Of a DNA stretch of 64,000 nucleotides, positions 1-64,000 are shown in pieces. Positions within the stretch are counted from its first letter, which is position 1. The number at the start of each line of letters is the position of its first letter. The stretch is from Polytrichum commune. Taxonomy: Eukaryota > Streptophyta > Polytrichopsida > Polytrichales > Polytrichaceae. The notes under the pieces were generated by a model. That model did not search any database. It was not told the DNA's origin and saw only the letters and a list, made by a program, of their open reading frames with translations. Position numbers and translations under genes: made by a program. The stretch covers positions 56,663,169 through 56,727,168 of the forward strand of contig OX485806.1 of NCBI GenBank assembly GCA_950295325.1, written 5' to 3'.

Positions 1-870
1 GCCTCTCGGTTTACAGGTAGGCGATAGCCAAAGAAACCAGGCGATAGCCTTTCTTGACTACTTGCCCTCACTGATTGCTCTTTCTTTCTCTTTCTTTCAA
101 CTGTTCTCACTGTTGGCCTATTGCCCTGGTTCTTGACTCTCACCTCACAACTATCTTTCAAACTCACAATTCTCTCGCCTATTTGCCAACACTCTTTATC
201 ATTCTTGTGACTATTGCCCTTGCTTTCACTCACTGACAATAGCCCCTTGCTTGCACATCAGACTCAAAGACATCTCCTTCTTGTCTATGGCCGTTCTCAG
301 ATTTTGACCATTGCTCTTACTACAATCTTTCTCTCAACGCTCATCGCCCTCTTGGCGTAGATAATCAATTCCTGACTCAAGACTATTGCCACAATCCGAT
401 AAACACTGCTTTATTCATCAACAACTTCCATACAACAACTTCTCTCACTTCAAAGACTATTGCACTTCCAAGCTACTTGCTCATTGATCAAAATAAAAGT
501 TTCATGAGAGTCTGAATCACTCAGCTCTCCGCATTGTCCATTACTGCCAGCCTCTCGCTCGGCATTGCCTATTTGCTAATCGTTAAGCCTCAATCACTGA
601 GTGCTTGAACGCTCCTAACAGCCTAATTGCTCCTACTTTGAGACTATGTCTGATACTACAATGAAAAATAGCCTGCCTTGACAATGGCCAGCCTCCTCCC
701 TATCAGCGGAGGAGGAGATGGTGGTTACAACCGCCTGCCCACTGGCTATTGCCCTCGTTCACACTGGCTAATCGCCCCTAAGTGACTATTGCCATTACTA
801 ATCACTAATTTAATGAGTTGGGCTTCGAAGCCAGGCGATTGCCAAAAAATCGAGCTTACAGACACTGCCG
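1..870. repeat. Pyrimidine-rich repeat with dispersed CTATTGCC words
   Basis: No gene is visible. The stretch is rich in C and T and carries many scattered copies of a short word, CTATTGCC or variants such as GGCGATAGCC, GACTATTGCC and GGCGATTGCC, spaced irregularly by about 30-100 bases. The texture and the words resemble the insert at 22.2-24.06 kb, where the equivalent word is GACTATAGTC/GACTATAGCC. It is probably part of a transposable element that starts before the window. The class cannot be told. Confidence 0.4.
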
Positions 871-1211
871 GAACTATTTGGGGCATGTTCATCAAGGGGC
901 GTAGGCTGGACCACTTATTGGGTGATTAAGGGGGGGGGGGTTAAAGTAGTGGTTTGATGAAGGAGTGATAATATAACTAATAAGTAAGGTGGGGGCACTT
1001 AATCTACAACCCACTTTGCTTATAATTTAGGCTCAAGTGAATTGAGTGTGGCTTGATAAGCCCATTAGAGGGTTTGTGGGATGGGAAGTTAAATTAGAAG
1101 GAGCATTTGTGAATGCTTGTACCTTGTTCTATGAAATGAAAGTTGTGGGTTCTTGTGACATTTGGGGGGACTTCATACATGCTAAGGGTCTAGTGGACAT
1201 TGGGTAGTTAA

Positions 1212-1271
1212 TGTGAGCCATAGATTCTCACCCGGATTACGACACATAAGGGTGGGGGTTTATGGCTGACA
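1212..1271 (-). repeat. Conserved 5' hairpin terminus of the LTR-like family (inverted copy)
   Basis: Read on the minus strand this is TGTCAGCC, then CACCCTT, then TAATCCGGGTGA, closing with GGCTCACA, so the two ends pair into a hairpin. The same 60-bp arrangement starts the elements at 14,391, 17,894, 46,526 and (minus strand) 38,034. Its orientation is opposite to the family 3' end at 2,503, so either the hairpin flipped or two copies are involved. Confidence 0.6.
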
Positions 1272-2503
1272 GCCCCGCATCATCCTCGAAGCAAAGCCAT
1301 CTCACAGCTTACTTCTCTGTTGAGTGGATGAGGCGGATGCTGGATCGTCCACCCTTCCCCCCTAACGATGCAGGTAGCAGACCCAATTGTTTTCCAATCT
1401 AGGGGATGTGATCCCGGCGTCACTCTCTCCTCTTTCGGCTCCCACTCACACCCAACAATTTAACACCGACCGATCCGGATCTAGATGCACCGAGCTCCGT
1501 GGTTTGGTGATCTTCCCCACCTCCATTATACTCCCCCGTCAACACTGCTCAACATTAGGGTAATGCCGGCGACCGCTCTTGCATGGTTCTTTAGAGGTCA
1601 TGACTTCCCACCCTACCTCTCACTCATTCCTATATCTAGTGATGGTCTTTGTCACACCACCATCTCCGCTGCCTTTGACCGGAACAATGCTTCTGCACCA
1701 CCACCTTCTTTCCCGGACATTACTCTCCCCCTTCCCACACAACACTCCCTGTCTGATGAGCGACTAACTCATGGGTCGCATGCAAACACTCCCATGCTCA
1801 CATGAATGCTCTGTTGCATCACCCCTTCGGTGCTCCTTGCTTGGTACCGCTTCCTCCCGCCTAACTTACCACCACACCCTGGGGAGACAATGTTTCCGCC
1901 TCTTAGTCACCTCTCTACCCTCTTCTCCTCTCTACCTCTTCATCAGTTCCCAGTGCGGCAGGGCTTTGTCCCTCTCCTCCCTTCTACCCTCTTCTCCTAT
2001 GCATAATGAGGCTCTCACATCCTACCTCCCGAGACCCCTCCAACTCCTTCATTTTTTCTCGCGTTGCCCAGCATTTTCCAGGCCGCCCGGAAAGAAAAAC
2101 GGGTTTAGGCCTCTTTCCTTGGCCTTTCCCCTTCCAAGGCTCCACTTTCCCACTCTCTTAGTTGCTCTTACCTCTTTGTATTTTAGTTTTTCACCTCTTA
2201 AGGTGGAGGTTGACTTTATCACTCTATTTTTTTCCGCCTTCCCCTATTTATTTTATGGTTAACCCCATGTGTGACCCTCCCTAGGCTCACACCTACCTAA
2301 CTTAATCCGCAATTAATTCTTCTCGGTTTCTTGCCCTAAATAAGTCCTAACTCACCACTTAATTCAATTCCACCTAGATTTTAACACATCACTGTTTTTT
2401 TTATCTTTTTGACTACTCCATCCAACACAAATTCTAAGGTTTTAGTAATTTTCATGATTAAGTTGACATGTGGGCACAATCTTAGGCTCACACCGCCTTC
2501 CAT
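1272..2503 (+). mobile_element. LTR-like element, 3' part
   Basis: A polypyrimidine stretch ending in CATGTGGGCACAATCTTAGG and then CTCACA at 2,503. Nearly the same ending closes the elements at 48,264 and 59,264. The body at about 2,030-2,200 (GAGACCCCTC, then GCGTTGCCCAGCATTTTCC) matches the region around 58,990-59,100, so both belong to one family. ORFs here are low-complexity and not believable genes. The matching 5-bp target duplication was not found, so the 5' limit is uncertain. Confidence 0.5.
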
Positions 2504-2879
2504 ATTTTCAACAGGGGATGTTATGGAAGTGATGGATTATGAAAAATGAGAGGAAGATAATGTGGTTGCACATCGAAAAATGACAAATGTAGAGGGGATA
2601 TGAAGATTGAAGTTATTAGATATGAAGATTGTGTGTCACTAGAGGTGCAAAGGAGCCACGACAATGAATATAACCTCTTCAAAAGTGTAGAATTGGATGA
2701 CCCCTCCATCAAGAAGATTTGAGAAGTTGTAAGCAATTTTATAATGTAGTCCATTGAGTTTTCACGCTATGCATATGTAGAGTCATAGATGAATGTAGGA
2801 AACACATTTTGGGTAGAGAATTGGTAGTAGTGTATATCATCTGCAATTAGTAGTTCAAATTTGTTTAGTGAATGATATG

Positions 2880-3716
2880 TGTAAGTGAGATGTCTTATAG
2901 TAAAGTATTTGAAAATATTGACTATGATTTGTCATCTATTGTAATAAAATATTTCAATATATTGACTATACAAATTCATTTATTGTAGTCCACTATTTGA
3001 ATATGATAACTATACTCAGTCATATTTTGCTGTAAGTTGTTTAAATATGATGACTAAATTTAATCATATCTTGGAGTAAAATGTTTTGAAGGTGATGACT
3101 ATGCTTAGTTATTTTATTCATACGAATGATGTAATTGTCATGAACATAACATTTGATATTTTTTAATAATATTATAGTCATATCAAATGACTACATTTAG
3201 TCATCAAAATTGAAACGCTTACTACTAGACCAAAAATAATGACTAACCCCTCAGAATACAAAACATCGAAGATGATTTATTTTAGCAAGCAATCATGTAT
3301 CATATGATTATTGTTAGTCACAATATAACTATTAATAATCGTTAATGGATAAATATACTTGTCATATGATTACACATAGTGAAGATCATGTAGTCATATA
3401 AATACATAATATGACTAATTTTAATCACATAGTCATGACCAATTCTAATAAAAAGACATGACTATACATGACTAAATATAGTCACTTAGGTATGACTAAA
3501 AATAGTGAAAATGACAAAAATTTGAGGGGCAACCCAAAATGAGGTCCCAAAATCCCATGGGAAACGAAAATATCCGATATGACCGTAGTCATTTTGTTAG
3601 AAGCGACTAGTCCGACATGACCATGTTGAAGACTAAAAATGGTGTTAGTCATCAATGCACTTTCTTACCTATATTAGTCATAAACCCCAATCATTTTTTG
3701 TGTTTTCCTTGTAGTG
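2880..3716. mobile_element. Non-autonomous CACTA-like remnant (subterminal repeats)
   Basis: AT-rich sequence packed with TGACTA/TAGTCA words on both strands. The part from about 2,890 to 3,120 is organised as imperfect repeats of about 58 bp. It ends at 3,716 with TTTTCCTTGTAGTG, the inverse of a CACTA-type terminus and close to the right end of the large CACTA at 58,065. A candidate left end is near 3,226 (CTACTAGACCAAAAATAATG), but it lacks a clean CACTA and no 3-bp target duplication was confirmed. No coding capacity. Confidence 0.45.
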
Positions 3717-5726
3717 TGGGGAAGCTCGCGTGCCCTGAGTGACATTAGTTGTAGCATTAGCCTACTACACATGCAAAGACAAACAAACATTCATGTCATC
3801 TCATGCAACGACCTTTGGATTCTCCGCGATTTCCAATTTGAGAAGATCTTTTAGAAATTAGATTGGACGTGACACTTTTAAGTCAAATTCAATGTTCAAT
3901 TGCTTCACAAGTAGCTCAAATGGAAAATTGCAAGAGGGAGTACAGTAGCAGTAACATTTATGCAAGCATTCAATTACCTGTAGCTCGTCATACTGTGGTG
4001 ATTGTTGAGTCTTGGTAAAAAAAATCTAACAACGCTACCAATGGTTTTAATGACACCAGCGATTTGGAGGAGAATATGATTATATTGCACCAAACTAAGA
4101 TGCCGCGGATGGGGCGTTGAATTATTCGTTTCTTTCACAAAAATTGGCAAAAAAAAAAAGTGTTGACTAGGTCGACGCTCGTCAAGCACTTTTAAGAAAA
4201 TGATCCGACAAACGCCAAGTACTGTCTGGAGAATATCAACATCAAAATATACCCAGCTTCCGAAGAGGACAACAACCAAGACCAAATCGAAGTGAAGAAA
4301 AAGCAAACCCATCACCGTCAAGTACTCCATCGCTTGTGTATCTCACCGGATGCACTAAACCTCTTTGGCATCCAACTCTTTGAATGGAAGATCTAGATTG
4401 GATTGAAAACAAGAATCTCTATAGGCAAAGGGCTAATTAGCAAATGAAGAATGAATGCGGCAAGTGCAAGGTCATTCTACATGAGTGGAGAGAATATCCA
4501 AGATTGAGGAGATGCCAAAGTTCATGGAATTCTTCTTCTTGGAAGACTGGCAAAGCCTCCTCCACCGTGATTCTACTGACGTAATTTAACTACTCGTGAT
4601 CGGTATCTGTACAAGAGTTAAAAAGAGCTTTACACATTAATCATCATAATTGCGTTCGGTGGTCACTCTGTAATTTGGTACTTACATTCATGCAAGACGA
4701 TACAAAAGTTCTAGACAAACCTAGAGTCGAGGCATGCTAAACGTTTGACACAGGGTCGCTCGTGACATAAGTTTTCACACACCTAACCGCACAGGAAGAG
4801 GGTTAGGATATTCATCGCCATTTCTGGGACTCACGTTCTTATGAGCTTCTAACTTAAACATGAAGAAATCCTCAAGTAAAAAACATTGCGAGGATACAGA
4901 CAGACAGACACCCGGCATCCGGATCCAAGAAATTTAACTTTCAAGCTTAAATGCACCTTACTATCGTGATATTGTTTTTCAGTAAGTTTGCTTCCATTCG
5001 GTCTCCTCCATTTAGCAAGAAAGTGGAGGAGACTGGACAAAAGGTTAAGAGATATGGATGAAGGAAGCACTGCCTCACGGCAAGGGTTCACTGAAGCAAG
5101 AGGAGACGGGAGAAAAAATAGACATGCACATCCAGCAATTCCTTCAACAAATGCACATCCAGCGATCCAGTGCACAAATCCCTTGCAGATCAAAAAGGGG
5201 AAGATTATCCATTACCCGAACCACAACTCTCAGAGCTCCCTGTCAATCACAGTTGCTTGCTCCATCAATCTCACTCAATGCGGATTTGGGAGCGTGGGAG
5301 GCCTGCAATCAGAGCTTGGGAGGCGACATAAAAGCATGGATGAACGTGAGAGGCTCTCCAACACATACCCAGCCGGTGCGGCCTTCGAGTTGGACCTGGC
5401 ATTAAGGACCGACTAACCTCCCTACCCGGTTGGGAGCTTCTGGGTAGGCCTTGGCCAAATCCGGTCTCGGCCCAACACCCCCTGGTGCGGCCAAGCCCTA
5501 ATACATGTCAACAACACTATACCATTGCCAGCTTGGTTCATCGCCATTTGAGTGATCTCTAGTAGTTGCAAGTTCAACACACTTCCCCAAATAGACAAGC
5601 TTCATGACACATATGAGGAATCCTTGATATTCTCCTCTTCAAACCATCTACCACTTGACTTATAATATTTTCCATGTTATACCCTGTTGACAGGGGCACG
5701 CTCCATGTAGACCTAAATATTTCACT
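3717..5726. other. No recognised gene
   Basis: About 2 kb with only short ORFs on both strands, none with a recognisable domain. The two overlapping plus-strand ORFs near 5.0-5.4 kb are unlike any family I know and have no partner exons. Probably old decayed repeat sequence. Confidence 0.5.
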
Positions 5727-6270
5727 CAGGGGTTGTTTACACCATAGACCATGAAGTTGTCCCAAGGCCCTGTAAAATTTGTGATTGGATGTTTAACACA
5801 TCTCGGAACCACTTCGGTTTACACCAAGGAGAAAATGTTAGAGTGGCTATGGAGTTTGAGGTCCCCAAAAGACATAATTTAAGGCCTACATTATCCACTG
5901 ACATAGTCCAACAGGTTTTGCAGTGGGAGAGGCAAAAAATGTATTTTATTAGAAAATGACAAAGAAATGTTGTTATAATAAATTTTTAATGAATTATTTT
6001 TCGGGAAGAGAAGATTAAGACAAGAGAAGACAAGAGAATGATCAAACTTGAATTTTTTTTCAAAATTATCTTTTTTGAACATATAAACAAATCAACACAT
6101 TCACTTTTTGATACATGGTCATTCCTCTTGGTTCACATTTGATTTACACCTAGTGAAAAGCCCAAGGACTTTGTAAATTGATTTTTTAAGAAAATGGACC
6201 ATCAAGTCATACAATGAAAAAAGGCCATCTTAATGGTCCGACTTCATGGTCCATGGTGTAAACCGGCCCT
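5727..6270. mobile_element. MITE-like element with ~30-bp terminal inverted repeats
   Basis: The left end CAGGGGTTGTTTACACC, followed by ATAGACCATGAAGT, is mirrored at the right end; read in reverse it begins AGGGCCGGTTTACACC and continues ATGGACCATGAAGT. Further inside, GGTTTACACCAAGG and its near complement recur, giving subterminal inverted repeats. The interior is AT-rich and non-coding. The direct repeat CACT flanks both ends (5,723-5,726 and 6,271-6,274). The CAGGG start suggests a hAT-related family, but hAT duplications are normally 8 bp, so the class is left open. Confidence 0.6.
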
Positions 6271-6801
6271 CACTATACTGGCCAATTCATGATCCACATC
6301 TGAAGCAATTGGACAACTGCTAGCCTCATATACCTTTGAACCTTGTGCTCTTACATGTTCGATAATATGTCCCAATCCAGCAGCTGCATGTTGCGTAGAC
6401 GGTCCACATACCCAGGCTCATTCTTCTACGGAGGTGAGGGTTGTAATATTCTAAATTAATTGACCCAAACTGAAGTGAATTCTAAGTGAACTAAGAGTTC
6501 AGTTTATACATCACACTTATATAAGTGAGATATATCTCCCTGATGTACTTCACAACATCCGCATGTAACAGTATCATGAGAATTCCCAAAGTATCCAATT
6601 ATGACCATTGTTGCATATGACCATAATTCTCATTCATCCAACACACAAATAAAAATAAAAATGCAATTTATATGCATCCCGTATATTTAAAATCAGGATA
6701 TAGTAACAAAAAACAGATTTTTCCTTATATATATTCATTGACACCGTGATAGTGACCTCGAATTAGGAAGGGTTCACCTGTGGGTACAACAATCGATGTG
6801 C
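6271..6801. other. No recognised gene
   Basis: AT-rich spacer between the MITE and the Harbinger element. Nothing beyond short chance ORFs is visible. Confidence 0.5.
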
Positions 6802-7078
6802 TAAGAGCATCCGCAGCCTTGGCTCAGGGAAAGGACTCGGTATCAGCCTCTTGGCGTGCCAGTCCGAGCCTGCAGCTGCCGGCGGTCTTCGTTGGCGTGC
6901 CCCCTCCGCAGCCTTGCCCCGCCACAGCCAACGGATGGATCTTTCCACCTGGCCCACTTGCTCGGGTCCCGCCACTTCCTCTTCCACAGTTCTCTTGCAC
7001 ACTCCTCTTGCACTTCCTCTTGCACAGCAAGGTTCAGCAGGTCCAGCAATACTGAGGTTTTTTTTGTTTTGGGCCACA

Positions 7079-8365
7079 ATGGAAGCTTGGCGAGTGCGAC
7101 TTGCAGCCTCTAGGCAACGATTATTTCAGGATGACGATGAGGACGAGGTCATGCTCAACCTTGTAGTGGGCCAATTTGATGTTGGTGGTGATGCTTTGCC
7201 AAGAGTAGTTCACCGCGGATCTAGACCAGGAAGAGCACGTAACATTGATAGGGAGAGGCAACAAGGATACGATCGGATTTTTGCTGACTACTTTGCGGAT
7301 CCCCCTGTATTTGGCCCCGATGTTTTCAGACGACGGTTTAGAATGCAACGTTCGTTATTCTTGAGAATTATGGCCCGGGTTTGTGCAAGGGATGATTGGT
7401 TTGTGCAAAAGCTTGATGCGTGTGGTTCATTGGGCTTATCTTCGATCCAGAAGTGCACCGCGGCGTTGCGCATGCTTGCTTATGGTGTGACAGCCGACGC
7501 CACGGATGAGTATTGCCGCATTGGTGAAAGCACGGCAATGGAATCGATGAAGAGGTTCTGTCAAGCTGTCCGGGCTGAGTTTGGACCACACTACTTGAGG
7601 CAGCCAACGCGGGCGGATTTTGAAGCACAATTGAGGATCAATGAGGCCCGTGGTTTTCCAGGTATGTTTGCGTCACTTGACTGCATGCATTATGTGTGGA
7701 AGAACTGCCCCGTTGCGTGGCAGGGCGATTATGGAGACAGAGATGGTGCCAAGTCCATCATTTTAGAGGCGATTGCTGATCAAAGTCTTCATATCTGGCA
7801 TGTTTTCTTCGGTTTGCCTGGGTCAAATAACGACATCAATGTACTAGATCGTTCACCGCTAGTTCACAATATGTTGACAAGTGATGCTACCGACATGACC
7901 TTTATAGTGAACGGTTGTGAGTACAATCGTTATTATTTGCTAGCGGATGGTATCTATCCTCCATGGAGTTGCTTTGTCCAGACTATTCACGAGCCTACCG
8001 ATGAGAAGAAAACTCATTTCGCCAAGCGTCAAGAAGCATGCCGCAAAGATGTCGAACGGTGCTTTGGGGTTTTGCAGGCACGGTTTGCTATCATTCAAAA
8101 CCCTTGCAGGCAGTGGTCAACAAGCACCATAGGCGACATTATGTTCGCATGCTGTATTTTACACAACATGATCTTGGATGATGAGCACGATCTTGCCTTG
8201 GAACTTCCATTTGACATCAATCGGGGGGTGCCATTACGCCGGGGACTATCTTTTGATGAGTTAGTTGCAGGTACATTAGAGGTCGAGAATCAAGATGTAC
8301 ATTACAGTCTTAGAGGAGACCTCATAGAGCACATGTGGGCATTAAAAGGACAAAACATGTACTGA
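7079..8365 (+). CDS. Harbinger transposase (DDE_Tnp_4 type nuclease)
   Basis: A 428-residue transposase that cuts and joins the element ends in the nucleus. The open frame continues upstream to 6,851, but only from a TTG; the ATG at 7,079 begins a normal acidic N-terminus and is preferred. A conserved N-terminal block covers roughly residues 60-195. The catalytic residues are visible: Asp at 201 in FASLDCMHY, Asp at 252 in GSNNDINVLD, and Glu at 326 in KDVERCFGVLQ. Just after that, CILHNMILDDE is the usual conserved C-terminal block. Length is normal for plant PIF-like transposases. In this superfamily the transposase depends on a Myb-like partner for nuclear import and DNA binding, and that gene is present at 8,806-10,482. 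Confidence 0.93.
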   Translation: MEAWRVRLAASRQRLFQDDDEDEVMLNLVVGQFDVGGDALPRVVHRGSRPGRARNIDRERQQGYDRIFADYFADPPVFGPDVFRRRFRMQRSLFLRIMARVCARDDWFVQKLDACGSLGLSSIQKCTAALRMLAYGVTADATDEYCRIGESTAMESMKRFCQAVRAEFGPHYLRQPTRADFEAQLRINEARGFPGMFASLDCMHYVWKNCPVAWQGDYGDRDGAKSIILEAIADQSLHIWHVFFGLPGSNNDINVLDRSPLVHNMLTSDATDMTFIVNGCEYNRYYLLADGIYPPWSCFVQTIHEPTDEKKTHFAKRQEACRKDVERCFGVLQARFAIIQNPCRQWSTSTIGDIMFACCILHNMILDDEHDLALELPFDINRGVPLRRGLSFDELVAGTLEVENQDVHYSLRGDLIEHMWALKGQNMY

Positions 8366-8435
8366 TTTTTATTATTTTCATGCACCTGGGAAATACAAAC
8401 AACCATTTAGGTTCAAATTGAGTCCTACATTCTGA
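8364..8435 (+). repeat. Direct repeat between the two Harbinger 3' ends
   Basis: The bases after the transposase stop (TTTTTATTATTTTCATGCAC, then AAATACAAA, then TCCTACATTCTGAT) recur at about 8,792-8,855, with small changes and an indel. The second copy spans the stop codon and last codons of the minus-strand ORF2 gene. This is a local duplication inside the element. Confidence 0.75.
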
Positions 8436-8805
8436 TGATCATTGTATCTTTTCTAAGATTTAGCCACAACATCAAGCTTCAAGGATCAAGCTTATGAAAT
8501 GATAGCATGCAAAAAGATATCGTAACGGTGACCACTAATCACAAACTCCAACCTTACTCATCCTGTTGATTGAAATTGAATGATCCAGGAAACTAATCAG
8601 ATGTTCTCTACAAAAACTTGCTTATTGGGCTAATGAATACACAACAAAACAGACAAAGAAGTCTTCTATACCAGGATAGCATTTTCCCGATCTAGAACAC
8701 CGGCAACAAGCAAACAAGCAATCAATCGGACGGCATTGCAGTAGGTCGGTGTGAGAGGAAGGCAGTTGCGCAAACTGTGTGCGTCCCAAAGTCTTTTTAT
8801 TATTT

Positions 8806-10482
8806 TCATGCACTTTGGAAATACAAAGAATTCAAATTCATTCCTACATTCTGATTTCCAATATCTAGCTGATCGGAATCATCGTACGGGACTCCTCCAA
8901 TCCACTGACTTGGTCGAAATTGTGTATGACCCCCTCGAATATGTGCATGACTGATGCCATGGCCATGGCCTCTGCTCCCTTCCTGGTTGGCATAAAACTC
9001 CTCGTCCTGATCGTCCTGGTCGTGTTGATTTGCATGGTCGTCACAATCTCCCTCATCGCCCTGATTCCCGTGATCGCCCTCATCGCCCTGATCCCCTTGA
9101 TCGCACTCATCGCCCAGATAAACCTGATCGCCCTCATCGACGTCATTGCCGAGGTTGAGGTCCAGGCGATCGCATTTGTGTTGCTCACTGCCGGAACCCT
9201 GCATGCTGCCCCCCCAACCTTGATCACCGAAGACAGGGAGTCGACGCGGAGGCCGATCGGAATCACCTTCGGTGTCCAGGGGAGTCGGTCGTGGAGGAAG
9301 TAGACCTGGACCGGCAACTTCGCTGTGGAGTCGGACCGGCAACGTCGACGGAGGCTCATTCGCCTCCCGCGCCTCCTCCTCGGCAAGACGGCGCTTAAGT
9401 TTCTTTAGCTCCTCCCTTCGCCGCAAGCGCAGGTACTCAACCTGGTCCGGCTCTAAATCCTGCGTAGAAGGCAATGTCATGATCACGAGCAGATTCGCCT
9501 CCTCCATCAGCTCGTTCTTGCGCATGGTGGCTGCAGCAATTGTTTGGGTCGCAGCAGCTTGTGCACGCAATGCGCTCTCTCGAATTTTGGACTGCTTCAA
9601 TTCCTCCTTGGCCATTTTCGAACCAAATGGCCGTGAGCTGGAAAGCCCCTTCCAAGCACCTGGTACACCGGGCTCCATGATGCAGCAGTCGGATTCTCCG
9701 GAATCGGTTGAAGGCTCCTTCCTCTTTGCAGGCGGTGTTAGTTGTTTATCGTGCACCCACCCCTCAGACCAACGAGGCACATCCTTAATCATCAACCATA
9801 CGTGTTGAAATGTGAAGTCGGAATTCTTGGGGTGCTTCAAACGGTACAGCTCCTCTGCGTTCTTGAGGACATCCGCAGCGCTAGAGCCACTCCGATTCGC
9901 GTTGACACATTGCTGGTGCACTCCTATGAATTTGGCAACGTCATGCTTGATTTGGCCCCATTTGGTCTCTAAAGATCTTGTAGGTCGAACACCACCAGGT
10001 CTGTTGTCATCATAATGCACTGAGATGCGTTCCCAAAATGAGCTCCCCTTCTGGCCGTTACCCACAATTGGGTCTTGTGTGACGTGCAGGACGCTCCTCG
10101 TCAACTGCCTCTCTTCCTCTTTCACGAAATTCTTCCCCTTCGCTACCTTCTCCCTGCCCACGCTCGCACCACCCTCCTCTCCATGCACCCACACCTCCTC
10201 TCCACCCGAATCTGAGGATCCCACATTCACACGACCACGGCCCCTCCTAGCAGGAAGACCTCGCGCCCTCCCTGCAGTGCCACCGCGCCCCCTCCCGGCA
10301 CCACCGCGGCCCCTCCAAACAACCTGCGCACCACCTCGGCCCCTCCCGCACTGCAATGCATCCTCCCACCCCTCACCACAGCAATCCCCCTCTCCGAAAT
10401 CCCACGTCGACGTCGTGTCCCGCAAGCTCTCCAAAACCTGCGTTGCAGCTCCCCTTCGAGCTCCACCTCTGCTTCCCGCCAT
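8806..10482 (-). CDS. Harbinger Myb/SANT-like partner protein (ORF2)
   Basis: A 558-residue protein read from the ATG at 10,482, convergent with the transposase. The N-terminus (about residues 45-85) is Arg/Gly-rich. A Myb/SANT-like DNA-binding region spans about residues 118-195 (FVKEEERQLTRSVLHV, SFWERISVHYDDN, RSLETKWGQIKHDVAKFIGV), followed by the conserved AEELYRLKHPKNSDFTFQHV block seen in plant NAM-associated/ORF2 proteins. A charged, probably coiled segment (about 340-390, REELKKLKRRLAEEEARE) follows, then a low-complexity acidic tail of DEGDQGDQG-type repeats. In rice Ping/Pong-type elements the equivalent protein binds the transposase and the ends. The last codons lie inside a sequence duplicated after the transposase gene (8,364-8,435). 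Confidence 0.9.
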   Translation of the reverse strand: MAGSRGGARRGAATQVLESLRDTTSTWDFGEGDCCGEGWEDALQCGRGRGGAQVVWRGRGGAGRGRGGTAGRARGLPARRGRGRVNVGSSDSGGEEVWVHGEEGGASVGREKVAKGKNFVKEEERQLTRSVLHVTQDPIVGNGQKGSSFWERISVHYDDNRPGGVRPTRSLETKWGQIKHDVAKFIGVHQQCVNANRSGSSAADVLKNAEELYRLKHPKNSDFTFQHVWLMIKDVPRWSEGWVHDKQLTPPAKRKEPSTDSGESDCCIMEPGVPGAWKGLSSSRPFGSKMAKEELKQSKIRESALRAQAAATQTIAAATMRKNELMEEANLLVIMTLPSTQDLEPDQVEYLRLRRREELKKLKRRLAEEEAREANEPPSTLPVRLHSEVAGPGLLPPRPTPLDTEGDSDRPPRRLPVFGDQGWGGSMQGSGSEQHKCDRLDLNLGNDVDEGDQVYLGDECDQGDQGDEGDHGNQGDEGDCDDHANQHDQDDQDEEFYANQEGSRGHGHGISHAHIRGGHTQFRPSQWIGGVPYDDSDQLDIGNQNVGMNLNSLYFQSA

Positions 10483-10723
10483 CGCACGTCACCTAGTCAA
10501 CTATTCACGTCACCCGTTCACCCGTTCAACGCTGCGGATATCGTGGATGTGAGTTGCCGTGACCCCGCCAAGTGACATGAAACTGGTGTGGAAGAGAGCT
10601 CATTTGATGAGCCCGCCTTCCTGCCGGCCGTTGCAAGAGTGCCGTTGCGGCACTTTTTCTGTCGCCGGGCCCGCCCACACCCTCGCCGGGAGGCTTCCCC
10701 GTGCGTGGCTGCGGATGCTCTAA

Positions 10724-11190
10724 CATCGTTCTTATTTAAAACTGCATTCACACATGGTCCATGGTTTATTTAACTTGTGCATTAACTTGCCATTCATGAC
10801 CTAAGTTACCTCATAGAAATAAGCTAACCACACTTTTAACACCTAACCTAGGTGGTAACTTACCACATGCATAATATGATGGTTAAAATAAGTTTTAGCC
10901 CTGGCAGTAACTTACTAGTCACTTGCAAGTTGTCTCCTACCTTCTTCCATGTCGATAAGTCTTCCAACCTTCAGCACTTCAACATTTGCAGAAAAACATA
11001 GATGTTGACAAACAGACAAACTCGACATAGAATCAGACACGGGTAACACAGTTGTGCATTTTTTTTATGAACAAATTGGTGTACTGAAAAATACAGTTGT
11101 TGCATCAGATTTCATTTGTATAGAAAAATACAATTGTACAATGTTCGAATCTATGCTGGTCTATGCTATGTTAGAATTGTCTATGAGATG
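10724..11190. other. No recognised gene
   Basis: AT-rich flank of the Harbinger element. No ORF, terminal repeat or RNA gene was seen. Confidence 0.5.
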
Positions 11191-11279
11191 ATTGTAGCAT
11201 TATGGTTGTGGAGGAAGTAAATTATCCATCGCCTGGAGTTACCGCCAACTCCAATGATAATCAATCATCACTGATCCGC

Positions 11280-12405
11280 TTCACAGCAAGAGGAAGAGGA
11301 AGAGGTCGTCTCTCAGGACAATTTGCTGCACCAAGGCCCGCTCCGACTTCGGCTCTAGCTCCGGCTCAATGACAATGGTCAAACCATTTGTCTGTCAATG
11401 ACACCAACGTAACTGCAAGAATAATTACTAGAGATCCACGAGCTCCAAACTGGGAAGATCGACAATGAAACCAAATCACTCATTAGAGCAAAACGGAAGG
11501 CATACATGGAAAGCCTAGAATTACTTGATCCCAGGGAAAGATTTGTAAGTGAATCTCATAAGTGGAATTTAATTCCAGCTCAAGAAGGTTTCATTCTTCA
11601 CAATCAAACTCCAAAGATGTGCAAGGAACGCTGGAATGCATTGCACAATGAATCTAAGCAAATCGCTAATCACCACGGTAGAACCGGGATGGCTCCTTAC
11701 TAGACCTTAACACGAGCAAAAAAAGAAGCTGAAAGGCTACCAAAGACCTTTAACAAGCCATACTATGAGCAAATGGAAGAGTTCCTCCTAAACAAACTAA
11801 GATTTGACATACTCCATATTCGGGGCACTAGTGCACTTAATGACGATGTATATCGACATGGCCTTACAAATTTGCAAAAAGATGAAAATGCATTGGATCT
11901 TAATGACAACCTCCCTGAACCGAAACCAGACACTGTAGAATATATCCAAGATACAGAGCCTATAAACTTGGACGCATATGTGGACTTACCTACATCAACT
12001 TCTCAACAACCTCGACCAACTAGACGTTCACACGTAGATGTTGGAGGTTCACCAAGTTCATCAAAAGCCAATACATGTGTTAAGCAAAAGTGGAAATACA
12101 CATTGAATCCTATCTTGGAGGTTGTTTCAATGGGAAATAAAGTTGTCGTGCAAGCTATTGATAGACAGAGTCAGGTGCATTCACTCGCACATGAAGCAGC
12201 TAAGGAAATTGATAATTGCAGACTGGAATACATGCGCGAAATTGAGTTGCGAAGGTTTGAATAAGAGTTGCTCATTGAAAGGAGAAGGTGGGAATACATG
12301 AAATAACGCGACACGCAAGCATCTGAAGATCACAAAAGCATGGTAGAGGTACTGAGTGAGATTTGTAGCTCACTAATGAATCGAAACAAGGTGCCAGTGG
12401 AGTGA
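11280..12405 (+). pseudogene. Broken trihelix/Myb-like DNA-binding protein
   Basis: Pieces of one protein appear in sequence on the plus strand with interruptions. A Gly/Arg-rich start (about 11,280-11,340) is followed, after a frameshift near 11,465, by a helix-rich block at 11,506-11,700 (SHKWNLIPAQEGF, then PKMCKERWNALHNESKQI), the W...I...C...RW...L pattern of trihelix/Myb-SANT domains. A stop at 11,701 separates this from a continuation at 11,773-12,264, and another stop separates a charged C-terminal part. It could be a host trihelix factor relic or the ORF2 gene of another Harbinger-type element; no transposase was seen beside it. Confidence 0.55.
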
Positions 12406-14390
12406 TATGCACCTGAAACATTCATGTTAGTACGATTTGATATGCAAGACAATATATAGAGATATACTATAGATAATATAGACAATATTAAAAAAGACAC
12501 TATAAATTTTAAAAATAAGACAATAACGATGCATATTATCTTTTAACATTGGACATGTCTACAGTACACCTGAAGCTCTCGACATAATTGAGCACCAGAT
12601 ATCTCTTGATCTCTTGTCAAGGAAAACATTGGTTGTTAAAGGACACAAGAAAGAGTAGAGTGTACCAAACTGGGTCATATTGACAGGCCATTCACAAATG
12701 AAGTCTTCAGAGCAAGATCGACTTACCCGCCATCTAGATCTGGATGTCTACACCTTAGCGGACGACTCTCCATTGGGTTGGTATTTGCACCATTATTTGT
12801 CGCAACAACTTATAGGAAACTGAGCAACAACTATAGCGATCTTCAGGTTTGCCCAAAACTAGAGATCCCAGTACCCTTCTTCACTGGTTCTGCTTGGACC
12901 TATGCAATTTGCAAACTATCGATCTCAAATCGGACAGCTCAAAACAATGATCTTCCTTTAAAACCAATGAAGGATCAATGAACCTCAAACAATGAAGTTC
13001 GGAGGAGCCCTCAGATTTCTAGTCTTTTGAAAAGACTTAGTATCAGCTTGTGAAGTTGCAATCAAGAGGTTATATGAAAGCATTGAGGTTTTTCTTAGCA
13101 CAATCATGGAGTGCCTCTCAACTTGGTGTCTTGGTGTAAGTCTCGGCATGAAACACCAGAAAACCTTCTCATTGTTGATCCTGAATCACAATCGCAAGTG
13201 ATAGTTAAACGTTGAGGTTAATATATGTCAGTTGTCGGTTACCCCAAATTGTTTGAATTCCTGCACATGACCTATCAAACCTCAACGTTACAGAAGTGCC
13301 TCCTATAAAAGTGTACACGAAATTGAATGCACTTATCGTGGACCAAACGAATCGAGATTTCAAAAACTACAGTTAAGCACCAGACTAGGTACTTTACTAA
13401 CAACAATTAGGACCTACCCATAGGTGTGAACCCTCCTTTATTGGCTGTGTCTGTAGGACAGAGACTATGGATCGACTGTTTCAAGAGCCAAAATTTCTAA
13501 CCACTTTGCGTTCACACTTGGACGTTACTTGTTCATGCTATTTTTGGTTCAAATGATTTAATGTGGATGTTAACTATAGTTTTGTATATATATATATATA
13601 TATATATGACCAGTTAATTATAATTATTTTGACATTTGTTAATTAATTTTTTTAATTTTTTGGGTGATAAATGAATAGCTTTAGTCCTTAACCCGCATTT
13701 GAGAAGAAGGTGCACAAAATCCAAGAAAGGTTTGGTTATAGGTATAATGAATAGCCATGGACTGGAATGAGCAAAGTGGACAACTATAATTGTAGTCTTT
13801 CATAATAAAGGATAGGGCCTCACGGTTCTACCGTTTTTTTGTTATGCTCCAAGTCAATTTAGACAAATTAACCACAATCCTATAAGGGGTCATTTAGGGT
13901 CTAAAATGGATGAAAGTTGGTTGTGTTTTTTATGATTACTGATTGCAAATCTTTTTTATGTGAATTATATAATGAACTCATGATTTTAATAGTGGTTACC
14001 AGTTCATTGCTTGATCATTATGAAATTAATTTTACACCAACATATCATTACAACCTAATCTCGTTAATATGACAATCATTATTACGACACCCTCCATATT
14101 ACGCAACGCATTTTTGCGAGACCAAACTTTTTAATTCAAACCTCTTTCTTTTATATGACTACAATACTTGATAATGCGGCAATTTGAGTCTCCATTTTGT
14201 CATATTAAAGAGGTAGTTAATGCTAAAATTTCTTTCATCTATATTATGTACATCTAAGATACATTCATTTTTATTTGGGACCTACTTGGGAACTTCGCTT
14301 ATCATTGGGAACTTAATGATAATTAGGGTTACCAGTGTAGAATGGACATGATTAGGGTTAGAGTAGCCTCCTATCTAGTATGTTGCCTTG
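12406..14390. other. No recognised gene
   Basis: Decayed AT-rich sequence. Short frames near 12.7-13.2 kb are interrupted and match nothing I know. Contains the TA microsatellite at 13,585. Confidence 0.5.
13585..13607. repeat. (TA)n microsatellite
   Basis: An uninterrupted run of about 11 TA units within non-coding DNA. Confidence 0.9.
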
Positions 14391-16367
14391 TGTGGCCAAG
14401 AATCCTCCCCACCCTTGAATGCATCCTAGTCCGGGTGGGGAATCCTCTTTGCATTACCACTAGTCAATCATTCACCACGTGTAATTTTAATTGAATCAAT
14501 TGGGCGGGGTGTGCATAACACCATTGTATTAAAAACATTCAAGCATTCACAAACACTTGAGTCACATACAGTGTTACCAAGCACTACACCTAGCCATATC
14601 ACACTCGTTTCTAAGTCTAAATAAATAACCTATTTCTATGCCTCAAGCCATGGCACCAATTCCTCACTCATGCTTCTTAATTCCATGGCTAACAATCCAC
14701 CCTAGTTTCTAGCCTCTTCACCTCTTTCACTCTTGCTCGTCCTTACTTCAACTTCCCCTCATGGTTGTTGGGGGATGGCGAGCTGGGTGAGTTGGGTGGG
14801 TTCCTGGTGTGCGTTGACAACTGTTGCCGGCTCCCTTCTCGTGCCGATGTTAGACCCGAGAGCGATCGTTCCCCGTACCCCAGGTTGTTGATGCCTAGCC
14901 CCTTGGGGTGACCACTGAATTGTGCAAGCAGTTCATTGATCATCCCATCTCTCTTTCCCCTCACTCTCTCAACTCTTGCCTTGCACATTGGAAAGGGGTA
15001 GGCAGGTAGGCAGGCAACCTCCAAAAGCAATGCAACGTTAGATCTTAATCAAGAGAGAATCATCATCACGGGAGGATCCATCTCACAGTCTCCACACCAC
15101 ATCAACGGGGGCTTACATGGCCATCACAATAATACATTTGTCCAATGCTCAACCCCGCAGCCTAATAATTCCCCCCTCCCTCGGGGCCCCCGGAAATTTT
15201 CCACTCACAAAACCGCACCAATCCTGCAAGCAACCGCCTAAGCAACCCCATAGGCGTGGCAGCATGAACGCCTTAACATAACTTACTTACTTATGTAATC
15301 TTGATAATCCTTCCGGATTTTCCTTTTACCTACCCTTGACCACATCCCCCGAACTATTCTTCCCAAATCCGTTAACCGCAGACAAATAAACAAATCTGCT
15401 TCACACACAACTTGTTGCTTCGCCTCATGTTGTTCCTCCTCACCATGTTGCACAACTTCCCAGTGCCACGAGCTTCATCACACTGAATGACTTCTTGTTC
15501 CAAGCAGAAGGTACAAAGGTTGCATCACTCAAACAGAAAATGAACAGGATAAGATACCGCAAACATGACCTCTTCCGGGGCCGTGATCACGAAGGTCCGT
15601 AGAAGAAGCTTGCTACCTGCTGCTTCAACCTTCCTTCACTTTATTGTATTTATACCTAGTTCATGTCTGCATTAGCTCCAACTGAAACGGCAACCCCCCC
15701 TTGCCTTGCTGCATGCATGCCGTGCAATTCCACTAATGGCTCTTCCAATGTGGCCTAAACCCAACCGATCCCACTGCATGAGTCCCAAGGTCGCATTGTG
15801 ATGTGCCTTAAAAAATAAAAAAATAAAAAACCTGATGCCTGTCAAGGCCCCATGTCTCTCTCTGTGATGGTTGTTACTACTAGATAGCGATTGGATCATC
15901 ATGATTTTTCCTTCTCATTCAAAAGCCTTTGAATGTGAACTGGCAAGCCTCAAGAGCTTGACCCTAAAAGTTTTGTGGACAATTAGGGTGCAAAACTGCT
16001 TGGATCCAATCTTAACACGGTAGCACTCCCAATCTTCAGGAGGACACATGCTGATTACATAAGCCTGTACATTGCATACATTCTATCTATGCACCAACTC
16101 GGTCCCCATAAGCCCAATCTTCTTCACTTCAAGAATCTTCCCAAATCCTTGGAGGTCTTCACAATCTTTAGAAGGATGCCAAACTCAAAATTAATCAAGC
16201 TTGCACCCGTTACATCTCCCAATTTTGAACTCACTCCACGTCCTTATTCAGCAATCTCCAAAGGAGATATCATCACCTTAACAATTTCAAAAAAATAGTC
16301 ACTACTACTGACTTTTGAGGGTACCCAAGAGATTCTTAGCCTTGTGACCCGATAAACTCAACGAACG
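14391..16367 (+). mobile_element. LTR-like element interrupted by the CACTA, 5' part
   Basis: Begins TGTGGCCAAGAATCC, then CCCACCCTT and TAGTCCGGGTGGGG, the conserved 5' hairpin of this family. The preceding bases CCTTG (14,386-14,390) nearly match TCTTG after 59,264, where the family 3' end GGGCTCACA lies. The two parts therefore read as one element into which the CACTA (16,368-58,065) inserted. The combined length, about 3.2 kb, is longer than its relatives, so further insertions may be present. No believable gene. Confidence 0.6.
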
Positions 16368-17140
16368 CACTAGTAGAAATCTTGTCCATTATGACCATGG
16401 AATCAATGACTGCATGTCCTCAAGTACTCATTCAATGACTCAATCGCGCGCCACATTCAGTTTCGCTGACGTGTACAAACGCAAAGTCATTGTTCAGTCA
16501 CGGTGGTTTATCCTGGATGAAATGTGTTCAACGGAACCCCAAACATTCGTGAATCTGTGAGTTGTACCTTCCAATTCATCCACAACATGGGGATGCGCGA
16601 AGACAATTCCTATGTGACAAATCTGTAGTCATTTGCATGTTGGCCCTGAGTGGGGCATACTATGTCATGACTCTATAATATCTTGTAACCAACACTAGGC
16701 CCACGTGTACATTGAGGGACGTGTCACACTGAAATTGATGAAGGGTTTAGGACCATCATCGTGGTAATGACGAGTCGCCGTAATGACTTAAAACACAACC
16801 GATAATGACTAGACATTTTCCAGACAATGAGGTGGCATGCCACTTCATTAATGATGTCAACAATTAACATGTACTAGTTGACATGGTAGACATTCATAGA
16901 CAAAGCGCTTGAATACATGTCATCACTACTGTTGTGGATAATCAATTTTAGTGGCTTTCAATGTAGCCATCTTCGCACTTCAAGGGCCATGTCACGTACA
17001 CAATGTCGTCCATCAACAAGTCATATTGGACTCATACTCTAGTCATATTATAATTTCCCATACTTGAATGTATTTCCCGATAAAATCAATGTTTAGCATG
17101 TTTCCACCTACACTCATCTTTACCATGTATCCATGTACAA
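16368..17140. repeat. CACTA left terminal and subterminal region
   Basis: Non-coding end region with repeated short words (CAATGACT, AGTCATT, GACGTGTAC/CACGTGTAC) in both orientations. In En/Spm elements such subterminal repeats are transposase binding sites. The matching region at the other end is about 57,300-58,065. Confidence 0.6.
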
Positions 17141-17249
17141 ATGAGTGCAGAAAAAATCCCCCCTCCATTACCTGCAACCGCCCCCACTCTCCAAGATAAC
17201 ATTTTTTCTCAACTCAACCATAAATGTCTTCATATGTTCTCACACACAC

Positions 17250-17893
17250 CTAAAATCTTGCCACTGCCAACAAATTATCCGAATTTGAAAGTTCTATGGC
17301 TCCAACTAGTGAGACTGTGGTGGGCGATGGATTCAAACGCTCTGCTGTGTCCATTCCATCTGCTTGTGTGCCTGTACTAATGAATACATCCGTGGTGCAT
17401 TGTTCATGTCTTCTTGCGCGTGCCTCCTTTGCTAACACAACTCTCCACCCCGGTCTGCCCATTTCCTCTGACCAAAATACTTGTGTTGTTTGGCTGGGAA
17501 AAATAAACGGCTCGGACATCTTCGGCACTTTGTGGCGGAAATTAACGACCATGAATCCGGCATCATCTCTTACATAAGTAGGATTACCCCGATTGTCGCA
17601 TTGTTTCATCCACTTGCACCTAAAAAATATAACATGGGTTTGAAGATGGCCATAGTTCAATTTGAGGATATCCTTTAAAACTCCCACATAGTTCAATGTT
17701 GTTGATGCCGACTCCATCGAGGATATGTAAAACACGGAGGCCACACCGTTGTCATAAGTTTGTAGCGTGGCGGATTGCGGGTCCTCTACCCGAAAGTGGT
17801 TTCCATAGGCCTTCATCCTCGTGTACCGCGTGGCTAGTTGTGATGGTCTACTACACAACAACACTCGGTCCATGTCATCCGCGTTGTTGGGGT
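17250..17893 (-). pseudogene. TNP2 transposase C-terminal exon (DUF4216-like)
   Basis: The leftward frame contains YVGVLKDILKLNYGHLQTHV, IFFRCKWM, MSEPFIFPSQTTQVFW and GRPGWRVVLAKEAR, the pattern of the DUF4216 region that closes many TNP2 proteins. It is open from the insertion point of the LTR-like element at 17,894 to the stop at 17,250. Across that insertion the frame continues into 19,376 and beyond (FEKWIKDAVHRHPVDP before the site, NNADDMDRVLLCSRPSQ after it), so the exon was split by the insertion. It is the 3' end of the TNP2 gene whose 5' part lies at 41.7-44.4 kb. Confidence 0.85.
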
Positions 17894-19375
17894 TGTGAGC
17901 CCTAAACCCTCACCCTTAAGCGTCCTAGTCCAGATGAGGGTATGTGGCTTACATCCACCACTCAGCACCTTCTACCCCACTAATATGATTCGTACCCTCC
18001 TAACAAATGAATATTAACACAATAATTTATTCATGGATGAAGGTACAAGCATTTAGCAATGCTTATTTTTCTTTGGTCCTCCCTTCACTGTTTCTCAACA
18101 TTAAAAACTCAAAACCCAATTCCACACTATCAATCCTAGGGTGTAAGCATCACATTTTGAAGCTCATTACCCCGCTAACCCCACACTTCCCTAGCCTAAC
18201 CCTTGTTTCTACTTAATTAGTGAGTTCAACCTTTGGGGGAACCCCCTCAGAGTCGGCCGAGCCCCCGTAAAAACCTTCAGTCCCAGTCCCCCAGCCCCAG
18301 ATCTACGTTGTTCCTAGCGGTTGACGCCCGTCATGCATCCTCTTTGGGTTTCTTTCTACACCTCCCCTCCAGGGGCTTCCCTCGGCCTAAGCCCTTAGCT
18401 ACGGTTACCTTACCCCCTTCCTGCAGCTCGAAGTTCATCCCGTCTTCACTGGATGTTGAGCCCATTGCCTAAGTTGATTCCCCTACATCTGCCACACTTT
18501 GGTATTTCCCCATCCCGTCGATTGACTACAACCCAGTTCAACCACAATTCGTAGCAATCTGTCCGAGGATGTTGCTCGTCGAATCCCCGTACTCAGCCAT
18601 CAATCCGAACCGCAGGGACCGGGCAACCATAATTTGAAGTCGCTGCACCCCCTGGCTTAATCGAGCTGCATGCAGAAATTCTTACCGAAAAAAAAAACAA
18701 CCAGTGCAATGTGGCTCGTTGAATGCGGTGCCACCCACATTGCACTTCAGAAATTGATTAACCCAATGTCGTGGCTGCTTTGAGCGTGGTTCGGCACCCT
18801 GCCTCTTCCCTGGTCCTAGATCCTTCATTTTCTACTCCAATTCCTTGCCGTCCTCTTGCTGAACTGCTCTTCGTACCAGGTGCGCAAGCAGCACCTCCTT
18901 CGCATCCAACCATGTCCCCCGAGCGTGATCAGCTTCAGTCCATTTCTTCCTCGGAGATCTCTCTGGCCGCATTCCCTCGATTGCCCCTTGCTTCCCCTGG
19001 CCATAGCCGCCCCCAGACGCATTGAGAGAGAGCCAACCGAAAACAGACCAGGGGCTTCTCTTCGGTCCCGGCCCGAAAATTGTTAGGGGTGAGGTGCACC
19101 CCCCCTTAATCAAACAGTTGCTAAGCCTAACTCAATTGGGTTGAACCCCGCCCCTATTAACCAACTTCCTACCTACCACTACGGCTTGGCATTTCCTTAC
19201 TATTGCCTTACTAAAGTCAACCAATAACCCCCACCATTATACTTAATGGTCTAAAAACCACACACACATGCTTCTACTTTTTTTATGTTTTTAATATTAT
19301 CAACGCAAAGTCAAAACTCAAGTCTTAATGAACTTTCAGGTTAAATAACCTGAGTGAACCTGTATTGGGCTCACA
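17894..19375 (+). mobile_element. LTR-like insertion (solo-LTR type) in the TNP2 exon
   Basis: Starts TGTGAGCCCTAAACCC and ends GTATTGGGCTCACA, with TG...CA termini. It is flanked by a perfect 5-bp direct repeat, GGGGT, at 17,889-17,893 and 19,376-19,380. The start carries the family motif CACCCTTAAG followed by TAGTCCAGATGAGGG. It is 1,482 bp long with no coding capacity. TG...CA ends with a 5-bp duplication fit a solo LTR or a terminal-repeat retrotransposon in miniature. Removing it restores the TNP2 reading frame. Confidence 0.85.
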
Positions 19376-19960
19376 GGGGTCCATGGGGTCCACGGGGTGC
19401 CTGTGCACTGCATCTTTGATCCATTTCTCGAAAAGAGGGATGTCGGGGTTTGTTCCCTTTTCGTCTTCCCATTGCCTACACATGCCCACCTACCACAATC
19501 AATGCATGTATTCCAAATTTCAATAGACAATCTTGCATTGTTTCCATTTACTAGTCAGCAGACGATGGTGAATGGATGAACTACTGGCCAATCGATAATT
19601 GCGTTGTTTGTTTATGACAGTGTGTTCAGGGGCAGAGGTCCACAATGACTGCTGTTATTTCTGTCATTGTGTACTACTTGTATGTAACACACAGTCGTTC
19701 CCTGGTTTTGTATAGCTGAAAAATGACTCACCTATGCCAAGGTTCCATGAGAGACAAATTCGACAGTGCATATTGGTGGGCAAGATCTCTCAGTGCTGGT
19801 GACATCAAGTACTTCGCTCCCGCCCCTTCCACCACCTCCTCTGCATCTCCACACTCTTCATCCACGTCCCAAACCCGGCGGTCAACAACCTTAAATCTTT
19901 GTAAATACTCTGTTATGAATCCGAGGCATTCATCCCTCACATATCCCTCCGCCATGCACG
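19376..19960 (-). pseudogene. TNP2 transposase, exons between the two insertions
   Basis: Leftward from the MULE junction, 19,955-19,728 encodes MAEGYVRDECLGFITEYLQR, then ALRDLAHQYALSNLSLMEPW, the region that follows the DUF4218 block in TNP2 proteins. An intron probably follows, and coding resumes near 19,440 (PDIPLFEKWIKDAVHRHPVDP) up to the LTR-like insertion. Its first codons join in frame with those at 41,743 if the MULE and one copy of its 12-bp direct repeat are removed. Confidence 0.8.
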
Positions 19961-19993
19961 GATGACACAGCTATGTCAGCGTAGAGGAGAGCG
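19961..19993 (+). repeat. MULE left terminal inverted repeat
   Basis: Begins GATGACACAGCTATG, with GTCAGCGTAGAGGAGAGCG following. The inverse partner is at 41,707-41,739. Just inside, the motif GAGCGAAGAGCGGAGAGCGG is itself a short repeat. Confidence 0.65.
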
Positions 19994-21255
19994 AAGAGCG
20001 AAGAGCGGAGAGCGGAGAGGAAGAAAAAATAGCAAACTTGTCAGACTAAATATAGAAATTTTAAAAATAGCAACGAATATACTTGGAATATTCTAGAATA
20101 TCCCAAAAATAGCAAAATGTAAGACCTATTTATGTGGAATGGATAGTTCCAAAAATAAATGAAAATGATCTGAATTTGAAATGGACTTGTTAAATTTAGA
20201 AGACGGGAGGTGCAAAAATGATATAAAAATTATGATAAAATAGATAAGTATATGATTTAAACCAATGGTGATTCCAAAAAAGAATAATTGAAAATGATTT
20301 TATCGAGTTTGGTATAATTGAAGAATGAGTCAATGAAAATACAAATGGCGACCAACTTGCTTCGTTTTTATTCCATCACTTTTATGTTTGTCCTATAAGT
20401 GAGTCAATTGTAGAGCTTGGACTCCCACAATTATTGTTTGTGGTGGAAGAGATTATCTACAAATGAATATATATAAGGACATAAGTTAGACTCGTATCCA
20501 ATACGGATGTAGAATGTTTAGGGATACAATGGGAGAGGAGAGAGACATGTTCGCTGGCCTAGGATGGGAGAAGGAGATTAGGAGTCTAGGAGATCCCCAT
20601 GTTCCTTTTAATCCATCGCCGGAACATGACAAAGGTGCTGGAAAGCAATGTAGTGATGACTACGAACTCACTCCATTTTCGCAGTCCACATAAGCCTGGA
20701 GGTGGAGGATGCAGGAGGAGCAGAAACAATATGCAAAGAAAAATAAAACGCGAGCGGATGTGTAGGAGAAAGACGCTGATGTGAATGAAGACGCTGATTT
20801 GAATGAAGAAAAGAAGACCAATAGGGAGGATGAGGTGAAGGTAGTAGGCGAATCTTTAAGGTCTTTGTCGTTTCGCAAGAGGATGAGAGGATTGTCGCCG
20901 CATCGTCGTCCACTAAAGGATCGAATGAGGGATAAAACGGTGTCATACATTAATTTGCTTCGACCGGGTCCACCTCCATCAAGAAGGGACGATGAACCAT
21001 CTAGAAGGTTGGCGAAACAGAAGTAGATTTGATAGACATAGGTAGCACTTTCAAATTGAACATGAAATGTTCAACCGGAAGATAGAGACATGGCACATTT
21101 AAATATTGTAATACAAAATTTTGAAGAGAATAAAAATAATCCATGAGATTATATTTATTATAGCAATCAATTATGAGTTCACATTCGGTCCAGAACTGAC
21201 CACATCCATTAGGACAAAATGTAGTGCTAGGATGAGAGTAATTCTAGGAAGTAGA
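19994..21255. other. MULE subterminal region, no recognised gene
   Basis: A purine-rich left segment, then AT-rich DNA. A plus-strand ORF at 20,781-21,026 is charged (Glu/Asp/Arg/Lys) and matches no known family. Confidence 0.45.
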
Positions 21256-24200
21256 CTATGTCAAGAGGCCCCCTTTGATGATGAGTTTGACCTCATTGAA
21301 GCTAAAGGTAGGGGCGTGAATGAACAAGTCAACTTCGGGGTCTACATTAGAGACCTTGACAAATATGAAGTAGAGGTGCTTACAATGCAGGAACGAATTT
21401 CGTTTACGGCCAAACTTTGATATCATATCCTTGAAGGCCGGGCAATTACACTCCGGCAGGGAACTGATTGTGAGTTGGTAAATTGATTGAATAGGTGCGG
21501 GTTTGGACTGCAACATGATAACGCAACCAAATCCAAGGCGTGGAATCATGGTCACCTTCAAAATGGTCCCATCCATAGCTCGTGTAGATGCGACCATCTG
21601 CATTTGTTTTGTTGATGGTGCGGTTGCAAACCGTCTTGTAGTTTTGGACTGTCTGGAAGAAGGATACGAGTCTGGGTTGGCAGGAACGTCCACTTCAGAG
21701 AGGTCGAGTGGAGGAGCCGATGTGTTGAAGAGGCAAGTGGGCGTGATGCGCTCTTTTTGAGGGAGCTGAAAGTCGGCGTTCTCAAGCTTAAGGATCTCTG
21801 GACAAGTGAGGTTGGTACCAATTTTGACATGCCACACGGGCGGGATTGGAGGTCGTTCTTGGTCTGCAGAGAATTTGTCGACTCACTTGCGACGGGATCC
21901 TTTGACACAACGTTCAATGTCGTCTGGGCAAAAAAAAACTTCTCGACCTCAGGTGTTGTGAATTTGTAATAGTTCCAAACTCCAATGTATGCCGGTGCAG
22001 GGGTGCTCTTGGAGTTGGAGACGATTTTGGCAGTGCATTTCTTCTTTGTGACAGCATGCATGGCCCAACATGCTTTGGAGGAATTGTAAGGAACTCGAGC
22101 AATATGCCAGAGCTTCTCGTCCACATTGGATTCTTGTACGGCAGTGACACGACGGAAATCCAATCCAGTAGGAGGGGGTAGTGGAACTGTAGTAAGTTTT
22201 CTGCTAGGGCTTAAAAACAACAAACCCAGGGAACAAGGTCTCCAAGAAGACTGAGCTAGTGTCTATAAGGGTTAATGTCACATTGGATTAAGGTTCACAA
22301 TAACATTATAGGGTAATTCTCATTCTTGACTCTCTTCCATCTTAAATTATCCCATCCTTTCTCTTCTTTATTAGTTCATATGTGATGGTTCGGTAGCGAA
22401 TGTTGTCTGTCCTATCTTTCAGGTAGGTACTATCACTCTAAGGTTCGACCTATTTCCGTCGTGAATTTGGACTATAGTCTCATAAATTTCGTAACCTCGG
22501 ACAATTGTCTTTGAGTATCCGGTCCATAGTCATCCAATGGATTTTCATCCTATTGGGGTTAGTATCATTTGATTTCCCTAAAACAACATCACAAGATCTT
22601 CAATTCAAACTCAAATTATCTCATTCAATACAATGGATTAGTTGATTATTTTATTCGCATTAATCTTTATTTGATAACTTATCTCAATCATGAACCATCA
22701 TCCATGCCATTTCGGTCTACAATCTCTGCACATTCCAAGATAGAATAACAACACGGGACTATATTCCATATTAATTCTTAAGCCTTAGGTGTCTGAGTGT
22801 TATTCCAGCCAATCAATTATGTAATTTCAATCGTTTCTACTTCAATTCATTATCTCGACATTGCAATGTAATCTCGCACGCTCGGCAATGATGCCCAGTG
22901 CATCTCTCAGCCTGCATTTCCATTTCATCAGGGACTAGCCTATCTGTATTCCCATCATTAAACAACACTCCTCTAATCCCTAACAACTCCCATCATCATC
23001 TCTCTCTCTTCCCTTACATGCTGCTCATTCTCCCCTGCGACTGTAGTCTTTCTCGGCTCCTTGTAGTAACGCTACGCCTCAACCCTCTGACCTATCTCTC
23101 TGGTCTCTCTCTTATCTTTGCCTATGATCGGATGTTCTTATCCTTACCGGCTCTCTGTAACTCCAATTAGGTAATTCCTCCCACATTACACTCCAATATT
23201 ATCTCTCTGATAAAGCTCCGATAGACCATAGTCCGTTTATCGCTGCCTCGTTTTGCTTCTCTCTCTATTACAATTTGCTCAATATTGAGGTTCACGGCTT
23301 GACTGACGCTCAAGGATATGTCGTACATAAGCCTCTGTAATTTCACTCTTCGGATGCCTCTCAACAAATTGATCTGCCCGGACCTTCAGGCAACTTCTTC
23401 GGTCTCTTTCTCAATTTTCTCTCATACAGTTTATCTCAAGGCTTTCTTCATTTTTTATTATTACATTTCCAATCTCTCCAGTCGGTATCTCTATTTTTTG
23501 ATGCACATTCACTCACTCTCTTCGCCACATTATTTCTTCCTTCGAAATGCTTTCGATCTTATCGGTTCTGTTAGGCGGTTTGTTTCACAGACAATCACAT
23601 TCTTACATTCTCTATCTCATTGCAACCTAAACTTCTCACTTACATTCTTACTCACTCCAATCACTCCTTGCACATCCTGACATTGCTTTCATACACTTGC
23701 ATACTCCGCAAAAACACTTAATTACTTTCAAATTGATTACAATATCAAAACTTCACTCTATCACAGAGTTGAAGTTAAGTTTTTCACTCGGCATTTGGCC
23801 GACCCTACTCATTCTTCGCTTATCAGCGACTACTCTAGACTATAGCCTGAATACACTTTTTGATTATGGCCTGTCTTCTCTCTTGGCCGATAGTCTCTTA
23901 TCGTCTCCCTCTCTCAGGCGGTTACAACTATTTCCTGAGGTCCTTTGGTTTCTAAAACCACTGTAAAAATCCTTTCATCTGACTATAGTCCGATTTTTCC
24001 ATCCCTTTGTCCAAAAACTTGGCTAAAAAATGCCTCTATTTAGACTATAGCCCAAAAATCTGCTCTACAGGAACCTCGAGCACTGTCGGGGAGGACTCCT
24101 CGATGATGGTAGGCAAAGGTGAAGCGTGAGATCTTGTGGTTCTTTGAGCGACACGAGGGCAAGAGAAGTTGAGGGTGTCAGGGCGGTGGGTTTCATCGTC

Positions 24201-26735
24201 AGCTCTAATGGATGTGTCAGGCTTGCGTTTCTCGGAGCCAAAGACCTCGGCACCCTCAAGGTGGGGACTACAAGTACAAAATTCTTCTCCGCCAGGCATG
24301 TCGAGAAGAACCTTCTGCAGGACAGCGTGGTCACCAGTACGTTGAGCTAGGGCTTTTTTGCTAGGGCCATCGCCCCCAACGCCACCCTTAAGAAACTGAT
24401 GGTACGCCACAACTTGGAGGAAGGCTCGAATATAGTCATCCACAGTGGCCACGTATAGATCGCCACCTTTGTTGCCGGACGTTTGGAACCATTTGTTGTG
24501 AATGGACTCGGGAATGTTGCAATTGGGCATTTGTGCAAATTCCTCGGCGGTCATGATTTTCTCCTGCGAAATAAAAAGGGTGTGCAAGAAATAAGAAAAG
24601 TTTGGAAAAGAAGATAAAACAGAAAACAAAGAGCAATAACACTAAAGACGCACCAATTCCATGAAGCCACCCCATTGTCGATAACGAAAGTGCCAGAAGA
24701 CTAGCCAAAGCTGAAGGTGTTTCAGCCCCTCCTCGGAGGTGCAGTTAGACGAAGCCCACCAGGCCTTGATGGCGAGGTACCTCGTTTCCGCCTCGAGCAT
24801 AGAGGATGTGTCGCGATACTGCAGGCAGAGACACTTGTGTTGGTCTTGCAAGTCATGCTTGATATATAGCTTGGTGTGTTTCTCCAAAGACTGGGCCAAT
24901 GGAAGTAGCACGTTCTCTCACGCCCATCGATGGGAACCTTTGGGTCTCCGGACCCGTAAACAATCCTAACGGCATTCCAATTGGCTTGGGCACTGTCTGC
25001 CATGAAGCCTTTGAAGTGGGGCTTGGGGATTCCATGGCGGGCCATGATGTGGTTGAGGTTATGCCAGAAAAGAACTTCGGATTGGAAGTCGCAGCAAGCG
25101 ATGGTCATGACGTGCTGGTAGGTTCCGTCGTATACGTGGCAGGCCATGGTGGTCCACTTGGCGACGCGTTTGACATGGTCGGACATGATCCAAGCATGCT
25201 CGAGATCTCCGCCAGGTTGCATGTGCTTAACCAAGTCGACCCCACTACCAGGGCGGACTTCGGACATTTTGAAAACGAAAACCTTGTCCGTAGCGTCACC
25301 TTGGCCTGGGAATTGATTCCGCTGGACATAGGCCCAAGTGCTGACACCTCGAAGCTTGGCGATGCCATCCATAACCCCCAATCTACGTAAGTATTTGAAA
25401 GTGGTAACCTTGTTTTGGAGGTGGGGGGAATGCAACTCCTTGCAACGATAAAAAAATGGGCTCAAGTTCTTCCAAGGAAAAGAGTTGATGAGGATCAGTA
25501 TCATTGCAGAGGGGGAACTCATCCACAAGGTCCTTGTTGGCTTCAAGGACGATTTTGCTATGGGTGGCTTGGGGCGTTCGCTCGACGTGCTCCTCGATGA
25601 GGGCGTCGATGCGCTGTTGGCTATTTCTGCAATTGCCAACCTTGACGGGATGATGATGGTTGCCCAGATGAATATAGGCACGCTGAGTGGTGGTATTGCC
25701 ATGACATGGTGCAATGCATTTGGGAGGCTCCTTACATATCCGGCACATTAGAGTGGATCCCAAAGGGAAGGGTCCACCAACGGGGAAGAACTCCTTGGTG
25801 AAACCGTCGAAATCAGTATCATTGACCGGGGAAGTCCGATGAGCACGTTGTAGGTAATTGCACTGAGGATTTTGGCATTGGAGGTGGCCAACACAACTGG
25901 AGGAGCAAAAAGCAAGGCCCATGTCATTGGTGATATTGGTGGTCTGGGTCTTAGTCCAAACATGGCCGTCATAGCGTTTGTCAATGGATTGGGCCTTCTT
26001 ATGAAAGGAAGGGACACCGAGTGGGGGTAGGACAAGCATAAGATCACCATCAAAGCGAGGTGGCAGGAAATTCACCTCTTCAATTTGTAAGGTGTCATAA
26101 TCCTACTTCTTGAGGATGTTCTTCCTACCGGGCATGGAAGCAAGAGAACGTAGACATTGAAGAATTGAAAAGGTGGATTTAGGAGGGGAGGGGGGAAGAG
26201 GACACTGGGGATCGAGGCTTACAAAAGGGGGGGTCACAGAGGGGGGACAGAGAGAGGAGGAAGATGGCTCGACCATAGGGGTGGAATGAGTGGGATCATC
26301 ACCATCGGATGAATCAGAAAATTGTATGACAGTGTGAATACCAGGTTCAATTTTGACACGAACGTCGGGAGGGGTGTTGAAAGTGGAAGCGGACGAATAA
26401 GGAGGGGTGCGGATTTCTATGGAGACGTGTGGCCGAGATTCAGGGAGACCGTAGACTCTGTATTTACCAACGGCGAGGTCCCACACAGATGGACCGTTGT
26501 CGGCAAGAATGGGATTCTCACGCATGGTAGAGGACAACAAAGAGGTAAGGGGATCATAAATCTCGCGTTCAACCCAAATAGAGGCATCATGTAATGAGAA
26601 CCTGATACAAAGGTGAAGGGAAGAGACACGTGCAAATCCGTTAGCATCTATGGGGAAAAGGATGGAAACTCCGAAGCCATTTGCATGGATCTCCGCCATG
26701 TCTGACACAGATGGCACGGAAGATGAGGAAGCCAT
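21256..26735 (-). pseudogene. MULE transposase with GCM-like zinc finger, DDE core and SWIM finger
   Basis: Read leftward from the ATG at 26,735. An acidic Ser/Pro-rich N-terminal part runs to a single in-frame stop at 26,103-26,105 and continues in the same frame at 26,075. Next is a Cys/His region (CQNPQCNYL, then CRICKEPPKCIAPCH, then HLGNHHHPVKVG), a GCM/FLYWCH-like finger. After a frameshift at the A7 run near 25,449 comes the MULE core: Asp in HVYDGTYQHVMTIACCD and Asp in FKGFMADSAQANWNAVR. A second frameshift lies near 24,894. After the insert at 22.2-24.06 kb the C-terminus carries CNCPAFKDM, then HCKHLYFI, a CxCx(n)CxH SWIM finger. The gene is non-functional as it stands. Confidence 0.85.
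22207..24056. mobile_element. Pyrimidine-rich insert splitting the MULE transposase
   Basis: Coding similarity stops near 24,056 and resumes near 22,206. The bases TCTGCT occur at both junctions (22,201-22,206 and 24,057-24,062), suggesting a target duplication. The insert has no gene. It carries scattered GACTATAGTC, a perfect 10-bp palindrome, and variants (GACTATAGCC, GACTGTAGTC, GACCATAGTCC). Its texture matches 1-870. An intron is the alternative, but a size of 1.85 kb with such a repeat structure favours an inserted element. Confidence 0.5.
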
Positions 26736-26935
26736 GTGTATATATAAGGAATAGAGGAAGGATGCCAAAAAGGGAAACCGGGCCTCGGCTGGAAAAAAAG
26801 GGAAAACCCTAAACATCGATCGGCATTATAAAGACAAGTATAGGGAAGGGAAGGGTCAGTATGTGCGCAAAGAAGTGAGATGCCCTAAGAGTATAGCATA
26901 GGAGAGAGAGAAATATTTAGAACCGGGAAGCACAC

Positions 26936-27310
26936 ATGAAGGAAACAGGCAACAGTGTAGTCTCCACAACGGATCTTGGAAGAAAAAGGAAGAAAAGAAA
27001 GGGAGGCACGAGTTTCAGCACTTCAAAACAGAGGCGACGGAGAGAACTTAGGAAGAAAGAGCAAACGTGTATAGAGGGAAGTGAGACACCAACAAACTTG
27101 AGCCAGACGAGCGGAGAGGTTGAGACAAGGGCATCAAGTAGGAACGAGGAACTGCAACGGATAGAGGAAGAAGGGGAGCAGAGTGGATCAGGCGAACCAT
27201 CAATGGGAGATAGCGAGCATCGAAGCAATTCCAATAAGAGCGAAACAGAGGAGGAGATAAAAGGGGACTCAATTAGCACAATAAGTTTGGGTTTAGGGTT
27301 TAGGGTTTAA
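26936..27310 (+). CDS. Small basic/acidic ORF divergent from the MULE transposase
   Basis: A 124-residue frame with a true ATG, 200 bp from the divergent transposase start. The N-terminal third holds a nuclear-localisation-like run (GRKRKKRKGG, KQRRRRELRKK). The rest is Ser/Glu-rich. No family is recognised. The last codons (LGLGFRV) are encoded by the telomere-like tract, which makes a natural gene end less likely. It may be a chance frame, or the first exon of the rightward gene at 34.0-36.4 kb. Confidence 0.3.
   Translation: MKETGNSVVSTTDLGRKRKKRKGGTSFSTSKQRRRRELRKKEQTCIEGSETPTNLSQTSGEVETRASSRNEELQRIEEEGEQSGSGEPSMGDSEHRSNSNKSETEEEIKGDSISTISLGLGFRV
27286..27309. repeat. Interstitial telomere-like tract (TTTAGGG type)
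   Basis: Three consecutive units close to GGGTTTA. This is the Arabidopsis-type plant telomere unit, here far from any visible chromosome end. Short tracts like this are also common in plant promoters (telo-box). Confidence 0.7.
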
Positions 27311-28084
27311 AAGGCAAAAATACATTTAGGTTTTTGCAAAAATGGCATTACAAATTAAGCTCTCTAAATATGGATGACAAGTTCGGACTCCATATGGCGG
27401 TTGGATTAGTTTTGAAGTCGGTAGTGTTAAGGGTGACTGAACAATATGGTGAATGATATGTAGATTTAAATTGCAAAACTCAGAACAATACATTTGCTGA
27501 GATTGTGTGCGAGAAATCTTGAAATGGAAATTGAAGTTCGAAAGTTACAGTTGAATTTTAGATTTGTTCAATTTTCTTGAAATGATAACGACGATGTGTG
27601 GAAGTGATTACGAAATGAAATTACTGGTGTAAAGGGAGTATATTTCTGGACCATCTCGGAACCCAAAGATCGAAGAACGGTTATATTTTAGGTGAAGATT
27701 GTAAAGGCAAGCATGCTTGATAAGGAATAAAAATATTGGTATATCACTTTCGCTTTGAGGGCTCATTTCACAAAGTCGGACTAGAGACAAGCTCAACAGA
27801 GTCTTCGTGCCCTGCTGATTCTGCCAAGCCCGTTCCCTTGGCTATGGTTTCCCTAGATAGTAGATAGGGACAGTAGGAATCTCGTTAATCCATTCATGCG
27901 GGTCACTCCGCACCACCCTCTCGCCACCCTCTTCCAAGCCCATTGCCTTGGCAGTGGCTAGATAGTAGATAGGGACAGTGGGAATCTCATTTCTCCATTT
28001 ATGGTTGCAACTCTCGCCGCCCGTACCCTAACTAGTACGCTCAAGATCGCCCGCGCTCACCAACCAACCCGTTTCCAGATTGTT
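27311..28084. other. No recognised gene before the satellite
   Basis: Non-coding. Contains a duplicated phrase at about 27,822-27,870 and 27,938-27,990 (AAGCCCGTTCCCTTGG / AAGCCCATTGCCTTGG, then TAGATAGTAGATAGGGACAG) and a Pro/Arg-poor spacer. Confidence 0.45.
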
Positions 28085-28605
28085 AGAATGCTAGGTGTAT
28101 ACAGAATGTTGGCAAGATAGTTTGAAATGTTTGATTTTTTGATATTTCAGTCGGGGGGGGGTTTGAGTTCATTAATCCAAGCACCCTCTCGGCCCCGAGA
28201 GGGTGGCCTTATTATGTTTAGGTGTATACAGAATGTTGATAAGATAGTCTGAAATGTTTGATTTTTGGATTTTTCAGTCGGGGGGGTTTAAGTTCATCAA
28301 TCCAAGCACCCTCTCGGCTCCGAAAGGGTGGCCTAAGTTTGTTTAGGTGTATACAGAATTTTAGTAAGATAGTCTGAAATGTTTGATTTTTCGATATTTC
28401 AGTCGGGGGGGGTTTAAGTTCATCAATCCAAACACCTTCTCTGAGTCGAAAGGGTGGCCTAAGTATGTTTAGGTGTATACAAATTTTTTGTAAGATAGTA
28501 TGAAATGTTTTATTTTTTTATTTTTCAGTCGGGGGGGCAATTAAGGTCATTAATCCAAGCACCCTCTCGGCCCCGAGAGGGTGGCCTTATTATGTTTAGG
28601 TGTAT

Positions 28606-29598
28606 TGTCACCAAAAATTTCCCACCCTTCGATTTCTTCCTAGCCCGAGTCGAAAAGTTATAATGACACGTAGAAAATCCTCCCTTGGTAATTCAATGTA
28701 TGATTCCAATATACCCTTGGAATATACACAACTTGACTAATCCACACTATGTCATCTTATATTCCTTAACTTCGGGTAAGGTCACATCCTTAGTCTTCTC
28801 CAATGTCCACCCAGCCGCCTTGGCTACGCCTGCCTTCAATGATTTCCCTCGTGTGAATCGAGTCTTCGCCGTTGATTCCATACTATTGCACGAACCTTCG
28901 CTTGTTGATTCCATGAAGCACATAAGTTTAAGTATTAACAAATACTTGTGTAACTTATGGTGGCCTCTCCTTCACAGGCCTTCACATTCCATTACTAAGT
29001 TCAACCTCAATGGTCAATCACCAATACATTCAAAAGTTACACACACCCCTTCCTACCTAATGAATCCAACACTTTAAGTCTAAACATCATAAGTCAAAAA
29101 CTATAAGAGTGTGTCACTATTTTTTTGGAAGTTTCGACATAGTTTCGGTTTTTTGGCTCTCGAAAATTCATATGAAGTCCAAAAAATGAGTTCTTGGTAT
29201 CCATGGATAGGTAATGAAGTCCTCTACATGAATATGCAATAATATTTCTACTGCCATAAAGTATATGGTCGCAATTCTACGCTGTTCCCTTTGAATCTGC
29301 ACTTTTTCACTAGTTTTTGGAAGTTTGGACATAGGTTCGGTTTTTTGGCTCTCAAAAATTCATATGAAGTCCAAAAAATGAGTTCTTGGTATCCATGGAT
29401 AGGTAATGAAGTCTTCTACATGAATGTGCAATAATATATCTACTGCCAAAAAGTATATGGTCGCAATTCTACGTTGTTCCCTTTGAATCTACATTTTTTC
29501 ACTAGTTTTTAGAAGTTTGGACATAGTCTCGGTTTTTTGGCTCTCAAAAATATATATGAAGTCCAACAAAACTAAATGCTCCAATAAGAGCCTTTGCA
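28606..29598 (+). mobile_element. LTR-like insertion inside the satellite
   Basis: Starts TGTCACCAAAAATTTCC, then CACCCTTCGATTTC, and ends CCTTTGCA (TG...CA). The 5-bp direct repeat TGTAT lies on both sides (28,601-28,605 and 29,599-29,603). The satellite monomer continues normally across the repaired site. The start is a diverged form of the family hairpin (GACTCGGGCTAG on the opposite strand). 993 bp, non-coding. It occurs in only one of the three higher-order units, so it arrived after their amplification. Confidence 0.85.
29127..29575. repeat. 192-bp tandem duplication inside the LTR-like insertion
   Basis: GGAAGTTT(C/G)GACATAG, then GGTTTTTTGGCTCTC, recurs at 29,127, 29,319 and 29,511, giving two full units and a partial third that are nearly identical. 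Confidence 0.85.
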
Positions 29599-32500
29599 TG
29601 TATACAAAATGTTATTAAGATAGTCTGAAATGTTTGATTTTTTGATATTTCAGTCGGGGGGGATTAAGTTCATCAATCCAAGCACCCTCTCGAAGCCGAG
29701 AGGGTGGCCTAAGTATGTTTAGGTGTATACAAAATTTTGGTAAGATAGTCTGAAATGTTTGATTTTTCGATATTTCAGTCAGGGGGGATTTAAGTTCATC
29801 AATCCAAATACCTTCTCTGAGCCCAGAGGGTGGCCTAAGTATGTTTAGGTGTACACAGAATGTTGGTAAGATAGTCTGAAATGCTTGACTTGTGGATTTT
29901 TCAGTCGGGGGGGGGGGGTTAAGGTCATTAATCGAAGCACCCTCTCGGGGCCGAGAGGGTGGCCTTCATATGTTTAGGTGTATACAGAATGTTGGCAAGA
30001 TAGTTTGAAATGTTTGATTTTTTGATATTTCAGTCGGGGGGGGTTTGAGTTCATTAATCCAAGCACCCTCTCGGCCCCGAGAGGGTGGCCTTATTATGTT
30101 TAGGTATATACAGAATGTTGATAAGATAGTCTGAAATGTTTGATTTTTGGATTTTTCAGTCGGGGGGGTTTAAGTTCATCAATCCAAACACCTTCTCTGA
30201 GTCGAGAGGGTGGCCTAAGTATGTTTAGGTGTATACAGTATTTTTGTAAGATAGTCTGAAATGTTTTATTTTTTTATTTTTTAGTCGGGGGGGGGGGTTT
30301 AAGGTCATTAATCCAAGCACCCTCTCAGAGCCGAGAGGGTGGTCTAAGTATGTTTAGGTGTATACAGAATGTTGGTAAGATAGTTAGAAATGTTTTATTT
30401 TTCGATTTTTCAGTCGGGGGGGTTTAAGGTCATTAATCCAAACACCCTCTCGGCCTCGAGAGAGTGGCCTTATTATGTTTAGGTGTATACAATATGTTGT
30501 TAAGATATTATGAAATGTTTGATTTTTCGATATTTCAGTAGGGGGGGGATTAAGTTCATCAATCCAAGCACCCTCTCGGACCCGAGAGGGTGGCCTAAGT
30601 ATTTTTATGTGTATACATAATTTTGGTAAGATAGTATGAAATGTTTGATTTTTCGATATTTCAGTCGGGGGGGGGTTTAAATTCATCAATCCAAGCATCC
30701 TCTCGGAGCCGAGAGGGTGGCCTAAGTACGTTTTGGTGTATACAAAATGTTGGCAACAGAGTCTGAAATGTTTTATTTTTTGATATTTCAGTGGGGGGGG
30801 GGTTTAAGTTCATCAATCGAAGCACCCTCTCGGGGCCGAGAGGGTGGCCTTCATATGTTTAGGTGTATACAGAATGTTGGCAAAAGAGGTTAAAATGTTT
30901 GATTTTTTGATATTTCTGTCCGGGGGGTGTTTGAATTCATTAATCCAAGCACCCTCTCGGCCTCGAGAGGGTGGCCTTATTATGTTTAGGTGTATACAGA
31001 ATGTTGGTAAGATAGTCTGAAATGTTTGATTTTTCGATATTTTAGTCGGGGGGGTTTAAGTTCATCAATCCAAACACCTTCTCTGAGTCGAGAGGGTGGC
31101 CTAAGTATGTTTAGGTGTATACAGAATTTTTGTAAGATAGTCTGAAATGTTTTATTTTTTTATTTTTTAGTCGGGGGGGGGGGTTTAAGGTCATTAATCC
31201 AAGCACCCTCTCAGAGCCGAGAGGGTGGTCTAAGTATGTTTAGGTGTACACAGAATGTTGGTAAGATAGTTAGAAATGTTTTATTTTTCGATTTTTCAGT
31301 CGGGGGGGTTTAAGGTCATTAATCCAAACACCGTCTCGGCCTCGAGAGAGTGGCCTTATTATGTTTAGGTGTATACAATATGTTGTTAAGATATTATGAA
31401 ATGTTTGATTTTTCGATATTTCAGTAGGGGGGGGATTAAGTTCATCAATCCAAGCACCCTCTCGGACCCGAGAGGGTGGCCTAAGTATTTTTAGGTGTAT
31501 ACATAATTTTGGTAAGATAGTATGAAATGTTTGATTTTTCGATATTTCAGTCGGGGGGGGGTTTAAATTCATCAATCCAAGCATCCTCTCGGAGCCGAGA
31601 GGGTGGCCTAAGTACGTTTTGGTGTATACAAAATGTTGGCAACAGAGTCTGAAATGTTTTATTTTTTGATATTTCAGTCGGGGGGGGGGTTAAGTTCATC
31701 AATGCAACCACCCTCTCGGAGTCGAGAGGGTGGCCTAAGTATGTTTACGTGTATACAAAATTTTGGTAAGATAGTCTGAAATGTGTTATGTTTCGATTTT
31801 TCAGTCGGGGGGGGGGGGTTTAACGTCATTAATCCAAGCACCCTCTCGGCCCCAAGAAGGTGGCCTTATTATGTTTAGGTGTAAACAAAATGTTGGTAAG
31901 ATAGTCTCAATTGTTTTATTCTTCGATTTTTTAGTCTAGGAGGGGGTTTAAGGTCATTAATCCAAGCACCCTCTCGGCCCTGAGAGGGTGGCCTTATTAT
32001 GTTAAGGTTTATCCAAAATGTTGTTAAGATAGTATGAAATGTTTGATTTTTGGATTTTTTAGTCGGGGGGGGGGGTTTAAGTTCATCAATCCAAGCACCC
32101 TCTCAGAGCCGAGAGGGTGGCCTTCATATGTTTAGGTGTATACAAAATTTTGGCAAGATAGTCTGTAATGTTTTATTTTTTGATATTTCAGTTAGGGGGG
32201 ATTTAAGTTCATCAATCCAAGCACCCTGTCGGAGCCGAGAGGGTGGCCTTCATATGTTTAGGTGTATACAGAATGTTGGTAAGTTAGTCTGAAATGCTTG
32301 ATTTTTGGATTTTTCAGTTGGGGGGGCGGTTTAAGTTCATCAATCCTAGCACCCTCTCGGAGCCGAGAGGGTGGCCTAAGTATGTTTAGGTGTATACATA
32401 ATATTGGTAAGATACTCTGAAATGTTTTATTTTTCGATATTTCAAATGGGGAGGGGTTTAAGTTCATCAATCCAAGCACCCTCTCAGCCTTGAGAGGGTG

Positions 32501-33999
32501 GCCTTATTATGTTTAGGTGTATACTGAATGTTGTTAAGATAGTCTGAAATGTTTGATTTTTTGATATTTCAGTCGGGGGGGGGGGGTTTAAGGTCATGAA
32601 TCCAAGCACCCTCTCGGTTCCGAGAGGGTGGCCTTATTATGTTTAGGTGTATCCAAAATGTTGTTAAGATAGTCTGAAATGTTTTTTTTTCGATATTTCA
32701 GTCGGGGGGGAGTTTGAGTTCATCAATCCAAGCACCCTCTCAGAGCCGATAGGTTGGCCTGAGTATGTTTAGGTGTATACCGAATGTTGGGAAGATAGTC
32801 TGAAATATTTGATTCTTAGATTTTTAAGTCGGGGGCGGGGGTTTAAGGTCATTAATCCAATCACCCTCTCGGAGCCGAGAGGGTGGCATAAGTATGTTTA
32901 GGTGTATACGGAATGTTGGTAAGATAGTCTGAAATGTTTGGTTTTTGGATTTTTCAGTAAGGGGGGGGGGTTTAAGGTCATTAATCCAAGCACCCTCTCG
33001 GCCCCGAGAGGGTGGCCTTATTATGTTTAGGTGTATCAAGAATATTGTTAAGATAGTCTGCAATGTTTGATTTTTGGATTTTTTAGTCGGGGGGGGGGGT
33101 TTAAGTTCATCAATCCAAGCACCCTCTCGGAGCCGAGAGGGCGGCCTTCATATGTTTAGGTGTATACAAAATTTTGGCAAAATAGTCTGAAATGTTTTAT
33201 TTTTCAATATTTCAGTTAGGGGGGATTTAAGTTCATCAATCCAAGCACCCTCTCGGAGCCGAGAGGGTGGCCTTCATATGTTTAGGTGTATATAGAATGT
33301 TGGTAAGATAGTATGAAATGTTTGATTTTTGGATTTTTCTGTCTCGGGGGGGGGGGTGGGAGTTCATTAATCCAAACACCCTCTCGGCTCCGAGAGGGTG
33401 GCCTTAGTATGTATGGTTTATCCAAAATGTGGTAAGATAGTTGAAATGTTTGATTTTTGGATTTTTCATTCGGGGGGGGGGGGGACTTCATTAATCCAAA
33501 CACCCTATCGGCTCCGAGAGGGTGGCCTTATTATGTTTATGTGTATCCAGAATGTGGTATGATAGTCTCAAATGATTGATTTTTGGATTTTTCAGTCGGG
33601 GTGGGGGGTGGGAGTTCATTAATCCGAGCACCCTCTCGGCTCCGAGAGGGTGGCCTTAGTATGTTTAGGTGTATCCAGAATGTGGTAAGATAGTCTCAAA
33701 TCTTTGATTTATCCATTTTTCAGTCGGGGGGGACTTCATTAATCCAAACACCCTCTCGGCTCCGAGAGGGTGGCTTTATTATGTTCAGGTTTATCCAGAA
33801 TGTGGTAGGATAGTCTCAAATGTTTGATTTTTGGATTTTTCAATCGAGGGGGGGGGGTGGAAGTTCATTAGATTAAGCACCCTCTCGGCTCCGAGAGGGT
33901 GGCCTTAGTAGGTTTATGTACTCCAATCCATCATTCTTTTGTTTTTTTTTTTGCTTTTGTTTTTTGTCATTTCTAACTTTATGTTTGTCTCCTTTTAGT

Positions 34000-36370
34000 T
34001 GGAGAAGGGGGTTGAGGCTGAGATCGCCTCCTTCAAAAATGAATGCTCGATCGACGTGGACTGGGCTTCTGCGGAGGACGTCATGTAGCCTGCTCATTAC
34101 GTCGAGCATTGGAGGCTGGTTTTGTGGGACAAGGCTTTTCGTGTCTATTTTGACGAAAATGGAGAGTTCAAGTTTACCAAAGGTCTTAACCTCATGGAAT
34201 TTCAAGAAGGCCCCATAGCTATCAAATGCGTCGTTTATCGGTAATGTTTTATTTTTTCTTTTTAATCTTCATATACTCATTTGGTTTCCCCTTTTCCCAT
34301 TCCATTACCGTTTTCTCATGTTCTTCAATTTGCAGGTACATTCGTGAGTTTGTCTTCAAAAATGCTTTTCCTCGTTCGTCTTTGCCTTCATTCCTTGAAG
34401 ATTGGCTCCATACGAGGTACAGTTATTGTGTGTACACTCTCATGCAGATTACCAAATTCCCACGCGCACACTTGGTCGCAGGTGGCTAGTACTTGGACTG
34501 TTCTCGTGGATTCGTACGCGAATCTGAGGAACCACTTTACATCAGCCTCATTTCTTCTGCCCCGGAGGTAATTGAACTGGAGGAGGAGCCGGAAGAAAAC
34601 GAGATCCCGCCTCCTCCCACCATTGTGAAAGAGATTGGGTCCGCAAAGGGTAAGGGTAGGAAGCTTGTCCCCCATGCATCTTCTCAAGTTTCTACTCGTT
34701 CTTACACCAACCACCACTCCTTCTGCCCCTGGCCCCGATCCGGTACCAGCTCCTTCCCATAGCGGCGCAACCATCCCATCGATGCCTCGCAAGAGGAAGG
34801 CTGTTGCACCGGATACATCGGCAACTTCCTTGGATAGGTCATCTAGCCTTTCATTGATTAAGAATGTGGACATGGAAGAGCTCATTGAGGATCTCATGAA
34901 GACGAAGATTCAACCTCCCGCCTACCGCCGCATCCAAGAATTGACAACCAAGGTTTATATGCCGATCTCTAGTTTTATCCTTTGATTCCTTAGAGTTCAA
35001 CATTCGTTTTTTTGTTATTAATTTTGTTTGTCTATTTGCTTCTCAGGTTGGAGTAGGACGTACTCGTCCAAACACGAAGCCTAAGATTCACACGGGCATT
35101 GACCTACTCTTTGCAGATTGTACCCGAGAACTTATGTGTGCCTAGCATCTCGGCCTTTTCCTCGGATGTTCCTCAGTAGAACAAGCGGTCTTCCACTTAC
35201 TTTGAGGTTTTGTTTGCTTTTGCAAGTGCCAACCTGCATGACAACGGCGTCCTCGTCTTCGTACATGCCGCTGATCCGGAGGTCTCTAGATCAATTCACG
35301 ATTGGGCACACACTGAGGAATTCTACGTTGCCGAAGATTGGTTTGGCATGAATGACCTTGATCTCCAATCGCCCACTAATCCTTCTGACTTGGTAAGTCG
35401 TTTACGGCTTCATCCATTTTTATTCTTGCCTTATTTTTTTCATTTATGTATTCTTAATTCTACCGTTCATTTTTTTGTTCAGACTCGCAAGTTCTTCATC
35501 AAGGTGCTTGTTCGTAATGATTCTATCTTGAGTTTCCGTACCTCGGAGTTCCAAGACATTGGTTACAATATTAAGAGAGATGGTTGGCTCAACAGCTTCG
35601 TTGATGCAAAGAACTAGTCGATGAGGGAAGACGGGATGCCCTGGAGAAGTGCTCGTGAGAAACGCTCCGAGTTCTTTTCCATCCATTTCTCTGCTCTCAC
35701 GGACAATGACGACATTATAATGGATTGGCAATGTGGCGTTGGTATGTTCTTAATCTCCTTGTTTCTCATTTTTTTTTTTTTTTTTCCTAGTTCTTTCGTT
35801 TCTTTTTGTTTTATTTTACGTTCATTCCCGTATACTCACCTTTGCGCATTTGGTTGTACTAGGAGGCTTCGTCATAGCATGCCGCTCCATTCAACGACAT
35901 ATTATAGCTTTGGAGTCGGACATCGACATCTACAAGTCCGTCCTCCTCCCCATGCGTGAGGCCAACCAATAACATACCTCTCAGCATGTGGCCCCTCAAC
36001 GACGCTCGGTTTTTGCTCCTCTTCCTTGGAAGATGGCGAAGCGCAATTTTGATTTGCTGTGTGCGTAAGTTCGTTATTGGCTTCGAACTTGCTTTCTTTC
36101 ATTTCTATCTTCTCGGTTCGAAGTTGTTGGCATGGGCTAATGTAATTTTATTCTCGTCCTGTATGTTCAGAGTTCAAAATGAGAGCCCGATTCGCGTCCT
36201 TACCGCGGACATGTTTTCAACGCCTTCGACGACGTTCGAGCTCCCTTCCTATGCAGCTGGGCTTGCCAATCTTTTGGCGGAAGCACCGTCCCCACCTCCT
36301 TTTCGCACCCGCCCTTTCAACAAATTATTTTTGGATTTCCTAGACATAGAGGCCGATCAGGGAAAAGATA
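34000..36370 (+). pseudogene. Multi-exon gene resembling a DNA N6-adenine/N4-cytosine methyltransferase, broken
   Basis: Exons begin after an acceptor at 33,998-33,999. Introns with GT-AG ends are visible at about 34,241-34,335, 35,393-35,482 and 35,742-35,863. N-terminal exons (WRLVLWDKAFRVYFDENGEF, then YIREFVFKNAFPRSSLPSFL) are unassigned. The later exons give HTGIDLLFADCTREL, a position like motif IV (DPPY, here DCTR); FEVLFAFASANLHDNGVLVF; WFGMNDLDLQSPTNPSDL; TRKFFIKVLVRND; and finally DWQCGVGGFVIACRSIQRH, then IIALESDIDIY, which resembles motif I (DxFxGxG...GIExxxxY). That order, IV before I, is the beta-class arrangement. Stops at about 34,085, 34,488, 35,151, 35,178, 35,618 and 35,968 and a frameshift near 35,140 show decay. 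It ends at the LTR-like element at 36,371. The function is inferred from motif layout only. Confidence 0.5.
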
Positions 36371-36937
36371 TGTGAGCCCAAAATGGTACTCATATGTGTT
36401 CTTAATTCTTCGAGACCATTAGAAGTTATGTTTTAATATTTATTGATTATTCACAAAAATATAAAAAGAGTGAAGTGTGAAGTGTGAAGTGGATTAAGTT
36501 TAGACATTAGAGGACGTTGTGTGATTGTCTCAAGGTTTAAGTTCAATGAGGTAATGCCTTAACTAGGTGAGTATGGAGTAAGGTGAGGCGAGAGGGGATC
36601 CGCGGATTAAATGCCCACATTAGGATCCACCTTGTTGGTTTAGGAATGGAAGAGCCTTGTGGATGGGATGAGTCCCTACTTAGAAGGAGAAGGTTAAGGG
36701 ATTGTGATTGGAGGCTCTAATCCTCTCACCCTATCCTTACCTCATGCCCTCTCCTCCTCTTTGCTACTTAAGACTTCCCTCTTTCATTTTTTTTTTTTTT
36801 TTTTTTTTTGGTGCTCCTTGGCACCCCACGGGTTATAAGTGTGGGTGTGTAGGAAGCAAGAGAGGAGCACGTGTGTGCGCAAGGCTTAAGTAGAGGAATC
36901 AAGACTAATTAGTCTAGAGGTTAGTTTCACTTGGTTG

Positions 36938-37010
36938 TGTGTGTGTGTGTGTAGAGGTGTGTGTAGAAGTGTGTGTAGAAGTGTGTGTAGAAGTGTGTGT
37001 CTGCGTGTGT
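36938..37010. repeat. GT-rich microsatellite
   Basis: (GT)n followed by four units of AGAAGTGTGT/AGAGGTGTGT inside the LTR-like element. Confidence 0.85.
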
Positions 37011-37127
37011 GGGAGGAGCTAAGAAGGTCACTGAAGCCCCCCCTTCTATCTATCTCTCTTCCTCTATCTTTCTCCCTGTTTTCCTTCATCTCTTCCAAAA
37101 TAAAAATAAATAAAAATATAGTAAATA

Positions 37128-37625
37128 GCTTAATATCTGCAGCAGTAGAGCTGCGTATTCACAGAGTATTTTCAGCGTAGAGTTGTGTATATGTAGCAGT
37201 AGAGCTGCGTATTGTAGCATATCTGCAATGTACCTGCAGCCGCAGAACTGCGCATTTGGATGGATTAGTATCTGCATAGTAGATAGCTTAGTATCTGCAG
37301 CAGTAGAGCTGCGTATTCACAGTGTATTTTCAGCGTAGAGTTGTGTATATGTAGCAGTAGAGTTGCGTATTGTAGCGTATCTGCAGTGTACCTGCAGCCG
37401 CAGAACTGCGCATCTGGATGGATTAGTATCTGCAGCAGTAGAGCTGCGTATTCACAGTGTATTTTCAGCGTAGAGCTGTGTATTGTAGCGTATCTGCAAT
37501 GTACCTGCAGCCGCAGAACTGCGCATCTGGATGGATTAGTATTTGCAGAGTAGAGCTACGTATTTGCAGCGTATATGTAGCGTAGAGTTGCATATTTGCA
37601 GCTTATCTGTAGCGTAGAGCTGCTG
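37128..37625. repeat. Tandem repeats of CAGTAGAGCTGCGTATT type
   Basis: CTGCAGCAGTAGAGCTGCG recurs at about 37,136, 37,296 and 37,432 (steps of 160 and 136), and smaller units (GCGTAGAG(C/T)TG, CTGCAGCCGCAGAACTGCGC) recur within. Non-coding expansion inside the LTR-like element. Confidence 0.8.
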
Positions 37626-38369
37626 TGACATTTGAGGGTGTGGGATAAACTAAGAAAGGGGGTTAGTTGATGTTTGGGATTAGTGCGGTGACTTTGAGGT
37701 CGTCACCAAGGTGGCGTTAAACGCAGAGTCGGCATCAAGTGGCGGAGTCGGCATCAAGTTACGGAGTTGGCATGGTGGTTTTGGCCTCACACGAGGTCGT
37801 AACGGAAAATAGTGTTTTTAAACACTTGTACTCTTATCGTGGACTCTTGAGAAATCTAAGGATGTACCTATGCAAGACGATCACATTAATAGAATGACAT
37901 GACTTTAAGTAAGTTGGAAACTCGTCGAGATGGAAGTCACATTCCATGTTACCACAAGTCTTGGTCCGACACATGTGATTCTCAAAACTATCACCCGGAC
38001 TAGGACGCTCAAGGGTGGTGGGTTTGGCCTCACAGGATAGTGATAGACATGGTAGTCCAAGTCTTTGACTACGCCTCGTGCGTTTGGAACCTCCTTCTCC
38101 TATGTATTTATGATGTTTGAATTTTTTTTAAGTTCATTTGTTGAATTTCCATGTGCCTTTTGCAAACCACATTCAACTTTTTTTTCATCTTATGTTGTTG
38201 TTTGTTTTCAATTGCTCTTGAAGGTTGGAGGCTTGTATTAATTTTGTACATATGTTCAACTAGTTGGTTGATAGGTTCAACTACTTTGTTGGTAACCATG
38301 AATTGTGAGAGCCCACTAGAAGGTGTCCAAAGGCCGTCCCAATACACCTCCAAAATTATGTAGTGTGGT

Positions 38370-38680
38370 CACGGATTTTTAGGTGGCTAGGACTTGATTT
38401 TGGATTAATGTGGATAGTTCATTTTATTTTCAAGTAGGCTCTCAGCTCCGACAGGGTAAGGTCTTAGGTGTCTAGGACCAGATTTTGGATTAATGGGGAT
38501 GGTTGATTTTATGGTTGGGTAGGCTCGGCTCCGATAGTGTAAGGTCTTAGTTGAAGGGGACCAGATTTTGTATTAGTGTGGATGGTTGATTTTATGTTTG
38601 GGTAGGCTCTCAACTCCCAAAGGGTAAGGTAATAGTTGTCTAGGACCACATTTTGAATTAATGTGGATGGTGTTAGTTGT
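38370..38680. repeat. Short tandem array, ~85-95-bp units
   Basis: Three to four units with GACCAGATTTTGGATTAATG, then GGATGGTTGATTTTATG, then GGCTCTCAGCTCCGA...GGGTAAGGT. The last phrase is reminiscent of the satellite hairpin (CTCTCGG...GAGGGTGGCC). Confidence 0.7.
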
Positions 38681-39129
38681 GGACTTGATTCTATCTTGCT
38701 AGTTGGGTTGCTATTTCTCTAGTTGAGGGGTTAAGGGTAGTGGGTTGGGGTTGGCACCAGATATTTCATGAGCCATTATGGTCATTATGTTATTGAATCC
38801 ATCCCCCACTCAAGTTAAGATTCACCCCTTCAATCTAGTGCAATCAGAACTACTTATATACCATTGATTTTCATATCCACGTGGATCTTTTTCACATTGG
38901 AGTTTAGTTTGAGTTATGATATTGATTCCAACCCCCACTCAAGTTAAGATTCACCCCATTAATTTGGTGGAATCCAATCAAATATCTTACCCATAATGTT
39001 TGCCTCCACGTGCACCCCATTCACATTGGTTGTCTTCCAATCCCAAATGCTATATAGCAAATGCAAGTTTTGTTTGGGCATCTCTCGGCCACATTTGAGG
39101 AAGGTTCCATTCTTGAAGGTGTGTCTCTC

Positions 39130-40670
39130 GGTCAAAATTTATGCATTCTTGAATCTATGTGTTGAGGTTAAGCTCTTAGCCAGATTTCAACATTCTAGGA
39201 TCTTGTGTTTGAAATTAAGCTCTTAGCCAGATTTATGCATTCTTGAATCTATGGGTTGAGGTTAAGCTCTTGGCCAGATTTCGGCAATCTAGGATCTTGT
39301 ATTTGAGGTTGAGGCCTTGGCCAAATTTCATATTCTTGGATCTGGTGTTTGAGGTTAAGCCTTGGCCAAATTTCATATTCTTGGATCTGGTGTTTGAGGT
39401 TAAGGCCTTGGCCAAATTTCAAATTCTAGTATGTTGTGTTTGAAATTAAGGCCTTGGCCAAATTTCAGATTCTTGGATGTTGTGTTTGAGGTTAAGGCCT
39501 TGGCCAAATTTCATATTCTTGGATCTGGTGTTTGAGGTTAAGGCCTTGGCCAAATTTTAGATTCTAGTATGTTGTCTTTGAGGTTAAGGTATTGGCCAAA
39601 TTTTAAGCATTCTTTAATCTTTGGGTTGAGGTTGATGTCGCGCACCTCTCCATGAGGAGTGGCCAAAACACCATGGGCACAAGGGGGGACCCCGGAGTGA
39701 CACCCGGGACTTGTGGCGCCGCTGGTGAGAGGGCCCCGGGCGTTGGGAACGCCTCCCACCCACGAAGATTAGGAGGCACAAGGGTAAGGCCATGAGTTAT
39801 GCGTAGCTCATGGCGTGGTGATTCTAGAAAGCTCAAGAACACCTCAATCGGAGGTGTGAGCTAGGAGTTATGGCCATTTGAGTGGGGCGCTGTCCCGGGA
39901 CAACGCCCTGGTACAGCAGTGCCTGGGAGTGATTCCCGGGACAGCCAAGGTTCAAACAGGCATAACTTCCTCAAGACTTTCTCAAATGGAGCAAGTGAGG
40001 AGTCCATTGGCATGTACGTGAAGCGTAGATGAACATGGAGTGGTTGGTTGTTATGATCAGACATCATACAAGGAAGTTATGATGGTCTGAAGCTGCTGGG
40101 GGGTTCTAGGCCCAGCAGCTAAAGGAAAATGTCCACTTGGCCCCAACTCTTGGTAGAGAGACAAGAGGTTGGTTGACGGTGGGGTAGGGGCCCCGCGTGA
40201 AGTCCTCGAGGCTTATATGGGTGAGGTGGTGTGGCCTCACCCACCCGAGGCCGAACGGCAAGGCCTCCATGGGCTTTGGCCTATTGTGAGGCCATAGTTG
40301 CCTAGTATGCTTCGGGTTGTTGTAGTGTTGCTCCGGCAACGCGATGATCAACATAGGATTGGACTTCCATGGATGGAAGTCCACATTGGGGAAATGGGTT
40401 ACCGATTAAGGGGTGAGTCCCGAAAGCAAAGTAGGAGGGTTGGTTCCCTCCTATGAGCTATATGGTCCGGGGTAGAAGGAGCTAACCATTAGCATGGCGG
40501 AATGCGAATGGTTAGCGCTCGTAACCTTTGCTAGAATTGAAAATTGGCAAGATTATCAAGGGGGCTAGCAAGGGTTGCGACAGTTAAGGCCTTGGCCAAA
40601 TTTCAGATTCTTGGATCTGGTGTTTGAGGTTAAGGTCTTGGCCAAAATTCACTTAATTTTTGAGTTCATT
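39130..40670. repeat. ~57-bp tandem array (AAGGCCTTGGCCAAATTTCA), split by an insertion
   Basis: Nine or more units with GTTTGAGGTTAAGGCCTTGG, then CCAAATTTCA, then ATTCTTGGATCTGGT, running from about 39,130 to 39,635 and resuming in the same register at 40,583-40,670. The palindrome AAGGCCTTGGCC is in most units. Frames through it are chance. Confidence 0.88.
39636..40582. mobile_element. Solo-LTR-like insertion within the 57-bp array
   Basis: Starts TGTCGCGCACCTCTCC and ends AGGGTTGCGACA, so the termini TGTCGC/GCGACA are inverted and have TG...CA form. The flanks GTTGA (39,631-39,635) and GTTAA (40,583-40,587) are a 5-bp duplication with one mismatch. 947 bp, higher GC than its surroundings, non-coding. 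It does not carry the hairpin of the other family, so it is a separate LTR family. Confidence 0.75.
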
Positions 40671-40725
40671 TGTGTTCCTCATCATTTGTTTATCAGGTTG
40701 TGGAAGATCGCTCTAATTCCACGTC

Positions 40726-41013
40726 ATGGAGCCACTCGTATTGCATCTGGACCTAGATGTACAATTGTCAGTCTTAGTTCCCAACTTATTGGTGGGTGCC
40801 GCAAATGTGAATACGGGCCGGGAGACGGTATTGGACACCCAACGTCGTTTGTCGCTAATCCACGATTTGAAGCTATGTTGCAAATCATGGAAAAATATTG
40901 TGGATAAAAGTGCCGAGTACAATGCTCGTCATTTGGCTCAATACGAATATGCCATGGGTCCCAATGTAGACTTAAGGGTGTGTTTGCCACGCGAACATAA
41001 CCTCATCACATAA
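40726..41013 (+). CDS. Hypothetical 95-residue frame near the MULE right end
   Basis: An open frame with segments that look protein-like (LCCKSWKNIVDKSAEYNARH, then AQYEYAMGPNVDL). No family is recognised with confidence. It may be a last exon of the rightward gene in the MULE or a captured host exon. Confidence 0.25.
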   Translation: MEPLVLHLDLDVQLSVLVPNLLVGAANVNTGRETVLDTQRRLSLIHDLKLCCKSWKNIVDKSAEYNARHLAQYEYAMGPNVDLRVCLPREHNLIT

Positions 41014-41706
41014 TTTCAAATGAACATGATGTGGTTCTCTCATAGCCGGCACGTCAGCTCAAAAATTTCGCGGAGGATTCTTATGTCGGACTTGGGGATT
41101 TGTCATTGTGTTCATTGGCTAATCTAGGGGATGAATTGGAGAGCTGCTGGTGTGCGGAGGAGTTCTATGGCATGATCTTTGAATGATTTTACCCATATTG
41201 GACATGCCTGGCCGATAGGGTGTAGATGGAAATAAAGTAGAGGATAGTTGTATATAGCTACTTGAACTGAATACACATTTTTGTAAGTCTTGAGTTTGGC
41301 ACCTAACTTCATGAACATTTTCTCGGCCAATCAAATATTTTGTGTATGGGAATTATTGAAATCTAATCGTACTTGGAAAGAGTACCCTACCTACTTGGGG
41401 CAATTTATCACTTTGTGGAAATCATTTATATACACTTAAGTTGTTCATCATATGTTAATGTTTGATTTCAATTGATGACGTCAGCCTTAATTTAATATGA
41501 AACATTTGAAACATGTACTATAAGATGTTTGAGAACAAATGCAATCTTCCACGCCTATAGGATCCTTTGGTTTCTCGAACAATTATGGGTTATTATGTCC
41601 ACGGGAATGGGGTGCCTTTCCAACAAATTGAATTCAAACTATCTCTAATTCCACGGAAATAGGCACTGCTTTTCCTAAAATTACCCAACAAAATCTAAAA
41701 TTTCCG

Positions 41707-41739
41707 CTCTCCGCTTTACGCTCACACTACTAAGTTTCC
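41707..41739 (-). repeat. MULE right terminal inverted repeat
   Basis: Read on the minus strand: GGAAACTTAGTAGTG, then TGAGCGTAAAGCGGAGAGCG. It is followed directly by the second copy of CCGCCATGCACG. Confidence 0.65.
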
Positions 41740-41742
41740 CCG

Positions 41743-44402
41743 CCATGCACGCCTCCGATCTCGCCATGGTCCTAACATAATCCTTTAATGTCTTCATGTA
41801 CGTTTCAATAGGATACATCCACCTTGAGGATACAGATCCACACACATCCAATTCATCGACGAGGTGATATACTAAATGTGTCATTACATCAAAAAATGAT
41901 GGTGGGAAATGAATCTCCAGAAGTGCCATGCTCCGTGCCACGTCCGCTTGTAGAGCTTGAATTTGCGAGGGATTCCACACGCTATTGCATATTTTCCAAA
42001 ACACCCTGGAAATTCTCATGACTGCCATTCTTGGTCCACGTTGCAAAAGACCGCGTAGGGCTAAAGGCATGACTTGTTGCATGAGCACATGGTAGTCATG
42101 TGACTTCAACCCCCAAATTTCTTCTTCTGTATGTACTGTGCCATGTTCGAAACTAGGCTTGAAGGTGGCTTCAGGGACTCTATGGTGTTGGCAAAAACGT
42201 CAAATTCATCACTAGTCAGCACATACAGGGCAGTTGGCTTCAGCATTCTACCATTTTTTGGGGGATGAGGAATAAGCCACAAATGTCTCCTAATGCCTCT
42301 ACGTTGCAGGTCTTGCCTAACCTTCACCGTATCCTTGAGGCCGGTCAAGGTCTTCAAAATATTTTTGGCAACATTTTGCTCGCAATGCATAACATCCAGC
42401 GTGTATCGTATGAGGAGGTCTTGCATTGTTATAAACTTCAGAATATTTTCTACACACACTAACACCACCGCAAGAAAATCGGCAAACAACGACTTTGTTT
42501 ATGACTGTGATTTTTGTTGTAAACGTTGGAAAGTTTGTCATTAAAGGAGTTCTTAAGGACACCCAGTCATTGATTAGTCAAGGTCAGAAAGGACAAGTTA
42601 TCTTGTGTTGTCACATACGCTTCATCTACATTCTGGACTTTCGTTAAGTGCAATGCGAGCAGGGATTCACTATGTGTGGGAATACACACATTACATACCC
42701 AGAACATTCTTGAGTTATAGGACACATCACCAAGAATCCTTTAAACAATTAATATGTAAATGCTAATCAAGCATTACCCTCCAATAGGGCATGTTATGTA
42801 GAATACTCCTCCTTTTGACACCATGCACTTTCGATGGATCTCCCCCACTTTCTTTTTTGTTGCCCTCATCCAGCCATTTCTGGTACTCAATGGCTTTTTG
42901 CACTTGCTCCTCTGCATTGACTACATTGGGCTTGCCCCGGTCCTCTTCACGGCCATTAAAGTGGTCCTTCATTGTCGTGGACCTCCATGGGTCGTCATGT
43001 GGTAGCCACCTCTTGGTGTCCATGTACGTTTGTTTTCCAAGTTCAATTGAGTGTTCACCTTTGAAATGCGGTCCATAAACCAGACATGCAACATAGCCTT
43101 GATGTGCAACACCTGCAATAGTACCATATCCCGGAAAATCGTGCATCGTCCATAGCAACACAACTCGAAGTTTGAAAGCCCTGGAGCCGTGATCTTTCAA
43201 CACATCATAGGCAACCACACCCTTCCAAAGTTGCACCAACTCCTCAACCAGAGGCTCCAAGTACACATCAAAAAAATTTGAGGTCATAGATTGTTTTCCT
43301 GGAATCAGCAAAGCTAACATGATGATAATTTTCTTTGTGCTCAACCAAGGAGGAATGTTGTAATTCAACAACATTACCGGCCATGTGTTCCAACTGCAAC
43401 GCTGCAGTTTGAAAGGGTTCACGCCATCCGCTGCCAATCCTAGGTGAATGTTACGGTCGTCATTGCCAAAACTACAATCTACAACTTCATGTACATGCCT
43501 CCATGCCTTGGAGTCACACGGATGTCTTACTAATCCATCTGTACTCTTATTCTTTGCATGCCACAACATAAGCTCTGATATTGCCGGCGTGCAAAACATA
43601 CGTTTAAGCCTAGGGATCAAAGGGAAGTGCCTAAGGACTTTCCATGGTCTTTTTTTTTTGGCCTCGTCTTTGTACCACGGTTTCTTACACTTTGGACAAC
43701 ATGTGGCATCTTCATATTGTCCCCTAAACAAAACACAACCTGCTTGGCATGCAGGAATTGTGTTGTAATTTAATCCTAGTTTTTGTATCAAGGTTTTTGC
43801 GGCATGGTAGTTTTTGGGCAATTGATTCTCACTTGGAAGAAGGTGTTTGCGGAATAGTGTGAAGAGCTGATCCGCAAATTTGTTGCTCACGCCATGTATC
43901 GTGCACAAAGTCATTATCACGATTGTGGCTGCCATGATTGACGACCTTGCTCCATGGTACAACTCCTCCATGGCTTCCTCCAAGACGCGTGGGTCGTCAT
44001 GATTCTCTTCTTTGGGAGTGCTGCCTTTGTTGTCCCCCATAGGTTCGTCATCTGTCCCATCGTCGGATTCATCCACACCAACATTTGCTAGTTCGTCCGC
44101 AATTGTCAAGGTTTCCATGACAATGTGTTCAAGTTGTTCTTCCAATGGAGGCACTGGGAGTGGGGGCTCATCGCATTGTTGAAATGCGTCCTCAACCATG
44201 CCCTGCATATCCAACCCCGCATCAAACTGTCCATCATGTGCTCCGCAAGGTCTCCTAAACTTTTGTTCCCATTCGTCATCGGAGGCATCCCTTGCTCTAG
44301 GGCCCCTCCAAACTCTGAATTCAGGTTCTCTGCCATTGTGTATAAGGTGATCCTTTACTTTTGCCAATGAGCACTGAACTTGACCTTTGCATGCAACATG
44401 GG
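41743..44402 (-). pseudogene. CACTA transposase TNP2, main exons (Transposase_21)
   Basis: Read leftward. A Cys motif begins the visible part (AHVACKGQVQCSLAKVKDHL); the frame is open through 44,367 only via TTG, so the true start is in an upstream exon. The Transposase_21 core follows: MTLCTIHGVSNKFADQLFTL, CPKCKKPWY, HLGLAADGVNPF, DFPGYGTIAGVAHQGYVAC. The first exon ends at PYWR, with a GT donor at 42,777. After an intron to about 42,420 the frame resumes DLLIRYTLDVMHCEQNVAKN, then the DUF4218 region (KSHDYHVLMQQVMPLALRG, FPPSFFDVMTHLVYHLVDEL, WMYPIETYMKTLKDYV), and is cut by the giant MULE at 41,743. The C-terminal exons lie at 19.96-17.25 kb. The gene is disrupted and no longer productive as one unit. 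Confidence 0.9.
42466..42660 (+). repeat. CACTA-terminus-like sequence inside the TNP2 intron
   Basis: CACCGCAAGAAAATCGGC, then AAACAACGACTTTGTT, then GGACACCCAGTC, closely follows the sequence read inward from the right end of the large CACTA at 58,065. No opposite end lies in the intron, so this is a single transposon end, probably from a truncated relative or an abortive event. Confidence 0.75.
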
Positions 44403-46520
44403 CAATGTAGTCGTTTCAATTTGTACTAAGTGGCCCTCTCTTGCTCCCTCCTCCACAAACGATCGTCGCGATGTTGTTGACGTCTCTTGTCATGAAGAAG
44501 GAGGCTTCCTCCATCCATAGAATCTGCAAATCCAGTCCAAAACCGACTGGAAAACAACTGTAAAACCATTGCAAGACCGACTGCGGACATAGTTGTTTAT
44601 TGGATGGAAAATTCTTGATTTCCGTGACTCCACTTGACCACATCTCCACTGACCAACATATTATGCACAACTGCTGCAGTACGACCAAGAGAGACACAAA
44701 GAGAGGGATAGAATCCACCTGCGTACACAATTCCAATCAGATAACCTATAGGCTGATCTACGATGCCAGATTCACCACAGATCTTAGAAGGAACATGGTG
44801 GTGTTTATAACAAACACAATGCCGGTTTTGTGAGCTCCCGACAAGTAAGGTAGTTGCGTTTGTGATCAATAGGCTGCGGGCGAAAATTTAAATCGGCTTC
44901 AGACATAGCCATATAATTTGCCGCATAGTTTAGGTAGCTCACACTTATATCTTTGAGGCAATTTTGATATTCACTGTGTAAATTCTCTTACTCAATAAAT
45001 GGCCCTATAGGCCCCCCTCAATTGCGTTGACTGTTAGGCATAGAATGGTTATGAGGATTTTTTGAACAACTTCTTTCCACATGTGCTTGCAATCAATGTA
45101 ATAGGATCCACACAAGGCCACATACCATGCAAATGTGCCCTGATTTTAAATAGTTTTGTTTTTGACAAACAATCAGTCCACATATGTGGATACTATAATC
45201 CAACCAAATTTCCTAGGGGAAAATAAAATATGAGTCCAACTCATAACTACAGCTTGAGATGCCGCGAGAAAAAACACTCTGAAGACTTCTTCAATAAATG
45301 CTTACCAAGTATGCAGCATTGGACCAACGAGGATGTAGCCTAGGAAGGCAATCACTGCCCTTCGCCTCACATCATGTTTGTAGGTGAAGTCCACCACAAA
45401 AAACACAGGCCAAGGAGAAGATGTCAAATTTAGGGTAAAAATATCGTGAATGCTGCATATGACAAATCCACAACCGTCCACGGTTCCAACGGATGTGACA
45501 ACCAAAGGTGAGAAGGGGGGTGGGGAAAAATAGGCAACTGCTATGCACTTTGAAAACCACAACCTCTCGCGTAAAGAGTTGCCACCGCGACCTTTGTTGT
45601 TTGCTGCTCAAATATACTTTCTACACATCCTGGTTTTCACAATAAGGTGAATTTTGGTTTATGTATTTTAGCTCATAGCATCATATATATATGTTTGTTT
45701 GATTAGATGATATAATGTTGATTTTTTTTGTTTTGTCCAAAATTGGGGGCATATCCAAGTTACTGTTCCATTTTCCAGCCACAAATACAAATGGTTGCTC
45801 CAATGTATTTCTGAAACATTATTGTTCTAGCAAAGTGGAAGAGTCTTTCCGGGAGGACTTCCTCTTCTACTTTTCCTTGGAAAATTTCAATTGACTAAGC
45901 ACAATAGTGTAACATACACCACAATATAGGATAAGTGGTAGGATAAATGATTCTTTTGAATCCTCATTTGGGGGTGGTTCGGTAAACTAGCTGATGACCT
46001 ATCTGGGTGAAAGGATGATTAAAGCGCTATTCCAATCATGCAATTTAAGTGCTAACATGATAAGAAAACGCAATTGTTACATTCTTTCGTAAATTTTCAA
46101 GCTTGAAGTGGTCATATATTTCGTCATATGCTAGTCCTTAATTTTTGAGTCATATATTTGTCATATCCCTAGTTATAGACGTGGCAGGTTAATCATTTAC
46201 CAATCAGCTGCGGGACATGCGACTGTGGCGGATAAAACCCTAAACCATCCCGGCAGGCTAGCGTGGCTTGGTCTACATATGACGACGTACATGTAGATTT
46301 CGTATTGCAAACATCCGCTCAGTGCATGACGCTACTACACAAAGACCAGATTGTTTGTTTTGTTGTGAGAGCATTTCCTATTCCATACCCTCTCCACACT
46401 TGGCTCTAAACCTAATAGATTGCAGGCAGGCACAAGTAGGTGTATGCACGTACATTGGAGTAGAGCATGATCGTAAAACGTCTCTAGGTGAAGTGTAGAC
46501 GGCCTCAAGCATGTCGGGAG
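44403..46520. other. CACTA interior, no recognised gene
   Basis: Upstream region of TNP2. It probably includes its first exon and promoter, but no domain is recognisable. Minus-strand frames at 44,416-44,869 and 45,302-45,611 lack similarity I can name. Confidence 0.45.
46295..46353 (+). repeat. 60-bp dispersed direct repeat, copy 1
   Basis: AGATTTCGTATTGCAAACAT, then CCGCT, then GCATGACGCTACTAC recurs nearly identically at 51,173-51,231 in the same orientation, 4.9 kb away. The flanks differ. Confidence 0.85.
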
Positions 46521-46525
46521 CGCAG

Positions 46526-47875
46526 TGTCAGCCTGAAAACCCCCACCCTTATGCATCGTAGTCCGGGTGAGAGCATCAGGCTCACATGTGATTGATCCCT
46601 TACTTGGCATTCGTGATTAGACTTCCAACACCCCACAGTGCAAATATAAAGTCCCACATCTTTATTTAATTGGCACAATATTGAAGCTTTGAAAAATACT
46701 TCCCAACCTCATGATCATTCACCCAACATTCAACTCTTAAATCCTCAAACCCTACCCCTAACCATGGCTACTCAACTAATCTAACAATGTGTGATTAGCA
46801 TGAAGTCACCCCAATCTTGCATGTAGTTACCCGTATCCATCCACACTTAATTAATCATCCTACCCCCATTCCTACCCTTTAACGCCACCTTACAATCTAC
46901 CAAGCCCCCACTTCCAGTAAGGACATGCCTCCTTGACCCTCAATAGGACCCCACTGTCCCCGTACTCAAGTTGCCGATTTAAATTCTAGTGCATACTCCA
47001 TTGTTGACCGGAACCTAGCAGGGGCTGTCCAATGCTTCAGCCTTCCTAGGAGTGGAGCCAGCAACCGAGGCCCACTCCCTGCCATGAGAACTTGCTCCTG
47101 CCCCTTACGTCCAAATAAGCCCACTGGCCCTGATGTGATGTAGGAAGGTCCAGCACTCTCCTGGACTCCCTGCCTCATTTCCTCCCTTGGCAGAGCCTTA
47201 CTACCTGCATCAGATTGGATCCCATCCGCATTCAACTCACTGTAGAAGCTGCCCTTCACTCGCCATAATGTTATCAATCTGCAACCCCAGCAGCAGCATA
47301 TGTGTTCAGCAAGGCCCATGATTCCTTGGAGCGACATTCAGCTGCCTTGCAAATCTTCCACCCTCTGCGCATTTCCGTGCTTCCTTACAATTATGCAACA
47401 TAGACTCTGGGCGGCAGAGTCCTTGGGAAAACTAGGAGGGGGAAATTTTGAGGAGTCAAGGCTGCCTCCCCTCTTGCTCGCCTCTTACCAGTGTTGTTCA
47501 CCTTACCCCTCAGCTGGAAGTGGCCCTCCTACAGCACACCTCCTGGTGTTGCATTCGGCCCTTTAGCCTTTCAGCCCTCGCCTCTGAAGATTGTCTTTGG
47601 GCATCTCCTTGTTGATACCTGCCTCAGCTGCAGGTCCCCCTACGTCGTTCGGCCACATCTCAACCAGAAAACAAATTCAACCCAAGCTGGCCGCGGCAGT
47701 TGGATGCCACTGCATTCACCACAGATATCCCCCTTGCTGGAGGCATTCCGCTCCAGGGCACATGCTCGCTCTCCTCCCCTGTCCTCTGCTCAGCCATCAC
47801 TACCCTGCATTCACCCACTCCTCGCGCATATCCACTCCGCCGCCTCCGGCCTGGCCTTCTGTCCTAGGTTCACTG

Positions 47876-47927
<52 letters not shown>

Positions 47928-48264
47928 CTTCGGCATTCCAACTGCTACGTTTCCCCGACTCTGGACTTCGCTAGGGTCACCAATGATCCCTAACCCATAA
48001 CGGACATCAACTACTCCCCTATTGGTTATGGTGAACCCAACTTTCAAGCCTAAGCTTCAAGCTTCCTAATCCTACACTAATTCTCATTGAACCCTTCTAA
48101 CCCACTAGTACCAAGGCCTTAACCTCTAGTTTTAACTCAATTCAAATTCAAATTCAGAACCTCCACTCCTTTTATATTTTGCATAATCAATTACAAATCA
48201 AAGTCTAATCCTAATGGATTTTTTAATCTTAAGAACACATGTGGGCACAAATTTTGGGCTCACA
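46526..48264 (+). mobile_element. LTR-like insertion between the CACTA genes
   Basis: Starts TGTCAGCCTGAAAACCCCC, with CACCCTTATGC and TAGTCCGGGTGAGAG then CAGGCTCACA closing the hairpin. It ends CATGTGGGCACAAATTTTGG then GCTCACA. It is flanked by a perfect 5-bp direct repeat, CGCAG (46,521-46,525; 48,265-48,269). 1,739 bp. Frames in it are low-complexity and include a GA microsatellite, so none is called as a gene. Confidence 0.88.
47879..47926. repeat. (GA)n microsatellite
   Basis: About 24 GA units inside the LTR-like element. Confidence 0.95.
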
Positions 48265-48269
48265 CGCAG

Positions 48270-51200
48270 CCACGTGGAAAACTACAAAATCTCTCGGAAA
48301 ATTCGCCGACTACTGTTGGTACCTGCACCGAGGAGGATGCGGATGATGACAGGTGCTCCTATGAGGAGAAAGGAGACAAAAGGGTGGCAAAAATGAAGGA
48401 AATCATGTTGCCATTGGTGCAAGCAAGCAAATCGATGTAAGTCAAGGAGAAACTCAACTTCTAATCCCCTGTTGCTCGGTGCAGCTTCGCAGTGCCTCGG
48501 CGTTCTTGGTGCGACCTCTTCCTGTAGCCATTGAAGTCGGGGATGCGGAGGGCGGAGACCATTTAGCCCTCGATCAGGGTTGTGTGAGTTTAGTCATTCT
48601 TTAGTCATTTAGCTTGCACGTGGTTGTGGATTGTGGGTCCACATGGACGGCCAGGATTCGATATGGTAGCACCTCCCTCGTAAACTGTGCCTTTGGCACA
48701 TGGCAGGTTTTTTTGTGGACTCGAAGACTTCTGCGGCTTCTGCAATGACCGAAGTGTTTCCTCCTCATCGTGTTTTTTTGTTTTTCTCCCTCGCTAATGC
48801 TAGGTGTTGCTTCTACTCTCTGGCTTTCGGCTTCGTTGCTGCTGGTAGGTTGTAATCCTATATGGGTTTCTGTTTCATTGCAATCGCTAGGTGTATCGTC
48901 TTCTGCGGCTCCTAGGTTTTTCTTCCTCCCTTTTGCGTCTGCTAGGTAGTCCTTCTTTTGGCACTGCTACGAGGTATTTCTCCCTCCCCTCTCCTGCTGC
49001 TATGTGGTTGCAACCACATGTGTCTCTGATTCCCTCAAAGGCGTATGTGGGGGGTTCTTATACACTGTGAAATCAGGTCCCCACTGCTGAGGTTTAGGGT
49101 TTAGGAATGGCGTAGGATCACCCCAGCCCTCGAGGAGGTATTGTCCTCTACAACCAATCTCCACACCACCCATCGAGGTGAACCCCCCTCTCTCTAGCAC
49201 ATTCCCTAAATCCCTACATAAAAACGACATTCTTATGCTTTGCATTTTTTGTCCTCATGTTTGATGTCATTTGCTTGTGTGGGAGTGGGAGGCTCTAAGA
49301 TCAGTTTGGTGCAGGGTGATAGCGTGAGAGCACACAAGCATGTGCATCAACCTGTGGCAGTGCGCCGCAACCGAAGACAAGTGCCTAGGACTAGCAGGTT
49401 GGGAGTCTTTGAAGATTCGGTCGAAATGGAGAGAGAAGAAGAGTCTGTAGAAACGAAGACCGAAGATGAATACAATCCAGTTGAGTCTTGTTGTGATTGT
49501 GTTGTAGATCAGGGATTTGTTTGGGATTTTTGTTTGGGATGGTTAGGGTTTTGATGGCTAGGGATTTGGATCCTGCAAGCACATCGAGGGATAACTGGGC
49601 TTGGTAGATTGCAAAGAACCTCATTGAATCGTCAATGATTTCTTGGACATCCATTGACCAGGTAAAATGGTGATGTCTTTTTGTCATACTCGTAGCTTAG
49701 TATGATCAGCGTAGTGGTCGAGTCCGCAAGCACAGCTGGGTGAAGCTCCGTGGCCGAGCCATACTTGTTGTCTACACAAAGTACTTCATGTTTGATTTAA
49801 CTACATCTTTAATGTTTACCTAAGTTTGAGACAATAGTCAGAGAACTTTTACAGCTAGTTATAAAGACGCGGGGCCTTCAACTGGCTCCTAGCCTCCTGT
49901 CCTGTCCTAGCCACCCCACCTCGAGAGTCGAAGCGAAGATCCCCAAAACGAACGAATCCCTCCCGCATCACTGCCGCCATCTTTCAGATTGATTTCCTCC
50001 TCTTTAACTTTACTTACTACAGCATCAACGCCATCAGAGTCATTATCATGCTTTGCAATACTAACTTAATTTCTTATGGCTCTTTCAAAATCATCGTAGC
50101 TTAACTCATACTCTTCTAAGTTAGGATGTTGTGATGGTGTCCCGCCATTGCTCTTCGTAGTAAACCTCAACATACCTCAACATACCTCAACATTCATTCA
50201 TTCATTCAATGGCATGGCCCTCACCCGAGCATTTAACAAGTTCATAACTTAATACGCGTGGTTGAAGAGGCCCCATCAGTGCAAAGGGGGAGCTCGGATT
50301 TGTGGTGCCATGAAACCGCGCAGATTTTCGCTTCTTGCAGGTGAATGCACAGGTTTATGGTGTTGAGTTTTGTTTGTGTAGTTTCCAGGTTTTCTTCGGT
50401 GGGAGCCTCGGATTCGATGAGAAGATGATTTATATATGGGAGTCTCTAAAGATTGGTTGCAGTTGACTTCGGGATTTTTGGGTTATGGGTTACGAGTTAC
50501 GGGTTGGGAAGCGAGGTTTTGGGTTTACAAATTATTTTTTTGCTTTTTTTTTTATTGTTTTTATTTTGATATTGCTGTGGGAGGGGGGGGGGTAGGTTTG
50601 GGTATTGGAAAGCTTGGAATCGGTGAAATGAGAAATCTGTAAATGTTGCTAAAGAACGATGAATCTCGCTGGTGCACGTTCTGGGAGGTTTCTTTTGTTT
50701 TGGGGTGGTAGAGGGGCGAGGTATTCGAAAATCTTTCTGCATTGCCTTGATGTATCGCTCCTACATAAAACTTGTTGTTACAAGTAGAAAAGTTGGGTTT
50801 CGGGTTTTTGGGAGGTCAAGGGGTTTAAGCCTTGTCATGTGACAGACACTGATGTATTTTTTTCTGGTATTGTTGTTGCTGGGAGTAGTTTGAAGGGTCA
50901 TTTGTGTGTGTTTTTGCGTACTTCTGAAATGACAGTTTGTTGTATATGTTTGCGTTTTCAAGTTGTACCTTGAAAGTGGAGTGATGAGCTGCTTCTGTAT
51001 GTTTTTTTTATGGCCAAATGTGTTTTTCCGTGTAGTGCTTCACGCACTTTTTGATACGTTTAGGCATCGCAATTGCTATATGACATGTCGTTGTAAATGG
51101 ATCGTTGGTGTCGCAGTCCAAAGTGTCCACACATAATAGGCGTTAATGCCCGAGTCATATACTTAGTCATGCAGATTTCGTATTGCAAACATCCGCTTAA

Positions 51201-51417
51201 TGCATGACGCTACTACGCAAAGACCATATTGCTTAGACATGATGGATATATTTAGGCTCCTTATAGGATGATAAACATCTATAGCAACACAACTCTGCAA
51301 ATGAAAGGCATATCTAGTGTTTAGATGTATTTTTTCTTTCAGAATCAAAAAAAATGCGAGATTGAACTGTATCTTTGCAACTTAAAGATTGTCTTCCGCC
51401 TATCAATAACTCCATGT
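48270..51417. other. CACTA interior, no recognised gene
   Basis: GT-rich non-coding DNA between the two CACTA genes, with a G-run at about 50,583 and chance frames. A likely regulatory region for the rightward TNP1-like gene, though no promoter can be assigned. Confidence 0.45.
51173..51231 (+). repeat. 60-bp dispersed direct repeat, copy 2
   Basis: Matches 46,295-46,353 (see that entry); differences are a few substitutions only. Confidence 0.85.
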
Positions 51418-51482
51418 TAAATTATTAGTCAAGATGAATTGTTAGTCAATCACCAATCAATTAACAGTCAATTATTAGTCAA
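51418..51482. repeat. Cluster of TTAGTCA words upstream of TNP1-like gene
   Basis: TTAGTCA or CAGTCAA occurs five times within about 65 bp (ATTAGTCAAG, GTTAGTCAATC, ACAGTCAATT, ATTAGTCAATAAG). The same word type fills the CACTA ends, where transposase proteins bind, so this could be a regulatory binding cluster. Confidence 0.4.
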
Positions 51483-51700
51483 TAAGTTCACATTGACAAT
51501 TTGCCAACTTGTGCTGCCTCATGTAGCTTGAAAATGTAGAGTTTGGGGTTGACTTCATGGTTGAAAATGAGAGCTGATAGCAGCTTAGTCAGCAATGGCA
51601 GTGTAAATATTTCCGAGCAATTCACATTTCAAATGGACAGTATGTTTCTGCACTTATTAATTTGTTGTACAAGAGTTGTACGTGTGATTTGCCAATTGCA

Positions 51701-52450
51701 GAGGAAGAGGAGGACAATGATTCCCTGTCACTGCAGGAGGCTACCGTGGAGCTGCCCCGGTCTAGTGCCACGAAGAGGAAGCCAAGACAAAGTTTCAAGT
51801 CCCCCCCCAAAGAAGAAGACTACATGGATGCAACAACATTGGATGATGGGCCAAGCCGGCCCCTGGATGATGGGTCAACCGGGCCTGCAAACAAGGGTCC
51901 AACAACAAAAGCAAAGAGTAAGGCAAGGGCAGCAAGGAGGGCAATTGGGAAGGAAATGGAGGAACGAATGGATGCAAGACACAATCAAGGGCAGAAACCA
52001 CACCATGTGAGGGTGAAGGCGGGTGGAGGCATAGATGGAGGTTGCAAGGGCAAGAACGAGTTTGACGAGGCTCTCAGGAGCTTAGTCCCTAGGATTCTGG
52101 ACGTAAGTTGTGTGAAGTGGAAGGACCAGCCCCCAAACAATGTTGAAAAACTGAGGAGTGCCATAGACGCGGAGTTTGAATATGTGGGGACTCACCTATC
52201 GGATAAGGGCTTCAAGAACGCGGTGAAGAGACAAATGAAGACCGAGAGGTCAAAAATGAAGGGATGGTTTCTTGGCGGGAAGAAAGATTGTCCCATTTAC
52301 ATTAAGCCCGATCAATGGGCAAGGTTGTGTTAGTACTGGTCAAAACCAGAAACGGAGGAGAAGGCACAAAGAATGGCAAATGTGCGCAAACAAGTGAATA
52401 GGACCTCAAACGTCGGACGGGCAAGCAAGGTTGGAAAGGAGGCGCAATTG
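51701..52450 (+). pseudogene. TNP1/TNPA-like protein, Transposase_24 (Ptta/En/Spm) exon
   Basis: An exon between an acceptor (CCAATTGCAG ending at 51,700) and a GT donor at 52,451. It begins acidic (EEEEDNDSLSL), continues through a basic stretch (TKAKSKARAARRAIGKEMEE), then FDEALRSLVPRILDVSCVKW, then KKDCPIYIKPDQWARLC, a stop at 52,331-52,333, and in the same frame YWSKPETEEKAQRMANVRKQ, then GRASKVGKEAQL. W..LC.YW followed by a run like ANxxK...GRxS is the signature of plant Transposase_24 proteins, the second protein of CACTA elements, which binds the subterminal repeats. The in-frame stop marks it as decayed. It is divergent from TNP2. Confidence 0.85.
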
Positions 52451-53910
52451 GTATGTTTTCTGTTTTGTTTTGTTGCATACATCGGGGATAACTGGTTATG
52501 GTGTTTACATTTTGTTTTGTAAACTAAATACCAGTCAATATAAGATAAGAAAACATAATTCTATATCATAATTGCTCTGCCTTCTACACTTAGTATTTTA
52601 TTTGGCGTCACATAGTCCTATCCGCAAACAGTCAGAAACAACTAGTCATGTAGCTGAACACATTGTAGCAAACATGGTGCTCAGATTGTGGTAGAAACCA
52701 ACTTAGAAGATAAACCAACTTTTTAGGTAAGGTCTTATTCTGAATGCAAGTTGATTGTACAAGTCCCTTTGCTGAAAGTGAGCTAACCTAGGAGACAAAT
52801 GATTATGGGTGATTGATTCTGGAATTGTGAAGATATCATTGCACTCCGAAACCTGGTGTTAAATGTGAGATGGCCTTATTGCAGACAACCACACAAGACT
52901 AGTTATATAGTTGTAGTAATAGTACCCAACATCCTGCGCAGTTTGTAAATACAAGCAACTCTTAAGCTTAAGCTGGTTTCTAGGTGAAGTCTGTTTTTTT
53001 GTGCAACTTCAAGGAATGATTTATGAGGCTTGAGGTGAGCCAACTTTGTTAGCCCCTTGTGGGTGATTGATTTTGGATTTGTGAAGTCTGAACTCCACGA
53101 AGGTGCCATGTGTTTAGAGGGAGATGGCTTCAATGCAGACAACCACTCATGGGTAGTTATTTAGCTATAGTAATTGTAAGCAACATCGTGTGCAGTTTGT
53201 ATGAACAAGCAGCTCTTAGGAATATCCAACATTTTAGGTGAAGTCTGTTGTGTTTTGCAAGTTCAAGGAATGAGTTATGATTTTTGAGGTGAGCTACCCC
53301 AAGCAACAACTTCTGGATGATAGATTTTGGAGCTCTGACGATGTTGGTATATGTGGAAACCATGTGTTTCATTTTTTATTGTCCGGTCTTTGATGTACAA
53401 TAATCAGTCCATTTTTGGCATAGGATCAACCGCTTGTTGTTATCACATTGTGTATTTAGTGAGAAAAATGCCACTTTGTCTTTGTGTTTTCATCCAAATT
53501 CACCTCACCACGTAATCAGGGATGCTAGTATATCCTCAAGGTTGTCATTCCATACAAAACCCTTGTTTTGCCGAACATTTGAGGAACACATACTGAGCAT
53601 TGGCGTGAAGGTTCTTGGTCAACATTCTTGGGCAATGTTCTTAGACAATATTTTCATCAATGTCAATGTAATCTAATCTCCTTTGCATATGCAGGATTGA
53701 GCATGACATTCCATTGTTTTCTGCAGTTGCATTTGGTAATGTGTGGTATGGAAGTGCTATGTGTTGATTTTGGCAGAGAAAAAAAAGACAGAGGAGTCCT
53801 GAAATCACTGAAATTGCAGAGGACTTACAAAAGTCAGAGCAAACAGGGGCCTGCACTTCTGTAAGACGCCATCCAACGCTTCACAATAGAGAAGTCATAG
53901 AAATTTATTA

Positions 53911-54107
53911 GTTGTAGCTAGTTAATGTCGTAGTCAATATTGAGTTGTTGACGTTTCATTGTATAGTTGTTTATTGGTTGTAGCTAGTTATTGTCGTAGT
54001 CAATATTGAGTTGTTGATGTTTTATTGTATAGTTGTTTATTGGTTACAGCTAGTTAATGTCGTAGTCAATATTGAGTTGTTGATGTTTCATTGTATAGTT
54101 GCAAATG
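53911..54107. repeat. 66-bp tandem repeat, three units
   Basis: GTTGTAGCTAGTTAATGTCG, then TAGTCAATATTGAGTTGTTG, recurs at 53,911, 53,977 and 54,042. It lies in a probable intron of the TNP1-like gene. Each unit holds a GTAGTCAAT word. Confidence 0.9.
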
Positions 54108-54186
54108 TGTACTGTAGTGACTTCATTCCCAGAAGTTGCCATACTTGAACACTAAGCTTTTATTCTTTGTGTGCGTGATGTGAACA

Positions 54187-55184
54187 GCAGGCTGCCTTTG
54201 GCACAATGTTTGCCCGCATCACTGCGCTGGAGACTAACCAAACATAATTTAGGAACCAGCTGTCAGAGGTCTTGATGACTAGTCAGAATAATGAGCAGGC
54301 TCTAAAGCAAACACAACGACGCTCGATAATTTGGCCACTATGGTGACAACAATAATGAACAAGCCAGAGTCTAAGACCATGGTGAGCCCGCCCACCCATA
54401 GTGGAGCCAATCATGATCAAATCCCTAGAAGTCCCCCCAAGTCAGCATGCGAGAACCAAACCCAATCTAAACCGGCTCGCATTGGTGCCTCTAGTGGTAA
54501 CCCTATAGATGTGGTTGATGTCTCATACGTTCCCAGTGAGGACAAGAACCCCCCTAAACAATAAGTTAGGATGACTAGGAGCAAGGATGTGAAGTTCAAG
54601 GGTGTTAGCGGGGCAACATGTAATAGTGAGGTTGGGACGAAGGTTGGACGAAGCAAGAAGGCCTCAAAGAAGAAAACAAGTGACAAGGGGAGGAGGCAGC
54701 AAGGGACGTGGGACTGAAGAGGGCAACGGGCAACAAATAAGTGCAGAAGGTGGGACACAAGAGGGGGGGTCAGCCAAGGAGGGGATGTGGAACTTGGAGG
54801 AGGCCTTGAAAAGAACCCAGAGGGCGGGAGCAGGGTGGAAGGCATTGGTGGGAGTGGGGGTGTGGAAGAGGGAAATAAGGGAGGAAGGGTCAAGGGAGTC
54901 GTAGGTGAAGGGGACAGTGGGGAGGCTGCGAGTGGGGGGGTGGGGAGTGTACATGGCGGGAAAGGGCAGACTCAGATAGAAGAGAGTGACGTAATACAAG
55001 GTGGTGATGTAGGGGTTATCGCAGAGGGGTTAATGCAGGCATTGTCATCGAGAAGGGGGGTGTTTGCCTTTTCAGTTCATGTGAGAAATAAAACCCTATC
55101 ACCAAGCAAGTTAGGTGGGAATGGTACTCAAAACAATGCGCCTGGCATCGAGGTGAGTCCCACAAAATGGCCCCATATCCCATC
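54187..55184 (+). pseudogene. TNP1-like gene, downstream exons (coiled and low-complexity)
   Basis: After AGCAG at about 54,186 the frame reads AAFGTMFARITALETNQT, a stop, then FRNQLSEVLMTSQNNEQALK, a short coiled segment typical of the C-terminal half of Transposase_24 proteins. Ser/Pro-rich sequence follows (PESKTMVSPPTHSGANHDQ; DVVDVSYVPSEDKNPP) with a stop at 54,562-54,564, then Lys-rich and Gly/Glu-rich low complexity leading into the FCP1-like module. Frames change more than once, so the reading is approximate. Confidence 0.6.
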
Positions 55185-55805
55185 CATATCGGAAGCCTAC
55201 AATCCAACCAAATTGTTGATATTTAATGTGCATGGTACTCTTCTAGATACAAGTTTATTAACACAACCCAATCCAAACCCTAACAATCGGGTAACGAAGA
55301 AAACAACGACCCGTCGGTTTGTGTTCAGACCTTGGATGATTGAGTTTCTGTGAAGGTGTTTGACAACATTTAGAGTAGTTTTTTGGGGGATAAAGAGTAG
55401 TGAGTATATGGATGAGGTCCTACACGAGATATTGCTAGTGTTTGAGCATATGGAAGGTGCCAAACCCCAGTTTACGTGGTCAGCAAAGGATTGTGAAATC
55501 ATACAAAAAAGTCCCGAGGTTACATTAAGGGGGAAACCTTTGACAAAAGGTGTGGAAGAAGTGGCCATGTTGGAATGCCACTAACACATCCTTCATATTT
55601 GTAACATAGAATGGGGGTGGGACTATGACATTTGCCTGTGGATTACATTCCACCCTAGGTGCATGGTGGTCCACTATGATTGTGTGAAGGATGTGTTAGA
55701 GGACAATGATTACCTGAAGCTCAAATTATGGCGAGCTCTTGAAGGCCTTCATACGCACCAAGATCTTGCAAGTTTTTGGTCCACTTTAAATGTTTCAGGA
55801 ATGTA
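55185..55805 (+). pseudogene. FCP1-like (HAD phosphatase) module at the end of the TNP1-like gene, catalytic Asp lost
   Basis: The frame reads NPTKLLIFNVHGTLLDTSLL, then RRFVFRPWMIEFL, a stop at 55,351-55,353, then in the same frame CLTTFRVVFWGIKSSEYMDE, and later DYLKLKLWRALEGLHTHQDL. This follows the layout of FCP1/NLI-interacting-factor phosphatases: hhhDxDGTL, RP...FL, F.V.hW.S....hd, and a C-terminal LxxL helix. In active members the first motif is DxDxT; here both aspartates are replaced (NVHGT), so the module cannot be a normal phosphatase. It is continuous with the preceding TNP1-like exon in strand and order, suggesting a fusion or capture in the CACTA lineage. The internal stop shows decay. 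Confidence 0.7.
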
Positions 55806-57300
55806 AGCAGGGGTGTGTGAAGTGAACACATTTCCGAGGAGCATGGCGCCGCGTCGGCCATGCACTCCCTTAGTTGACCCAAGACTGCCCAAATCTAGAG
55901 GTGAGGGGACTTGTGGACTTTAAGTTCACATTCGACATTGTCCCCTCACCTGTAATTTGCTGGATGACTAATTGAATTTGGATTGTGGCTGCGTGTGTAG
56001 GTGCTTCCAGGGAAGGAGTTGCGGGGACGGGCCCTGAAACCAATGGATAGCACATTGGACAACACACTTTGGACCACACGACTGATTAGTCTCAACCCTA
56101 AACCTTGGATGTTGTAAAGGTTGGAGTCATAAATGCAATCAGTCCTTCGTGACTGCCACAGTCCTTTGCGATTGAATTCTTCAATCATAAAGCTGTCATG
56201 GACCATGTAAGTAACTGAGGACCAGTTATGTAGGAGCTTTGGCCATATGTCTTCAATTTCCGGCGTTTTTGTCTCTCATGCTTTCTCATATGCACCTATG
56301 TGGAAATGCGAATGTGTCCATTGTGAATTCTATGGTGTACGTGGTGTCTAAGGTAGTGTAGGGCATTCTGCCATGAAAAAGGAGTTGCTCTTTCTCTAGG
56401 AAGTACACCATGTTAGTGTTGTGCCAATTCTCGAATTATGAAAAGATATTTACAACAGAGTGATCAACACTTGAATCCAACTTATTTCCTTAGATCATAA
56501 GTTGTTCAGGAGCAGTGAAGTCAATTGAGGGGCAGTTTTGAAATACCCTAATCCTATTTGCATTGTGTTAGCCCTGCAGTAGCTGTCATAACATCATATT
56601 GGATTGGAGATTTGACCTAAACAACCCAGCAAGGGGTGAGATTAATTAATATTTGGATGCTATGTGTATGCAGTTCAGTGTCGGGCAATGTGTGCACATG
56701 ATGAACCCCCGAAACAACAAACAGAAGGTGGCAACCAGTAAAATTAGCGGTGGGGGGGGGGGTTTGGACAAATTTCACTTTAAGACCATCCCCGAATTTT
56801 GCTACAAGGTGGACGTCAGCATTGCGCACTTGGGTGAAGTGCGTTTTCCATATCCACATGAGGCAGGGGACTAATGGGTAGTTGAGGATGTGGTAGGAGG
56901 CAACACGTTGTGGAATGAAAGGAATTTGAGAGTTGCATGATTTCCACCACATATTAAACAGGTAGAAGACGTAGGCCATGAACACTGTGAACTATTTCCC
57001 CCCATTTGAACATGCCCATGTATTTTGTTTGGATCAGAAGAATAAAACACCATGTACTACTTCTTTTCTGCGTGATTGCCACTATCATATTGAAAGTGTG
57101 GATGTATGTGGTACAAGTTGGCTGTAAGGATGTTGTGAATGCAAACTCTACTTGGTTTGGTGGTTTTACCTGAAATAGCGAGCCATTGCTCCAGAAGATG
57201 ATTGTTACAGTCATTTTGTAGGCAATCCCAGGGTGGGATCATTAATTAGTGCAAATGTATGAGTGCACAGGTTTTTGCAATGTAGTCGTTATCGAAGGTA
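55806..57300. other. CACTA interior, no recognised gene
   Basis: 3' region of the TNP1-like gene and spacer. Short frames at 56,617-57,053 have no recognisable domain. Confidence 0.45.
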
Positions 57301-58065
57301 GGAAGTAGTTTCGCAGTCAAAATGCCACGTCACATGTGTGTACCGCACCAGGGAAGCATTGAGAAGTAGACATAAATGACTGTTGGTGTGGAATTCCAGT
57401 CATTTATACCTGTGCACTCCAGAACGACTAAGCTAAGTTGAGACGTACACCCCTGACACGTGGACACATTGCATAATATAACGACTGAATGAAAGACTGA
57501 ACAAAGACTCATTTAGTGGGCACAAGGCATACAGAAGTGGACATGTGACTGGTTTGTAGTTGCCAATCAATAACATATTAGTCATTTATCGTATAGGTTT
57601 GAGGATGACAATACCCCAACATAGACCACGTGGGCACCATGTCATCGTTGAAATTTGCTTATGACTAAATAAGAACTACAAAAATGGACACGTGGACGAA
57701 TCAGAACACGCTGCACGTACAGTGTCCACGTATGCACAACTCACATAGTTGGCATTGGGATGACATAGTTGGAGGACTAGGAAGACACGTTGGCAATGAC
57801 ATGGCGTGACAACCACGTCAGACAATGATATGGAAGGAAGGCAATGGCGTGGAATGCCATGTCATCACACTATGACACGTGTGGCCCGCATGTTTATGAC
57901 TGTCCTATATGACTACAAATTGTAGGTTGCCACGTCGTGTCCTGTACGACTGGGTGTCCGTTACAAATTTTTCATAATAACAGAAATACTATTAGTCATT
58001 GTAGTCCTTAACAACAGAAATTGCAGTCGTTAACAAAGTTGTTGTTTGCCGATTTTCTTGTAGTG
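57301..58065. repeat. CACTA right subterminal and terminal region
   Basis: Many short repeats (CACGTGG, ACACGT, GACTA/TAGTC, CCACGTC) in both orientations, ending in TTTTCTTGTAGTG at 58,065. ACG follows as the target duplication. The same inward sequence is copied at 42,466. Confidence 0.7.
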
Positions 58066-58068
58066 ACG

Positions 58069-59264
58069 GCATACATTACCACAACTCATTCTCCCCAATG
58101 TCTGAAGTGCCAACTGCCCCTTATTCAAAAATTGATCTACTCTGTTGACTGCCTAAATCTGCCCCTATTAAACACCACATGCCTCATGTCAAAACCATCT
58201 CTCAATATGGTCATCCCCACATCCTATCATGTACTACTGATGCAAACCAAAAACGAGTGCCCACAAGCATGAGTTCACCCTAGTTTTCTTTCCCAAACAC
58301 CACCAAGATGCTTAAGCCAACCCAATAACCAAGCTACCCTCGTGGCAAGGGGGACATGTTTCTAAAATCCACCATTGCTCCAGACCCCAAGGATGTCATC
58401 AAACCCGAACCTTAACTTTGCACACTCAATTCGAACTGCCACTACCCCAACCAGGTGAGACCAAATCCTTCACTCCGAACTCCAATCTCCCCAACCTTAA
58501 CACGACGCCAACCCCCAGGCTAACCCACTCGGCTGCTCCCACAATCCTTGTCATGGCAACTAGCTGCAACATATGCGGACATACTCGCATTGCAGGCCTC
58601 TGTTGCCTACTTGTTGGTTGGGATACGTAGTGGCCGGATCCGGTGCATTGAAGGAGCAAGCAAGTTGGCTTGTCTTTCTCAGGCAACGCTTCTTTTTTTT
58701 CCTTTTTTTTCTCTTTCTTGAGCAAGCACGTGACGCAAGAGCTCTCCCCGTTCTTTCGCAACAATGCTTAGATACCACTAGGACAAGCATTCACAACACT
58801 TCACCAACAATGCCGCACACCCTTCTTCCAGATTATATTTTACACATAGATCCTGCAGCGAACGTGCCAAGGACACCGGCGTCGGAGAGAGAAAAAAAGC
58901 CTTAAGATTTCCTTATGCAGCAAGGTTTCCACCTTCTCCTTCCTACTCTCTCTCTCTCCTATCCTACCAAATGAGTTTCCTTCCTCCAAGCTCCTGAGAC
59001 CCCTCTAGTTTTTTTTTAGTTTTTTTTTTGCGTTGCCCGACATCTTTGGGGCAGCTCAAAAAAATGGGCTTACTCTCTTGACTTTTTCTTTTCCTTTGTT
59101 TGTTTCTCACCTCTCAACTTGGATTACTTTAACATACCTCAATTTTAACCTAACTTAATTTCCTTTTGTTTTTTGAATGTTTCTTAGGCTCTTAATTTAA
59201 TTTCATGTCAAAATAGCCTTACCCTTAGATTAATCATGCATGTGGGCACAATTTTGGGCTCACA
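58069..59264 (+). mobile_element. LTR-like element interrupted by the CACTA, 3' part
   Basis: Begins right after the CACTA duplication and ends CATGCATGTGGGCACAATTT then TGGGCTCACA, the family 3' end. It is followed by TCTTG, which nearly matches CCTTG before 14,391. The body near 58,990-59,100 matches 2,030-2,200. No gene. Confidence 0.6.
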
Positions 59265-59269
59265 TCTTG

Positions 59270-60809
59270 TACATGGGTGATATAGTGTCATGAGTATCTT
59301 GATCCTAAACATCATGCATCATTGTAGTCTCGTGTCTTATTAGAAAACTCTTTATATTTTGGTGTTAATGAAATTATTAATTTTCAAAACTTAGTAGGGA
59401 ATTTTGATAAGATGACAATTGCTAACTTGGCTAAGCAACACTATAGATCTTTGAACTCATATTTCAAGAATTCTTTTAAATATTTATATTTTTTTGGAGT
59501 TATAAGTTATTATTTCATACCATCTATATTGCTTAACCTCATTGTATATATTTTTAAGCTCATATTACCTATGTTTTTGTATTTCCTCAATAATACAACG
59601 ACTTTACACCATTTCCATATTAATAAAAAGATGAAACCTTGTTAATACGATTTTTTTGTGTTTCCCAAACATGTCATACTAAAGATGGAGAACAATATCC
59701 CAGTTTTTGAAGAGTGTGTTCACTTAAAATAAAGATTTTATTGACGTAAACAACAACATGTAATTTGTTATTATATTCACACATGCTTCTTCACCCATCT
59801 TTTACCCATCACATTTCTATGTCCTATGACATTTGAATTTTACCTCATAACCTTGGTCAGTACAAAAATAACACCACAACTTTATGAAGATACTTTTTGT
59901 CAACTTCCCACGAGGGTGGACCCTTCATTGGAAACCTAAATGACATGCGTGGATCATTTTGAAACCCTCTATAAACAAGAAATTTACAAAGATGAATTCT
60001 TATTTACATTCTAATAAAAAACTAGAAAATGAACCTTTGTATTTATACACTTGATTTCGAATGTAATGTGACAAATGCCTCCACTACGTATACAAAACTC
60101 AGATCATGAGATAAATAGGCCTTTAGTACAATATACAATTTACTTTCATTGTCAATGAGAAAGTCATTGAACAATTTTGCACTCCTGAGATGTAGCACAA
60201 TAACTTAGCCACAATCTAGATAGCAAAGTCAAGGGAGCCAATGAATGCTCCAAATGCCTTCAATTTGTAAAATTCAAGAATCCAAATGCAAGCCCCAATA
60301 AGTAGGGCAATTATTGGGAATTATTACCATATGATAGAAATGAATGAAAGCATATGTTGGATGAAACTAACACATTTATTGTCCCTTTTAGAGCCCCCTT
60401 TGCACACCCACATTTACTTAGATTCATAATAGTTTTTTAAATGTACACACTAGAGAAAATAAAATACCGCATCTCTCTAGCAGTTTGGGCAGATAATAAT
60501 TAATTTTAAAGGTGCCTAAATTTTGGGAAATTAATTTTGTTGAGTGTCCCAAAAAAAATGCATTCAAAGAATGCCTTAAATGATAATCATCGCCATAGAC
60601 AAAATTAGAAAAACCATCCATGAATTATAGAAATGACTAAGATGAATGTTTAATCTATTTTAAATTACTTTTTGTCCCTGCCCAATTTTAGAATTTTTTT
60701 GTTGGGTTGCCTAGCTAACTTTGCACTTCAATTAATTATTATGCATAATGGTCCCCAAACTGCTAGAGAGCTATAGTACCCCTTTATTGTGTATACTATG
60801 TATGCTAAT
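59270..60809. other. AT-rich spacer, no gene seen
   Basis: Very AT-rich DNA with short frames only. No terminal repeats or RNA genes recognised. Confidence 0.5.
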
Positions 60810-61330
60810 TGATGGACGCCGTGGGTCGTTCCTTTGTAATTAACTAAGAAGACTCATGATGAGACATCATGTAAATTTATATTCGCTTGAGAACTACCGT
60901 GTCTCATTAATATGTTCGGTCTCGAATTAATAATCTCTCTCTTCTCCTTGTGATATGAATATAATTATTGGTGTAAACACAATCTCATTATCATATATTC
61001 TCACTCTCAATGTAAGGCATCATTGATAATAAGAACAATTAGATTAGAGAAAGTTTCAAGAGGTATAACAATATCCTTGATAACAATATAATTTTCAATA
61101 GGTTATATAAGTCTTCAAGGAGTTAAGTTCGTAGTTCATAAACATCAATCGCTCATTTTATAATAGTATTCCATAACTTATAATAATAATAAAGAAGATA
61201 TTATGTCCTTGAATCTTCCTTTTTAAGCTCAAGTGTTGCTACTTATAGTATTGTAACTTTGATATGTATAACATATAGTAGTTATAACCTTATATCCAAA
61301 ACACCATTGATTATTTTGCAATGTCACGTT
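60810..61330 (-). repeat. 3' LTR of the TR-GAG element
   Basis: The first 199 bases match the visible part of the other LTR at 63,803-64,000. The upper limit is estimated from the gag stop at 61,332; no clear polypurine tract was found. Confidence 0.7.
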
Positions 61331-61331
61331 T

Positions 61332-62055
61332 TTACTTGTATGTAAGTGTCCGGATATTTTTTCCTTTGTATGTAGGAAGAGGTATCTTCCCTTTTCTCGG
61401 TGCGGGTGGCGTTACCCCCGACATCGTTATATTTCCACTTCCTCCTCCTCCTCCGAAACTTCCAAAGTAATTTCCTCCAAAATTCGGCCTTAATGACGTT
61501 GTTCCGGATCTTGTTGTGCTAACAATTGGTACTCTATAGTCAAATCCTTGTCCACTAACCCTTTGTTGTAAAAATTCTTCAAATGTTTGGTTGACTTGTC
61601 TTGATGTTGTTTCTTCACTTTGAGTTGTTGTTAAAATTTCGTCTTCTACTAGGCTTTCTTGTGTGTCTTGATCAAAATTAATATTCCGAGGTGTCCCGTC
61701 TGTAGTATATGTTTCGAATGTCCTTAATGGAGTGACTGTGATTCTTTGCTCGTTTTGTTCTTCTCTATTTAGCTCGTTACTTCCATACTCGTAGGGTGAT
61801 GGTCGATCTAGGTTATCGCTTGTTAGTGGTGGGGATGGTGATCTAGATACATCAAGACCTTTGGCTCTTTGTCTTGCCCGTCTCTCGTATCGTTCCGCTC
61901 TCTCTCTTCTTTGCCTCTCGGCTCTCCTTTCCTAGCTATTGGGGTTTATTTCATGTTGCATACGGTTAATGTGCTTACGTTCGGCCTCGGCCTCTCTCCT
62001 AGATGGCGGCAAACGACTTCGCTCCCTAGTGTCTTCCTCTTCGTCGTACATTAAC
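61332..62055 (-). pseudogene. TR-GAG element, C-terminal charged and glycine-rich part of gag-like protein
   Basis: An open frame without a start codon. From about 62,055 it reads YDEEEDTRERSRLPPSRREA, a basic stretch, one stop near 61,934, then ERRAERQRRERAERYERRAR, an acidic middle (NELNREEQNEQRI), then GFDYRVPIVSTTRSG, PNFGGNYFGSFGGGGG and a basic end closing at TAA 61,332-61,334. Apart from the single stop it is open for about 240 codons. Charged coil followed by a Gly-rich tail is consistent with the end of a gag/capsid-type protein, but no CCHC knuckle is visible. Confidence 0.6.
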
Positions 62056-62340
62056 ACTACTTAGCATGATCTTAGACCACCCTAGTTGGCCCTCCCGGCT
62101 TCAACTATGTGCATTCTATATTCACCCTTTCGCTAGTACGGTTCTTAGGACACACTATTCTTCTTGACTCAATTTAGTTTTCTCTTCCTCTTCGTCGTAC
62201 ATTAACACTACTTAGCATGATCTTAGACCACCCTAGTCGGCCCTCCCGGCTTCAACTATGTGCATATATATTCATCCTTTCGCTAGTACGGTTCTTAGGA
62301 CATACTATCTCTTTTTGACTCAATCTAGTTTTCTCTTCCT
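62041..62340. repeat. 151-bp tandem duplication in the TR-GAG interior
   Basis: TCGTCGTACATTAACACTAC, then TTAGCATGATC, occurs at 62,041 and again at 62,192, and both copies run on through GGCCCTCCCGGCTTC, TTTCGCTAGTACGG and TTGACTCAAT. It lies between gag domain 2 and the charged C-terminal part. Confidence 0.9.
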
Positions 62341-62989
62341 CCCCAATAGATTTTCTTTTGATACATTTTTTCCAATCTTTTAACTTGGTTATCCCTCGCT
62401 CACTATTCTTCAATCTCCCTAGTCCGTTGTAAAGTTTGATCATTACCCTTTCAAAGTATAAGTTGTATAATAATCCTTCTTGTGGGTAGTGGTACCCTCT
62501 ATGACTTGTGGCACCTTTAGCCCACTTCCCGATTCCAATTCTCCCGTGATTCCACACTTTTGAGAATATCTTTGCTTGTAGTTCTTCCAGTAGTTCGTAG
62601 ATTCTCCTCTCAAACTCTGATCGATAAGTAAATCCGATTTGTTTCTTGATGAAGTTCTTGGTTGCCTTCTTCTTATATACTTTGTTCATGCTCCACATTA
62701 AGTCGTGGAACCTCCTTACTCCTTCCCATTGGGTTAGTACCTTTTTGTCCCAACTAAACTTCGGGTACTCCCAAGGCCAATAACTCACGAGTCCTTTAGT
62801 ATCTACGTCTTTCACAAGATCATCAATCACGTACGATCCTTTCACATTTGTTTTCTCAATTCTTCTCAAAATTCCTCTTTCAATATGTGAGGCTTCAAGT
62901 GGTCCAATTAATTGTTTCTCTTGGGACCCTTCTTCTAATCTGTCTCGTAAGTTATCGTGGCAATGGATGTTCTCAAACCAAGGACTCAT
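62252..62989 (-). CDS. Gag-like protein, second domain copy
   Basis: A 245-residue frame from the ATG at 62,989. The core (VSYWPWEYPKFSW; DLMWSMNKVYKKK; IGFTYRSEFERRIYELLEEL; AKIFSKVWNHGR; SHRGYHYPQEGLLYNL) is closely parallel to the frame at 63,021-63,470, so the domain is duplicated. The rest is Lys/Glu-rich. No protein family was named with confidence. Position after the primer binding site and content argue for a gag/capsid role. The N-terminal region may be continuous with the upstream frame through a frameshift. Confidence 0.6.
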   Translation of the reverse strand: MSPWFENIHCHDNLRDRLEEGSQEKQLIGPLEASHIERGILRRIEKTNVKGSYVIDDLVKDVDTKGLVSYWPWEYPKFSWDKKVLTQWEGVRRFHDLMWSMNKVYKKKATKNFIKKQIGFTYRSEFERRIYELLEELQAKIFSKVWNHGRIGIGKWAKGATSHRGYHYPQEGLLYNLYFERVMIKLYNGLGRLKNSERGITKLKDWKKCIKRKSIGEEEKTRLSQKEIVCPKNRTSERMNIYAHS

Positions 62990-63020
62990 TAATCGTAGCC
63001 GGTACCATTACTCGTGTGTA

Positions 63021-63609
63021 CTATAGGTCGAAAAGGAACCCTTCTAGATTATAATGGTACCCGCTTTGATTTGTTGTTCCCGGCATGCATTCCCGCAATG
63101 TGTCCTTGCCCTTGTTCCACACTTTCGAAAAGATGATGGCTTGTAACTCTTCGGGTAAGTTTTTGATTCTTCTCTCAAACTCCAATCGGTACGTGAAACT
63201 AATCCGTCTTTCTTCAAAACATCTCCACGTTTGATCAATGTATACTCGGTTCATACATACCATTAAGTCGAGAAATTGGTTGGTACTAATCCATTCTCCC
63301 GCTTTATTAGATTCTTTGATGTAGTTGGGATATTCCCATGGCCAACTTGATATTAGTTCCTTTTGGTTGGTTGCTATAGTCTCTTTTGGTTTAATGTTCC
63401 AATTTGGTTTGTTGTTCATTTGAAGTTTTTCCCGTTGCTTGCCACAATTTATAAAGTCGGGACTCCTCAATGTCCACTTGATAGATTCTCTCTTGAGTTT
63501 TAGTCTCCTTGAGTATTGCTTTGCAAAAAGTGATGAAGTTTAATTCATCCAAAGTGTCACGTATCTCCTGGTCGTCTTCCGTATGTCTCTTCTCATTTGA
63601 CATCTTCAT
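63021..63609 (-). pseudogene. Gag-like protein, first domain copy with a frameshift
   Basis: Starts at the ATG at 63,609 (MKMSNEKRHTEDDQEI), 190 bp from the primer-binding-site-like sequence. It shifts frame near 63,465 and continues through ISSWPWEYPNYIKE, LMVCMNRVYIDQTW, ISFTYRLEFERRIKNLPEEL, IIFSKVWNKGK and SGYHYNLEGFLFDL to a stop at 63,021. About every second residue of the core agrees with the second copy. This is the first of two tandem capsid-like domains. Confidence 0.6.
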
Positions 63610-63782
63610 TAGTAAGACGTATCATCTCCAAACGTGCTAAATTCCATTTGGTAGATATTCACGTTGCGGTTATCCGCTCTTCTTGGCGTAATTCTCCACG
63701 TGCTTAGTTAACTCATTCGCCAATAACCTCCGCTTTCGCCCTTTTCCCACTTAAATCACCGAGACACATTAATGGCAAGAAT

Positions 63783-63802
63783 CCCCAGCATGGTCGCCAA
63801 AA
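63783..63802 (-). promoter_or_regulatory. Primer-binding-site-like sequence
   Basis: Minus strand, directly after the 5' LTR end: TTTTGGCGACCATGCTGGGG. It resembles TGGCGCCGTTGCCGGGGA, used by plant Ty3 elements primed by tRNA-Asp, with several mismatches. Confidence 0.6.
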
Positions 63803-64000
63803 TGATGGACGTTGTGGGTCGTTCCTTTGTAATTAACTAAGAAGACTCACGATGAGACATCATGTAAATTTATATTCGCTTGAGAACTACCGTGTCTCAT
63901 TAATATGTTCGGTCTCGAATTAGTAATCTCTCTCTTCTCCTTGTGATATGAATATAATTATTGGTGTAAACACATCTCATTATCATATATTCTCACTCTC
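63803..64000 (-). repeat. 5' LTR of the TR-GAG element, partial
   Basis: Continues beyond the window. It differs from the 3' LTR by GTTG for GCCG, CACG for CATG, TTAGT for TTAAT and one deleted A. Confidence 0.85.

Follow-up and report, generated by a model that had tools for sequence, protein, structure and literature searches.

Descriptions of Mutator-like elements (MULEs) usually give them a length of a few kb, and the group is defined by a transposase with CxxH in its catalytic domain, a zinc-finger N-terminus and a SWIM C-terminus. Among VANDAL MULEs, VANC anti-silencing proteins are thought to act on motif arrays of their own family. Target-site duplications (TSDs) of MULEs measure 7-12 bp (PMC9168764), or 8-11 bp where used as a criterion (PMC3903597), and Pack-MULEs, which carry gene fragments, all stay within 7 kb in the set of Jiang et al. 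2004, according to the cited passages of PMC6431247 and PMC3903597. Hvu_Abermu, a barley MULE found with maize MURA, is 8,176 bp long with 9-bp TSDs and 138-145-bp terminal inverted repeats (TIRs) (PMC9168764). Most giant transposon families of the brown-algal study carry nested insertions, and ParB-plus-methyltransferase accessory genes have been reported in algal transposons, with a role suggested there as putative (PMC12477816); among the open-licence titles and abstract openings listed for giant MULEs and for MULE-borne genes of this kind, none describes such a gene in a MULE or the family presented here.

We analysed a 64,000-nt stretch of Polytrichum commune DNA (the window). Its large insert is a genuine giant cut-and-paste transposon, lodged in the gene of another transposon (Table 1). 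Very probably, it belongs, as a degenerate copy, to a large family of giant elements of the Mutator superfamily. The family's accessory system may bind, and perhaps methylate, the elements' own DNA. The interrupted TNP2 gene belongs to a CACTA element (PF02992 at 3.5e-60, plus PF13960 and PF13952 in Pfam), with a CACTACAAGAAAATCGG-type right terminus at 58065 and no left terminus found in the window. Joining the flanks on one duplication copy gives a 226-aa open frame across the site, reading MARSEACMAEGYVRDEC, and the Pfam DUF4218 score, 79.8 and 16.9 bits for the halves alone, becomes 105.6 bits. An earlier sequence-only reading, which had proposed a clean Mutator-like insertion into TNP2 and an uninterrupted reading once the flanks are joined, is thus confirmed, and the empty site that it suggested seeking is present in a related CACTA copy.

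Table 1. Features of the element and its insertion site (window coordinates)
Feature	Position	Strand	Basis or remark
Whole element, left to right end	19960..41740	+	21,781 bp; termini of relatives
Left copy of 10-bp TSD CGCCATGCAC	19950..19959	.	sequence; offset set by relatives
Right copy of 10-bp TSD CGCCATGCAC	41741..41750	.	sequence; offset set by relatives
Left terminus/TIR	19960..20020	+	degenerate here; GGACGACACnnCTATGTGAGCGTAGAGCGGAGAGC in relatives
Right terminus/TIR (...GCTCACACTACTAAGTTTCCC)	41690..41740	-	genome-wide terminus matches
Broken multi-exon transposase	21247..26768	-	tblastn with near-intact relative
Transposase, exon-1 part	24567-26768	-	tblastn
Transposase, later parts	24048-24638 and 21247-22241	-	SWIM-like CNC...CKH
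Tandem arrays, ~126-129-bp units, many with 24-bp palindrome CACCCTCTCGGnnCCGAGAGGGTG	28092-28605 and 29599-33916	.	
192-bp-unit array between the two palindrome arrays	29114-29571	.	
Further tandem-repeat blocks	37118-37609, 38379-38671, 38785-39029, 39145-39633	.	TRF
Nested ~0.95-kb LTR-like segment splitting 46-bp array	39636..40585	.	array pieces on both sides
Degenerate second gene, methyltransferase-like region	34331..36375	+	sequence, tblastn
Second gene, motif-IV-like exon	35120-35434	+	
Second gene, exon ending DWQCGVG	35396-35743	+	
Second gene, exon ACRS...ALESD	about 35862-35969	+	
Upstream part of interrupted CACTA TNP2 (Transposase_21, DUF4218 start)	41741..44415	-	Pfam
Downstream part of interrupted CACTA TNP2 (DUF4218 end, DUF4216)	17250..19949	-	Pfam, flank joining

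The same reading had placed a 12-base duplication at both junctions. The 12-base CCGCCATGCACG does have exactly two occurrences in the window (19949-19960 and 41740-41751), but a 12-bp TSD is ruled out: relatives shift each terminus one base outward, so that the duplication is 10 bp and the element starts with GG and ends with CCC. When 30 left and 30 right loci were compared, G preceded each of the 17 left copies that could be aligned as far as the end, and C followed all 22 such right copies; the remaining left loci vary in length at the end, and two of them, L024 and L037, lack the reading GGACGACAC. Among the TSD-supported pairings, one begins with TGACGACAC. Alignment of several copies therefore upheld the insertion while moving each boundary by one base. 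The imperfect Mutator-like inverted repeats also held up, in degenerate form: with the window ends in inverted orientation and anchored at the earlier boundaries, 16 of 26 ungapped positions match (P about 1.6e-4, 200,000 random position pairs). Local alignment of the ends without such anchoring is not convincing alone: it scores 41, whereas the 99th percentile for 2,000 random pairs is 42.

Across the genome, the left terminus matches 300 places with at most two mismatches to a 21-base pattern (3 for the reversed control) and the right terminus 162 places, again with at most two mismatches (reversed control 1). Left/right pairings were drawn from the first 100 listed places per terminus pattern, plus 6 left and 3 right ends. 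In all, 44 pairings were fetched; the window and a pairing of 93 kb are not among them, one of the 44 measures 60.6 kb, and two right ends were each paired twice. Of the 44, 31 carry a 10-bp TSD at exactly the window element's offset; these lie on six contigs and span 12-57 kb (median 30.9 kb). Further copies with the same ends and flanking duplications were thus recovered, and the size once called unusual is so against MULEs generally but not within this family. Nested elements add to the size of some copies. The family is large and partly very young, with young open-frame copies in the genome; the window copy no longer encodes working proteins, and therefore could have moved only before its decay, or in trans. 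Genome scans gave 2,114 transposase candidates and, in two further scans, 860 and 1,278; family-wide presence counts are lower bounds because only 87, 150 and 150 of these were scored. The 87 scored transposase rows, to which the window transposase was added by hand, include intact frames, and transposase homologues number 272. No relatives in viral contigs were confirmed, and searches of Pfam, NCBIfam and PHROGs with the ORFs of the window element and its near-intact relative gave no accepted family.

This relative, L155-L157, is 16,158 bp long with a perfect 10-bp TSD and an imperfect TIR of about 50 bp, itself sits within another TNP2, and has the same plan as the window element, including both genes and the array. 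In this recurrent plan, the transposase reads toward the left end and the second gene toward the right, and in the copies examined a palindrome-bearing tandem array separates them. L155-L157 also carries a palindrome of its own.

The second gene is divergent from the transposase, and this geometry recurs across family copies (the comparison omits one of the 150 methyltransferase-like rows, which lies on contig C56). Because they recur in the family in a preferred geometry, the ORFs at 34-36 kb are not captured host genes; host-gene cargo is ruled out, and what had been read as gene cargo is a second family gene. In a spliced relative, the methyltransferase-like domain (FADIPEN ... DVIMDWQCGVGGSITACRS ... 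ALESD) shows the beta-class order, in which motif IV precedes motif I (DxxxGxG), and is collinear with DpnA (5hfj). Its five best solved-structure matches, all of them DNA amino-methyltransferases, have motif I where it is expected, though with E of 0.007-0.4, and its sole match to a model is PF01555 (E 0.14, 12.5 bits against a cut-off of 26.7). The first part of the gene, by its motif EGNHRLTAW and its layout, presumably resembles ParB; DUF6551 matches 1 of 32 ParB-like members (E 0.048), no ParB model is among the Pfam matches of these 32, no PDB match was found for this part, and the ParB-like first exon of relatives has no tblastn match in the window. We thus call the gene methyltransferase-like and, at motif level, ParB-like, with a putative function. 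Tentatively, this lineage of giant MULEs may encode a ParB-like/amino-methyltransferase protein together with its DNA target, the CTCGGnnCCGAG palindrome arrays between divergent genes, as a private parS/ParB-methylase-like system that would spread on and modify the element's DNA, resisting silencing or licensing transposition.

It is also a serious possibility, though short of probable, that the second gene encodes an unrelated accessory protein, e.g. a VANC-like DNA-binding anti-silencing factor, whose ParB and methyltransferase resemblance is due to chance. Beta-class amino-methyltransferases have a catalytic motif IV of DPPY type; most aligned relatives and the near-intact copy have a non-canonical D-I/V-P-E type instead. 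Moreover, no HMM scores above cut-off, the predicted structure of the methyltransferase-like exon is of low confidence and gave no match, and PDB profile searches A1, A2 and A3 found neither a methyltransferase nor a transposase. Chance resemblance would have to account for the amino-methyltransferases among the solved-structure matches, and for a ParB-plus-methyltransferase gene opposite the transposase, which is the arrangement of a brown-algal transposon (PMC12477816).

Exact copies of CACCCTCTCGGnnCCGAGAGGGTG number 752 genome-wide, against 0 for a control. In the window the palindrome array is placed between the two genes, and arrays recur in at least two further copies, between or beside family genes; what was earlier labelled satellite is this palindrome array. 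The segment at 39636..40585 is putatively LTR-like; in the 57-kb relative, its 90-92% copies lie close to ORFs resembling, by eye, gypsy integrase and reverse transcriptase (RT). These insertions, and the tandem repeats that total about 6.8 kb in the window copy, would suit an ordinary-sized MULE made giant by nested insertions and satellite growth, with a small family plan and the rest junk. We consider this unlikely, since L155-L157 in only 16,158 bp retains both genes and the array, and the gene order recurs in many copies.

The transposase inside the insert, which the earlier reading called a MULE transposase, is real, but broken and unrecognised by any Pfam model: the MULE model PF10551 is not among the transposase matches, no zinc-finger or SWIM model matches, and PF00872 matches two of the 43 members, at a best E of 0.034. 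For the catalytic region (about residues 479-701), Foldseek's best match is ISCth4 of the IS256 family (PDB 6xg8, 6xgx, 6xgw); fold searches returned no eukaryotic MULE chain, an absence that is uninformative. C614 and H617 of CxxH are invariant in 43 sequences, the zinc finger gives a weak GCM/WRKY-like match and the N-terminus a weak ubiquitin/PB1-like match, and the later coding part holds the SWIM-like CNC...CKH. The missing Pfam match would allow a transposase of another superfamily, KDZ or new, and KDZ elements also carry zinc fingers. The KDZ TSD is 8 bp, and at an 8-bp offset only 0-5 of 8 positions match in the 44 pairings; the 10-bp TSD (31 of 44 pairings, the window and L155-L157) and the TIRs (about 50 bp in L155-L157, 16/26 in the window) agree with Mutator elements. 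Another superfamily is quite improbable, even if KDZ elements can be giant (PMC12477816). A chimeric assembly join at 19,960 or 41,740 is hardly credible, given that 31 further pairings, spread over six contigs, show the same termini and 10-bp TSDs and that a related CACTA copy has the uninterrupted site.

For the giant Mutator-type family that we favour, a DDE transposase of IS256/Mutator type would cut at the inverted repeats, and the cut element would be joined to a 10-bp staggered target. With less assurance, the second gene might encode a protein with ParB-like and beta-class amino-methyltransferase-like parts, which could bind the family's own palindromes and mark or shield element DNA, e.g. 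against silencing. Terminus matches of the family run to hundreds, and the units it moves measure roughly 12-57 kb; as Pfam models miss its transposase, similar elements may be unannotated in other genomes. A conserved palindrome array beside such a ParB/methyltransferase-like gene would open the suggested role to direct testing.

Compared with known systems, the family shares with Hvu_Abermu the GGG...CCC termini, an additional, oppositely oriented gene, high copy number, and a size exceeding the MULEs compared with it (PMC9168764). It differs in its 12-57 kb, 10-bp TSDs, TIRs of about 50 bp and a transposase without Pfam match, and adds, relative to the cited passages on Hvu_Abermu, a palindrome array and a ParB/methyltransferase-like gene. 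Pack-MULEs and coding MULEs of rice and maize are likewise plant TIR DNA transposons with nested transposable elements inside (PMC6431247, PMC3903597), whereas the extra gene here recurs family-wide. VANDAL elements, which PMC6446971 mentions, are alike by description, with an element-encoded protein and motif arrays, but the second gene here looks ParB/methyltransferase-like. The bacterial insertion sequence ISCth4 is the best fold match for the catalytic region, to which the protein here adds the ubiquitin/PB1-like N-terminus and GCM/WRKY-like zinc finger (both weak) and the SWIM-like C-terminus. Sola1-1_Ec32 of the brown alga Ectocarpus is a DNA transposon of 21.5 kb whose accessory gene, opposite its transposase, combines a ParB-like domain with an N4C/N6A methyltransferase domain; the cited passages of PMC12477816 mention no palindrome array for it, in contrast to the family here. 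It belongs to the Sola superfamily, whereas the family described here has a probably Mutator-type transposase and a 10-bp TSD and resides in a plant genome.

The 12-mer CCGCCATGCACG flanks the insert on both sides and occurs nowhere else within the window. When the flanks were joined on one copy of this duplication, a 226-aa TNP2 frame was regained, and the Pfam DUF4218 score was 105.6 bits, vs 79.8 and 16.9 bits on the separate halves, bearing out the sequence-only reading that the insert splits TNP2 cleanly. A near-intact relative of the element (L155-L157, C2:56490501-56513500; 16,158 bp, with the target-site duplication (TSD) AGAAACTCGG at both sides), which we picked on account of its short gene spacing, likewise interrupts TNP2, here in a related copy of CACTA. 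The window's TNP2 is continuous at the site where this relative sits, and the TNP2 around the relative is continuous across the window's insertion site (MARPEACMAEGYVRDECLGF), the joined flanks of the two sharing 84.8% identity over 1,006 columns. Thus, each TNP2 copy is the other's empty site, and the empty site that the earlier reading had proposed to look for was found.

To fix the termini, ends of several copies were aligned, as had also been proposed, using the genome of 407.8 Mb (64 contigs), in which the window is C4:56663169-56727168 and whose CACTA and PIF transposons suggest a plant host. A search with the left 400 bases produced 370 candidates, of which 40 matches were scored; with the right 400 bases, 40 of the 273 candidates were scored, yielding 47 rows. 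The boundary test omitted 13 left loci and 8 right ones that vary in length near the end. Among listed copies whose alignment reaches the end, G precedes the start first assigned in 17/17 left copies and C follows the end in 22/22 right copies. Each end therefore moves one base further out, and the element spans 19960-41740 with termini GGACGACAC... and ...AAGTTTCCC and a 10-bp TSD, CGCCATGCAC, rather than the 12-bp duplication first read. With the original boundaries as anchor, the ends match in inverted orientation at 16/26 ungapped positions (P about 1.6e-4); a free local alignment (score 41 vs a 99th percentile of 42) is not convincing alone.

Genome match counts for the family are lower bounds. 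With at most 2 mismatches, the left-terminus pattern was found at 300 places vs 3 in the control, and the right-terminus pattern at 162 vs 1. Among the matches listed, terminus pairs less than 60 kb apart were in the right order in 44 cases (window included) vs 2 in the wrong order. We fetched 55-bp flanks for 44 pairings, a set that excludes the window, and 31 carry a TSD of at least 8/10 bases at exactly offset 10, vs 0.1% of 1,892 cross-pairings. Among the other 13, pairing C4:43898385 (on the window's contig) matches 10/10 after a one-base shift, and the remaining 12, without a match, may have been mispaired or may come from damaged copies. Sizes of the 31 supported copies range from 12,134 to 56,883 bp (median 30,910), and the window element, whose 21.8 kb had been called unusual, lies below the median of its own family. 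Right ends of the family crowd on C4:41-59 Mb (40/103 of those used, in about 18 Mb of a 59-Mb contig), and the window lies inside this stretch.

Nested insertions account for part of the element size. In the TSD-supported 57-kb copy on C7 (L158/L159), ORFs resembling gypsy reverse transcriptase and integrase were seen by eye in the 14 kb sampled of 57, together with two LTR-like segments in opposite orientation, one adjoining a transposase piece; the window element holds a 0.95-kb LTR-like segment. Yet both genes and the palindrome array are already present in the relative of 16.2 kb. In the window copy, the transposase is broken and the ParB-like upstream exon of the second gene is not recognisable, that of L155-L157 finding no match there. 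Seven places on five contigs, that of the query among them, carry this 192-aa exon with 100% identity, which points to recent amplification elsewhere in the genome. A 50.1-kb TSD-supported copy, C1:62587596-62637730, carries an exon 100% identical to that of L155-L157, and may consist of two giant elements, one inside the other.

Further features of the window
Feature	Position	Strand	Remarks
PIF/Harbinger-type transposase ORF	within the pair 6767-8365, 8806-10488	+, - respectively	PF04827 9.4e-87; PF13359
Long ORF adjoining the PIF/Harbinger ORF			NAM-associated PF14303 2.8e-5, weak match under cut-off; possibly partner protein of the transposase
Second-gene ORFs	34.3-36.4 kb	+	"cargo" of the sequence-only reading
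53-bp near copy of CACTA-type terminus CACTACAAGAAAATCGGCAAAC	about 42471-42523		within apparent TNP2 intron (region 42425-42785)
CACTA-type terminal sequence (CACTACAAGAAAATCGGCAAAC, reverse complement)	ends at 58065		
Direct repeat, ~200 bp	60807-61008 and 63800-64000		97% identity
ORFs enclosed by the direct repeat	61332-63539		no accepted Pfam match

The ORFs regarded as cargo belong to a gene that recurs in the family: they have 128 homologues (860 genome candidates), and at 54/88 transposase places a scored match lies no more than 60 kb away with the side and strand expected, vs 7/88 with a match on the wrong side. In 33 TSD-supported intervals (the 31, the shifted pairing and the window, whose transposase was added by hand), a transposase (scored, except in the window) is present in 16, a scored second-gene match in 25 (25/26 such matches in element orientation) and both in 13. 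The ParB-like exon of L155-L157 has 230 homologues (1,278 genome candidates); among 150 scored matches, 80 have a methyltransferase-like exon on their own strand less than 8 kb further downstream; it lies upstream in 3 and is on the opposite strand in none. Moreover, this exon is matched in 17/33 intervals, 16/17 matches being in element orientation.

Between the transposase and the second gene, palindromes (arm at least 8, loop at most 2) number 19 in the window array (28092-33916; 3.3 per kb) and 31 in that of L155-L157 (6.8 per kb), vs 0-0.09 per kb in the remainder of both elements and their flanks. The core CTCGGnnCCGAG, common to the main palindrome types, has 19 and 27 sites, respectively. 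The arms are 95.1% conserved vs 82.2% for the rest of the unit in the window (37 ungapped unit copies), and 96.4% vs 71.8% in L155-L157 (24 copies), unmatched by any other 22-column block of the unit. Compensatory double changes are nearly absent (1/39 changes and 0/19), from which we infer that the site is conserved as DNA and not as an RNA hairpin. Across the genome, 752 places carry the window-type palindrome (control 0); among the 50 listed, 23 are flanked by the two genes in C1:24585047-24610396, a copy with TSD support, 26 lie in C1:16459010-16465965, where they adjoin a transposase match, a ParB-like match and a left terminus, and 1 elsewhere.

In the upstream exon of the second gene, KMFFVWEGNHRLTAW resembles ParB; HMM and PDB searches gave no support for this exon as ParB. 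For the spliced methyltransferase-like region, the PDB search returned seven sequences up to E 10, none below 0.001 and all methyltransferases, the best five being two chains of DpnA (E 0.007), two N4C methyltransferases (0.3) and CcrM (0.4); PF01555 gave E 0.14. PDB searches with profiles A2 and A3, in which the motif-I exon is absent or mostly absent, found no methyltransferase. Since motif IV reads DIPE/DVPE instead of DPPY, methyltransferase activity of the product is doubtful; motif I and its position fit a beta-class amino-methyltransferase.
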